Virus record (IMG/VR): IMGVR_UViG_3300025687_000234
Location: 1 to 28,503 of that record
Strand: one strand, 5' to 3'
Length of the DNA: 28,503 nucleotides
Origin: a virus
Below, one piece after another: positions 1-28,503 of the stretch (position 1 is the stretch's first letter; the number at the start of each line of letters is the position of its first letter). Both the position numbers and the translations under genes were made by a program. The notes under the pieces are model-generated. The model was given only the letters and a program-made list of their open reading frames with translations. It had not been told where the DNA came from and did no database searches.

Positions 1-8
1 AAAGTAGA

Positions 9-46
9 CAAAAAAGAACCCCCAAAGGTTAATTCCCTTGGGGGTT
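9..46 (-). terminator. Intrinsic terminator ending the minus-strand transcription unit
   Basis: A GC-rich stem is formed by AACCCCCAA (17-25) and its complement TTGGGGGTT (38-46), with one mismatch, two more G-C pairs and a TTAATT loop. Read on the minus strand, the stem is followed by TTCTTTTTTG, a typical U-tract. The plus-strand side also has TTTTTCTTTG, so it could act in both directions. It lies just after the last minus-strand gene and closes the co-directional gene run that fills the window. Confidence 0.85.
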
Positions 47-55
47 TTTCTTTGC

Positions 56-130
56 TTAGTCTCCAGCTAAATGTATTACTACTAACACACAAACAAAGGT
101 AACAATTCCTATTAGTAGGGCATCAGCCAT
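56..130 (-). CDS. 24-aa single-pass membrane microprotein
   Basis: The reading frame encodes MADALLIGIVTFVCVLVVIH followed by LAGD and TAA. It is almost entirely one hydrophobic segment (residues 4-22) with polar ends, which fits a single transmembrane helix. The ATG overlaps the end of the upstream 84-aa gene (ATGGCTGA), the overlap style used throughout the window, and the stop lies about 10 bases before the terminator stem. No clear Shine-Dalgarno is visible, so translation would rely on coupling. The function is unknown. The last position of the operon and the membrane character are the only clues. It could be a chance frame, but the in-register overlap argues for a real gene. Confidence 0.5.
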   Translation of the reverse strand: MADALLIGIVTFVCVLVVIHLAGD

Positions 131-377
131 TTGGCTTTACTTCTCTGAGGTTATTATTTTCCAGAATATTCAACTCAAATTGTGTACGATTAAGCAGGTA
201 ATGTAGGAATGGGAAATTAGGACGATCTGTACTAATGTCCAACTTACCATCAGGATAGATACCTACTACAAGAACACTGGAGAAATTCTTCTTTGTTGCA
301 TCCTCAAGAATCTTGACTGTATCTACTGGTACGTCTGCTACTGGTTCTTCTGCTACTTTAGTTTTCTTATTTGTCAT
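123..377 (-). CDS. Conserved hypothetical protein, paralogue of the 97-aa protein at 9444-9737
   Basis: This is an 84-aa soluble protein with a variable, charged N-terminus (residues 1-30) and a compact C-terminal domain. The C-terminal part (SSVLVVGIYPDGKLDIS, then an acidic/aromatic helix ending in FELNI) matches the C-terminal part of the 97-aa protein at 9444-9737 (TNVIIVGRTLDGRLYIE, then a helix ending in LRIM). The two are therefore paralogues, with a beta hairpin carrying a DG turn followed by a helix. The start has a good AAGGAG seven bases upstream, inside the end of the HD gene, which it overlaps by 11 bases. The function is not known. Confidence 0.8.
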   Translation of the reverse strand: MTNKKTKVAEEPVADVPVDTVKILEDATKKNFSSVLVVGIYPDGKLDISTDRPNFPFLHYLLNRTQFELNILENNNLREVKPNG

Positions 378-948
378 TTACAAACTCCTTGTATAGTTCC
401 TCTAGATCAAAGTAACGATTGCTCTGATATGTATCGAATAGGGATAGTTTTTCTTTAAGGCTCATTACTTCCATAGGATTTTCAGGCCATAGTTCTTTTC
501 CTCTTTGGTCTTTCCACATTGCTCGTCTTTCAATATCCAAAGCTAACAAATCACAAATCTTGCATTTCTGTTCGACTTCTTCATTCATACTGAAGTGGTA
601 ATACTTGTCATATACCAGCTTATCTACTTTGTGCGTATAATCTGTATACCATTTCTTCATTAGACGTTTTAATGGAGTAGCAACATCCCCGTAGTAAGCT
701 TCAGGCCAATCATGCATAAGACAATGCAGTTGTACATCAGCTTCATGTGGAAATAGTCTCTTACTTAGATTAAGGACAAGAGCACTGTGTTGAGCTACAG
801 TGAGTGGTTCCTTGTCTTTGTGGTGCCCTGTGAAACGGTAGATATAATTAAGGGCAGTGTTAATGTCCTTAATGTCAATATCCTCTTCATTAAGTTCTCC
901 AAGGTCTAAATACCGTCCACTAGACATTCTCTTTGGGGCGATCATCAT
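367..948 (-). CDS. HD-domain phosphohydrolase (YfbR/5'-deoxynucleotidase-like)
   Basis: The 193-aa protein has the HD-superfamily metal-site pattern: His54 in AQHSALVLN, the HD pair at 79-80 in HCLMHDWPEAYYGD, and a downstream Asp in CDLLALDIERR. The WPEAYYGDVATPLK stretch is typical of YfbR-like deoxynucleotidases and related phage enzymes, which hydrolyse dNMPs or dNTPs. It directly follows a dATP/dGTP-diphosphohydrolase-like gene, so a role in adjusting the host nucleotide pool is likely. The start at 948 has AAAGGTAGG just upstream. A second ATG follows at 945 and a third possible start at 927 (MSSGRYL). The substrate cannot be read from the sequence. A DatZ-like dATPase is an alternative. 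Confidence 0.85.
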   Translation of the reverse strand: MMIAPKRMSSGRYLDLGELNEEDIDIKDINTALNYIYRFTGHHKDKEPLTVAQHSALVLNLSKRLFPHEADVQLHCLMHDWPEAYYGDVATPLKRLMKKWYTDYTHKVDKLVYDKYYHFSMNEEVEQKCKICDLLALDIERRAMWKDQRGKELWPENPMEVMSLKEKLSLFDTYQSNRYFDLEELYKEFVNDK

Positions 949-1720
949 TACCTACCTTTCTTTCTTCATAGGCAATCAGGAAGGCAATACAACAACCGGC
1001 GTGCCACAAGTGGCTTTTACCAGTTTCAGGATCGACCTTCTCACCACCCCACCATGCCCACATGTGCCTCATAAGTGCACCGAAGACACGACTCCAATTC
1101 ATACCTAATTCCCAGTTACGATCTCCTGTAGTATCAACAGGTCTTGAGATATCGTAAAGCTCGTTCAAGTCCTTCCACATTGTCTCCCAAAAATCCGAGT
1201 CCGTTATTACATCTTGAACATAGTATTCCTCTAAATCTCCCTGTTTCGTGGCAATGGTCAATGTGAGGGTACTTTGTCGATCCGCAAATTTTACATCCTT
1301 CTCTACATAGGGTGATGTACTGTTCTTCAGATAGCCCAAACCTAGCAAGTCTTCCCAACCATTTTGTTCTTTTGTCTCGTTTACGAGCTTTTGGACAATT
1401 TTTCCGACGTTCGGCAAGCCGCTTAACTTTGTCAGGATTTCGTTCTTCCCAATCCCTACGGTTTTGTCGTTGTCTTTCTGCGAATTCAGGATTATTTGCC
1501 CTAAGTTGTTTTTCGTAACAAGAACGACACATTCCCCTGCTGTAGTGAATTTTATCCCCTTTACATTTTTCACATCCAACAATCTGTCCCATTCAGTTTC
1601 ATACTCCCATGTGTATTTTTTTGCGCCGAAAGTCAGGATAGAGCCTACTCCAAAAAGAAGTTCTGGTGGAATAAGCTCCAACCTGATCTTTTCGCTGTCG
1701 TCCTTACGTCCTTCAGTCAT
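920..1720 (-). CDS. dATP/dGTP diphosphohydrolase-like protein (DUF5664), split by a 160-codon in-frame insertion
   Basis: Residues 1-36 (MTEGRKDDSEK, then LIPPELLFGVGSILTFGAKKY) and the C-terminal ~80 residues (GDRNWELGMNWSRVFGALMR, then HMWAWWGGE, DPETGKSHLWHAGC) are the two halves of the compact DUF5664 domain, annotated as dATP/dGTP diphosphohydrolase N-terminal-like. In the family, FGAxKY is followed almost directly by xxNW. Here about 160 codons (roughly 1127-1610) sit between the halves, and they carry an HNH endonuclease gene in another frame. The host frame stays open throughout, giving a 266-aa product. I chose the ATG at 1720 because it overlaps the upstream stop (ATGA). An ATG at 1738 is the alternative. 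Whether the product is active with the insertion is unknown. Confidence 0.75.
   Translation of the reverse strand: MTEGRKDDSEKIRLELIPPELLFGVGSILTFGAKKYTWEYETEWDRLLDVKNVKGIKFTTAGECVVLVTKNNLGQIILNSQKDNDKTVGIGKNEILTKLSGLPNVGKIVQKLVNETKEQNGWEDLLGLGYLKNSTSPYVEKDVKFADRQSTLTLTIATKQGDLEEYYVQDVITDSDFWETMWKDLNELYDISRPVDTTGDRNWELGMNWSRVFGALMRHMWAWWGGEKVDPETGKSHLWHAGCCIAFLIAYEERKVGNDDRPKENV
1134..1592 (-). CDS. Endonuclease VII-family HNH homing-type endonuclease nested in the DUF5664 gene
   Basis: The 152-aa protein has an N-terminal zinc-ribbon-like part (CEKC at 8-11, CRSC at 22-25), a basic middle, and a C-terminal recombination endonuclease VII motif: CKICG, IDHCHETG, FRGILCSRCNNGLGFLGDN. The paired CxxC motifs and the DHCH catalytic core match phage Endo VII/HNH enzymes, many of which are homing endonucleases. 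It lies wholly inside the DUF5664 gene in a different frame and fills almost all of the inserted DNA, so an intron core would not fit. A GGAG lies about 11 bases before the ATG. It is a likely mobile gene that inserted into, or was inherited with, the nucleotide-pool gene. Confidence 0.85.
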   Translation of the reverse strand: MGQIVGCEKCKGDKIHYSRGMCRSCYEKQLRANNPEFAERQRQNRRDWEERNPDKVKRLAERRKNCPKARKRDKRTKWLGRLARFGLSEEQYITLCREGCKICGSTKYPHIDHCHETGRFRGILCSRCNNGLGFLGDNVEGLERALRYLKTC

Positions 1721-1893
1721 GTATTGTCTGCTTCCCATTTATCATCAACCATATGAAATTCTACAAACCAACCCTCATGCACAGGGTAGTGAACAAGAAC
1801 CACTGCTGCCATACTTTCCGGCTCACACACACCATTATCTATTTCATCATTTACCCAATCTGGGGCAAGTCGTACTGCGCTATATACAATCAT
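1717..1893 (-). CDS. Hypothetical 58-aa protein
   Basis: The frame starts MIVYSAVRLAPDWVNDEID and ends MVDDKWEADNT with TGA. Its ATG overlaps the stop of the upstream 80-aa gene (ATGA at 1893-1890), and its stop overlaps the ATG of the DUF5664 gene (ATGA at 1720-1717). It therefore fits exactly into the operon and fixes both neighbouring starts. It is a small acidic soluble protein with no recognisable motif. Confidence 0.7.
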   Translation of the reverse strand: MIVYSAVRLAPDWVNDEIDNGVCEPESMAAVVLVHYPVHEGWFVEFHMVDDKWEADNT

Positions 1894-2132
1894 AGTTCTA
1901 GCTCCTTCTGTCGTTGTGAAAATACAATACCTGCTCGAAATGTACCGTTAGGCATAAGATTTACGGAACACTGTTCAATGTGCCATACTTCCATATCTAC
2001 ATCTCGTAGATGCCCTTCAATCCAAGTCGTTGCTTCATACCAATTAAAAAATGTTTCAACAAAAGACATCTTTGCTACACTCCATTGTTCATGTTGTTGA
2101 ATACCTTTAAGTCCACTGTTCTGCCATTGCAT
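1890..2132 (-). CDS. Hypothetical 80-aa protein
   Basis: This small soluble protein has a mixed helix/strand pattern: a helix near FVETFFNWYEATTWIEGHL, then strands around MEVWHIEQCSVNLM and TFRAGIVF. AAGGAG six bases before the ATG at 2132 supports this start, which overlaps the methyltransferase gene by 26 bases. A second start, MSFVETF at 2069, has GGAG upstream and would give a 59-aa form. I do not recognise the family. Confidence 0.7.
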   Translation of the reverse strand: MQWQNSGLKGIQQHEQWSVAKMSFVETFFNWYEATTWIEGHLRDVDMEVWHIEQCSVNLMPNGTFRAGIVFSQRQKELEL

Positions 2133-2655
2133 CTGCCACTCCTTGAAATGTTATACTTCTTAATGATTTCCTTCTCTTAGATGGTCCCATCTTCCATATT
2201 CGTTGTTCTCTTCCTTCGACAATATTAGTTGGTTCAAGCTTAGGTAGGTTCTTAAGCCAAAGCCCGGTCTTTTTTGTTTCCCCATGACCAAACATCCATG
2301 GTTGTACATATTGATCAGGTTTTCTCCACAAACTGCTTAACCTACCTACCGGATTCTCCACACACACCTTATCTGCATACTGTTCAAACATCTTAGCAAA
2401 ATTAGCCGCTGGAATATAAAGATCGGGACGTTCAGAATAATACCTGTTTCCAGATACTGCCAAATAGTCGCAAGGTGGGTGTGCTATGATTAAATCCCAA
2501 TCTTGCTTTAGAACCTCTCTTACATCTCCTAATATGTGGTATTCATAGTTTCCATTCATGTCAGGTAAGAGGTCACAACTATACGCATTATGACCCCTCT
2601 TCCTGAACGCCTCTCTTACTACTCCACTAAATTCACAGGCAACTAGTACCTTCAT
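2107..2655 (-). CDS. Short DNA cytosine-methyltransferase-like protein
   Basis: The 182-aa protein starts MKVLVACEFSGVVREAF, a Rossmann/SAM-binding first motif, followed by a DLLPD acidic motif, LIIAHPPCDYLAVSG (Pro-Cys catalytic motif IV of C5 methyltransferases) and VCVENPVG (motif VI, ENx). The C-terminal SLRSITFQGVADAMAEQW resembles the last motif of the family. It is much shorter than ordinary C5 methyltransferases and lacks a target-recognition domain. This short form is common in phage genomes, where it is annotated as DNA methyltransferase. The ATG at 2655 overlaps the RNR stop (TAATG). A TTG at 2667 is possible but less likely. The modified base and site are not known. Confidence 0.75.
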   Translation of the reverse strand: MKVLVACEFSGVVREAFRKRGHNAYSCDLLPDMNGNYEYHILGDVREVLKQDWDLIIAHPPCDYLAVSGNRYYSERPDLYIPAANFAKMFEQYADKVCVENPVGRLSSLWRKPDQYVQPWMFGHGETKKTGLWLKNLPKLEPTNIVEGREQRIWKMGPSKRRKSLRSITFQGVADAMAEQWT

Positions 2656-4313
2656 TACGTTCCGCAATATCCTCCACCAGTTATGTCACAGACATCATTA
2701 TAGACCATATGCTCTTCGTATTCTGTACCAAGGGCCTTGATAGCCTCTTCATAGGGCACAGAGGTTAGTGGTTGTCCTCCACGGCTTCCATCTGGATAAC
2801 AAGTGAATCCTCGCAACCTAGATGCGTAAGAGGCAAGGACTGACGAAAACTCGTCTGCAGAAAAACTTTGGTCTGCTCTTGGTGGAAGGTTGATAGTGGA
2901 AGAGATTGCCATGTCAACGTAATCCTGAACGTCTGCTTGGAATTTGATTCGTCGTTCGTAGTCTGATGCAAGGTCAATAGCACTCTCCACTTTGCTAGGA
3001 TCACAACCAGTCTCTTCAATCAAGTTACGGGCTGCAGTATCAATTTCGTACTGATAATGCCAACGCTTATTCTTCAAGTACCTGCGCTTATAGGCTACTG
3101 CATAGACAGGCTCAATACCTGTAGTAGTTCCTGCAACCATACCAATAGTCCCTGTGGGAGCAATTGCACGATTAGCAACTGGTACAGAAACACCCATAGT
3201 ATTAGCCCAACGCTTAGAAGTATCATCACTGACACCACGATAGACAGCCAACCATTGGTGTAATTCAGGAGTGACTTCATATCGTTCCCCCCTCTTGATT
3301 AGCCATTCGTGAATGCCCATAAGTCCAAGGCCAAGGCGTCTATTCTTCTCTCTAGTTCGTGCCACCTTTTCATATGGGAGATCGGCAACAATGGTTCCAG
3401 CAAGTAGAAAAATGGTCGCAAGCTGAACCACATTAGAAAAATCATCAATGCTGTCAATACGAGACATGTTAACAGAACCAAGGTTACAGACATCACTATC
3501 ATCCGCAGAGGCAACTTCAGTACATGCATTCCGAAGAGTTTCATTCTCCTTGTCAAAGAAATTGAATGAAAACCCGGGTTCTCCAGTTGCCAGAGCTTGT
3601 GCAACATTTTTCTTAAAGACATCACCTACATCTCCTGTCTTATAGTAGTTCAACAGCCAATCGGTATCGTAATTGACACTGATGTTCGTCATATCCAACG
3701 GAGCAGGGAAGCTCCAATCGAGATTCTTTACATCCCAATAGGTTTTGTCTGTACCTGCAATTGGCATTTTGTGCCAGTCTTTAACGGTGAGAAAAGAATG
3801 AATGTCTCCGTGTTGCCAATTAAGGCTGGCATAGATAGCACTACGTCTACTACCTCCTTGCATAACCCTACGTCCAATTTCGTTGACCATGAGCATCTTT
3901 GGTATAGGTCCTGAAGCTGTCCCACCAGTGCGGGATATAGTTGCTCCGCTAGGTCTATAGACACTGTAATCAATTCCAATGCCTCCCCCGGTGATAAGAC
4001 AAGATTCCGATTTCCAAGAGAGATCAGCCCAATCTTCTCTAGTGTCTTCTTCGGCACGTAGAAGGTAGCAATTGTTGTAAAACTTGACTTTGCGTCCTGC
4101 ATAGTACAAATACCTCCCTCCGGGGATAAACTTCATGTCACGGATAATTTCGTAAATACCATCTTTGATATCTTTTGGCAGATCGGCTCCTTCAGGTCCG
4201 CATACCTGATTGACCAATGTACGAGACAAATCTTCCCAAGTCTCACAACCGTCATGGCTGTACTTGGTCTTGAAAATCTCGTAGTTAAGGGGTGTTCTAA
4301 ATACTTTTTCCAT
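2655..4313 (-). CDS. nrdJ: Adenosylcobalamin-dependent (class II) ribonucleotide reductase
   Basis: The 552-aa single-chain reductase makes dNTPs from NTPs or NDPs without oxygen or a small subunit. Visible landmarks are FIPGGRYLYYAG and NNCYLLR (redox Cys82), FINGER-loop NACTEV (Asn262, thiyl-forming Cys264, Glu266), CNLGSVNMSRI (second redox Cys276), APTGTIGMVAGTTTGIEPVY (phosphate-binding loop), and a C-terminal Cys pair at about 542 and 550 for re-reduction. The order and the lack of a small-subunit gene point to the B12-dependent class used by many marine phages. It is shorter than the Lactobacillus enzyme (about 740 aa). The ATG at 4313 is placed five bases after AGGAG. The TTG one codon earlier is too close to it. 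Confidence 0.92.
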   Translation of the reverse strand: MEKVFRTPLNYEIFKTKYSHDGCETWEDLSRTLVNQVCGPEGADLPKDIKDGIYEIIRDMKFIPGGRYLYYAGRKVKFYNNCYLLRAEEDTREDWADLSWKSESCLITGGGIGIDYSVYRPSGATISRTGGTASGPIPKMLMVNEIGRRVMQGGSRRSAIYASLNWQHGDIHSFLTVKDWHKMPIAGTDKTYWDVKNLDWSFPAPLDMTNISVNYDTDWLLNYYKTGDVGDVFKKNVAQALATGEPGFSFNFFDKENETLRNACTEVASADDSDVCNLGSVNMSRIDSIDDFSNVVQLATIFLLAGTIVADLPYEKVARTREKNRRLGLGLMGIHEWLIKRGERYEVTPELHQWLAVYRGVSDDTSKRWANTMGVSVPVANRAIAPTGTIGMVAGTTTGIEPVYAVAYKRRYLKNKRWHYQYEIDTAARNLIEETGCDPSKVESAIDLASDYERRIKFQADVQDYVDMAISSTINLPPRADQSFSADEFSSVLASYASRLRGFTCYPDGSRGGQPLTSVPYEEAIKALGTEYEEHMVYNDVCDITGGGYCGT

Positions 4314-4321
4314 CAAATCTC

Positions 4322-4483
4322 CTAGTACTCGTCTCTAATATCCACTATATAATACTCTTCCCCATCTAGGGCAAACTTCTCTAGCTGCTTTACAAACTGC
4401 TTGGCTACAGCTTCCTTTTCAAACTCTTTGACTGTAGTGTGATCACCAAATTTATTATGTTCAATTACATGAAAATACTTCAT
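4322..4483 (-). CDS. Hypothetical 53-aa protein
   Basis: The frame encodes MKYFHVIEHNKFGDHTTVKE and continues with a charged helix to DIRDEY and TAG. Its ATG overlaps the upstream stop (ATGA) and its end lies eight bases before the RNR start, with the RNR Shine-Dalgarno directly after its stop. It is probably a small alpha/beta protein of the kind 'strand, turn, helix, strand' (KYFHVIE, EFEKEAVAKQFVKQLEKF, EEYYIVDI). The function is unknown. Confidence 0.7.
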   Translation of the reverse strand: MKYFHVIEHNKFGDHTTVKEFEKEAVAKQFVKQLEKFALDGEEYYIVDIRDEY

Positions 4484-4698
4484 TCTTTCCCTTTCTTTGT
4501 CTTACGTCTTTCAGCAGAAGCCACCAGTCTCCGAATAGTTCTTTGGGACTTATAGACATCTGTAAATCCCTCACTACTTGGGGGTCTAGTCGGACCTACT
4601 GGGTAGAAAAGGGAAAAGTTTGCATCATCTGTTACCCTCCAAAAACCCTTTTCTGACTCCTTTGTCACAGGAGTTTTTAGTACATCAAGAATACTCAT
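4480..4698 (-). CDS. Hypothetical 72-aa protein with basic C-terminus
   Basis: The protein starts MSILDVLKTPV and ends in a strongly basic helix (SQRTIRRLVASAERRKTKKGKE), which suggests nucleic acid contact. The ATG at 4698 overlaps the upstream stop (ATGA), so I prefer it to an in-frame ATG six codons earlier. No known domain is recognised. Confidence 0.65.
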   Translation of the reverse strand: MSILDVLKTPVTKESEKGFWRVTDDANFSLFYPVGPTRPPSSEGFTDVYKSQRTIRRLVASAERRKTKKGKE

Positions 4699-5096
4699 TC
4701 TGTTAATGCCTTCCATCTAGCGTAGTATTTATTTACGTCTTCAGTACTAGAAATGTTCGGATTCTCTAAAATACCCCAATCAGTACCCTTGTCAAGTATG
4801 TGAAAATAACCCTCATTTTTGTCATAGTACCAACTAAATTCTGTTTTTAGTTGAGCATCTACTGCTTTCTCTAAGGCTTTTTCTGCTTCTTTAAACGAAG
4901 TAAACGTTTCTTTGTACCATTCATATTGATCTGTATCCCAAATATATCCATTGTGGGCGGGATAATATTCGACAGAACCATTACCTGAATCGTAAATACA
5001 TTCTATGGTATAGTACATATCCTTGCTTTTATAATGGTCAAAAAGGGTTAGGTCATTAAGTATCTTAATTTTTTGTCTTAGTCGTTCTGAAAACAT
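4695..5096 (-). CDS. Hypothetical 133-aa acidic protein
   Basis: The protein is rich in Tyr, Trp and acidic residues. It appears to contain two similar halves: YYTIECIYDSGNG and, later, FSWYYDKNEGYFHIL, separated by a helix (SFKEAEKALEKAVDAQLK). The ATG at 5096 has GGAAGG upstream and overlaps the end of ThyX by 19 bases. An ATG four codons earlier has no ribosome site. It lies between nucleotide-metabolism genes, but no function can be assigned. Confidence 0.65.
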   Translation of the reverse strand: MFSERLRQKIKILNDLTLFDHYKSKDMYYTIECIYDSGNGSVEYYPAHNGYIWDTDQYEWYKETFTSFKEAEKALEKAVDAQLKTEFSWYYDKNEGYFHILDKGTDWGILENPNISSTEDVNKYYARWKALTE

Positions 5097-5776
5097 AGTG
5101 CCTTCCATGATACTGGGAACAATGGTTCAATAATCTTACCCCACTGTTCAGCTAGTTCTTGTATTTCTTTTTGTGCATGGGGATCAATCCTAAGCTTGTA
5201 TGCCCTAGCCCATGCAGCAAGAGAACCCGTAACGTAATACTCGGTATACATACTTTGAGGAAGAATCATACGAGCTTGTTCTGGTGCTACTCCTGACTCA
5301 ACTGCCATTTTGTACCAATCCGAACAGTACCTCACAAGGTCTTCATAGTAAAGAAAATCATATTCCCAATCTCCAAAATGGCCTTCATGCCCATCTGTCT
5401 CCACAAAGAGATCGCTATTTTTTAGCTTCTTATTCCCACTACCTTGTTTTACGCTCCCTTCTGGACGACTACGCCATGCTTCTGGAACATAAAACTCCGG
5501 CTCGTCATCGACATACCTACGACTGACTTCATTGTAAGTAAAGCCTACCATATGTTTGAAACGCTGACGGGCAACAAAGATTGGAACCTTCTCCCTCATT
5601 GTAATCATTGGGTGACTGAATGGTGTCCAGTGGTTATGTTTAGCAAGATAGTTAATTAGCCTTTCATCCTGCCCTACAAATTCCTTACTTTCTTTCTTGA
5701 AGGAGACACGGGCAGCGTTAACCACCCGCAAGTCATCTCCCATGTGATCGACGTATTCAGCCTTCATAAACGACAT
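5078..5776 (-). CDS. thyX: Flavin-dependent thymidylate synthase
   Basis: The enzyme methylates dUMP to dTMP using FAD and methylenetetrahydrofolate. The sequence shows the family order: MKAEYVDHMGDDLRVVNAAR, HWTPFSHPMITM, FVARQRFKHMVGFTYNEVSR followed by RY, and the C-terminal ARMILPQSMYTEYYVTGSLA block ending with AQKEIQELA. The classical RHR(x7)S signature is changed: the aligned position reads KHM, with one extra residue before NEVSRRY. The length (232 aa) is normal. Translation could begin at 5776 (MSFMKAEY) or 5767 (MKAEY). Neither has a strong Shine-Dalgarno, so it is probably coupled to the overlapping upstream gene. Confidence 0.92.
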   Translation of the reverse strand: MSFMKAEYVDHMGDDLRVVNAARVSFKKESKEFVGQDERLINYLAKHNHWTPFSHPMITMREKVPIFVARQRFKHMVGFTYNEVSRRYVDDEPEFYVPEAWRSRPEGSVKQGSGNKKLKNSDLFVETDGHEGHFGDWEYDFLYYEDLVRYCSDWYKMAVESGVAPEQARMILPQSMYTEYYVTGSLAAWARAYKLRIDPHAQKEIQELAEQWGKIIEPLFPVSWKALCFQND

Positions 5777-5936
5777 CTTTGTTAATGTTGACAATCTGGA
5801 CACTATCCAAAGCCACAAGAGATGAGTTCTTGTCAGCATCAGTAATGGCCAGAAACTTATCGTCATAGTTAAAATCAATCACTTCATCAAATACCAAAAG
5901 TGTCTTATCGTACAAAAGTACTTCAATCTGAAACAT
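5757..5936 (-). CDS. Hypothetical 59-aa beta-rich protein
   Basis: The product (MFQIEVLLYDKTLLVFDEV, then DFNYDDKFLAITDADKN and VQIVNI) alternates hydrophobic strands with acidic turns and looks like a small all-beta domain. The start is fixed by AAGGAG seven bases before the ATG. It overlaps the thyX start region by 20 bases. The function is unknown. Confidence 0.7.
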   Translation of the reverse strand: MFQIEVLLYDKTLLVFDEVIDFNYDDKFLAITDADKNSSLVALDSVQIVNINKDVVYEG

Positions 5937-5947
5937 GTATATTCTCC

Positions 5948-6244
5948 TTACCACTTTACTTTATCTGCCCAATAGGCGGCACTCAACTTACCCTTTTTAA
6001 TATTCTTACCGTGTCGTGCCTTGAATGATGCTCTCTTCTTTTTCATCTTATCGCTTTCCCCGGCCTTGGGCTTACCGGCTGTACTGGCCCCTTGTTCCCC
6101 GAAACGAATTGTCTTGACAGTATCTCCTTCTTTAGCCACGACAACGTGTGACTTCTTTGGGTGCGATGGAGTACGCTTAGGTTTATTATATCCTGATACT
6201 CCTGCTTTAGCAAGTCTGCCATCTCCTTGTTTCTTTTTTGTCAT
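5948..6244 (-). CDS. Conserved basic phage protein (DUF6321-like)
   Basis: The 98-aa, Lys-rich protein has a conserved core and end: SHVVVAKEGDTVKTIRFGEQ G, a flexible Gly/Lys linker, then ASFKARHGKNIKKGKLSAAYWADKVKW. I recall this pattern, ending in K-x-SAAYWAxKVKW, from a widespread phage family annotated DUF6321. The assignment is from memory. The charge suggests nucleic acid binding. It starts at the TAATG overlap with the upstream HNH-like gene. Confidence 0.75.
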   Translation of the reverse strand: MTKKKQGDGRLAKAGVSGYNKPKRTPSHPKKSHVVVAKEGDTVKTIRFGEQGASTAGKPKAGESDKMKKKRASFKARHGKNIKKGKLSAAYWADKVKW

Positions 6245-6486
6245 TAGTCTTGGCTCCCATCACGTTTTGGTTGCTTCTTCCTGTTAGTTGTCTTGGACAC
6301 TACACGTACCTTGTTGCCCAACTTGCCTTTACGATTGGCACCAACATGATCAATTTCCTTGTTGTCCCCTTTCTTTACAGTGCCACGACGAAGGGCTGCC
6401 CGACGAACCTTATTACGTTGTGCTCGACGTTTCTTTTGTTCTTCAGTACCACCGTACTCCTTATATTCTTTCTTGTAATCTCTCAC
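6244..6486 (-). CDS. Small HNH-like basic protein, GTG start
   Basis: The 80-aa protein is very basic. The first half is an Arg/Lys helix (EEQKKRRAQRNKVRRAALRR) and the second half, DNKEIDHVGANRKGKLGNKV RVVSKTTNRKK, resembles the DH...N...(L/V)RVVSxxxNR core of small phage HNH proteins. The second His/Asn positions are partly retained, but zinc-binding cysteines are absent. It may be a DNA-binding or nicking protein. The start codon is GTG at 6486, overlapping the upstream stop as GTGA, with AAGGAA about eight bases upstream. Confidence 0.7.
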   Translation of the reverse strand: MRDYKKEYKEYGGTEEQKKRRAQRNKVRRAALRRGTVKKGDNKEIDHVGANRKGKLGNKVRVVSKTTNRKKQPKRDGSQD

Positions 6487-6965
6487 AGGTTGTATTCCTT
6501 TCCTTTTGGTTGTGGTGCTTCCTTGTCAGGCATTTTCAGTTGTGGAATTGGATGAAGCCTAAGTGGTTTATCCTTTTCGTAAGACCTTTCAAAGGGAAGC
6601 TCCAAGATCATTTGTTGTTTGTTCCTTTGTGCCTCTTGTAGCTCTTCTGCAAGCTTCTGTACTTCCTTACTCCAATTGTATTTGTACAGCCTTGGTTCCG
6701 TATTGTTGCCCCACAAGAGAAGAACTAGAAGGGCTTTGTTAGGTATTGTATAGTGCCCCAATACTGCAGCTTCTTTAGGATTTTCGAAGAACTCATACTT
6801 GACATCCTTAGCCCTTGACATTGCATCATAGTAGATGATTGGACCACTGAAGGCAACACTAATGAACAACAGAGTAAGGATAGTTTTCTTGATTGTCCCA
6901 CTAATACCTAACAACCCATAAATAAGGATTGACAAGAGGACAACATATCCGGCTATGTATAGCAT
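6483..6965 (-). CDS. Membrane protein with two N-terminal TM segments (stator-cassette partner)
   Basis: The 160-aa protein begins with two hydrophobic segments (about residues 2-22, YIAGYVVLLSILIYGLLGI, and 27-47, IKKTILTLLFISVAFSGPII). A soluble C-terminal part follows, with a predicted helix (NWSKEVQKLAEELQEAQRNK) and a Pro-rich end. The ATG at 6965 has AGGAG six bases upstream. It directly follows the ExbD-like gene, so it may be a third component of the same membrane complex, but no family is recognised. Confidence 0.75.
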   Translation of the reverse strand: MLYIAGYVVLLSILIYGLLGISGTIKKTILTLLFISVAFSGPIIYYDAMSRAKDVKYEFFENPKEAAVLGHYTIPNKALLVLLLWGNNTEPRLYKYNWSKEVQKLAEELQEAQRNKQQMILELPFERSYEKDKPLRLHPIPQLKMPDKEAPQPKGKEYNL

Positions 6966-6966
6966 A

Positions 6967-7554
6967 TCATTCTCCTGCTGCTCTAATGTTTTCTTGTATT
7001 GTGTTGAAAGAATCGGCAATGTACTTACGATCATACAGAATAAACCGCGCTACTGTCAACTCCTGTCCGTAGAACTCCAATTCAGCATTTACTGCAAATA
7101 GTTGTACAGTCTTGGACTTGTCAGTCTCCTTTAGAGAAACAATCAACCGAATTGGTATAGGGCCTTTATACCCTTTGTTATTGAACAAGTGGGCATTGAC
7201 GATATACTCCCCGTCCGGTACTCCACGACTATAGATAATCTCTTCGTTCTTGTTACTCAAGTCATTGATACTACCAAGATCGTCTCGGAGTAGATTGAAG
7301 AGAGGGCCACCTTTGTTAGAGTACCCTACAGCAATCATGTCTGCTTCACCGCGAACCCACAAATCAATATCAGCATCAATAGTATCTGGCCATGCCAATT
7401 CGACAATAATATTTCCTTGGGCTTTAGGGTCGGCATCATTCAACTTCTGTGGTGGATTAATTATAAGAAGCATCAGGGCTGCCAGTACAAGAAATGCAAA
7501 GGCTAGGGCAAATCCCACATCTGCAAGACTCTTTTCATATCCCATGTCCTTCAT
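6967..7554 (-). CDS. ExbD/TolR/MotB-like membrane protein
   Basis: The 195-aa protein has a short cytoplasmic N-terminus, one TM helix (about residues 11-33, ADVGFALAFAFLVLAALMLL) and a soluble domain. Asp12 sits at the start of the TM helix, as the proton-carrying Asp does in MotB, ExbD and TolR. The soluble domain is not the usual ExbD fold. It contains DADIDLWVRGEAD and VPDGEYIVNAHLFNN, which suggest a beta-sandwich. The gene overlaps the ExbB-like gene upstream (TAATG), matching the usual exbB-exbD order. It is likely the peptidoglycan- or partner-contacting arm of a proton-driven complex. The motor role is inference. Confidence 0.65.
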   Translation of the reverse strand: MKDMGYEKSLADVGFALAFAFLVLAALMLLIINPPQKLNDADPKAQGNIIVELAWPDTIDADIDLWVRGEADMIAVGYSNKGGPLFNLLRDDLGSINDLSNKNEEIIYSRGVPDGEYIVNAHLFNNKGYKGPIPIRLIVSLKETDKSKTVQLFAVNAELEFYGQELTVARFILYDRKYIADSFNTIQENIRAAGE

Positions 7555-7967
7555 TATGGTTTCCTTCCGAACTCACTCCACAGAATCAAGTTACCACCAA
7601 GTGCGATGTGAAAGAACAGGGCTGTAATTGTAGTCCAGATTGCTGCGCCAATGCCAGTAAGGATACCGCTGATGACAGGAGCAACCATGCTAGGTTCCAG
7701 ACTGTTGCTGTTAATACCGCTGAAGGCAATAAAGATGCCGTAGATAGTACCAATCAAGCCTAGCCCAAGCATAGTATTCATACACCAGATTGTAAAGTTA
7801 TTTTTCTTGGTCATAAAGACTGAAGCCAACCCTACTGCAAAGACAACTGCAATAGCTTCTAGAATATGCAGAATATTGTTGCTATATGCTGTTGCAAGAA
7901 TACCAATCGTATACAGATAGTACAGGATTGACACTAGTGTGATGTTAAAGACAATGTTGTAAGCCAT
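7554..7967 (-). CDS. MotA/TolQ/ExbB-like proton-channel protein
   Basis: The 137-aa protein has four hydrophobic segments (about 4-25, 32-52, 62-83, 98-128). The last two contain the family signature: LGLGLIGTIYGIFIAF (residues 68-82, with the conserved GT) and ISGILTGIGAAIWTTITALF (99-118, with the conserved Thr pair). This is how MotA, TolQ and ExbB line the ion path. It is much shorter than ExbB or TolQ (about 230-245 aa) because the cytoplasmic loops are nearly absent, so it is a minimal version. The next gene encodes the ExbD-like partner. The start overlaps the upstream stop (TAATG). Confidence 0.75.
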   Translation of the reverse strand: MAYNIVFNITLVSILYYLYTIGILATAYSNNILHILEAIAVVFAVGLASVFMTKKNNFTIWCMNTMLGLGLIGTIYGIFIAFSGINSNSLEPSMVAPVISGILTGIGAAIWTTITALFFHIALGGNLILWSEFGRKP

Positions 7968-8122
7968 TAGAAAACTGTCCTCACTAAATTAATTACTAGT
8001 GTGCCAACAAAGACACCAACAAGAGAATACAGAATAACATCTTCGATATCTGACTGAGGTTGTTCTTGTGCACCATATCCATCCTTGTCAAGGCTTTCTG
8101 GTTCGTCATCAAATTTCATCAT
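7967..8122 (-). CDS. Small tail-anchored membrane protein
   Basis: The 51-aa protein has an acidic N-terminus (KFDDEPESLDKDGY) and a C-terminal hydrophobic helix (IEDVILYSLVGVFVGTLVIN followed by LVRTVF), so it looks like a C-tail-anchored protein. The start is uncertain among ATGs at 8128, 8122 and 8119. AGAGG sits six bases before 8122. It precedes the ExbB-like gene with a TAATG overlap. Confidence 0.65.
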   Translation of the reverse strand: MMKFDDEPESLDKDGYGAQEQPQSDIEDVILYSLVGVFVGTLVINLVRTVF

Positions 8123-8294
8123 CTTCATCCTCTTCATAGACTTTCTTAAACCACTCTTTTGTGGACAAGCGTTCATAACGTTTACGTTCGCTTTCTACTC
8201 GTTTTAGTCGTAGGGACTTATCTTTATGTAGGGCTTCGGCATGTCTATTACGAAACTTCATAGCCCTTTTCCCTCTTGTCTCTTCGTCACTCAT
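8109..8294 (-). CDS. Hypothetical charged 61-aa protein
   Basis: The protein is hydrophilic, with a basic first half (KFRNRHAEALHKDKSLRLKR) and an acidic C-terminus (YEEDEDDEI). It is likely a single long helix that contacts nucleic acid or an acidic partner. It overlaps its upstream neighbour by eight bases (ATGAGTGA). The function is unknown. Confidence 0.65.
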   Translation of the reverse strand: MSDEETRGKRAMKFRNRHAEALHKDKSLRLKRVESERKRYERLSTKEWFKKVYEEDEDDEI

Positions 8295-8514
8295 CGTAGA
8301 ACCATCCGACCAAAAAACCTATGATTACCATACCTACGCTAATGACAATAATCAAAGTCAATAGATGAGACATTGGGGCGATAATACCAAAGCTCTCAAT
8401 AAAAACCAGAGTTTTACTCAAAACAAATACAAGTGCAAAAGCGGCGGCAACCAGAATACATGTCCACAAAAGGGCCAGTCCCGCCCCAATCAAACCTCTT
8501 TTAAGTCTATCCAT
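8287..8514 (-). CDS. Small membrane protein with two TM segments
   Basis: The 75-aa protein has two hydrophobic helices (about residues 8-36 and 46-71) separated by a short loop, a positively charged N-terminus (MDRLKRG) and an acidic end (WFYDE). By size and topology it could be a holin, but no endolysin gene is near and it begins a run of membrane genes with the ExbB/ExbD-like pair, so a role in that complex is equally likely. The start overlaps the upstream stop (TAATG). Confidence 0.7.
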   Translation of the reverse strand: MDRLKRGLIGAGLALLWTCILVAAAFALVFVLSKTLVFIESFGIIAPMSHLLTLIIVISVGMVIIGFLVGWFYDE

Positions 8515-8678
8515 TACTCTAATCCTGCCATTTGTTCCAAGACTTCTTCATCAATTAGTCCACTTTCAAAACACAGTTTAAACGCTGTTATTGCATCTAC
8601 ATCAAACCTTTCAAGAATCTCTTCTAGTGGTTCATTCTCTAGCATTGTATAGAACCAATCTTCAATCTCCTTCTTCAT
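8514..8678 (-). CDS. Hypothetical 54-aa acidic protein
   Basis: The frame encodes MKKEIEDWFYTMLENEPLEE, continues ILERFDVDAITAFKLCFESG and ends at GLE with TAA. It is acidic and predicted all-helical. It fits exactly between its neighbours: its ATG overlaps the metallophosphoesterase stop (TAATG at 8680) and its stop overlaps the next ATG (TAATG at 8516). No motif is recognised. Confidence 0.7.
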   Translation of the reverse strand: MKKEIEDWFYTMLENEPLEEILERFDVDAITAFKLCFESGLIDEEVLEQMAGLE

Positions 8679-9442
8679 TATCCATATTCCTTCTTCAAAC
8701 TATCAATAGAAATCCATTGTGGATCATAATTGCCTTCTTCTACATTACGCTTGAGGATAACTCCCCTCCACCACAGACGATTTATTTCTCCAGCCCAATC
8801 GCTATCGTAGTCTTGATAGACACCTGCAACTAGACCATTCAACCTTTTACCGTATGGGTTAGTTCGTTGACAATAGTCCGTTACGTGTAGGTGCCCACAA
8901 GTACATGATGTAAACTGTTTAGTCAACAGGGCATGTGCTGGATGTTCACCACTTAGTGATCTTCCCATAACTCCACTAATAAAGTAGTGGGCATAGCTAA
9001 TACCATCTACTTCAAATACTCCCGGTGTATTTCCTTCGTACTCGACAATAGTGTCATAGTTACGACGAAGGCCAAAATCATCAAATGAAATTACACCTTC
9101 CAATTCAGGCTGCATGTTAATTGCTCGTTTAAGCCTGAACTCATGATTACCTTCATAAAATACCCTGTAGGGCATCCTCTTCTTTTGTGCTCGGACAGGT
9201 TCCCAAATACGATTATCGAAGTCCAGACCTGCTTCCAAATCCCTCTTGAAGGTGCGCCCTTGGAAGGATTTCTTTCCCTTTTCCTGATCGGCCATGGAAG
9301 GCATATCGAACATATCACCAAGATTGACCACTACATCTGGCTTTATGTCTCTGATGAGCTTTCCTAGCCAATCTGCCCTGTCGTTGTTGTGATCGGGATG
9401 GGCATGAGGATCAGGGATTACAAGATGGGTTTTACCGGACAT
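8678..9442 (-). CDS. Calcineurin-like metallophosphoesterase
   Basis: The 254-aa protein has the full metal-site series of the family: DPHAH (Asp11, His13), NLGDMFD (Asp43), YEGNHE (Asn99, His100), a His in ISYAHYF and CGHLH near the C-terminus. Such phage enzymes are found near replication genes in SIO1-like phages. The substrate is unknown and could be a nucleotide, DNA end or protein phosphate. GGAG lies six bases before the ATG. It is followed by a small gene with a one-base overlap. Confidence 0.88.
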   Translation of the reverse strand: MSGKTHLVIPDPHAHPDHNNDRADWLGKLIRDIKPDVVVNLGDMFDMPSMADQEKGKKSFQGRTFKRDLEAGLDFDNRIWEPVRAQKKRMPYRVFYEGNHEFRLKRAINMQPELEGVISFDDFGLRRNYDTIVEYEGNTPGVFEVDGISYAHYFISGVMGRSLSGEHPAHALLTKQFTSCTCGHLHVTDYCQRTNPYGKRLNGLVAGVYQDYDSDWAGEINRLWWRGVILKRNVEEGNYDPQWISIDSLKKEYG

Positions 9443-9443
9443 A

Positions 9444-9737
9444 TCATACTCCCATAATCCTCAGTTTGGCTGTCTCCAGCATGTAAACAAAGTTCTGAAT
9501 TAGATCATTGTTATTCTCGATGTAGAGCCTACCATCAAGCGTTCGACCTACGATAATAACATTAGTTAGTGTTTCTGACTTTGCTCGTGCAAGGGCTTCT
9601 CTGCAATCCTCGATACGTTCCAGTTCTGCAGAAACCTTCTTGTAGTCAAGAGTTTCTTTTGTTGCTATGGATACAACATTGGACTCTTCTTCTTTCTCTT
9701 CCTGAACTATGTTATCGTCTTCTTTTTCTTTATCCAT
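9444..9737 (-). CDS. Conserved hypothetical protein, paralogue of the protein at 123-377
   Basis: The 97-aa protein has an acidic, low-complexity N-terminus (EKEDDNIVQEEKEEE), a helix (SAELERIEDCREALARAKSE) and a C-terminal domain TNVIIVGRTLDGRLYIE followed by a helix ending in LRIM. That last domain matches the 84-aa protein at the other end of the window. AAGGA lies seven bases before the ATG. The function is unknown. Confidence 0.78.
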   Translation of the reverse strand: MDKEKEDDNIVQEEKEEESNVVSIATKETLDYKKVSAELERIEDCREALARAKSETLTNVIIVGRTLDGRLYIENNNDLIQNFVYMLETAKLRIMGV

Positions 9738-9740
9738 TAA

Positions 9741-10163
9741 CTATTCCTTTTCTGTGAACCATTCTTCAGGTACTCTACCAATGGCACATGGGAATCCATG
9801 TTTTGCAGCCCAATCACTAGGACGCATCTTACCACCTTTACGAAATGGTCTGTCAGTCATAAATACAATTCTAATATCTTTATCGGGATGTCCTTTCTTA
9901 ACAGCTTCCATCTTTTCTCTGGCTTGCTGGTCAAAGGCTCTACCTAATCCCTTAGCTTCTATATATATTATACCATGTTTAGATTCAATTGTAAAGTCTG
10001 GAATGTAATTTTTTACAATTGTGTATTCTAGTTGTGTATCTTCATACCCTACAGTATGCCCCTTTGGGGGGATTTTGTTCATGAGGTCCTTGTATACGTC
10101 AAATTCAAACTGACTACGTACAGACTTCCTCCCGATCTTTGGCATCTTCCTTGGTTTTGGCAT
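9741..10163 (-). CDS. T7 endonuclease I-like Holliday junction resolvase
   Basis: The 140-aa protein cuts branched DNA in the T7 model. The catalytic set is in register with T7 gp3: Glu20 (RSQFEFDVYK), Asp56 (YIPDFTI), Glu69 and Lys71 (YIEAKG). The PDF...EAKG spacing and the following DIRIVFMTDRPFRKGGK and PSDWAAKHGF match the family, as does the length (149 aa in T7). GGAGG lies four bases before the ATG, which overlaps the upstream stop (TAATG). It sits next to the Cas4-like nuclease and SSB, a standard phage recombination set. Confidence 0.9.
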   Translation of the reverse strand: MPKPRKMPKIGRKSVRSQFEFDVYKDLMNKIPPKGHTVGYEDTQLEYTIVKNYIPDFTIESKHGIIYIEAKGLGRAFDQQAREKMEAVKKGHPDKDIRIVFMTDRPFRKGGKMRPSDWAAKHGFPCAIGRVPEEWFTEKE

Positions 10164-11005
10164 TATACCTCCGGTACATCTGGTGTCTTTGCAACATGGG
10201 TAAGATAGACAGGACCTTTGTAGTATAGGAATGTACGAAGGTCAGGGTAACAGGCTTTCTTCATATTGCAGTAAGAGCACTGCATACCCAACTTCATGTT
10301 TCCTGACTTACCATCTGGTTCAGGTTCAAAGGCACGATCTGGCATAGGTCCTTCAACCATCCTGACTTTACCACGAGTAATTTCCTTTACGTCAAAAGGA
10401 ACCTTCTGGTGAATGTCCAGACAGATATGTCCAAGTGTCTTATCAAGGACAAGGAAGGCACAACGATTCTTATCCGTTACAATAGGATCATCTTGGCTAC
10501 CCTCCAGATAGGTTTGAATTTGACCGATATACCCGAATGGATCATCTTCTGTCAACTTACCTTCTTGGAACTTCTTGAAGGAGTAGGTACTGGCAGACTT
10601 TACATCTACCAGAACTCCATCAATTACGGCATCCCTACTACCCTCTACGCCCTCTACAGTGATCTTGTCTTGGCAACCCTCTACCTTATGTCCTGCCACT
10701 TCAGCAAGGAAAAGTAGAAGCTCTTCAATCATATCTCCATAGAGGAACTTCATACGAGTTTCAGGACGTAGCCCTTCTGCCTTGTCTGCCTCATGAATAC
10801 TAAGCCATACTTGTCGCTCACAGGGCTTACCGATGTTGGAAATCCTAAGACGTGGCTTATGATCACTGGGGGCAGCAATACGATACTTCATGAGGTTAGT
10901 CATACGTGCGGCAAATCGTCCGTACAATTCCTCAGAAATATCTAGGACACTTTCACTATCCAGTACGTTATGGATGTCATCTACTAGCGTTTCAATTGTT
11001 TTCAT
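10163..11005 (-). CDS. PD-(D/E)XK exonuclease (Cas4/RecB-like) with probable iron-sulphur cluster
   Basis: The 280-aa nuclease shows GDMIEELL (90-97), SRDAVIDGVLVDVKSAS with catalytic Asp134 and Lys136, and QIQTYLE (QxxxY motif, 162-168). Four cysteines are placed as in Cas4/AddB iron-sulphur nucleases: Cys62 (GKPCERQVW) and Cys243, Cys246 and Cys252 (CSYCNMKKAC). The probable role is 5' or 3' resection in DNA replication and recombination, like the T7 gp6 exonuclease it seems to replace. It lies between SSB and endonuclease I. The iron-sulphur cluster is inferred from the Cys pattern. Confidence 0.85.
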   Translation of the reverse strand: MKTIETLVDDIHNVLDSESVLDISEELYGRFAARMTNLMKYRIAAPSDHKPRLRISNIGKPCERQVWLSIHEADKAEGLRPETRMKFLYGDMIEELLLFLAEVAGHKVEGCQDKITVEGVEGSRDAVIDGVLVDVKSASTYSFKKFQEGKLTEDDPFGYIGQIQTYLEGSQDDPIVTDKNRCAFLVLDKTLGHICLDIHQKVPFDVKEITRGKVRMVEGPMPDRAFEPEPDGKSGNMKLGMQCSYCNMKKACYPDLRTFLYYKGPVYLTHVAKTPDVPEV

Positions 11006-11009
11006 TTTA

Positions 11010-11504
11010 TCACCAAGGCTTCTTTGTTGCAGGACTTACTGCAGTCTTTGTAGCCCCCTCTACTTTTTCACTTTCTGCACCCTTGTACTCGACAAGTTCC
11101 AGAAGCTTTGCCTTCTCAAGCCTGTGACCTACAGGACCAGTACCCTTGAGGGTCTGATAGACAGCAACGTCCAGTTCCATAACAGAGCCATTACCAATGT
11201 AGACACCTTCAGGAAGGTCCAAATGACCACCATCGACATTCATCAGTTGGGGACGCTCAAAGTCAACCATCTTACCGCTGATGTTTTTCTGTGTTGGCCT
11301 ACGGAACTTGTAACCATCTTCTCCTTCAAAGAAAGGCTTTTTGACTGGCTTAAGACCAATACCATGTTCCTTCATCAACGTCTTACTTGCTTCATCTGGG
11401 TACATTTCAATAGACCAGAATGTTCCCCAAGGTGTATCATCTGCATTAAACAGCGACTTAGCCCATGCAATCTTACCACGAATCTTAATATATTTTGTAG
11501 CCAT
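11010..11504 (-). CDS. Phage single-stranded DNA-binding protein
   Basis: The 164-aa protein starts MATKYIKIRGKIAWAKSLFN with a pattern seen in phage SSBs (charged OB-fold strands and aromatic residues, WGTFWSIEMYPDE), and lies directly before the recombination nuclease and resolvase. The C-terminus is Lys/Pro-rich and lacks the usual acidic tip, which is unusual for an SSB that recruits replisome partners. AAGGAG is a strong ribosome site 10-11 bases before the ATG. It is likely the T7 gp2.5 counterpart. Confidence 0.75.
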   Translation of the reverse strand: MATKYIKIRGKIAWAKSLFNADDTPWGTFWSIEMYPDEASKTLMKEHGIGLKPVKKPFFEGEDGYKFRRPTQKNISGKMVDFERPQLMNVDGGHLDLPEGVYIGNGSVMELDVAVYQTLKGTGPVGHRLEKAKLLELVEYKGAESEKVEGATKTAVSPATKKPW

Positions 11505-11517
11505 GTTTTATTTCTCC

Positions 11518-11826
11518 TTATGTATATAGTTCTTCATATTGTTTATCTATTTGGGACTTAATAGGAAGGACCTCAAACTCCCAACATCTCTTTTCTAGTA
11601 CATAGTACTTATGCTGCATTACTTCTTTAGTTTGTATTGGCATGACGGGAATATGAGTTTTTGCCCACTCTTCTTTGGGAAATCCGTTGCGCTTATCGTA
11701 CCAATACTTGTGTACAACATCTATATCCACTACACGAAAAGTATCTCCGGCTTGAAAGACGCTAACTGAAGGATCACTTGTGTATTTAGATAAGACAAGC
11801 ACAGCACCTTCTGGGTAATCAGGCAT
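11518..11826 (-). CDS. Tail-tagged small protein (C-terminal QIDKQYEELYT)
   Basis: The 102-aa protein has an N-terminal beta-rich domain (EGAVLVLSKY, AGDTFRVVDID) of the SH3/KOW type and the shared C-terminal tail QIDKQYEELYT. Its ATG overlaps the upstream stop by eight bases (ATGCCTGA). It ends with TAA, followed by a separate AAGGAG for the SSB gene. The DNA from the end of the tail past the stop matches the copy at 17352-17594 over more than 20 bases. Tail codons here are GAA-GAA, so they do not form a GAGG ribosome site. The function is unknown. Confidence 0.8.
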   Translation of the reverse strand: MPDYPEGAVLVLSKYTSDPSVSVFQAGDTFRVVDIDVVHKYWYDKRNGFPKEEWAKTHIPVMPIQTKEVMQHKYYVLEKRCWEFEVLPIKSQIDKQYEELYT

Positions 11827-12091
11827 ATAGGTCCTCGTATTCCTTGTCAATTTTGTGTGCGACTTCTACTTTCTCTAGGAATCTGCTTCTTTTGGGGTAA
11901 CAACTACTAATAGGTATGTGTTTAGGACTATCAAAAAAGTCAACCATAATGTCATAAAGACCACTAAAAGAAACAACTACTCCTATTTTATCGTTTCGGT
12001 AGTGATAATTTACCCCACCTCGATACCAGCTATAGGGTACTGGTTTTTGTCGTACCAAGTCTCCAACTTTGAACCTAGTGTATTTCGCCAT
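11819..12091 (-). CDS. Tail-tagged small protein (KIDKEYEDLYA), SH3/KOW-like
   Basis: The 90-aa protein begins MAKYTRFKVGDLVRQKPVP, with the (K/R)-x-V-G-D-x-V start that many of these small proteins share, followed by strands DKIGVVVSFS and DIMVDFFD. The shared tail is KIDKEYEDLYA. GGAG lies six bases before the ATG, inside the DNA polymerase gene it overlaps by 17 bases. The tail codons GAGGACCTAT form the ribosome site of the next tagged gene, whose ATG lies inside the tail. Confidence 0.8.
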   Translation of the reverse strand: MAKYTRFKVGDLVRQKPVPYSWYRGGVNYHYRNDKIGVVVSFSGLYDIMVDFFDSPKHIPISSCYPKRSRFLEKVEVAHKIDKEYEDLYA

Positions 12092-13907
12092 AATTATCTC
12101 CAAATTGTATTCCAATCCCTAGCTCCCTATTGAGCTTAAGGTATTCATTTGTATCATCAATTGCTTTAGTCAAAAGTTCTCTCATTTCTTCCCTATGTCC
12201 TTTCCGTATCATCCATACACCTTCGTCATGAAATTGTGCAGTAAGTTGATCACGGGCATCTAGGACAAAACCTATCCATACATCAAAACAATAACTCCCT
12301 GTTCCTTGGTTTAGTGTACTGAAAATATCTTTGTCTGATCGAAGACTATAGTAAAAACCATTGACTGGATTACGAAGCCAACGACGGCCTACAGCCTCTA
12401 CAATTTCAGCATTGTTAACAACTTCCTTGATTGCCCAATTACGCTTCCAGTAGGCTTCCCAGAGGTTTGTAGCCTCCTTTATAGTGATACCTGCTGTCTT
12501 GGCAATCTTGGGTGGATAGGCTCCGTATGTACACGAGTAGTTCGTAACCTTGGCTCCACGCCTTTTGGCAACTAGTTCAGGTGTTGGATTGGTCTTATAT
12601 TGCTCTATCTCCTCTTTCGTTACCATACCACCCAAGGAAGCAATATCCAAGTGTGGATCAAACCCATCTTTGTTCTGTTCCTCTACGTACTCTGGATCGT
12701 AGGGATATATGTAATGTTGCTTGGTTCTATCTTCCAGAGAAGACATATCAGCACCACACAATTCAAATCCTTCAGGTGCAATTAGACAAGGACGAATAAA
12801 CTCACCATATGGTGCATTGACTCCCGGAAGATTTACAAGCTCTGAATGTTTAAGCCGTAGTGTGTTAGTAAATCCACTAGCCCTTGCAGTCAAATAGCCA
12901 TCTACTTGGTTCTTGAGAAATCCTTCTAGGATAGACAGCCTATGGTTGACAGTGAACAGTCCTTCAAGTTCCTCAAGGGCAGGCTCTATATCTATCAGTG
13001 AAGCAACAGAATCAGTAAGCTCTGGTCCTCCAATAACTGTAATTTGTGGTACGTCCTCTTTCTTCTTGTTTGCCTTGTACGTACACGGTTTCCAACCTAA
13101 GCTGTATAACCAATTCTTTACTTGATCATGACTATTGGGATTTGCAACTTCATAGCCTATGATTTCCTTGATTGATCCATCTTCTTCTCGTTCATACTCC
13201 TGTAGTAGCTTTGTCCATCGTTCTCCTGCTGCAGATAGGGTCTTGTCTTTTTTGTACATAATCTTTGGTTCAACCCTTTTAGCATATACAGGAACCTTTG
13301 GCATAGCTTTTTCTAGGACTATACATTTATTATACGCTATTTCTGAGAGGATGTCAATACCTGATTTGCATTTTTCTACATCTAGCTTCCATTTACTCTT
13401 AGATGCAAGATGCAGGCACTTGGCTTTAAAGTTCAAGTAGTGTATAAATGCCTTTACATTCTCGCTCTTACGGTATATAGCCAGAAGCTCTCGTTTGAAC
13501 AGGTCCCACAGCTTCTTGTTGATCTTGACATCTTCAGTGCAGCGATGGATATAAGTATCAAGCGATAGTCCTAGCCAATCACTAATCTCTGGTTTCTTTA
13601 TTCCCAGTCTTTCACCCCATACTTCTAATCCATGTCGTCTTTCTTCTGGACGTAAGTACCAACTGATGGGTAGGGTATCAATTTTGTTTATATGCTCAAG
13701 GCTAATATCAAGGATTCGTTCCAGTGTTGGAATGTCAAAGCCAATGATGTGATGGCCAATGAAGACACAATCCTTTCTGGAAAATAGTGCTCGCATTTCG
13801 TTGTAGTCCGTAAGGACGTTGATCTTACCTTGTTCTTCATAAACAAGACAGTAAATCTTTGTAGGCTCTAGGCCATCTCCTTCAAGGTCGAATACAATTT
13901 CATTCAT
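12075..13907 (-). CDS. T7-like family A DNA polymerase with 3'-5' exonuclease
   Basis: The 610-aa replicative polymerase has an exonuclease domain: exo I FDLEGDGLEP (Asp7, Glu9), exo II GHHIIGFDIPTLER (Asp58) and exo III YIHRCTEDVKIN (Asp126). The polymerase domain shows motif A CGADMSSLEDRTKQH (Asp387), motif B KRRGAKVTNYSCTYGAYPPK (Lys453, Tyr461) and motif C AQFHDEGVWM (HDE at 560-562). The Ser-Ser after motif A Asp and the FDPHLDIA that follows resemble marine T7-like polymerases. The start is set by ATG at 13907 within the tail of the preceding tagged gene, with GAGGA six bases upstream. Confidence 0.93.
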   Translation of the reverse strand: MNEIVFDLEGDGLEPTKIYCLVYEEQGKINVLTDYNEMRALFSRKDCVFIGHHIIGFDIPTLERILDISLEHINKIDTLPISWYLRPEERRHGLEVWGERLGIKKPEISDWLGLSLDTYIHRCTEDVKINKKLWDLFKRELLAIYRKSENVKAFIHYLNFKAKCLHLASKSKWKLDVEKCKSGIDILSEIAYNKCIVLEKAMPKVPVYAKRVEPKIMYKKDKTLSAAGERWTKLLQEYEREEDGSIKEIIGYEVANPNSHDQVKNWLYSLGWKPCTYKANKKKEDVPQITVIGGPELTDSVASLIDIEPALEELEGLFTVNHRLSILEGFLKNQVDGYLTARASGFTNTLRLKHSELVNLPGVNAPYGEFIRPCLIAPEGFELCGADMSSLEDRTKQHYIYPYDPEYVEEQNKDGFDPHLDIASLGGMVTKEEIEQYKTNPTPELVAKRRGAKVTNYSCTYGAYPPKIAKTAGITIKEATNLWEAYWKRNWAIKEVVNNAEIVEAVGRRWLRNPVNGFYYSLRSDKDIFSTLNQGTGSYCFDVWIGFVLDARDQLTAQFHDEGVWMIRKGHREEMRELLTKAIDDTNEYLKLNRELGIGIQFGDNYGEIH

Positions 13908-14181
13908 ACAAATCCTCATACTCCTTGTCTATCTTGGGGGTAATAGGCACTCTTTCAAATCTCCAAGCAAATCCAGCAAACCCATCTGCCATTTCAATAA
14001 CATCTTGATCATAGGCATCGTTTGCATCATCGTACTCTTCTTCCCCCGTAGACTTATACCAATGCGTAGTTCCATCAATCTCAACAACAAAAATGGTGTC
14101 CATATATTCAGAGAAACAGTGATTTAGGGGTACACGTCTAAGTCGTACCAAATCTCCACGATTAAATTCAATAGCAGTCAT
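13900..14181 (-). CDS. Tail-tagged small protein (KIDKEYEDLYE)
   Basis: The 93-aa protein starts MTAIEFNRGDLVRLRRVPL, a GDLVR-type SH3/KOW-like start also seen at 11819-12091. An acidic loop (STGEEEYDDANDAYD) follows, then WRFERVPITP and the tail KIDKEYEDLYE. The tail DNA contains two ribosome-site-like stretches, AAGGAG and GAGGA, and the DNA polymerase ATG. The ATG overlaps the upstream stop (ATGA). The role is unknown. Confidence 0.8.
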   Translation of the reverse strand: MTAIEFNRGDLVRLRRVPLNHCFSEYMDTIFVVEIDGTTHWYKSTGEEEYDDANDAYDQDVIEMADGFAGFAWRFERVPITPKIDKEYEDLYE

Positions 14182-14444
14182 GTGTATAAACTTTCATATT
14201 TCTCATCTATCTTTTGTTTAGGTAATTCTGCAACCTCTACATCACGGATTGTTAGAACCCATATATCGTGGGGTGTGTTAGCTAGTTTGAATGCAACTCC
14301 ACAAATATAGAATCTGATTCTACTTGGTCGCCCCACATAAGTGATTATGTCTATATCCCCCTTTTGATAGGGATAAAAGTCTCTTTTAAATCGAACTGGC
14401 ATTCCTACGCAAGGTATAAAGAATGTAGAACTAACAAGAGTCAT
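14178..14444 (-). CDS. Tail-tagged small protein (KIDEKYESLYT)
   Basis: The 88-aa protein shares its core with the next tagged gene: FIPCVGMPVRFKRDFYPYQK here and FTPEVGMWLRFKNSYAEYDK there, so the two are tandem duplicates. It ends with the tail QKIDEKYESLYT. Its ATG overlaps the upstream stop, and its stop overlaps the next ATG (ACATGA). Tail codons are GAA-AGT and make only a weak ribosome site. Confidence 0.8.
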   Translation of the reverse strand: MTLVSSTFFIPCVGMPVRFKRDFYPYQKGDIDIITYVGRPSRIRFYICGVAFKLANTPHDIWVLTIRDVEVAELPKQKIDEKYESLYT

Positions 14445-14686
14445 GTGTATAGGCTTTCGTACTCTGGGTCAATTTTTTGCTTAGGTGGTTCGAGTATTTC
14501 AAAGTCACTGTGATATGCTATCCAAGAATCTCTGGGATCATCGGATAGGAAAAATATCGTCTCGTTCTTGTCAAGTATGCGCTTAATCATCACCACACTT
14601 CCTTTATCGTATTCGGCGTAACTATTTTTAAACCTAAGCCACATTCCTACTTCTGGTGTAAAGACATTAATAGACAAATTCGGCAT
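14441..14686 (-). CDS. Tail-tagged small protein (KIDPEYESLYT), tandem duplicate of its neighbour
   Basis: The 81-aa protein has a VGMWLRFKN core, a GSVVMIKRI strand and the tail QKIDPEYESLYT. It matches the 14178-14444 protein in its N-terminal half and in the PPKQKID/LPKQKID linker before the tail. It overlaps the primase-helicase gene by 20 bases. The ATG at 14686 has AAAAGG directly before it, an unusually short spacing. Confidence 0.75.
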   Translation of the reverse strand: MPNLSINVFTPEVGMWLRFKNSYAEYDKGSVVMIKRILDKNETIFFLSDDPRDSWIAYHSDFEILEPPKQKIDPEYESLYT

Positions 14687-16256
14687 CCTTTTCTACGTCT
14701 TTCAATTGCATTACTTCCTTGTCAAAGATGGCATAACCGGCAGGACCAGTGTTACCACCAGCACGAGCTTTCTCGATAGAAAAGAATGTAGTCCTACGAG
14801 TATGCTCATTGGCATGTTCCTTGTCACGCTTTAGATTAATAATCGTATTGGCAACGTTTGCAATATTACGACTGCCACGGGTCTTACCATCATCATTGGT
14901 GTGGCTAATCATACACAGACAAAAACGAAGTTCCTTAGCCAACAGTTTCAATCGCTGACTGACACGATCAAGTTTCTTACGTTCGTCTTCTCCCTCAAGA
15001 CCTGTACCAATCCAAGTGATGTGATCAAGAAAGATAAAGTTACAACCACAGGCACTAACAAGAAAACGGATAGTGTCAATCAATTTGTTCTCATCTTCCA
15101 TGTCAAAGGACTCATAGATAAATATCTTGTTGTCTTGTTCCTTGACTGCACTCTTGTAGGCTTTCATTACATCATCGACAGAGGTCTTGTGTTGTGGATG
15201 TACGTGTGGATAGTTATCTTCATAGGTAGCAATGGCCCTTACAGTAGTACCTTCGTCTTCTTCAAGGTGAATGAGGCCCAGACGACAATTCTCTTCTGTC
15301 TTTAGTAGATGGTGCTCAATGGCCCTGAAAATCTCTGTCTTGCCGATTCCCGGTTCTCCCTTGAATACCACTACCTCTCCCTTGTGAAGGCCGTACAGCA
15401 TCTCCTGAAGCCCAGTAAAGGGGTATGTACCAATTTGGTCTTCATCACTTTCCTCAAGGGACTTGGCAATGTCGTCAAAGGCACTGATTACGTTATCGGG
15501 AGTAAACCTCTTGACTTGTTTGAACAGACGAACAAAGTCTACATAGTCCCCGTTGATAAGATAGTCATTTGGGTCCTTGTACTTTGTCATGTCCATCTTG
15601 AAAGTCTTGTTGAAATCGAACAGGGAAGCAATTTCTGTAGTTGCCTTCTGTCCGGGTTCGTCGCTATCAAGGGCAAAGATAATCTTGTCAAATTGGTTAA
15701 TCTTGTGCCAATCCTTTGTGCAGTCACGACGAGCAGAACTACTGGATTGTACACTTACGACAGCACACATTGGGTCTAGCATCTGACTGGCAGCAAGGGC
15801 ATCAAACTCCCCCTCGACAATCATAATGGTTCCATAGGCATTGGGGTCAAATTTATCAATACCGAAACAACCGGCATCACGGATAGGACCACTTGTATGA
15901 AATGACTTCTTCTCCATGTTGCGAATCTTGACGGCACCATTAGGGTATGGGAAACCTACCTCGTAATCAAAGCCGTCAGGACGATCTCTTGTCTTGACTA
16001 CACGAGTAGAGACACCAAACCTTTTGAATGTATCGACAGTAATACCACGATGGGGCTTAAATTCGAAAAATTCTTCTACAATATCTTCTTTTTTTAGCAT
16101 ATTTTTCTCTTCTTTGTTTTCTAATTCATACGGACTATACTTTTTACCACACGAGAAGCACTGCCCACCGCCCCATTCATTCAAGGAAAAGGCATCGCTT
16201 GACTTACCACAAGGACAAGGAATGTGTGAGGTGTACTTACGTGTAGAGTTCTTCAT
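14667..16256 (-). CDS. T7 gp4-like primase-helicase
   Basis: The 529-aa protein has an N-terminal zinc motif (Cys14, Cys16, Cys33, Cys36 in IPCPCGKSS and GGGQCFSCGKKY), a TOPRIM primase domain (IMIVEGEFDALAA with Glu149, and FALDSDEPGQK with Asp197 and Asp199) and a RecA-like helicase domain (FKGEPGIGKTEI Walker A at 299-308, NFIFLDHITWI Walker B with Asp411, SHTNDDGKTRGSRNIANVAN with DNA-contact residues). It unwinds DNA and primes the lagging strand. The first zinc pair is CxC rather than CxxC. The start at 16256 lies inside the tail codons of the upstream gene. An in-frame ATG at 16100 could give a helicase form without the zinc domain. Confidence 0.93.
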   Translation of the reverse strand: MKNSTRKYTSHIPCPCGKSSDAFSLNEWGGGQCFSCGKKYSPYELENKEEKNMLKKEDIVEEFFEFKPHRGITVDTFKRFGVSTRVVKTRDRPDGFDYEVGFPYPNGAVKIRNMEKKSFHTSGPIRDAGCFGIDKFDPNAYGTIMIVEGEFDALAASQMLDPMCAVVSVQSSSSARRDCTKDWHKINQFDKIIFALDSDEPGQKATTEIASLFDFNKTFKMDMTKYKDPNDYLINGDYVDFVRLFKQVKRFTPDNVISAFDDIAKSLEESDEDQIGTYPFTGLQEMLYGLHKGEVVVFKGEPGIGKTEIFRAIEHHLLKTEENCRLGLIHLEEDEGTTVRAIATYEDNYPHVHPQHKTSVDDVMKAYKSAVKEQDNKIFIYESFDMEDENKLIDTIRFLVSACGCNFIFLDHITWIGTGLEGEDERKKLDRVSQRLKLLAKELRFCLCMISHTNDDGKTRGSRNIANVANTIINLKRDKEHANEHTRRTTFFSIEKARAGGNTGPAGYAIFDKEVMQLKDVEKDAEFVY

Positions 16257-16524
16257 ATTTTCTATCTATTTGTACTTTTTGCGGTCCTATTTTAATTAAT
16301 CCGGGATCATCAATGCAATAAAATCTTCCGGTATCCCCCACTAATGTATTTTCGCAATTATGTAGTTCCCGGTGTTCTACATTAAAATCGACAAAAAGAC
16401 TACCATCATCTATTTTAAATACTGTACCTACATAACCACCCAGTTGGGAACTCCAAGCAGTTTGTTGTGTTTCTGGTTTATTAGGAGTCTGGATAACTTT
16501 ATCACCGACCGCAAAGTGCCTCAT
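16237..16524 (-). CDS. Tail-tagged small protein (QIDRKYEELYT)
   Basis: The 95-aa protein begins MRHFAVGDKVIQTP, an SH3/KOW-like start, with YVGTVFKIDDGSLFVDFNVE as the next strands and the tail QIDRKYEELYT. The tail codons also carry the ATG of the primase-helicase in another frame, with a 20-base overlap. The ATG at 16524 follows GGGAAG. An earlier GTG at 16530 is less likely. The function is unknown. Confidence 0.78.
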   Translation of the reverse strand: MRHFAVGDKVIQTPNKPETQQTAWSSQLGGYVGTVFKIDDGSLFVDFNVEHRELHNCENTLVGDTGRFYCIDDPGLIKIGPQKVQIDRKYEELYT

Positions 16525-16526
16525 TT

Positions 16527-16619
16527 TCACTTCCCTTCTGTATGTTCAAAAGTATTTGTTCTGACCCAAGGACTATTGCGAATATAGATATTATACTGTT
16601 CTTGTGCATCTTTGTCCAT
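16527..16619 (-). CDS. 30-aa hypothetical microprotein
   Basis: The frame encodes MDKDAQEQYNIYIRNSPWVR and continues TNTFEHTEGK with TGA. It is fitted to both neighbours: its ATG overlaps the upstream stop (TGATG) with AGAGG before it, and its stop lies two bases before the next ATG. It is hydrophilic and aromatic and has no recognisable motif. The exact fit in the operon is the main evidence that it is translated. Confidence 0.55.
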   Translation of the reverse strand: MDKDAQEQYNIYIRNSPWVRTNTFEHTEGK

Positions 16620-17098
16620 CACATAACCTCTTTAATCCTGTTGATAAATTCTTCTTCAACTTCTGTATCACTCATCATACTATTGTGATTGTGTAGGAAC
16701 AAATTAACCTTTACTCCTTTTTTAAAGTCAATATTTCTTGAGTCATTTGACTTAAAGTAGTACACCTTTGTTTCCTTAACGAAAGGACTTTTTCCAAGAA
16801 ATTGATTGAGTAGTGCACTGAACGACCGGAAATAATCAAATGCAAATACTGCACGGATTGGAATACCATGAGCAGCGAGTATGTTATAAAAGCGAATGGC
16901 AGCATTAGTAGTACTACCAGCACCGCAAATGATGACAGGACCGTTAAAAGAACCTTCGTCATAAGCTTCAATAGTCGCTTTCGATACCGCTTCGACTTCA
17001 CATGACTCATAGGTTCCACCACGTAGTTTTGTTTTCTTAAAGACTTGTCTGGCAAAATAGTCACCATATACTGTATCAGAGAAAAAGAACATGTACAT
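16619..17098 (-). CDS. Hypothetical 159-aa protein, possibly alpha/beta-hydrolase-like
   Basis: The sequence alternates strands and helices: VIICGAGSTTNAAIRFYNIL (a glycine-rich turn with a Ser after a strand), IRAVFAFDYFRSF (strand, then Asp) and KVNLFLHNHNSMMSD (His near the C-terminus). This Ser-Asp-His order resembles short lipase or thioesterase-like hydrolases, but the GxSxG elbow is not intact (GAGST), so this is only a suggestion. The start MYMFFFSD at 17098 follows the upstream stop closely. It lies between the acidic zinc-ribbon gene and the tagged genes. Confidence 0.6.
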   Translation of the reverse strand: MYMFFFSDTVYGDYFARQVFKKTKLRGGTYESCEVEAVSKATIEAYDEGSFNGPVIICGAGSTTNAAIRFYNILAAHGIPIRAVFAFDYFRSFSALLNQFLGKSPFVKETKVYYFKSNDSRNIDFKKGVKVNLFLHNHNSMMSDTEVEEEFINRIKEVM

Positions 17099-17100
17099 AT

Positions 17101-17340
17101 TTATTCATCCGCACTATCTTCGTCTTTAACAATCACTTCAGGGATTTCATCATCGTCATAGATATAGGCAATGACTTCTTCCTCTTCAAACATTGATTCT
17201 TGTATTTCATTATAGCATTGATCGCAATAAAAGTCAAGGGTAATCGGATCACGAATGAAACCATTTATCGGTCGATGTAGACCAAGGCTTGACATTTTAT
17301 TATCAGCTTCTGTTGAGTCACAACTTACACATCTATGCAA
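17101..17340 (-). CDS. Small zinc-ribbon-like protein with acidic C-terminus, TTG start
   Basis: The 79-aa protein has two CxxC pairs (CVSC near the start, CDQC at about residue 39-42), the usual zinc-ribbon layout, and a strongly acidic end (FEEEEVIAYIYDDDEIPEV, then VKDEDSADE). The start codon is TTG at 17340, with AAGGAG seven bases upstream. No ATG in the right frame is near. Zinc-ribbon proteins of this size often bind RNA polymerase or nucleic acid, but the partner is unknown. Confidence 0.7.
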   Translation of the reverse strand: MHRCVSCDSTEADNKMSSLGLHRPINGFIRDPITLDFYCDQCYNEIQESMFEEEEVIAYIYDDDEIPEVIVKDEDSADE

Positions 17341-17351
17341 TTAATTTCTCC

Positions 17352-17594
17352 TTATGTATATAGTTTTTCGTATTGTTTGTCAATTTTTTGTACAAGACTG
17401 ACCTTTTCAAACCGATAAGCCAGCCCCTCCCATTCTTCCCAACCCCGGCCTATTATTAAAAAAGTAAACCCAAATGCTTTTTGTACCTTACTGATTGGGA
17501 AAGTACGGTCCATGTATTGTGCAAAATATTCGTTAGTTTTATTGTCTTCATTGTCTTTTAGTTTAATTATATCTCCAACTTTAAATTCAGTCAT
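17352..17594 (-). CDS. Tail-tagged small protein (KIDKQYEKLYT)
   Basis: The 80-aa protein starts MTEFKVGDIIKLKDNEDN (the SH3/KOW-like VGDxI start), then FTFLIIGRGWEEW, a RFEKVSLV linker and the tail QKIDKQYEKLYT. It ends with TAA and a separate AAGGAG for the following TTG start. The nucleotides around the end match the copy at 11518-11826. Tail codons are GAA-AAA, so no GAGG is formed. The ATG overlaps the upstream stop (ACATGA). Confidence 0.8.
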   Translation of the reverse strand: MTEFKVGDIIKLKDNEDNKTNEYFAQYMDRTFPISKVQKAFGFTFLIIGRGWEEWEGLAYRFEKVSLVQKIDKQYEKLYT

Positions 17595-17824
17595 GTATAC
17601 AAATCCTCATATTTCTTATCCACTTGATGGACTAGTCTTTCTATTACCCAATGTTTTCGGACACGTATGCTATTATAGTCAATGGCGTTTATCCTAAAGC
17701 CAGTATAATCAGGACGGCCTATACAAGACTTAAGGTAGATATAGTTCTTTCCTTCATCCCACAATGCGTTATACCAACGTTCAGGACCTGCATCCTTTGC
17801 TTTAAAAATTACGGGAGTCATCAT
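17591..17824 (-). CDS. Tail-tagged small protein (QVDKKYEDLYT)
   Basis: The 77-aa protein has no clear VGD start but is beta-rich (GKNYIYLKSC, TGFRINAIDYN, IRVRKHWVIE) and carries the tail QVDKKYEDLYT. The tail codons include GAGGA nine bases before the next ATG, with an ACATGA junction. Two ATGs in tandem (17824, 17821) and a GTG at 17830 are possible starts, with AGGTGG upstream. Confidence 0.78.
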   Translation of the reverse strand: MMTPVIFKAKDAGPERWYNALWDEGKNYIYLKSCIGRPDYTGFRINAIDYNSIRVRKHWVIERLVHQVDKKYEDLYT

Positions 17825-18189
17825 GCCCACCTATATTCATTATACTCATTTTTATTGCACTTGTCAAGTTCATTGAAGGACCAGCAGTTATTATTACCGA
17901 CATAGACCATGCATTCTTGTCCACATTCTGTCGTCATAGTCTCTCGATTGTACATGTATCCTTCACTTTCCAATTGATCTAGACGAGTGAGTGTAGCCCC
18001 ATCGACTTCCCACAACTCCCCAATGATCTTACTACCCTCTTCGTAATAGGAGACGGGGAAGGATGGATAATTACGATACAGACATAGACCCTCAAGCTTG
18101 GCCTCTTCACTGACCAGACGAGAGGTTCTTAGCAGTCCATTATTCCAATGACCGGACTTCAGTGTCCCATAGACAAAGACTTTATTCAT
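17821..18189 (-). CDS. Gamma-glutamylcyclotransferase-like (GGCT/AIG2) protein
   Basis: The 122-aa protein starts MNKVFVYGTLKSGHWNNGLL, the substrate-binding loop (YGTLK) of the GGCT/BtrG/AIG2 fold, and continues with LEGLCLYRNYPSFPVS and LWEVDGATLTRLDQLESEGY, where the Glu in LESEGYMY takes the place of the catalytic acid. The family opens gamma-glutamyl amides by forming 5-oxoproline. In amidoligase operons it is predicted to process or reverse gamma-glutamyl links. It lacks the shared tail but follows a tagged gene with an ACATGA overlap and lies one side of the ligase cassette. Confidence 0.85.
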   Translation of the reverse strand: MNKVFVYGTLKSGHWNNGLLRTSRLVSEEAKLEGLCLYRNYPSFPVSYYEEGSKIIGELWEVDGATLTRLDQLESEGYMYNRETMTTECGQECMVYVGNNNCWSFNELDKCNKNEYNEYRWA

Positions 18190-18503
18190 GTATACAAATC
18201 CTCATATTCTTTATCGACATGTTGTTTAGTTGGCTTTCTGGAGAGTAGGGAAATACCGGAATTTAAAAAGTCATATATCTTATCTACTCCTACTTCAAAC
18301 CCTACCTCTATACCGGGTGTTTTGGAAAGAACCCTACCGGGAAGGATAGGATTATTGTACTTTCCAAAAGCAGGATGAGCAGCACAAAGTTCCTCTTTCG
18401 TTATTATTTCCACAACAGCCTCACATTTTTCAAGACCCCTGCTAAAAGGAAATTTGACAGTATCCCCTACCAAATACACTGTACCATTTCTGTCCTTGTA
18501 CAT
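18186..18503 (-). CDS. Tail-tagged small protein (HVDKEYEDLYT)
   Basis: The 105-aa protein starts MYKDRNGTVYLVGDTVKFPF (VGDTV), with a middle containing ILPGRVLSKTPGIEVGFEVG and the tail QHVDKEYEDLYT. The tail codons contain GAGGA nine bases before the ATG of the GGCT-like gene. Its own ATG follows the upstream stop as TGATG. The function is unknown. Confidence 0.8.
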   Translation of the reverse strand: MYKDRNGTVYLVGDTVKFPFSRGLEKCEAVVEIITKEELCAAHPAFGKYNNPILPGRVLSKTPGIEVGFEVGVDKIYDFLNSGISLLSRKPTKQHVDKEYEDLYT

Positions 18504-18805
18504 CAGGTATATAGCTCCTCATACTTCTTGTCTATTTGGACTTTATTCTTTAGCACGTCTAAATCATCTCGGAAAAACCACCAACCGCCGACGACACCAT
18601 GTGGGTTCTGGCCATCTAAACTATGCCCTCTGTTACGCATACTTGTGCGACAGAAGTTGTCTTCAAAATAAACTCCGGTGTAACAACTCTTATGAGCCAC
18701 AACTATCCCAACTCTTCCATCCCAAAAGGCTATGCAATTACCGGAATTGACACTATTCCTTGAGTTTTTTTGCATGACCCTAGTACCGATAGGTATTTTA
18801 TTCAT
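18503..18805 (-). CDS. Tail-tagged small protein (QIDKKYEELYT)
   Basis: The 100-aa protein starts MNKIPIGTRVMQKNSRNSVN, with strands GRVGIVVAHK and TGVYFEDNF and a Gly/Trp loop (VVGGWWFF), then KVQIDKKYEELYT. Tail codons GAGGAG give a near-perfect ribosome site before the next ATG. It overlaps its upstream neighbour (ACATGA). The SH3-like pattern is inferred from the GTRV start and strand spacing. Confidence 0.8.
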   Translation of the reverse strand: MNKIPIGTRVMQKNSRNSVNSGNCIAFWDGRVGIVVAHKSCYTGVYFEDNFCRTSMRNRGHSLDGQNPHGVVGGWWFFRDDLDVLKNKVQIDKKYEELYT

Positions 18806-19095
18806 GTGTACAATTCCTCATATTGTTTGTCAATCTGTATTGTAGCTGGTTTCAAGAGGCTTTCCAATTTAGGGACAAAATCATACTGTTTTAAGAGGTG
18901 ACAGACACTTATCAAGGCACGTATAAATTCTTCATCTATATTTCTATTTTGATTGGCATAATGAAACCAGAAATTGTGTCCCTGATTTGTGCTCATCCAG
19001 CTAAAAGCTCCGTAAAGTTGCTGACTTTGATCCTCTGTAAGAAGGTTATAAAAACTGTCTTTATGCAAACTATTGACAAGATTTACAAGAGACAT
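18802..19095 (-). CDS. Tail-tagged protein with a helical, non-SH3 domain (QIDKQYEELYT)
   Basis: The 97-aa protein lacks the beta-rich SH3-like pattern and looks helical (LVNLVNSLHKDSFYNLL, QSQQLYGAFSWMS, DEEFIRALISVCHLLKQYDF), yet it carries the same tail QIDKQYEELYT. This shows that the tail is attached to unrelated domains. The ATG overlaps the upstream amidoligase stop (TAATG) and the tail codons GAGGAA precede the next ATG. The function is unknown. Confidence 0.8.
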   Translation of the reverse strand: MSLVNLVNSLHKDSFYNLLTEDQSQQLYGAFSWMSTNQGHNFWFHYANQNRNIDEEFIRALISVCHLLKQYDFVPKLESLLKPATIQIDKQYEELYT

Positions 19096-19979
19096 TACAC
19101 TACCACTCTTTCTCCAAACTCCAAGACAAATGGGGACTTACCAAAATCATATGGGCAAACATATTTGCCAGTAGAAATACGCTTGGGTGCATCCTTGTAA
19201 TAATTGTACAGGCAGAAGACATTACTGTAGTTGTTGTCATAGCGATAGGTGTCTACAACATTGTGTCCAGTTGCTCGTGTAAAGAAGTCAGAAGAACTAC
19301 GAGAGAATGCAGCCCATACATCATCGATAGACCTGAAGGACAGAGCATAGTTGATTACACTATCAATAAGGTTAAGCCAACGATTAATTTCAGTGACATC
19401 TTTCGTACCCCTCATTTGACGAAACTCGATTGATCCAAGACGACCAATAGATGCAACGTTAAGGGCAGAATACTTGTACGTATTAAATGCACGTTCAGAG
19501 GCTACATAACTCCAATCCTGATCGACAACCTTCTTAAGGATATTCATGACATCTTCGGCATCGTACATACGGAGACAGAACAAATTACTTTGACGAGACT
19601 GTCCTGCAAATTCACTGATGTATGGTTCGACAATGTAGTATGTCAACAGCACTTGCAGCAATTGCTCATGGGTCCAGTTACAGACATTGACGTGAACGTG
19701 AGTGCTAGTACGTGTGCTGTCTATATAACGCTCGAAGAATGGCTCCTTCAGCAGAGTATCGACCTGCTCCATCAGTACCTGTTTGCTTTCAGGCTTACGG
19801 CTAATGAACTCGTAGCCGTATCCGCGAAGAGAGTTATCCGTCGTGGTTAGAAACCCATCGACGTAGTGTTCTCCAAGTGACCTTGAAAACTCCGCCTCAA
19901 TCTCAATTGCATATTGGCCAGAAAGTCTACCGATACGGCTATTGTACTTCTTGAGAACTGAACCAAGTGTATTAGTCAT
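19095..19979 (-). CDS. Amidoligase_2-type glutamine-synthetase-fold ligase
   Basis: The 294-aa protein has the Amidoligase_2 pattern: AIEIEAEFS (acidic metal-binding residues), TTDNSLRGYGYEFISRKP, THVHVNVCNWT (nucleotide-site His) and GSIEFRQMRGTKDV. These proteins use ATP to join a carboxyl to an amine. Iyer and colleagues described them as part of peptide-ligase systems with ATP-grasp and amidotransferase partners, and such partners are present here. Start at 19979 by ATGA overlap. Substrates are unknown. Confidence 0.85.
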   Translation of the reverse strand: MTNTLGSVLKKYNSRIGRLSGQYAIEIEAEFSRSLGEHYVDGFLTTTDNSLRGYGYEFISRKPESKQVLMEQVDTLLKEPFFERYIDSTRTSTHVHVNVCNWTHEQLLQVLLTYYIVEPYISEFAGQSRQSNLFCLRMYDAEDVMNILKKVVDQDWSYVASERAFNTYKYSALNVASIGRLGSIEFRQMRGTKDVTEINRWLNLIDSVINYALSFRSIDDVWAAFSRSSSDFFTRATGHNVVDTYRYDNNYSNVFCLYNYYKDAPKRISTGKYVCPYDFGKSPFVLEFGERVVV

Positions 19980-20593
19980 ACATCATACTCCTCTGCGTAT
20001 TCTGAAAGATTTTGCATCTGTTGGTAGTTATGCGGAAGGTTGACGCCAAACTTCACAAGATTGTTGTAATGAAAGTACATCTCACTCTCACTGTTATAGG
20101 TAATCCTACCGTCACGAATAGATGCAATACGATCATCCTGATAGTAGATACCATCTCTGCTAAGTCCATACTTCATGGAGATACCTTGAACATTGGCACT
20201 ACCGAGACCGTGGTGAATGGTTGCATACCTACCGACACGTATTTCTTCAAGACGTTCTAGGTTGGACTTGTAGCTTGGTGTAAGGACATGCTTGTTCAAG
20301 TTCTCATTCGTAATACCAACCTTGTATCGACGGGAAGGAACACGAGCAACAAAGTCATAGCCACTGCCCTTGCTCTTCTTCATGTAGCCAAGCTTAGGAG
20401 TATACAACTCAATGTGTGGGCTATACGTAAATGACATAGCATCGGAAGTATCCTTAGTCAGGTAGAACAACAGACCATCATCACGACGATGACCCAAAAA
20501 CGCTACTTGTGTTGGGATGATACCACCCAAGTCAGTCAGTACGTAACAGTTACATGCCTTTTGGTGAAACTCTTCGGCAGTTTGGAAGCGCAT
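19976..20593 (-). CDS. Hypothetical 205-aa protein of the ligase cassette
   Basis: This soluble protein lies between two amide-ligase genes, overlapping the Amidoligase_2 gene by four bases. It has an N-terminal helix with Cys pair (QKACNCYVLTDLGGI), strands LLFYLTKDT and HIELYTPKLGYM, and a central RYATIHHGLGSANVQGISMK with two His. No known fold is recognised. AAGGAG eight bases before the ATG supports a dedicated start. Its fixed place suggests it belongs to the pathway, as an accessory subunit or an unrecognised enzyme. Confidence 0.75.
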   Translation of the reverse strand: MRFQTAEEFHQKACNCYVLTDLGGIIPTQVAFLGHRRDDGLLFYLTKDTSDAMSFTYSPHIELYTPKLGYMKKSKGSGYDFVARVPSRRYKVGITNENLNKHVLTPSYKSNLERLEEIRVGRYATIHHGLGSANVQGISMKYGLSRDGIYYQDDRIASIRDGRITYNSESEMYFHYNNLVKFGVNLPHNYQQMQNLSEYAEEYDV

Positions 20594-20604
20594 GGATAGT
20601 CTCC

Positions 20605-21426
20605 TTAGTTGTAGTATTCGGGGACAAACGAAAGAACAGGATACATATGCTCTTCTGGTTTTGTCGTTGCAGCAAACTTGTGCTCAAGGTCCAGCTTTGC
20701 AGAGTCTAGTCCACGAAGGACACCAAGTGTCGTATAGAATACCTTGTGAATGGTATCCTTGTTACGAAGCCAAGCATTGCTCAGTGGACGATATTCCATA
20801 CCATATTTCTTGGGACGGAAAGAACCGGGAGCACCATAGAGAGTACGACGAAGGTTATCATCATCCCAAGACTTGGAAAGACCCAGCAAATACTTATCCA
20901 ACTGCTGGGCAACAAGACAACAATCGGCAATGTGTCCTTTGTAATTGGGGTCTGCATAGTTACCCTCACTAAGCCAAGAGATGTGGACGTGACCACTACC
21001 AGTACGAAATGGTTCTGTCGTCTGTGGCCGTGGGTTTGCTTGTCCTTCTTTGTAGGCATTGAAGTCAGGTTCACAACCCAATTCGAGAGTATGGGCAGGC
21101 AGACTATCAAAGTAACGCTTGTCAAACCTTGCCGTAGGAGTTGGAACCAATGATGCATTGGGGTTCTTGCGTATGATCATATCCTTCATTTGTCCGACAA
21201 CAGAGGTAATGTTCGTAAAGAACTGCTCGAAGTTATCGGTAGGATCGATGTTGAACTCTGCAGCCACACCATCTACCTGCACTGCACCATTACGTACGGC
21301 ATAGGGCCTAGCTTTTGTTCCGGGGATAAGAGGACCATCCCGTGTTTCGGCAGAGATGAATTGACCAGTCGTACGATCCTTGAGAAACAGTTCAGGATCG
21401 GCACCAAACTTGAATGCTGTTGTCAT
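20605..21426 (-). CDS. phiEco32-type COOH-NH2 ligase (type 2)
   Basis: The 273-aa protein starts MTTAFKFGADPELFLKDRTT and continues with GAVQVDGVAAEFNIDPTDN, LELGCEPDFNAY, TGSGHVHISWL, and PKKYGMEYRPLSNAWL. This is the pattern of the phage COOH-NH2 ligase type 2 family (GADPEL...QVDGVA.EFN), a glutamine-synthetase-fold ligase first named from phage phiEco32. It probably joins an acid and an amine using ATP. It is one of two GS-fold ligases in the cassette and overlaps the class II amidotransferase gene (ATGA). The substrate is unknown. Confidence 0.88.
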   Translation of the reverse strand: MTTAFKFGADPELFLKDRTTGQFISAETRDGPLIPGTKARPYAVRNGAVQVDGVAAEFNIDPTDNFEQFFTNITSVVGQMKDMIIRKNPNASLVPTPTARFDKRYFDSLPAHTLELGCEPDFNAYKEGQANPRPQTTEPFRTGSGHVHISWLSEGNYADPNYKGHIADCCLVAQQLDKYLLGLSKSWDDDNLRRTLYGAPGSFRPKKYGMEYRPLSNAWLRNKDTIHKVFYTTLGVLRGLDSAKLDLEHKFAATTKPEEHMYPVLSFVPEYYN

Positions 21427-22556
21427 GCGTTAACTCCTTCTTGTTTGACAATATCCTCTAGGTTATCTTTACTGAACCCATAGGACTCTAGGTTTTCTGA
21501 TTCTACACAATCAGTGCAGATGTATTCTTTTGTAAAGTGCAAAGCTGGCAAACCCTTGCTGTCAAGATTACAACTGATGTTACCACATACTGCACATGGC
21601 TTGTTTAGCTCTTTGAGAAGATCGCTTTCCGACACAATTCGATTACCGACCTTGTAGAAATCTTCCTCTTTGGGGGACTGATTGTTCTGCTTACCTTTGT
21701 CTTTGGTATGCGGCTGTCTTCGTCCGTTCTTCCAGTGTTCTGTGTCGTTGTAGTTCCAGTGTTGGGAACGAAAGGAAGCTTGTTGCTGCCCATAGGTATA
21801 ATACGTGGTGACAGGGGGCGAATAGTAGTTGGGTTGAACTATAATACGCTGATCACCATAGGCATTTGGATCAATGGTAATCAGTGCATGAGGTGGTACT
21901 GGTTCAATCTCATAATCCTTAAGGTCATTTGCACGATCTAAAGCTGCTGTCAAGAAACCCCTTTCAGATGCCCACCAAAGCTTGGATGTTTGTTTGTGTC
22001 TGGCAATGAACAGGGTACGAGAATGATTACGAATAAGACGGATACAATCATCGCGCCTATCGTACCACTGAAGGGCATAGGCCATGGATGTAGAATCCTT
22101 GTACACACTCTCCAAAGTTTCTTTGATGCCCTTGTCAGGAGCCTTGCTATTGGAATCTAGCAGGTTGTAGAAAGCTTCACTATCAGTCTCGTACTTGTCA
22201 CTGTCTTTAAACTTGCCGGTGATTGTACCGTTGTGCATACCAAGAAGACTGTTGGTTTTGAATGGGTGGTTGTTGGCAACTTCAATCTTACCGACAGTGG
22301 CATGACGAGAATGACCCATAAGTGATTTGATACGATCCTCATTCATGAACTTGTGGAACTCTGGGGTAAAGATATAGGCCGATGATGGAAGCTCACTATG
22401 ATCCCATTTGTAGTATGCCTTGTTCTTCTTGTCGAAGGTCATCACAGTACCACAACCATGAGCACCACGAAGGGTATTCATCATGAACAGTGTCTTCCAA
22501 ATCGTCATGTCATTCTTGGTAACGAACATGCCAGTAAATCCGATAAGACCACACAT
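21423..22556 (-). CDS. Class II (Ntn) glutamine amidotransferase-like protein with C-terminal zinc motif
   Basis: The 377-aa protein starts MCGLIGFTG, so Cys2 becomes the N-terminal nucleophile after Met removal. RGAHGCGTVM, GHSRHATVGKIEVANNHPF and LGMHNGTITG are the class II amidotransferase substrate motifs, as in PurF and GlmS. After about residue 230 a low-complexity Tyr/Gln-rich linker follows, then a Cys cluster (CAVCGNISC, then YICTDC). The last part is likely a zinc-binding add-on and replaces the usual synthetase domain. It could supply ammonia, or act as an amidase on a glutamyl product. Start overlaps the upstream stop (TAATG). Confidence 0.88.
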   Translation of the reverse strand: MCGLIGFTGMFVTKNDMTIWKTLFMMNTLRGAHGCGTVMTFDKKNKAYYKWDHSELPSSAYIFTPEFHKFMNEDRIKSLMGHSRHATVGKIEVANNHPFKTNSLLGMHNGTITGKFKDSDKYETDSEAFYNLLDSNSKAPDKGIKETLESVYKDSTSMAYALQWYDRRDDCIRLIRNHSRTLFIARHKQTSKLWWASERGFLTAALDRANDLKDYEIEPVPPHALITIDPNAYGDQRIIVQPNYYSPPVTTYYTYGQQQASFRSQHWNYNDTEHWKNGRRQPHTKDKGKQNNQSPKEEDFYKVGNRIVSESDLLKELNKPCAVCGNISCNLDSKGLPALHFTKEYICTDCVESENLESYGFSKDNLEDIVKQEGVNA

Positions 22557-23320
22557 TATTGAGTAACCTCCTTGAGGTAATTGGAGTATGTTTCAATTTG
22601 TCCTCTTGTTTCCAAGAAGGGCGTAAACTCAACAGACCACAACGTAGCCTTATTGGTATTCTTGCTGTACAAAATCTTCAAGACAACGAAGTCACAAGTC
22701 ACCATCTTGCGTAAGTCGTTAACAAGGTCTTGAACAGGGATGGGGATAGCCGTAACGGGATTATAGATGAAGCCATTAACCCTTGAACGATGCCGCCAAT
22801 TAATCTTGGACTTGTCTACTGCTACACCCTTGTCGTCATGAGCACGGAGGATTTTACGCTCCTTGTAGATGATTCCATGAGTGGTAGTCAGATGAATGCG
22901 ATACTCACTTGACTTGGGTATATATTGACGATGGACAGTAGCGCCCCTGAAGCCATCATCATTTGGAAAGAGCGTCTGTTCTTCATCGGCATAGGAAGTG
23001 CTGTACCCAACACAGCCATCCAGATTACCTGCAACTGGTGGTGGAAGCATCTCGTTAAGTGCAGCTTGAGTGGCACCAACACGAATAGGTCGATTGATAA
23101 CCTTCGTGTATTTGACTGGATTGTCTGGAAATTTTGGAAACTTGTCCTTGTACCCCCAATTGATGACTACATGACTGGCTGCCGGTACATAAGTACTTGG
23201 ACGACCAATATCCACTCCGGGTGGCACTATGATGGAAAATTCTCCACGGCAGTTCAGAGCAACTTCCTTGAAAGAAGCACCAATCTTCTTGGGAAAGAAG
23301 TATACTTTATTCTTCATCAT
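22556..23320 (-). CDS. Divergent ATP-grasp-like protein
   Basis: The 254-aa protein is likely a distant paralogue of the ATP-grasp ligase at 25244-26092. Matching points are SHVVINWG (VLFRWG there), VINRPIRVGATQAALNEM (NRAEAIHYVNDKRQSRKDF there), SSEYRIHLTTTHGII (AEYRVFVANGRVV) and DFVVLKILY...WSVEFTPFLE (DFGGVDVMV...CLEINSAPS). The metal-site Asn of the E-x-N motif reads Thr here (VEFTP), and DFGxxD is DFVVLK, so catalysis may be altered or lost. It might be a partner subunit. The start at 23320 has GGAG upstream. A second ATG is at 23317. Confidence 0.6.
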   Translation of the reverse strand: MMKNKVYFFPKKIGASFKEVALNCRGEFSIIVPPGVDIGRPSTYVPAASHVVINWGYKDKFPKFPDNPVKYTKVINRPIRVGATQAALNEMLPPPVAGNLDGCVGYSTSYADEEQTLFPNDDGFRGATVHRQYIPKSSEYRIHLTTTHGIIYKERKILRAHDDKGVAVDKSKINWRHRSRVNGFIYNPVTAIPIPVQDLVNDLRKMVTCDFVVLKILYSKNTNKATLWSVEFTPFLETRGQIETYSNYLKEVTQ

Positions 23321-23946
23321 TGCTTGCGTTCTCCAAGTCCGTAGCGATCAATGACATCAAAGAAATATGTCTCTGTCGGTTCATGACCATATTCTGGATG
23401 AGGTTGGAAGCATAGACACCTCGTCTCTTCGTAGAAACATACCTCTACTTCCTTGTCGTCAATATCCGGGACAACTTGCCTATCTGATTCTGCGCCTTCG
23501 TAGTATGTAGATTCCTTTGCCGTTGCAATAATAGTTGCATCATGGGTAGGCTTCATGACTTGGTGGTGGGTACTGGTTACTTCCAGAGGTTCATCCAAAT
23601 CGGCATCGTCAATCTGGTGGTTACCAGTATGTCCATCTGCATGTTGCCACATTGATCCACCACTTAGAGCGTTAAGTAGCTGACCACCACGACAAATACC
23701 AGCCATGTCAATACCCAACTTACGACATGATTCAAAGATTTTTACCTCTTCTTCATCTCTCTGTGGACTTGCATAGGTCTTGCGATTACGTTGCTCATTA
23801 TACAGATTGGGGGAAATGTCTGCCCCACCAGTAAAGACCACAAGACTTGCATTATTCATATGATTGACGACTAGCCACTTTCGCTTACGGAAGATGTCCT
23901 TAACTGAGCTACCAGTATATTTTCCAACTACATATACTGCTTTCAT
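23317..23946 (-). CDS. Class I glutamine amidotransferase-like hydrolase (PuuD/peptidase C26 type)
   Basis: The 209-aa protein shows VVFTGGADISPNLYNEQ, typical of gamma-glutamyl hydrolases of the PuuD type, the nucleophile elbow AGICRGGQLLN (Cys85) and CFQPHPEYG (His183, Glu185), so the catalytic triad is complete. Such enzymes cut gamma-glutamyl amide bonds or release ammonia from glutamine. Its place between the ligases suggests it trims or recycles a gamma-glutamyl product. The ATG overlaps the upstream stop (ATGA). Confidence 0.88.
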   Translation of the reverse strand: MKAVYVVGKYTGSSVKDIFRKRKWLVVNHMNNASLVVFTGGADISPNLYNEQRNRKTYASPQRDEEEVKIFESCRKLGIDMAGICRGGQLLNALSGGSMWQHADGHTGNHQIDDADLDEPLEVTSTHHQVMKPTHDATIIATAKESTYYEGAESDRQVVPDIDDKEVEVCFYEETRCLCFQPHPEYGHEPTETYFFDVIDRYGLGERKQ

Positions 23947-24797
23947 TGCATTTCCTTTGCCACTTGTTCAAAATTACCAAGAAAGTTACACAAGTCTTCA
24001 TGTGTGTAGTCCTTGCTCTGTTCCTTGAGTTTTTCGTACTTGTCGATAAAGAATGTCTTCATCTTGACCCCCTTCTTGACCCTTGGTAGTTTACTCATTA
24101 CGATCATGGGAAGCTTAGAACCCCCAAGGATATAATCATCAACACCTTGGTAACTTTGACTTGTACTCATCGGCTTGTGTTCCATATCCCACTCACCATG
24201 GTCTGGATTGAAGAACCTACCTGCTGCAATCTTCTTGGTGCGCCAACCACCAGCAGACAGAATAAAGCCATGACTAATACCTGTATGCTGCCCCTTGACA
24301 TTAAAGAAGTGAGCAAGGAAGAATACAAGACTTGGGTCATAGCCCAGACCCGTATACTTGACCCAGAATGGCAGGACAGAAGAACGGTGTTCATAACAGG
24401 TACGAGTGCCCTTCAAGAAGGCATTCATGACGTACATGTTAATCTTGTTAGTAGTACACAAGAAGCCAACAATACGGCCATTGTCCTTTCGGATTATGTG
24501 GAAGTCGTCACCAAGATAGTGAATCATTGAGCGAAAGACGGACCTTGGTCCAAAGTACCATTCAAGAAAGTCCTGTGCTCCGGGCTGATTATAACCTGAG
24601 ACAACACAACCGAATGCATTCGCCTTTCGGTAGGTCGTTGAAGTCATGTTAGCAGTGCAAGACGTACCTACATTTGTATTTACTGCAGTCTTTGTGGCAC
24701 TAACCAGAAGCATTGTTGTATGCGGGTCACCACTTTCTTGCATGAACTTGACAAGTTCCTTGTAGTTGTCATGCTCGGTGAAGGATTCTTTACTCAT
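23943..24797 (-). CDS. Hypothetical 284-aa protein of the ligase cassette
   Basis: The start MSKESFTEHDNYKELVKFMQ at 24797 lies inside the tail codons of the upstream tagged gene, with GAGG six bases before it. The protein has a mixed alpha/beta pattern, a Thr/Ser-rich part (TKTAVNTNVGTSCTANMTST), aromatic-rich segments (AQDFLEWYFGPRSVFRSMIH) and GISHGFILSAGGWRTKKIAA. I do not recognise a family. The constant association with the ligase genes suggests it is an enzyme or structural part of the same pathway. Confidence 0.75.
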   Translation of the reverse strand: MSKESFTEHDNYKELVKFMQESGDPHTTMLLVSATKTAVNTNVGTSCTANMTSTTYRKANAFGCVVSGYNQPGAQDFLEWYFGPRSVFRSMIHYLGDDFHIIRKDNGRIVGFLCTTNKINMYVMNAFLKGTRTCYEHRSSVLPFWVKYTGLGYDPSLVFFLAHFFNVKGQHTGISHGFILSAGGWRTKKIAAGRFFNPDHGEWDMEHKPMSTSQSYQGVDDYILGGSKLPMIVMSKLPRVKKGVKMKTFFIDKYEKLKEQSKDYTHEDLCNFLGNFEQVAKEMQ

Positions 24798-25020
24798 AGA
24801 GAGCCTCATATTTTGTGTCGATTTGTTGTCGAATTGGTTGCAGTTTAGTCCATACCTCACTGTACATACCGAATCTTCCACTTGGGTGTTCCGCCAAGAG
24901 ATATGAACCTGTCGTCGTATATCCACAAACAGTTACAATTTCTCCTTTGCGTATTATTTTACCCAATTTAGGATATACGTCATACTCACATCGAAACTTA
25001 TCACCAATTTTGTGCTTCAT
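24790..25020 (-). CDS. Tail-tagged small protein (QIDTKYEALYE), SH3/KOW-like
   Basis: The 76-aa protein begins MKHKIGDKFRCEYDVYPKLG, with GEIVTVCGY and GSYLLAEHPSGRFGMY strands, an SH3/KOW-like design, and the tail QQIDTKYEALYE. The tail codons GAG-GCT supply GAGG, and the next ATG lies in the last codons (TATGAGTAA). Its ATG overlaps the tail-like frame of the preceding interrupted gene. Confidence 0.8.
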   Translation of the reverse strand: MKHKIGDKFRCEYDVYPKLGKIIRKGEIVTVCGYTTTGSYLLAEHPSGRFGMYSEVWTKLQPIRQQIDTKYEALYE

Positions 25021-25058
25021 TCATACAGCCCTTCATACTCTTTGTCGATTTTGACTGA

Positions 25059-25247
25059 TTATTCGACGGGTTTCCAAAAACTACGAATACATCCATAATC
25101 ACGACTTTTTTCATCCTTAACAATAAAGTCATTAGAACTATTAACCCTTGTAATTATGGTACGGTAACCTTTCACTATGCCCCTATGAACAACATCACTA
25201 TTACTAATCCTTTCTACAACCATACCTACTTTTGGTGTCCAACTCAT
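25059..25247 (-). CDS. Tail-tagged gene interrupted by an in-frame TAA before the tail
   Basis: The frame encodes MSWTPKVGMVVERISNSDVV, an SH3-like VGM start, and ends FWKPVE at TAA (25061-25059). The same frame continues after the stop with SVKIDKEYEGLYE and a TGA at 25019-25017, in perfect register with the next gene's ATG at 25020 (ATGA). The tail is thus present but separated from its protein by one stop codon. One base change (for example CAA or GAA to TAA) would explain it. Stop readthrough or a sequencing error are the alternatives. The ATG at 25247 overlaps the ATP-grasp stop. Confidence 0.75.
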   Translation of the reverse strand: MSWTPKVGMVVERISNSDVVHRGIVKGYRTIITRVNSSNDFIVKDEKSRDYGCIRSFWKPVE

Positions 25248-26092
25248 ATTCTCGCCTTTTCGTCTAGTGATGGATGGATATAGCGCAAGTATTCCCCACG
25301 ATTAGCTGCAGGAATACGTTCATTGCCGTGTTCAATCATGTAGTCAAAGACCTTGGCAACACATGACTGTCTGTATGGGCTTGTCTGCGATGGGGCACTA
25401 TTGATTTCCAGACAATAGCATTGTCCATCTGGACCAACCATTACATCTACCCCACCAAAGTCAAGGGCAGTCATATTGAATACACGACAGGCAAGGTCCA
25501 CTACATTCAATGGCCATTCGCCCCAACGTACATTGTCGAAACGACCACCACGGGCTACATTCCATGCAATGTCTTGAGGATTACCGGGAGTCTTGCAAGC
25601 TACCCATACTACACGACCATTGGCCACAAAGACACGGTATTCTGCAATCTTTGGAATGAACTCACTGATGTAGTATGGTCCATTTATTCGTCTTGTGGCG
25701 TCCATTACTTGTCCGATGTTGTCGCACTTGTAAAGGCTACGACCTTGGGCATGACGCTGAGGACGTATGATGAACGAGAGCGGTGCTCCGATGACAGGAA
25801 CATTCATGTCTAGTTCATGATAATCAAGCCACGTCCTTGGAGCCATACCGGCATCGGCAAAGTCCTTACGAGATTGGCGCTTGTCATTGACGTAGTGGAT
25901 AGCTTCCGCACGGTTGAATGTACGACGGGCACGAGCATTGCCTGTGCAACCCCAACGGAACAAGACATCTATGTCATTGGGGATTGGGTCCCGGTCAAGT
26001 AGGACAACCTGTGTGGGATTGTTCATGTTGTCACGAATGTTTTCAGTGCTTGTCTTGCCGAGCTTACGGCGTCTCAGAATGATGTTAGTCAT
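25244..26092 (-). CDS. ATP-grasp amide ligase (RimK-like)
   Basis: The 282-aa protein has ATP-grasp landmarks: NDKRQSRKDFADAG (lid/lysine region), SFIIRPQRHAQGRSLY, YYISEFIPKIAEYRVFVANG (hinge and EYRV), LDFGGVDVMVGPDGQCYCLE and then INSAPS (metal-binding D and E-x-N). This fold forms amide bonds through an acyl-phosphate. The partners downstream (class I and II amidotransferases, two GS-fold ligases, a GGCT) match published amidoligase systems. The ATG at 26092 overlaps the tail of the upstream tagged gene, which supplies GAGGAG. The substrate is unknown. Confidence 0.9.
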   Translation of the reverse strand: MTNIILRRRKLGKTSTENIRDNMNNPTQVVLLDRDPIPNDIDVLFRWGCTGNARARRTFNRAEAIHYVNDKRQSRKDFADAGMAPRTWLDYHELDMNVPVIGAPLSFIIRPQRHAQGRSLYKCDNIGQVMDATRRINGPYYISEFIPKIAEYRVFVANGRVVWVACKTPGNPQDIAWNVARGGRFDNVRWGEWPLNVVDLACRVFNMTALDFGGVDVMVGPDGQCYCLEINSAPSQTSPYRQSCVAKVFDYMIEHGNERIPAANRGEYLRYIHPSLDEKARI

Positions 26093-26343
26093 GTATACAA
26101 CTCCTCATACTTCTTGTCAATCATTGGCTTAGGTTCCTTGACCAATTCAAATCTGTGGGCATAGACCCTACAATCAGAATTTGGCTTGAATTGAATGAGA
26201 GCATATAGTTCAGGATTAACCCAATGATCAGGTGCAGGGTCAACACCAAGAACTGTATAGATTTCACCAAGCACTGGTGCATTTTCTGGTAGCCCAGTTC
26301 CTCCGGGCTTTATGCACCGTATTCTGTCTCCAACTTTAAACAT
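26089..26343 (-). CDS. Tail-tagged small protein (MIDKKYEELYT), SH3/KOW-like
   Basis: The 84-aa protein starts MFKVGDRIRCIKPGGTG, followed by GEIYTVLGVD and YALIQFKPN, the clearest SH3/KOW-like example, and ends KPMIDKKYEELYT. Tail codons GAGGAG form a near-perfect ribosome site for the ATP-grasp gene. The ATG at 26343 lies inside the tail of the upstream tagged gene (TATGTTTAA), with GAGG six bases before it. Confidence 0.8.
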   Translation of the reverse strand: MFKVGDRIRCIKPGGTGLPENAPVLGEIYTVLGVDPAPDHWVNPELYALIQFKPNSDCRVYAHRFELVKEPKPMIDKKYEELYT

Positions 26344-26608
26344 ATAGGTCCTCATAGTCTTTGTCCACTTGAAGGACAGGGTTGATGATTGTTATTTCTT
26401 TTTCCAGAATGCAAAGGGACCTTGATTCAACCACTGATAAAATTCGTTCTGGAGTGGGACTGGTCAGCCTAACTAGTGTATAGCCACGACCTATTTTGGT
26501 ACGATGCCCTACTATAACTCCAAACAATTTGTTTCTAAGCATTTCTAGACGATAGATTCCATTTATTGCCACACGAGTCCCAATAGGGAATTTTTCTTCC
26601 AGCGTCAT
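26336..26608 (-). CDS. Tail-tagged small protein (QVDKDYEDLYV)
   Basis: The 90-aa protein starts MTLEEKFPIGTRVAINGIYR (GTRV core), with FGVIVGHRTKIGRGYTLVRL strands and the tail LQVDKDYEDLYV. AGGAGGTCGT directly before the ATG at 26608 is a textbook ribosome site, and this is the first gene after the AT-rich repeat region. GAGGAC in the tail codons serves the next gene. Confidence 0.8.
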   Translation of the reverse strand: MTLEEKFPIGTRVAINGIYRLEMLRNKLFGVIVGHRTKIGRGYTLVRLTSPTPERILSVVESRSLCILEKEITIINPVLQVDKDYEDLYV

Positions 26609-26629
26609 ACGACCTCCTGTATATACCAA

Positions 26630-26764
26630 AGGGGAATACTGTAGGTAATTACCTATTGTATAGAGAACTTAATTAAGATCAATTACTGATAGTTAATACA
26701 TACTACATAGGTATAAATCCTTATAGTTAATACATATACCTATAGTATATACCTATAGTTATAT
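26630..26764. repeat. AT-rich region with tandem, direct and inverted repeats
   Basis: The only stretch of about 190 bases without a gene between 26.6 and 26.8 kb contains a perfect 14-bp palindrome, TAGGTAATTACCTA (26642-26655), a smaller one, CTTAATTAAG (26668-26677), two exact 14-bp copies of ATAGTTAATACATA (26689-26702 and 26723-26736), and an exact tandem pair of the 13-mer ATATACCTATAGT (26734-26746, 26747-26759). An inverted copy of the 13-mer core lies at 26706-26715. It could hold operators or a strongly structured leader for the genes downstream. The exact role is unknown. Confidence 0.75.
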
Positions 26765-26793
26765 AGGGTAGCACATATTTCCTGGATTGTCAA
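26765..26793 (-). promoter_or_regulatory. Possible sigma70-like promoter
   Basis: On the minus strand a perfect -35 TTGACA (26793-26788) is followed, 17 bases later, by TACCCT (26770-26765), a moderate -10. Transcription would enter the AT-rich repeat region and then the tagged genes and ligase cassette. The hexamer and spacing fit, and the site is outside any gene, but phage genomes often use their own promoters, so this is only a candidate. Confidence 0.4.
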
Positions 26794-26798
26794 GCCTC

Positions 26799-27071
26799 TT
26801 AAGTATACAAATCTTCATATTTCTTGTCCACCTTTTCGACAGGGTTAAAGACAGAATTGAAATAACAACCATTATATCTTGACCAAGCACTCTTAAGATA
26901 TTGAGAACCGTTATCTATATATGGTTGATAGGTATATTTATTCCCCCCAAGGAGTTTAACCGCTGTGTATCTAAGCTTTTGTGTTTTTTGCATTACGAAT
27001 TTATAATCTGGCATGTGGTCTATGATGAACAACGTGCCAATGGGGTATTTAGGATCATCAGGATTAACCAT
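26799..27071 (-). CDS. Tail-tagged small protein (KVDKKYEDLYT) not followed by an overlapping gene
   Basis: The 90-aa protein starts MVNPDDPKYPIGTLFIIDHM, with strands KYTYQPYIDN and GCYFNSVFNP and the tail EKVDKKYEDLYT. AAGGAG precedes the ATG. It is followed by the AT-rich non-coding region rather than by a gene, yet keeps the tail, and its tail codons are GAA-GAT without GAGG. That supports selection on the peptide itself. Confidence 0.8.
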   Translation of the reverse strand: MVNPDDPKYPIGTLFIIDHMPDYKFVMQKTQKLRYTAVKLLGGNKYTYQPYIDNGSQYLKSAWSRYNGCYFNSVFNPVEKVDKKYEDLYT

Positions 27072-27183
27072 AGGTCTATTCTCCTTCTCAATAGGCCCTA
27101 GAAGGCTCTAGAATGGCTCAGGACGAGCGTTAAGGGGTTCTCAGGTCCTACCCTACCTGAAGAGGTATAACGACACTGTACGG
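27072..27183. other. 112-base non-coding stretch
   Basis: No gene is seen here. It contains short repeats on the minus strand (CCTGAG twice and TTCTAG twice) and a possible small stem (CAGGT...ACCTG), but no U-tract and no good promoter hexamers. The minus-strand end supplies the AAGGAG of the gene at 26799-27071. It might hold a weak regulatory hairpin. Confidence 0.5.
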
Positions 27184-27552
27184 TCAACTATAGAGGCTTT
27201 CATATTTAGGGTCAACTAGGGTAGTTTTAGGCTTGACTTTTGTAATGTTGTAATCGGGGTTGTTAAAGAGAACACTATAGTCATTTTCCTTACCTCTAAG
27301 TATGGGTTCTTTTAACATACGGAAAGTAAGTGCATTACTGCTAGGTCTTGTATACAGTCTAGAACAAAAGGCTGCTACTATTTTGTTATGAAATACTAAA
27401 CGAACCTCAGCCCGAATAAGAAACAAATCCCCGTGATAGACAGGGTTATCGTCTGAATCTACACAAACTTGCTTACCAATACGGTATGGATCATGAAAGT
27501 TATCCCACTCTTCATCATTCCATGCACAAGGATAGCCTTTGAATTCCCTCAT
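27184..27552 (-). CDS. Tail-tagged protein (LVDPKYESLYS) with larger N-terminal domain
   Basis: The 122-aa protein has an N-terminal domain unlike the others (EFKGYPCAWNDEEWDNFHDP), then strands (LFLIRAEVRLVFHNKIVAAF) and a KPKTTLVDPKYESLYS tail. It is the first tagged gene in transcription order and the most divergent tail. No gene overlaps its end, and its tail codons (GAA-AGC) do not form a ribosome site. GAGGG lies seven bases before the ATG. The function is unknown. Confidence 0.78.
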   Translation of the reverse strand: MREFKGYPCAWNDEEWDNFHDPYRIGKQVCVDSDDNPVYHGDLFLIRAEVRLVFHNKIVAAFCSRLYTRPSSNALTFRMLKEPILRGKENDYSVLFNNPDYNITKVKPKTTLVDPKYESLYS

Positions 27553-27719
27553 TTCACTACCCTCAAGTCCGGCTTGGGAAGAAGTCCTACCCTGTTGTCA
27601 TTGGCGATGACAGGACGGAACAGATGTTCGGCAGTATCGGGCATGATCATCAAGGCATAACCCTTTACTCTTGGAAGGGTACGTAGCCTTATGCGGGTGC
27701 TTTTGTTGATGATGTTCAC
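27549..27719 (-). CDS. Hypothetical 56-aa basic protein, GTG start
   Basis: The frame starts with GTG at 27719, has GGAG seven bases upstream, and reads (M)NIINKSTRIRLRTLPRVKGY, then ALMIMPDTAEHLF and LPKPDLRVVK with TGA. The GTG overlaps the GNAT stop (GTGA) and its stop overlaps the next ATG (ATGA), so both borders fit the operon. It is a short basic protein with no recognised motif. Confidence 0.65.
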   Translation of the reverse strand: MNIINKSTRIRLRTLPRVKGYALMIMPDTAEHLFRPVIANDNRVGLLPKPDLRVVK

Positions 27720-28045
27720 GGCTTGACTCCGTTGGTTCTATAGACAAGACCGCATCCATAGCTAGGGGTATTTCCGTTTATGTCTTCATTAAGATAAAAC
27801 CCCTGCTTTTTATAGTAGTTCAGTAGTCTATAAAAGTCTGGTGGATTTTGACCATATGGGGCGCAAGTCAGTCTTACTTCTTTTATCCCCATCTTCTTGG
27901 CGAACTTCTTGACCGCCAAAAGGACATACTTGGCGTAAGACTTACCCCTATGTTCTACGTCCGTGTTCAGGGAACAAAGTGTAGCATCTTTGTGGCGGGG
28001 GTTATAAATCAAGCGGCAACGGCTGTATCTATACTGTATTTTCAT
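27716..28045 (-). CDS. GNAT-family acetyltransferase
   Basis: The 109-aa protein shows the GNAT acetyl-CoA motif: SLNTDVEHRGKSYAKYVLLA (strand, then the V-x-x-x-x-R/G-x-G/S-x-A loop, here EHRGKSYAK) and MGIKEVRLTCAPYG, then LLNYYKKQGFYLNED. It is a short single-domain form. GNAT-fold amide-forming enzymes are listed among the partners of amidoligase systems, so it might belong to the cassette, though it is four genes away. The segment before its ATG (AGGATTGTATACATGA) resembles the ends of tagged genes. Confidence 0.8.
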   Translation of the reverse strand: MKIQYRYSRCRLIYNPRHKDATLCSLNTDVEHRGKSYAKYVLLAVKKFAKKMGIKEVRLTCAPYGQNPPDFYRLLNYYKKQGFYLNEDINGNTPSYGCGLVYRTNGVKP

Positions 28046-28069
28046 GTATACAATCCTTTTCTACAAGAC

Positions 28070-28420
28070 TTACTCATCAAATTGTCCTTGTTCTACTTCA
28101 ATACGGATACAAGCTTTTCGATCACCGTCTGCCCATTTATCTGCTTCTTGTTTCGTGTCATGTGATCCACCGACATAGAGAGTGTCCTCCACATTATTAT
28201 ATACGTTCAGCCACACAACTTGCTTTGGCCGCACTAGGTCAAGATTGCTTGTATGATTACCCGGATACCATCTACCATTTGGGTAGTAGTCTATTCCAGA
28301 CCACTCATACCCCGCCTTTCTCTTGCAAAAAATACGCTCTTCGGTTACTTCAAATACATATACTTCTTGACCGCTACGTGTCTTGTACGTCTTTCCAGCT
28401 TCAAATGGGGTATTATTCAT
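28070..28420 (-). CDS. Hypothetical 116-aa protein
   Basis: The protein starts MNNTPFEAGKTYKTRSGQEV, a small beta-rich domain with GKTYKTRSG and GYEWSGIDYYPNGRWYPGNH. The second half (VVWLNVYNNVEDTLYVGGSH, then KQEADKWADGD) looks like a separate strand-helix domain. It shares the SH3-like style of the tagged genes but ends in VEQGQFDE, so it has no tail. AAGGAG lies ten bases before the ATG. The function is unknown. Confidence 0.7.
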   Translation of the reverse strand: MNNTPFEAGKTYKTRSGQEVYVFEVTEERIFCKRKAGYEWSGIDYYPNGRWYPGNHTSNLDLVRPKQVVWLNVYNNVEDTLYVGGSHDTKQEADKWADGDRKACIRIEVEQGQFDE

Positions 28421-28503
28421 AACGTGAATACTCCTTCATGTTGACATGACCATCCTTGGCACGGAAGTAGTTGTCATGTATCGGACGGATTGCGTTTGAT
28501 GAC
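28413..28503 (-). CDS. Partial CDS, C-terminal end only
   Basis: The frame is open from the window edge and ends NAIRPIHDNYFRAKDGHVNM followed by KEYSRYE and TAA at 28415-28413. It overlaps the next ATG (ATGAATAA), in the window's usual style, so it is likely the end of a real gene whose start lies beyond the edge. Its last residues (KEYSRYE) are only loosely tail-like, so I do not count it in the tagged family. Nothing can be said of the function. Confidence 0.55.
   Translation of the reverse strand, partial: SSNAIRPIHDNYFRAKDGHVNMKEYSRYE

Follow-up and report, generated by a model that had tools for sequence, protein, structure and literature searches.

The window analyzed here is a stretch of viral DNA of 28,503 nt (IMG/VR record IMGVR_UViG_3300025687_000234), the minus strand of which carries a single open frame of 272 aa at positions 920–1738. 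The likely start codon of this host gene is the ATG at 1720–1718 (gene 920–1720), which overlaps the stop codon of an upstream ORF (1717–1893), and the product begins with MTEGRKDD, comparable to the MSEGRKDD of its relatives. The only Pfam match of the host ORF is PF18909 (dGTP_diPhyd_N, named DUF5664 in an earlier sequence-only reading), which is split into two stretches with an E-value of 1.4e-29 and, taken over the complete ORF, a score of 102.4 bits (cut-off 27); the product is, by family, a dATP/dGTP diphosphohydrolase. The N-terminal part, MTEGRKDD...FGAKKY, was located at 1613–1720 by Pfam and by alignment to relatives, and the C-terminal part, GDRNWELGMNW...KENV, at 920–1126 (including the stop codon) by Pfam and by invariant columns, both on the minus strand. 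All of the family-invariant residues, which occupy 19 columns in an alignment of 55 dGTP_diPhyd sequences, are retained across the two halves and, together with the family match, assign the gene to this family. A PDB sequence search using the host alignment gave no match.

The two parts are separated by 486 nt of inserted DNA (1127–1612, minus strand), the edges of which were fixed by alignment with uninterrupted dGTP_diPhyd relatives, as the sequence-only reading had proposed. At this site, the uninterrupted genes of Nostoc phage Nsp-JY18 and Microcystis phage Mel-JY33 encode ...FGAKKYEDRNWEKG..., and other relatives encode ...FGATKYGERNW... or ...FGANKYAARNW.... In the window, FGAKKY is followed by 162 additional stop-free codons in the host frame and then by GDRNWELG, which places the insert between AKKY and GDRNW. 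Among the best 80 of 129 close relatives retrieved with the C-terminal half, 79 have no insert at the site and the 80th is interrupted by a contig end; the longest ordinary loop noticed there comprises 12 additional residues (Gordonia phage OneUp gp129), and the equally long, unrelated loop that had been named as grounds for abandoning the insertion was absent from these relatives.

Almost the entire insert consists of an ORF of 459 nt (152 aa; 1134–1592, minus strand) for an Endo VII-type endonuclease, which matches PF02945 (Endonuclease_7, E 1.2e-15) and phrog_2914 (E 2.6e-29). The insert starts 20 nt before the ATG of this ORF and ends 7 nt after its stop codon, so that 27 nt lie outside it, and the host frame corresponds to the endonuclease frame +1. 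The earlier description of a 459-base Endo VII-like gene lying out of frame between FGAKKY and GDRNWE, with about 160 host codons free of stops, is therefore upheld in its architecture and site, and its insert length of about 484 bases is revised to 486 nt. A GGGAG sequence at 1604–1608, 11 nt before the ATG, was recognized as a possible ribosome-binding site. In the portion of PMC6083498 available, DHHRN (Endo VII-motif) homing endonucleases are defined by D, H, H, R, and N residues. The window gene possesses Asp112, His113, His115, Arg121, and Asn129 as well as the zinc cysteines Cys100, Cys103, Cys125, and Cys128, all at invariant alignment columns, and its profile matches the structures of Hpy99I and T4 Endo VII. 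It is thus a candidate homing endonuclease of the DHHRN type, which may cut the empty target site.

The window's insertion was found in only one other contig (IMGVR_UViG_3300022200_005848, locus L006), which ends inside it; copies with and without the insert may coexist in that sample. This second contig is identical at 510/511 nt, and the single difference alters an amino acid of the endonuclease and none of the host protein. L004, a partial copy of the insertion on this contig with the N-terminal half only, was not counted as a separate case. The same phage also carries, farther downstream, amidoligase and glutamine amidotransferase genes (19095–19979 and 21423–22556), and its genome likewise contains genes for RNR, thymidylate synthase, a Cas4-like exonuclease, DNA polymerase, and primase/helicase.

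Splicing signals and the predicted fusion protein

A search against Rfam gave no match at E-values up to 1 in positions 800–1900 and none at the gathering score in the window. With only 27 nt outside the ORF, no group I intron core was recognized, and this assignment was rejected. An intein was likewise rejected, since the fusion contains no intein Pfam domain and the junction residues are absent: the insert ends with Thr instead of Asn and is followed by Gly instead of Cys, Ser, or Thr. These results agree with the earlier view that neither a group I intron nor intein motifs are present. Over the five dGTP_diPhyd cases described below, the first residues after the insert are G, A, A, D, and A, and the insert ends are not conserved between nested cases. 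A matching pair of take-off and landing codons for translational bypass was not found in the window (TAC and ACA).

In an AlphaFold2 model of the window fusion, the host core was predicted confidently (10-residue block means of 93–98 at residues 21–40 and 211–270) and the insert poorly (25–62 from residue 41 to 200), and a fold search of the model against the PDB gave no match below E 0.6. An internal ATG in the host frame (1180–1178), with GGGAG 3 nt upstream, could yield the C-terminal half alone.

Recurrence and mobility

Searches with Endo VII queries against IMG/VR, bacterial genomes, and phage records yielded 220 distinct viral/phage loci and 80 genome loci. Split dGTP_diPhyd genes were detected with a profile of uninterrupted genes, without requiring an open frame. 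Nested Endo VII genes at the same KY|NW site of dGTP_diPhyd occur in the window, in the closely related loci L098 and L347, in L500 (Modicisalibacter coralii), and in L501 (Microvirga lupini). A tree was built with a quick method from 75 sequences, of which 20 were labelled and 55 randomly chosen among the other loci; 40 of its 72 inner branches are weak. In it, the five nested dGTP_diPhyd endonucleases form one clade (SH-aLRT 91), which falls in a 12-row group (support 88) together with L129, another sequence, and five free-standing genes located immediately upstream of dGTP_diPhyd. The five cases stem from one invasion event or clade, and hence are not five independent insertions. Free-standing Endo VII genes directly upstream of dGTP_diPhyd were seen in several phages (L013:2495–3914, L014:2468–3483, L099, L100, and L102), and in Reindeer, a relative of Bongo, the endonuclease is absent from this place.

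Nested Endo VII genes flanked by host domains were also found in other host genes. L101 carries one in TerL, between the ATPase and nuclease domains and with no intein domain, and L129 carries one within an SNF2 helicase. A single helicase site, before a W-LN-EQ motif, is occupied in L167, L307, and the Gordonia phages Squiddly (gp64, L262) and Malisha (gp71, L263). In L290:378–3503 and L514:833–4105 (Variovorax), the genes lie at a like place in helicase-methylase genes, with the host in the +2 frame. The hosts of L514 and L263 were assigned from their sequence and a host-half search, most queries of which came from the nested loci themselves, so that this search is uninformative about broken insertions elsewhere than in these gene families. 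Furthermore, the TerL inteins of L258:790–1560 (Mycolicibacterium phage phi1_186018) and L352:1196–2098 possess a splicing domain (PF14890), and in the middle of each an out-of-frame Endo VII gene replaces the in-frame endonuclease domain. In Squiddly, Malisha, and phi1_186018, nothing but the host gene is annotated where the Endo VII match lies, and nested endonucleases can therefore escape annotators.

Several candidates were dropped as nested cases. L110, L133, and L168 are open in the +1 frame and are short, lie at a contig edge, or gave no host domains, the host-domain scan having covered L110 and L133 of these three. In L377 two Endo VII-like frames overlap in a G+C-rich contig, L473 has a +2 frame of 212 codons, and L490 overlaps the start of a downstream gene. 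The hits in SansAfet, PP74, and K19PH14C4P1 proved to be adjacent genes rather than nested ones.

Evidence bearing on mobility also comes from the helicase site, at which Holliday gp68 (1296 nt), related to Squiddly gp64 (1857 nt), lacks the insert; the insertion position was taken from the two translations. Between Squiddly and Malisha, 113 of 1299 compared flank positions (~9%) and 1 of 537 positions in the endonuclease ORF differ, and their near-identical tract, from about 2091 to 2932 of L262, extends beyond both insert ends. This tract fits homing with co-conversion, and it could also be the product of plain recombination. A target-site duplication, which had been suspected from the likeness of the window borders, was rejected, since the resemblance of GGAGTATGAAACTG to GGAGATCGTAACTG (10/14) was reached by 680 of 2000 shuffles. 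At the borders of L098, a 10/11 repeat was equaled by 42 of 2000 shuffles.

Openness of the host frame

Across the window Endo VII ORF, an open +1 frame has a probability of 0.0007 when synonymous codons are shuffled within the gene and of 0.010 when codons are sampled according to window usage (each estimate from 20,000 draws), which bears out the earlier judgment that chance openness is unlikely. The synonymous shuffles contain on average 3.9 stops in the +1 frame, and the remaining forward frame holds 19 stops. In 37 ORFs of the window, the +1 frame is the one poor in stops (0.051 vs 0.100 stops per codon), which may be why nearly all nested cases lie in the +1 frame.

Among the 220 viral/phage loci, the +1 frame is open in 16 (one of which is the second copy of the window's insertion) against a shuffle expectation of 7.5, and the +2 frame in 4 against 1.0. 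The expected open frames come mostly from G+C-rich genes. In such hosts an open +1 frame is often expected by chance, and these cases accordingly count only through their host domains. Below 50% G+C, 4 open +1 frames were seen against 0.9 expected (n = 123), and in these low-G+C cases the host frame is kept open beyond chance. A stop count over nested cases (0 seen vs 17.7 expected, n = 10, excluding L263 as a near-copy of L262) is biased by loci having been found through openness and was not relied on.

Because most nested cases were found by their openness, the question of selection was addressed with tests independent of it. All five Endo VII loci that hold both dGTP_diPhyd halves have one open frame, with shuffle P values of 0.002 (window), 0.053 (L098), 0.002 (L347), 0.0044 (L500), and 0.70 (L501); their product, 6.5e-10, is overstated since L098 and L347 are related. 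In contrast, none of the five sister endonucleases outside the host gene is open (2–9 stops in the +1 frame; Fisher 0.004). The +1 frame is also closed in L453, a sixth Endo VII gene with dGTP_diPhyd downstream that lies elsewhere in the tree, and the +1 stops of 207 non-nested Endo VII genes are not depleted (observed/expected 1.035).

The pattern of substitutions by host codon position was also examined. The flanks show a third-position excess in L262/L167 (81/59/175 and 43/24/65) and in the C-flank of L098/L347 (12/8/30), with a weak third-position bias in the N-flank of L098/L347 (13/14/25). In the inserts of divergent nested pairs, the counts of 29/81/41 and 36/103/69 peak at the second host position, which is the third position of the endonuclease. 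Conservation thus serves the endonuclease within the insert and the host gene in the flanks. Across the insert, the host frame can vary freely, yet it remains open; between L098 and L347, 186 substitutions in 194 codons have introduced no stop.

A possible mechanism, its alternatives, and known systems

A possible mechanism is proposed, in which the conserved KY|NW site of dGTP_diPhyd genes is the target of an Endo VII (DHHRN) homing gene that carries no splicing element. The insert would be dual-coding: the endonuclease would be read from its own start codon, perhaps with the aid of the GGGAG sequence, and the +1 frame would continue the host gene. With the +1 frame maintained free of stops, translation of the host gene could continue across the insert and give the full host enzyme with a mostly unstructured loop of ~162 residues, at a place of variable length in relatives, and the enzyme may tolerate this loop and remain functional. 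Selection would shape the insert in the endonuclease frame, the host frame being required only to stay open, and the insert would be neutral enough to persist because the +1 frame is readable. This reading, of a homing gene with a stop-free +1 frame and a host protein made with a long loop, is considered probable. Of the three options initially offered, a tolerated fusion and selection for an open frame are supported, and an unusual bypass is not needed because the host frame is open.

Alternatively, the endonuclease may have disrupted the host gene, the halves being made separately and reassociating, or the gene dying, with the open frame incidental. Phage genes split by endonuclease insertions are known, such as T4-like nrdA with mobE, and the ATG at 1180–1178 with its GGGAG precedes the C-terminal half and could serve as its start. 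However, a split gene would have no use for an open frame, which all five nested dGTP_diPhyd cases retain and all five sisters lack, and the window's two halves keep every family-invariant residue; this explanation is regarded as unlikely. Removal of the insert by an undescribed RNA or protein splicing, with the frame open for another reason, would suit the intron- or intein-like interruption of the host at a conserved site and the presence of an insert in the essential gene TerL without an intein domain (L101). It is rendered quite improbable by the lack of an Rfam family, an intein domain, and a terminal Asn, by the G/A/A/D/A residues that follow the insert in the five cases, by an Endo VII ORF that leaves only 27 nt, and by insert ends that vary between cases, and RNA splicing would not require an open frame.

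A recent insertion, open by accident and not yet decaying, draws on the P of 0.010 for one case under window codon usage and on the chance openness of some G+C-rich Endo VII genes. The finding of an open frame in all five divergent genes interrupted at this one site, against closed frames in the sisters, and the stop-free divergence of L098 and L347 make this account very improbable. Translational bypass, in which the ribosome hops across the insert, is hardly credible: bypassing beside homing genes has a precedent in T4 gene 60, and the border repeat of L098 could be read in its favor, but the window has no matched take-off and landing codons, a hop requires no open frame, and 486 nt is, to our knowledge, far beyond known translational hops.

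The ShiLan domain, described in 2025, is an HNH endonuclease nested in mycobacteriophage methylases, and a second one occurs in Pacc40 (PMC11855218). As in ShiLan, the in-frame insertion in the window is filled by an endonuclease gene that has a start and a stop of its own, the host frame remains open, no intron or intein was found, and the host frame is the endonuclease frame +1, there as judged from an endonuclease start at insert base 18 (PMC11855218). Both systems also have free-standing relatives in other phages, placed immediately upstream of the host gene, in Sashimi and Tiff81 there and in OneUp and Bongo here (PMC11855218). In contrast to the HNH nuclease and methylase hosts of ShiLan, an Endo VII (DHHRN) nuclease and dGTP_diPhyd, TerL, and helicase hosts are involved here, and the likeness of the insert 5′ end to downstream host sequence reported there is here not beyond chance (PMC11855218). 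The window element works like ShiLan, yet it is not filed as a ShiLan element. The available part of the ShiLan study gives no stop-avoidance or substitution test (PMC11855218). F-CphI, a DHHRN homing endonuclease of cyanophage S-PM2, shares the Endo VII catalytic motif and the homing function of the family and, unlike the nested window gene, is described in the part of the source at hand as free-standing near an intron-containing psbA (PMC6083498).

OneUp gp128 (Gordonia phage) and Bongo gp77 (Mycobacterium phage), which are among the closest phage-record relatives, are Endo VII genes beside dGTP_diPhyd and, unlike the window gene, lie outside the host gene and have closed host frames (4 and 2 stops). 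The insertion in frame at a conserved site of the host protein resembles that of an intein with a homing endonuclease domain; in contrast to an intein, the window has no splicing domain, and in L258 and L352 such a domain encloses an out-of-frame Endo VII gene. In the literature covered, which excluded bioRxiv preprints, Endo VII genes nested in this way were not found described. A preprint of the ShiLan group on non-canonical intein architecture, cited in the ShiLan study, may cover cases like L258, and among the papers covered, ShiLan-type elements are said to appear only in that study, in its 2023 forerunner, and in one 2025 genome announcement.

The window element is real and not unique, and it extends a recently described kind to another nuclease family and to new host genes, with evidence for maintenance of the host frame. 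We lean slightly toward a broader view, in which pass-through homing genes form a general class that sits without splicing inside host genes, even terminase, the +1 (rarely +2) frame being kept stop-free; the lineage seen here would once have neighbored dGTP_diPhyd and then entered it, and related lineages would have entered inteins, replacing the in-frame endonuclease domain. Such a class, if real, would add to introns and inteins a third way for a mobile gene to invade a gene without killing it. Cultured examples are available in Squiddly gp64 and Malisha gp71, together with the insert-free Holliday gp68, and the presence of the loop in the host protein is therefore directly testable. Splicing is the usual explanation for mobile genes within coding sequences. 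In a second nuclease family and several unrelated host genes, statistical and comparative evidence supports a host frame that is kept open instead.

Follow-up and report, generated by a model that had tools for sequence, protein, structure and literature searches.

A three-gene set with a MotA/TolQ/ExbB-type ring subunit, found in phages and proteobacterial chromosomes, as a putative ion-driven envelope motor

Introduction

Bacteria use proton-powered membrane motors for swimming and nutrient import. A viral DNA of 28,503 nucleotides (IMG/VR record IMGVR_UViG_3300025687_000234, the window) carries a small gene cluster that an initial annotation had read as a minimal, phage-encoded machine of the MotA/ExbB-ExbD type. 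Does this cluster encode a working motor, of which subunits is it made, and what would a phage gain from it? We found no phage-encoded motor of such a kind in the open-access literature, a restricted source, so this absence is weak evidence.

Results

Organization of the locus

The open reading frames described in the initial annotation were all recovered at their positions on the minus strand, and three of them, named here P1, P2 and P3, are the subject of this analysis (Table 1). The P1 frame contains the GLIGTIYGIFIAF and GIGAAIWTTITAL elements that had been assigned to the MotA/TolQ/ExbB family, and P2 is indeed a one-TM protein with a membrane aspartate (Asp12), whose start overlaps the stop of P1 in a TAATG sequence. 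The P3 frame opens at an ATG at 7034, from which it would encode 183 residues with two TMs; the ATG at 6965 is the more probable start, since a putative ribosome-binding site, AGCAGGAG, lies at the end of P2 and the homologues begin there.

Table 1. The three genes of the predicted machine in the window
Gene	Position	Strand	Length and predicted features
P1	7554-7967	minus	137 aa; MotA/TolQ/ExbB-type ring subunit without cytoplasmic domain
P2	6967-7554	minus	195 aa; axle subunit with Asp12 in its single TM, which follows a short N-terminus and precedes a periplasmic beta-sandwich
P3	6483-6965	minus	160 aa from the likely start; two TMs, C-terminal small domain, charged tail

The small flanking proteins, of 75 residues (two predicted TMs), 69 residues (one predicted TM) and 61 residues (charged, no predicted TM), are present as described, but P3 is the only flanking gene that belongs to the machine. 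Look-alikes of the upstream 54-aa and 61-aa genes, judged by eye, occur in the phages N3_13 and phiM6, and yet phiM6 has neither P1 nor P3.

P1 is a reduced member of the MotA/TolQ/ExbB family

A profile of 52 P1 members searched against the PDB retrieved MotA (5e-7), ZorA (2e-6) and TolQ (3e-4), together with PomA and ExbB, in agreement with the family first proposed. The family model PF01618 was matched by 44 of these 52 relatives at E<=0.01 (best 6.8e-9), and by the window P1 alone at E=0.0015 and 18.7 bits, below the cut-off of 22.9. Both the GxxG[TN] motif and the threonine of the last TM are present, and the corresponding pore residues, G73, T74 and T113, are strongly conserved among 172 P1s (73 viral or phage and 99 bacterial): G73 is kept in all of them, position 74 is Thr in 136, Asn in 34 and Ala in 2, and position 113 is Thr in 72/73 viral and 99/99 bacterial proteins, the remaining one having Ser. 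P1 is thus a reduced MotA/TolQ/ExbB-family protein, with the ring as its predicted assembly.

The stretch between the start of TM2 and the GT motif measures 36 residues in the window, with a median of 41 in the 73 viral or phage P1s and of 85 in the 99 bacterial ones, and the window P1 extends only 8 residues beyond its last predicted TM. As judged from these lengths, phage P1s have shed most of the cytoplasmic loop, which bears out the early remark that the protein lacks most cytoplasmic parts.

P2 joins a stator-type helix to a probable DUF2135-related domain

With a single N-terminal TM and an acidic residue near its start, P2 has the architecture of the ExbD/TolR/MotB-type axles, and Asp12 is kept in 173 of 175 relatives (73/75 viral, 100/100 bacterial). 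The comparison with ExbD and MotB made initially therefore held for the Asp-bearing, one-TM partner, but not for the domain that follows it: the ExbD model (PF02472) matched neither the window P2 at E<=1 nor seven members at E<=0.1, OmpA/MotB profiles matched none of these proteins, and a profile restricted to the TM of P2 retrieved neither ExbD nor MotB from the PDB.

The AlphaFold2 model of P2 (pLDDT 91) consists of a helix (4-32) followed by strands (48-174). The periplasmic part is a beta-sandwich of TerD-like fold, probably related to DUF2135/YfaP (PF09906), as indicated by the coincidence of P2-profile and PF09906 matches. PF09906 matches were found in 6 of 12 searched genomes, and in all six one of them lies inside a P2-profile match, within proteins of ~1000 residues; PF09906 against the window P2 itself gave E=0.14, under the cut-off. 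P2 differs from these proteins in that it joins such a domain to a stator axle. The closest fold is TerD (3ibz, VIA Z 10.7 over 144 residues). Despite this best fold match, membership of the TerD family was rejected for want of profile support: PF02342 had no match in the window, hhalign of alignment A5 (A4-A9 being subsets of relatives at <85% identity) against eight TerD-family proteins gave a probability of 0.5%, and a rerun with the 175-row domain alignment yielded nothing either. A match of P2 to Cas5d (E 0.0024), confined to a single stretch and missing from two other scanned P2s, was judged to be due to chance.

P3 is a conserved, probable third subunit

The initial annotation had listed several small membrane proteins as flanking the machine. 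Of these, the downstream P3 nearly always accompanies P1 and P2: a first search found it at 58 of 76 loci and iteration raised this to 72, two of these (L020 and L031) being doubtful as the P3 pick-up lies upstream. P3 is therefore part of the machine as its third subunit. It has a positively charged loop between its two TMs, and its small C-terminal domain is probably periplasmic. In the AlphaFold2 model (pLDDT 81.5) this domain appears OB-like, and we claim no more than that: the VIA Z of 7.6 against OB folds is a level that, according to the tool, is common without true relationship, and the best Foldseek match had an E of 0.6.

Distribution in phages and chromosomes

PHROGs held no useful family for any of the three proteins and, among phages, tblastn gave matches with P2 and none with P1. 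Of the 69 viral loci collected by P2 alone, 67 have P1 upstream of P2, so the pairing is not due to chance; L011, counted among the 69, is the sequence of the window itself on a different contig. The set P1-P2-P3 recurs in viral contigs and rhizobiophages, among them the laboratory phage 16-3 of Sinorhizobium, where its genes are p038, p040 and p042, but it is not confined to phages, as the wording of the initial annotation could suggest, since it also occurs as an operon on chromosomes of Alpha- and Gammaproteobacteria. P1 is present in 79 of 80 bacterial loci (the best 80 of 291) and in 20/20 and 10/10 further chromosomal loci, hand-picked for strong matches and long contigs. Among 289 sampled alphaproteobacterial genomes, the operon was found in 35 at E<1e-40, and in 44 at E<=0.001. 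A tree of 113 of the 175 P2-bearing loci (P1-bearing only, dereplicated at 90% identity, or 70% for L080-L159) shows a deep split between phage and chromosomal proteins.

Relocation of the membrane carboxylate

In one viral sub-clade (L024, L054 and L233-L237), the acid is gone from the P2 axle and a Glu stands in the last helix of P1 instead. By a motif count made without alignment, a last-helix Glu occurs among the 172 P1s only where the paired P2 is one of the two that lack Asp12; further members of the sub-clade keep the ring Glu and have Gly, Ala or Thr at the old Asp site. This Glu falls at position 109, which is Ala in the window, so that the window combines Asp12 in P2 with Ala109 in P1 and does not have the ring-Glu arrangement of the GldLM type.

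Discussion

A putative three-subunit motor

The sequences make a strong case for reading the trio as an ion-driven motor. By homology with MotAB, ExbBD and TolQR, P1 would form a ring around an axle made of a P2 dimer, in a presumed 5:2 ratio. Protons would cross by way of the membrane carboxylate, which in the window would be Asp12 of P2, facing the conserved Thr/Gly face on the last two P1 helices, and the resulting movement would be relayed to the periplasmic beta-sandwich of P2, with P3 alongside the motor and exposing a small domain of its own to the periplasm. Since so little of the phage form is cytoplasmic, both input and output would have to lie in the membrane and the periplasm.

The trio shares with MotAB, PomAB, TolQR and ExbBD the GxxG[TN] helices, the conserved Thr and a neighbouring gene for the partner, a single-TM protein with Asp at the TM start. 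It differs from them by the 137-aa P1 without a cytoplasmic domain, by a P2 without an ExbD or OmpA domain and by the extra gene P3; the modelled beta-sandwich also sets P2 apart from MotB and ZorB, with their OmpA-like peptidoglycan-binding domain. GldLM and PorLM act in type IX secretion and gliding, and the periplasmic domains of GldM are of the beta type. P2 resembles these systems in that its periplasmic output is of the beta type and is neither an ExbD nor an OmpA domain, and the sub-clade with the relocated acid resembles GldL in carrying it in a ring helix, the last one here and the second TM helix for GldL E49. However, no sequence link with GldLM or PorLM was detected, the trio has no cytoplasmic tail, P2 has one periplasmic domain rather than a long shaft, and the trio occurs in Proteobacteria and their phages. 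In GldL, according to PMC8986121, a motor of the same architecture is controlled by protonation of the ring carboxylate E49.

Genomic context and role in phages

On the whole, we find it fairly probable that P1, P2 and P3 form one inner-membrane, ion-driven machine, which probably acts on the host envelope during infection or lysogeny. The likeliest single role, proposed tentatively, is superinfection exclusion or guarding of the envelope, in many relatives jointly with a periplasmic HtrA-like protease that they also encode. In about half of the viral or phage loci (36 of 76) the protease gene precedes P1 by no more than ~0.3 kb; it is missing in the window fragment and in 37 of the 76.

The chromosomal operons show a core function that is not specific to phages. 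The set might then be host-derived, a chromosomal operon powering a periplasmic or outer-membrane process, partly quinoprotein-related, that the phage copy sustains during infection. The operon stands alone on chromosomes, also in genomes of ~1.4 Mb, a gene for a PQQ alcohol dehydrogenase (phmmer, 1kv9 7e-205) is present at five of the 20 chosen loci (L197-L199, L209 and L210) versus 1/80 of the other sample, and a TonB receptor with YncD/PqqU matches adjoins one trio. Such neighbours suggest a physiological role, in the envelope or in redox processes, rather than exclusion. However, the five quinoprotein loci include three that are closely related to one another, the dehydrogenase gene was found in 0/10 further chromosomal loci and 0/79 viral or phage loci, and no Pfam family recurred among 57 chromosomal neighbours (<=2/57), a scan of the same strand only, which missed the convergent quinoprotein genes later found by hand. 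Moreover, the deep split between phage and chromosomal proteins means that the phage genes are not recent cargo, and we regard this explanation as unlikely.

A role in lysis is somewhat less likely still. It would explain why many rhizobial temperate phages place a protease-P1-P2-P3 block after lysozyme and endopeptidase genes. In addition, 22 of 58 loci share a small membrane protein encoded upstream. On the other hand, chromosomal copies exist, and the trio of the window sits in a replication and nucleotide module (DNA polymerase, primase-helicase, RNR and, from DNA matches, a ThyX-like gene), as it does in N3_13-, N3_19- and Y68-type phages, a context that favours early or middle expression and disfavours a pure lysis role. 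Neighbours at 25 phage loci belonged to mixed PHROGs (portal, terminase, exonuclease, endolysin), each in <=3/144, and therefore give no rule of early or late position.

That the trio is a Zorya-like defence module, carried against other phages, seems improbable. ZorA is among the top PDB matches of the P1 profile, and of the PADLOC defence models those of ZorA match P1 best, though weakly, with 7e-4 in the window and 2e-6 to 3e-6 in two relatives, but NCBIfam tolQ scores the window P1 alike, all far below cut-offs, and P2 and P3 match no Zorya model. The trio also lacks the long ZorA tail and the OmpA-like ZorB domain, both of which are reported to matter for Zorya (PMC11890865). Mimicry against Zorya, suggested at the outset, is likewise unsupported, the resemblance to ZorA being weak and family-wide. 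A dominant-negative mimic that joins or blocks host TolQR, ExbBD, MotAB or Zorya complexes would fit a reduced P1 of the stator family without a cytoplasmic domain, but is very improbable, as the conserved, dedicated partners P2 and P3 and the co-varying carboxylate suggest a complete working motor rather than a poison subunit.

Our reading of the trio as an envelope motor can be extended, speculatively, to an unnamed class of proton-driven motors with three subunits (a P1 ring, a DUF2135-type P2 axle and a two-TM P3), found both on proteobacterial chromosomes and in several phage groups that are unrelated to each other. Phage P1s would here have been pared to ~130-148 residues without a cytoplasmic domain, and the proton-binding carboxylate would once have passed from an axle with two copies per motor to a ring with five. 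Phages would run such a motor, often with a periplasmic protease, for competitor exclusion or envelope control.

The trio would add to the ion-driven motors a member that phages encode and that has three subunits. Phage P1s, which are little more than membrane helices, may be near a minimal motor, useful for reconstitution, and the sub-clade with the relocated acid makes the questions of which subunit needs the proton site, and of how many sites, testable through a two-residue swap. In bacteria, the chromosomal operon would represent an envelope machine present in about one-eighth of the sampled alphaproteobacterial genomes.

A motor-like gene block in the viral window

The gene block described in the initial annotation is present in the window, a virus record of 28,503 bases. 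All genes discussed are on its minus strand; within the block the order is P1 (ring subunit, 137 aa), P2 (axle subunit, 195 aa) and P3 (third, membrane-bound subunit). The P1 stop overlaps the P2 start in TAATG. The ATG at 6965, one base after the P2 stop, is the likely start of P3, because AGCAGGAG lies within the P2 end and homologues begin at the equivalent site.

Positions of the three subunit genes in the window
Gene	Position	Strand
P1	7967 to 7554	minus
P2	7554 to 6967	minus
P3	6965 (likely start) or 7034 to 6483	minus

Outside the membrane, P1 has short loops at most. The loop ahead of the GLIGT helix holds two Lys, and an Arg and a Lys lie in the tail, a pattern that would fit a MotA-like topology. 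Searched alone, the window P1 matched PF01618 with E=0.0015, under the Pfam cut-off; this family was matched by 5/6 first relatives and by 44/52 diverse ones. A profile of P1 relatives run against the PDB retrieved MotA (5e-7), ZorA (2e-6) and TolQ (3e-4), then PomA and ExbB, with a yeast oligosaccharyltransferase subunit (0.0036) ranked between the last two and ATP-synthase c subunits at 0.12. Judged by profile, P1 is a stator-family ring protein, in agreement with its earlier assignment to the MotA/TolQ/ExbB family. Gly73 is found in 172/172 P1s and Thr113 in 171/172 (Ser in the remaining one); position 74, Thr in the window, is Thr in 136, Asn in 34 and Ala in 2.

The membrane Asp12 of P2 is present in 73/75 viral and 100/100 bacterial relatives. 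The AlphaFold2 model (pLDDT 91) consists of a long helix (4-32) and eight strands forming a beta-sandwich. P2 had been proposed as an ExbD/MotB-like partner; its single TM with the conserved Asp agrees with this, but a family search of the window P2 and its relatives found no ExbD or OmpA domain. All 175 P2 sequences are invariant at Trp55, Asp62, Asp64, Leu88, Arg90, Asp91, Asp92, Gly94 and Glu105 (numbers are one lower in the underlying alignment, where Met1 was trimmed), and these residues make up an acidic cluster with putative metal binding. The P2 profile also matches large proteins in other proteobacteria, and among 12 genomes searched, a PF09906 (DUF2135) match fell inside the P2-profile match in all six having PF09906. 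The closest fold was TerD (VIA Z 10.7, rmsd 4.6, 144 residues), followed by 9a6r_B (Z 9.3), which we take from its name, SCP2, to be a TerD-family protein, and by rows at 8.7 and 6.4. A TerD identity was not retained, as the fold match came without profile support. P2 is an axle with an unusual head.

P3 has two TMs and, in the model (pLDDT 81.5), a small beta domain, whose resemblance to OB folds is at chance-level Z. The loop between the TMs is positive, and the C-terminal domain is therefore probably periplasmic. P3 was found in 58/76 loci at first pass and in 72/76 after iteration.

Distribution in phages and on chromosomes

A search of viral contigs with the P2 alignment gave 69 loci, with P1 upstream of P2 in 67 and absent in L033 and L034. 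P2 matches in isolated phages were all from Rhizobium or Sinorhizobium phages (22/22, 23/23 and 10/10 records for three queries), whose genomes measure roughly 60, 68 and 150-170 kb. In six trio-bearing phage records examined, the three proteins are annotated as hypothetical or with p-numbers. In phiM6, a relative of the window, neither P1 nor P3 occurs within the stretch examined, so the trio is accessory there. In rhizobiophages, genes annotated as endonucleases (Seg-like homing, HNH) separate P1 from P2 or P2 from P3 (L005 4165-4923; L001 5469-6011). The annotated P1 of RHph_N3_19 (L004 4475-4903; start 4565, 113 aa) looks too short; as in its homologues, the open frame begins further upstream, and the annotation places another gene over it on the opposite strand.

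From the TM2 start to the GT motif, the median length is 41 residues in viral/phage P1s (34-77, n=73) and 85 in bacterial P1s (35-121, n=99); ten bacterial P1s stand at 35, six of them from rhizobial loci L080-L086. An HtrA-like protease gene (TIGR02037 4.8e-18 in L001; GxSG[GA] in 27/29 members of the cluster) occurs in 39/76 viral/phage loci, in 36 of these ~0.3 kb or less upstream of P1, and was not found in the window. Of 291 bacterial loci, the best 80 include 13 with this gene, nine being L080-L087 and L109; it occurs in 0/20 and 0/10 further chromosomal loci.

Among these best 80 bacterial loci, P1 was present in 79 and P3 in 80, and the trio was complete in 20/20 and 10/10 further loci chosen by hand, some in ~1.4 Mb genomes. 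P2 was matched in 44/289 sampled Alphaproteobacteria genomes at E<=0.001 (35/289 at E<1e-40), and in 29/398 and 16/398 Pseudomonadota genomes. On the P1+P2 tree (113 rows), the viral/bacterial character needs 6 changes, against a shuffle mean of 37.7, and starred branches force 5 of them. The tree suggests that phage lineages have long been separate, with few exchanges. The position of the window in it is uncertain, with an end branch of 1.88; its nearest rows are L015/L020/L030 (SH-aLRT 93).

Several chromosomal neighbourhoods were recorded. By-eye reading of translations found mreC/mreD-, PBP2- and rodA-like genes within a few kb of the trio in L194-L196 (~1.4 Mb genomes). In L225 (7906-10389 and neighbours), the trio lies by a TonB-dependent receptor with YncD/PqqU matches and a histidine kinase/response regulator-like pair, as well as by an exported-protein gene of a type seen in 9/30 loci. 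PQQ-dependent alcohol dehydrogenase genes adjoin it in L197, L198, L199, L209 and L210, partly convergent and few bases apart.

A carboxylate swap between P1 and P2

Among 175 P2s, only those of L024 and L054 lack the membrane Asp, and only the P1s of the same loci, among 172, carry an acid at the window Ala109 position, one helical turn before Thr113. An alignment-free motif count returned the same two P1s among 171 readable, and the two loci form a starred clade in the P1+P2 tree. A further scan added L233, L234 and L235 (L236 and L237 alike), with Glu in P1 and Ala, Ala and Thr at the P2 site. The five distinct pairs are taken as one lineage, and the swap was therefore probably a single event, after which the vacated P2 site probably drifted and the P1 Glu stayed constant. 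For the GldLM motor, a published study describes E49 of the ring protein GldL, located in its second TM helix, as protonatable and needed (PMC8986121). Of all the evidence here, the swap speaks most strongly for the trio being an ion-driven machine that depends on a single essential carboxylate.

Possible roles of the trio

The reading as an ion-driven motor is based on the stator family and the carboxylate swap; we infer protons rather than sodium, and a 5:2 stoichiometry (5:2 motors are reviewed in PMC9389320). For the phage, superinfection exclusion or envelope guarding is our tentative proposal. In RHph_TM3_3_14B the block adjoins the annotated attL, and lysogenic-conversion genes are common near attL. 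Against exclusion stand the chromosomal copies in small genomes and the quinoprotein dehydrogenase genes in 5/20 of one chromosomal set, three from near relatives (1/80 and 0/10 in other sets, 0/79 in phage/viral locus files). A role in metabolism or envelope maintenance is conceivable but rather unlikely. Lysis is a somewhat poorer candidate. In its favour, the block lies behind lysozyme-type genes in rhizobial temperate phages; against it, the neighbours of the window trio are genes for DNA polymerase, primase-helicase and RNR, a position that suggests use before lysis. A Zorya-like defence (PMC11890865) is improbable, the ZorA tail being absent from P1, and mimicry, also raised initially, is very improbable. 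Elsewhere in the window (19095-26092, minus strand), amidoligase, COOH-NH2 ligase, glutamine-fructose-6-phosphate aminotransferase-like and S6-glutaminyl-transferase-like genes (PHROGs) cluster, a possible peptide- or surface-modification pathway.

The first proposal holds as an observation and in part as an interpretation: the stator protein and the Asp axle stand. The trio resembles MotAB, ExbBD and TolQR in combining an Asp axle with a ring protein of that family by profile. It is none of ExbBD, MotAB and Zorya, whose defining partner domains were tested for and not found; the ZorA tail is missing as well. No phage-borne motor of this kind was found in the open-access literature searched. 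The accessible portion of a 2025 stator survey reports A subunits that carry extra domains whose function is not known, and mentions phages only via Zorya (PMC12505986), and that of the AP-16-3 phage paper does not treat the trio genes (PMC10460002). We read the trio as a family of motors with three subunits that occurs in proteobacteria and in the phages of these bacteria.

Follow-up and report, generated by a model that had tools for sequence, protein, structure and literature searches.

Why do so many small genes at one viral locus end in the same short peptide? The locus belongs to an uncultured phage (IMG/VR record IMGVR_UViG_3300025687_000234), of which a stretch of 28,503 nt was analysed, called the window below; the tagged region covers positions 11518-27552.

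The shared C-terminus in the window

An earlier note on this DNA had described 17 genes with a common C-terminal peptide. The pattern [IV]D..YE.LY.* gives 17 matches in the window, all on the minus strand and each in frame directly ahead of a stop, and 16 of the 17 end an uninterrupted ORF. There are no matches on the plus strand, none to a reversed control pattern in the window, and none in 2000 residue-shuffled proteomes. The residues D, Y, E, L and Y, described as invariant, are the same in 17 of 17 copies, and the count of Thr as last residue (11 of 17) is reproduced. The 17th copy (25017-25049) is in frame with the gene 25059-25247, after an in-frame TAA (...FWKPVE*SVKIDKEYEGLYE*); a contig search around this TAA at 25059 found no other copy. 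The genes are listed below, each recognised by the tail pattern unless another basis is given.

11518-11850, minus: tagged small protein, tail QIDKQYEELYT; own SD of next gene after the stop
11819-12115, minus: tagged SH3-like protein, tail KIDKEYEDLYA (also SH3-like profile, E 2e-9)
13900-14181, minus: tagged SH3-like protein, tail KIDKEYEDLYE (also SH3-like profile, E 1e-7)
14178-14444, minus: tagged small protein, tail KIDEKYESLYT
14441-14686, minus: tagged small protein, tail KIDPEYESLYT
16237-16530, minus: tagged SH3-like protein, tail QIDRKYEELYT (also PHROG 7871, E 4e-6; SH3-like profile, E 8e-12)
17352-17594, minus: tagged SH3-like protein, tail KIDKQYEKLYT; next gene with own SD (also SH3-like profile, E 2e-8)
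17591-17830, minus: tagged small protein, tail QVDKKYEDLYT
18186-18503, minus: tagged small protein, tail HVDKEYEDLYT
18503-18805, minus: tagged small protein, tail QIDKKYEELYT
18802-19095, minus: tagged small protein, N-terminal part probably helical, tail QIDKQYEELYT (also low-confidence helical model)
24790-25020, minus: tagged SH3-like protein, tail QIDTKYEALYE (also SH3-like profile, E 1e-7)
25017-25247, minus: small gene, tail (25017-25058) severed by in-frame TAA
26089-26355, minus: tagged SH3-like protein, tail MIDKKYEELYT (SH3-like profile; structure model)
26336-26629, minus: tagged small protein, tail QVDKDYEDLYV
26799-27071, minus: tagged small protein, tail KVDKKYEDLYT
27184-27552, minus: tagged small protein, tail LVDPKYESLYS

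The tail of the tagged gene 16237-16530 contains the start codon of the primase/helicase gene (14667-16256). For 18802-19095, matches to PHROGs 16354 and 10949 stop short of the tail, and the single-sequence structure model, helical at low confidence, is too poor for use.

Among the tagged window proteins, mean pairwise identity is 0.70 over the last 10 residues versus 0.10 at residues -24 to -15; the tail is conserved as a peptide, with a sharp boundary just upstream. Synonymous codons vary in the tails, as expected from the previous view that the peptide and not the DNA is conserved, with a mild bias toward GAG, TAT and ACA. The tail's overlap with the start codon that follows (ACATGA, TATGAATGA) accounts for part of this bias and of the final residue.

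With the tail removed, phmmer at 1e-3 places the 16 window proteins in 15 families, so they are not full-length homologues of one family, the outcome against which the note had set its own idea of a tag. Ordinary gene duplication, in the sense of full-length homology within the genome, is rejected by the sharp identity boundary together with these family counts. The claim of different N-terminal domains is borne out by phmmer but goes too far in one respect: the N-terminal parts are not all different, since an iterated SH3-like profile recognises 6 of the 16 proteins, leaving 10 that it does not recognise. Over all tagged genomes (see below) the same profile recognises 79 of 149 tagged proteins, and its matches in these genomes are tagged without exception (72/72); about half of the tagged proteins thus appear to have a diverged SH3-like barrel in common. 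The model of 26089-26355 is a five-stranded barrel with the tail outside (pLDDT 74), and SH3 domains are among its best PDB matches (E 0.03). A second tagged domain family, PxWATH, is found in Citroviruses and apparently also in contig G020, the profile comparison of the two groups being weak (19% probability). Tail-stripped window proteins have no match at E 0.1 among 50,697 phage records, and we agree with the note that this peptide-level tail, present on many small proteins, belongs to no named family.

Private tails in other phages

A search of other phages for the exact window tail, as the note had proposed, finds several copies only in a 6-kb contig of the same phage (L011), with one match each in L009 and L010. 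The exact tail is limited to this phage because other phages have genome-wide tails of their own, which were found by a de novo scan for shared C-termini. Sinorhizobium phage phiM6 has 13 copies of DQEPxEDEExL, three Rhizobium phages have 15-17 copies of QxGDTEEDI, Citrobacter phage CVT22 has 19 copies of LENE, Klebsiella phage Klyazma 12 copies of LENK, and Erwinia phage Pecta 16 copies of LEND; the tail of Salinivibrio phage CW02 is LLEENx, and three IMG/VR contigs also have genome-wide tails. On the whole, tagged genomes total 12, the window phage and at least eleven others, with 6-19 tagged proteins per genome. The window tail is one instance of something more general: related phages each have a different tail.

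These tails seem to be selected at the level of the peptide. In phiM6, the Rhizobium phages and contig G013, invariant tail residues show synonymous codon usage like that of the genome. Between the Rhizobium phages RHph_N3_19 and RHph_N3_13, the tails have 25 synonymous and 8 non-synonymous codon differences, 3 of the 8 being D/E, while the domains of the tagged proteins have 81 synonymous and 74 non-synonymous differences. Homologous domains, moreover, have the tail of the phage in which they occur: CVT22 30820 (LENE), Pecta 44621 (LEND) and CW02 3209 (ILEENV); Klyazma 37998 (LENK) and CW02 gp1 (LLEENI); CVT22 35012 (LENE) and Klyazma 31993 (LENK); CVT22 34552 (LENE) and Pecta 40192 (LEND). 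The tails are private to a phage and concerted within it, homologous proteins having exchanged them. Tail net charge is -2 to -5 in most tagged genomes and -1.1 in Klyazma, that of untagged proteins being about 0, and the final residue differs by phage (T, I, L, V, E, K, D). Such short peptides, uniform in one phage yet different from phage to phage, would be a genome feature of a new kind; ordinary annotation misses them because each copy is only a few residues long. We found no description of them in the open literature, within a limited coverage of it.

The amidoligase/ATP-grasp cassette

The tagged genes of the window are interleaved with genes of a phiEco32/RIO-1-type cassette, in which COOH-NH2 ligase, Amidoligase_2, class II glutaminase and ATP-grasp are clustered.

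17821-18189, minus: gamma-glutamyl cyclotransferase (GGACT), untagged (Pfam PF06094, E 3e-20)
19095-19979, minus: Amidoligase_2 (Pfam, E 8e-10; PHROG 7469, E 2e-42)
20605-21426, minus: COOH-NH2 ligase, phiEco32 type (PHROG 3815, E 4e-60; Pfam, E 1e-5)
21423-22556, minus: class II glutamine amidotransferase (PHROG 4736, E 4e-45; Pfam GATase_6, E 2.5e-8)
22556-23320, minus: cassette ATP-grasp ligase (matches the same ORFs as the relatives' ATP-grasp gene)
23317-23946, minus: peptidase C26 / class I glutamine amidotransferase (Pfam, E 6e-18; PHROG 7218, E 1e-47)
25244-26092, minus: putative second ATP-grasp ligase, R2K/RimK-like (PHROG 2599, E 6e-14; Pfam R2K_3, E 1e-4, below cut-off)

The complete five-gene cassette is present in 12 of 12 tagged genomes and in 11 of 27 untagged cassette phages (Fisher p 4e-4; 0.004 after collapsing lineages), in a sample made up mainly of cassette phages, of which related ones are not independent. 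Tails are missing from all 139 loci in which no cassette was detected. Tails and cassette thus appear to go together. The cassette can do without the tail: eleven untagged phages, PA11 and GP100 among them, have it complete. No gene was found that is present in all tagged genomes and in no untagged one, and an amidoligase scan of viral contigs found nothing. In the untagged phage RIO-1, an SH3-like domain (about residues 85-144, with a weak domain E of 0.0024) forms one fused protein with the COOH-NH2 ligase domain (163-395); contig G009 has an SH3-like domain fused to a gene adjoining the cassette glutaminase. The COOH-NH2 ligase is matched by 317 records; the cassette is found in hundreds of sequenced phages and its role is only guessed, the published proposals being that it acts on host peptidoglycan (PMC5498523, PMC6256558). 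With the tails, the cassette gains a set of candidate substrates or partners that is open to testing.

Readings of the tail and comparison with known systems

Together, the private tails and the cassette suggest an undescribed protein-addressing or protein-modifying system. The reading we favour, at somewhat less than even chances, is that the tail is a phage-private C-terminal address that ties the small proteins, SH3-like and other, to the cassette and serves as docking site or ligation acceptor. Each such phage would make a set of 6-19 early proteins, all small, most with a diverged SH3-like barrel and a few with other domains; one short, largely acidic peptide would end them all and be read by a phage-encoded partner co-evolving with it. 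The most likely reader would be the phage's own amidoligase/COOH-NH2 ligase/ATP-grasp cassette, which may either hold the tails or attach something to them. In that case the small proteins would direct the ligase activity to various targets, or would themselves be switched by modification. We infer both the cassette's part as reader and the effect of reading; the address itself is argued from peptide-level conservation, tail exchange between homologues, co-occurrence with the cassette, and the fusion of an SH3-like domain to a cassette enzyme in an untagged phage. ATP-grasp enzymes of the RimK and tubulin-ligase type act on acidic tails. Several observations count against an address: the eleven complete-cassette phages without a tail, the published proposals of a role on host peptidoglycan (PMC5498523, PMC6256558), a final residue that varies by phage and fits one fixed C-terminal chemistry poorly, the failure to find a gene limited to tagged genomes, and the weak domain score in the RIO-1 fusion. 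A broader version is less probable, in which several phage lineages run private-code tagging: a genome-encoded tail would mark small adaptors, the cassette of the same phage would recognise these or extend them covalently, early genes would join by gaining the tail, and divergence would leave each system addressing its own proteins only.

Among the alternatives, we give roughly one chance in five to docking elsewhere: the tail would bind a different hub of phage or host (the replication complex or RNA polymerase, for instance), much as the SSB C-terminal tip does, and the cassette would be a mere neighbour. DNA polymerase and primase genes are surrounded by tagged genes just as the cassette is, and many of the tails are both acidic and hydrophobic at the end (DDDI, EETL); but tails are absent where related DNA polymerases lie in loci without the cassette, those of Citroviruses finish in E, K or D, and the RIO-1 fusion would be left unexplained. 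An ordinary paralogous family of diverged SH3-like proteins, with the C-terminus as its most conserved part, is improbable: the iterated profile that joins 79/149 tagged proteins and the SH3 resemblance of the 26089-26355 model speak for it, whereas identity is 70% in the tail and 10% just upstream of it, homologues in other phages retain the domain and swap the tail, and the PxWATH family is tagged too (with its weak G020 link). Packaging signals look like one short terminal peptide common to many otherwise different small proteins, which is what the tails look like; yet a virion-packaging (ejection) tag, by which small proteins would enter the head, is quite improbable, as the tagged genes lie in the early region next to replication and cassette genes, nothing ties the tail to head genes, and the cassette linkage would stay unexplained. 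Slightly less credible still is a C-terminal degron shortening the lifetime of early proteins, suited to a short C-terminal tail on small early proteins but not to the different tails in phages of related rhizobial hosts, where the host protease should select one. Least credible is that the tail is no protein feature and that the 3' end of each gene serves as ribosome-binding site for the gene overlapping it downstream. In its favour, GAG is almost the only E codon in the tails of Citrovirus phages (17/17, 11/12, 15/16), after TTG or CTG, giving TTGGAGAATGAATAATG, and several window genes have GAGGAG about 8 nt before ATGA; the overlap is a partial cause of codon choice in Citroviruses. But this reading is refuted for the window and the rhizobial phages, as tails are kept at 11518, 17352, 26799 and 27184, in each case with a following gene that has an SD of its own, or with none near, those of phiM6, the Rhizobium phages and G013 have no SD codon bias, and the untagged gene 17821-18189 has the same overlap without a tail.

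The putative address can be compared with several known systems. Like the tail, the SSB C-terminal tip is an acidic C-terminal peptide outside a small beta-barrel and a plausible docking site; the tail differs in being on 6-19 proteins per genome, phage-private in sequence and linked to the amidoligase cassette. In pupylation (Pup/PafA), a carboxylate-amine ligase likewise stands beside small proteins with special C-termini; Pup ends in Gln or Glu, while the phage tails end in T, I, L, V, E, K or D and those of the window in T, E, A, V or S, and Pup-like conjugation was rejected because the last residue varies. A graspetide-like core peptide was considered for the Glu, Lys, Thr and Tyr of the window tail, and dropped because the tails of other phages are without this set. 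The T4 capsid targeting sequence and encapsulin cargo peptides are likewise one short terminal peptide on otherwise different small proteins; the T4 sequence is N-terminal and the window tail C-terminal, and the tagged genes, unlike those with such signals, are early and have no link to head genes. R2K, RimK and tubulin-tyrosine-ligase are ATP-grasp peptide ligases (PMC4431377); the window ATP-grasp at 25244-26092 has weak R2K_3 and TTL matches under Pfam cut-offs (R2K_3 22.6 bits versus 26.3), which leaves it outside the R2K clade as defined. A further comparison is with the phage cassette named for 'peptidoglycan modification', known from RIO-1, PSA-HP1, PA11 and phiEco32 (amidoligases, ATP-grasp, glutaminases, GGACT), in published accounts of which we found no mention of tagged small proteins. 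The window has all of these enzymes and, unlike the published cassettes, two ATP-grasp genes, and the gene order of its cassette is that in Zobellviridae.

The common tail and its carriers in the window

The window is the entire 28.5-kb record of an uncultured virus and represents a genome fragment, whose DNA polymerase has its closest cultured relatives in Zobellviridae, sharing for example 49% identity with that of Pseudomonas phage PA11 and 48% with that of Salinivibrio phage CW02; rhizobial phages come slightly behind. Overall, the pattern [IV]D..YE.LY. followed by a stop has 17 matches in the window, every one on the minus strand and none on the plus strand, and the reversed control pattern has none, which bears out the earlier note in its claim of 17 small genes with one C-terminal tag. 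The tagged proteins have 76-122 residues. Their mean pairwise identity is 0.70 over the last ten residues and drops to 0.10 over residues -24 to -15; no tail matches occur in 2000 shuffled proteomes. One of the 17 copies is separated from its gene:

25017-25247, minus strand: tail copy (25017-25049) cut from gene 25059-25247 by an in-frame TAA, by pattern match and reading frame

This looks like a recent tail loss; the contig search found no second contig covering the TAA. Two contigs of one metagenome, L011 (6.0 kb) and L148 (8.8 kb), match the window near-exactly over the stretches compared and, judged by sequence, are probably the same phage. Elsewhere in the window, 6967-7967 holds a gene for a membrane protein resembling MotA/TolQ/ExbB (E 0.0015, below cut-off), adjoined by a 195-aa protein common to three Rhizobium phages, and an HNH-endonuclease-like ORF (1134-1592) is nested inside a longer one (920-1738).

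As for the domains, 79 of the 149 tagged proteins, among them 6 of the 16 from the window, match an iterated SH3-like profile started from Sinorhizobium phage phiM6, and in tagged genomes all 72 of the profile's 72 matches fall on tagged proteins and none elsewhere. For 26089-26355, a model based on 13 sequences (mean pLDDT 74) shows five strands with the tail outside; SH3 domains are prominent in its top PDB matches, with weak E-values, and its viral structure matches include untagged barrels of 60-66 residues. The window protein 18802-19095 appears helical in its model, with low confidence. A second tagged family, with a PxWATH motif, is present in the Citrovirus phages CVT22, Klyazma and Pecta, and contig G020 has a similar ATH motif on a tagged protein, with a weak profile comparison to the Citrovirus group.

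Constraint on the peptide

Invariant residues of the window tails are written with varying codons, with a mild bias. The final codons often overlap the next start codon (ACATGA, TATGAATGA), which accounts for part of this bias, and at 14667-16530 the primase/helicase gene has its start codon within the tail of the tagged gene before it (TATGAAGAAC). The tail is kept in genes 11518-11850 and 17352-17594, each of which has its own GGAG after it, and in 26799-27071 and 27184-27552 with no downstream start nearby. Tails are thus kept without a ribosome-binding role, and the constraint acts on the peptide; with the varying codons, this upholds the earlier claim that the peptide and not the DNA is conserved. 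Tail codon use equals genome usage in phiM6, the Rhizobium phages and contig G013, and between orthologues of RHph_N3_19 and RHph_N3_13 synonymous codon differences outnumber non-synonymous ones by 25 to 8 in the tails and by 81 to 74 in the domains. The tails LENE, LENK and LEND of the three Citrovirus phages look shaped by a Shine-Dalgarno sequence, with E nearly always GAG. Their last residue is constant inside each genome, differs from genome to genome and uses synonymous codons, clearly so in Pecta (GAC/GAT); the peptide is therefore under selection in these phages as well.

Tails of other phages

The exact tail of the window is found only in the window and one fragment that belongs to this phage. 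Relatives that carry the neighbouring enzymes were then scanned for any common C-terminus of their own, which is present in 4 of 25 genomes picked by COOH-NH2 ligase/amidoligase relatives (CW02, CVT22, Klyazma and RHph_N3_19); further tails are found in phiM6, RHph_N3_13, RHph_I3_11 and Pecta, and in the virus contigs G013, G016 and G020. N-terminal and internal windows of the same ORFs give counts no higher than background.

Tail copies per genome (counts vary with the threshold chosen)
phiM6: 13
Rhizobium phages: 15-17
G013: 14
CVT22: 19
Klyazma: 12
Pecta: 16
CW02: about 9
G016: 6
G020: 9

Inside one genome, the tail-stripped proteins are nearly all singletons at E 1e-3. Between genomes, homologous tail-stripped proteins bear the tail of their own phage and not a common one:

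CVT22 30820 (LENE), Pecta 44621 (LEND), CW02 3209 (ILEENV)
Klyazma 37998 (LENK), CW02 gp1 (LLEENI)
CVT22 35012 (LENE), Klyazma 31993 (LENK)
CVT22 34552 (LENE), Pecta 40192 (LEND)

CVT22, where the other tails are LENE, has a single off-type tail, a Klyazma-type LENK (40843-41064; 14844-15065 of its locus L111), and this gene is homologous to a tagged Klyazma protein.

The cassette and a possible role of the tail

Interleaved with the tagged genes of the window are the following enzymes:

GGACT
Amidoligase_2
COOH-NH2 ligase
class II glutaminase
ATP-grasp ligase, 22556-23320
C26 glutaminase
second ATP-grasp ligase, 25244-26092

The best relative of the second ATP-grasp (267 bits) lies in contig G018 (from L230), where it likewise adjoins a C26 glutaminase. 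The five core cassette enzymes are present in all 12 tagged genomes but in 11 of the 27 untagged cassette phages, some of whose records are fragments (Fisher p 4e-4, or 0.004 once lineages are collapsed), in a sample weighted to cassette phages and of related lineages. Common tails are absent from 139 control loci without a detected cassette, gathered by ThyX and DNA polymerase, a conservative test in which the G016 and G020 loci, with few copies inside the locus, were scored untagged. The only DNA-polymerase control locus with tails is L232, whose full contig carries the cassette. A 5.7-kb contig, L280, has one tail-like end.

In the untagged phage RIO-1, gp10 (2265-3461 of its locus L312) combines a COOH-NH2 ligase domain (163-395) with an N-terminal SH3-like region, whose best domain is 85-144 (E 0.0024) and whose first copy is seen by eye near residue 14; its annotation names COOH NH2 ligase only. 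In G009, an SH3-like domain lies on a 397-residue protein adjoining the cassette glutaminase. That one domain bears a tag in some phages and is joined to a cassette enzyme in others suggests that the tail may do the same job as the fusion.

Our tentative reading, to which we give somewhat under an even chance, is that the tail is a C-terminal address private to each phage, and that its reader is a phage-encoded partner evolving along with it, most likely the cassette. The tail would serve either for docking or to accept a ligated group. Eleven phages have a complete cassette and no tails, which shows that the cassette can work without tails. If tagged barrels position the cassette enzymes, such reading of an address would be compatible with the role proposed for the cassette, alteration of host peptidoglycan (PMC5498523; PMC6256558). 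For a tail uniform within a phage and differing between phages, on otherwise unlike proteins, no description was found in the open-access literature searched, and a mention in subscription literature is possible; the cassette and the SH3-like barrels are already known.
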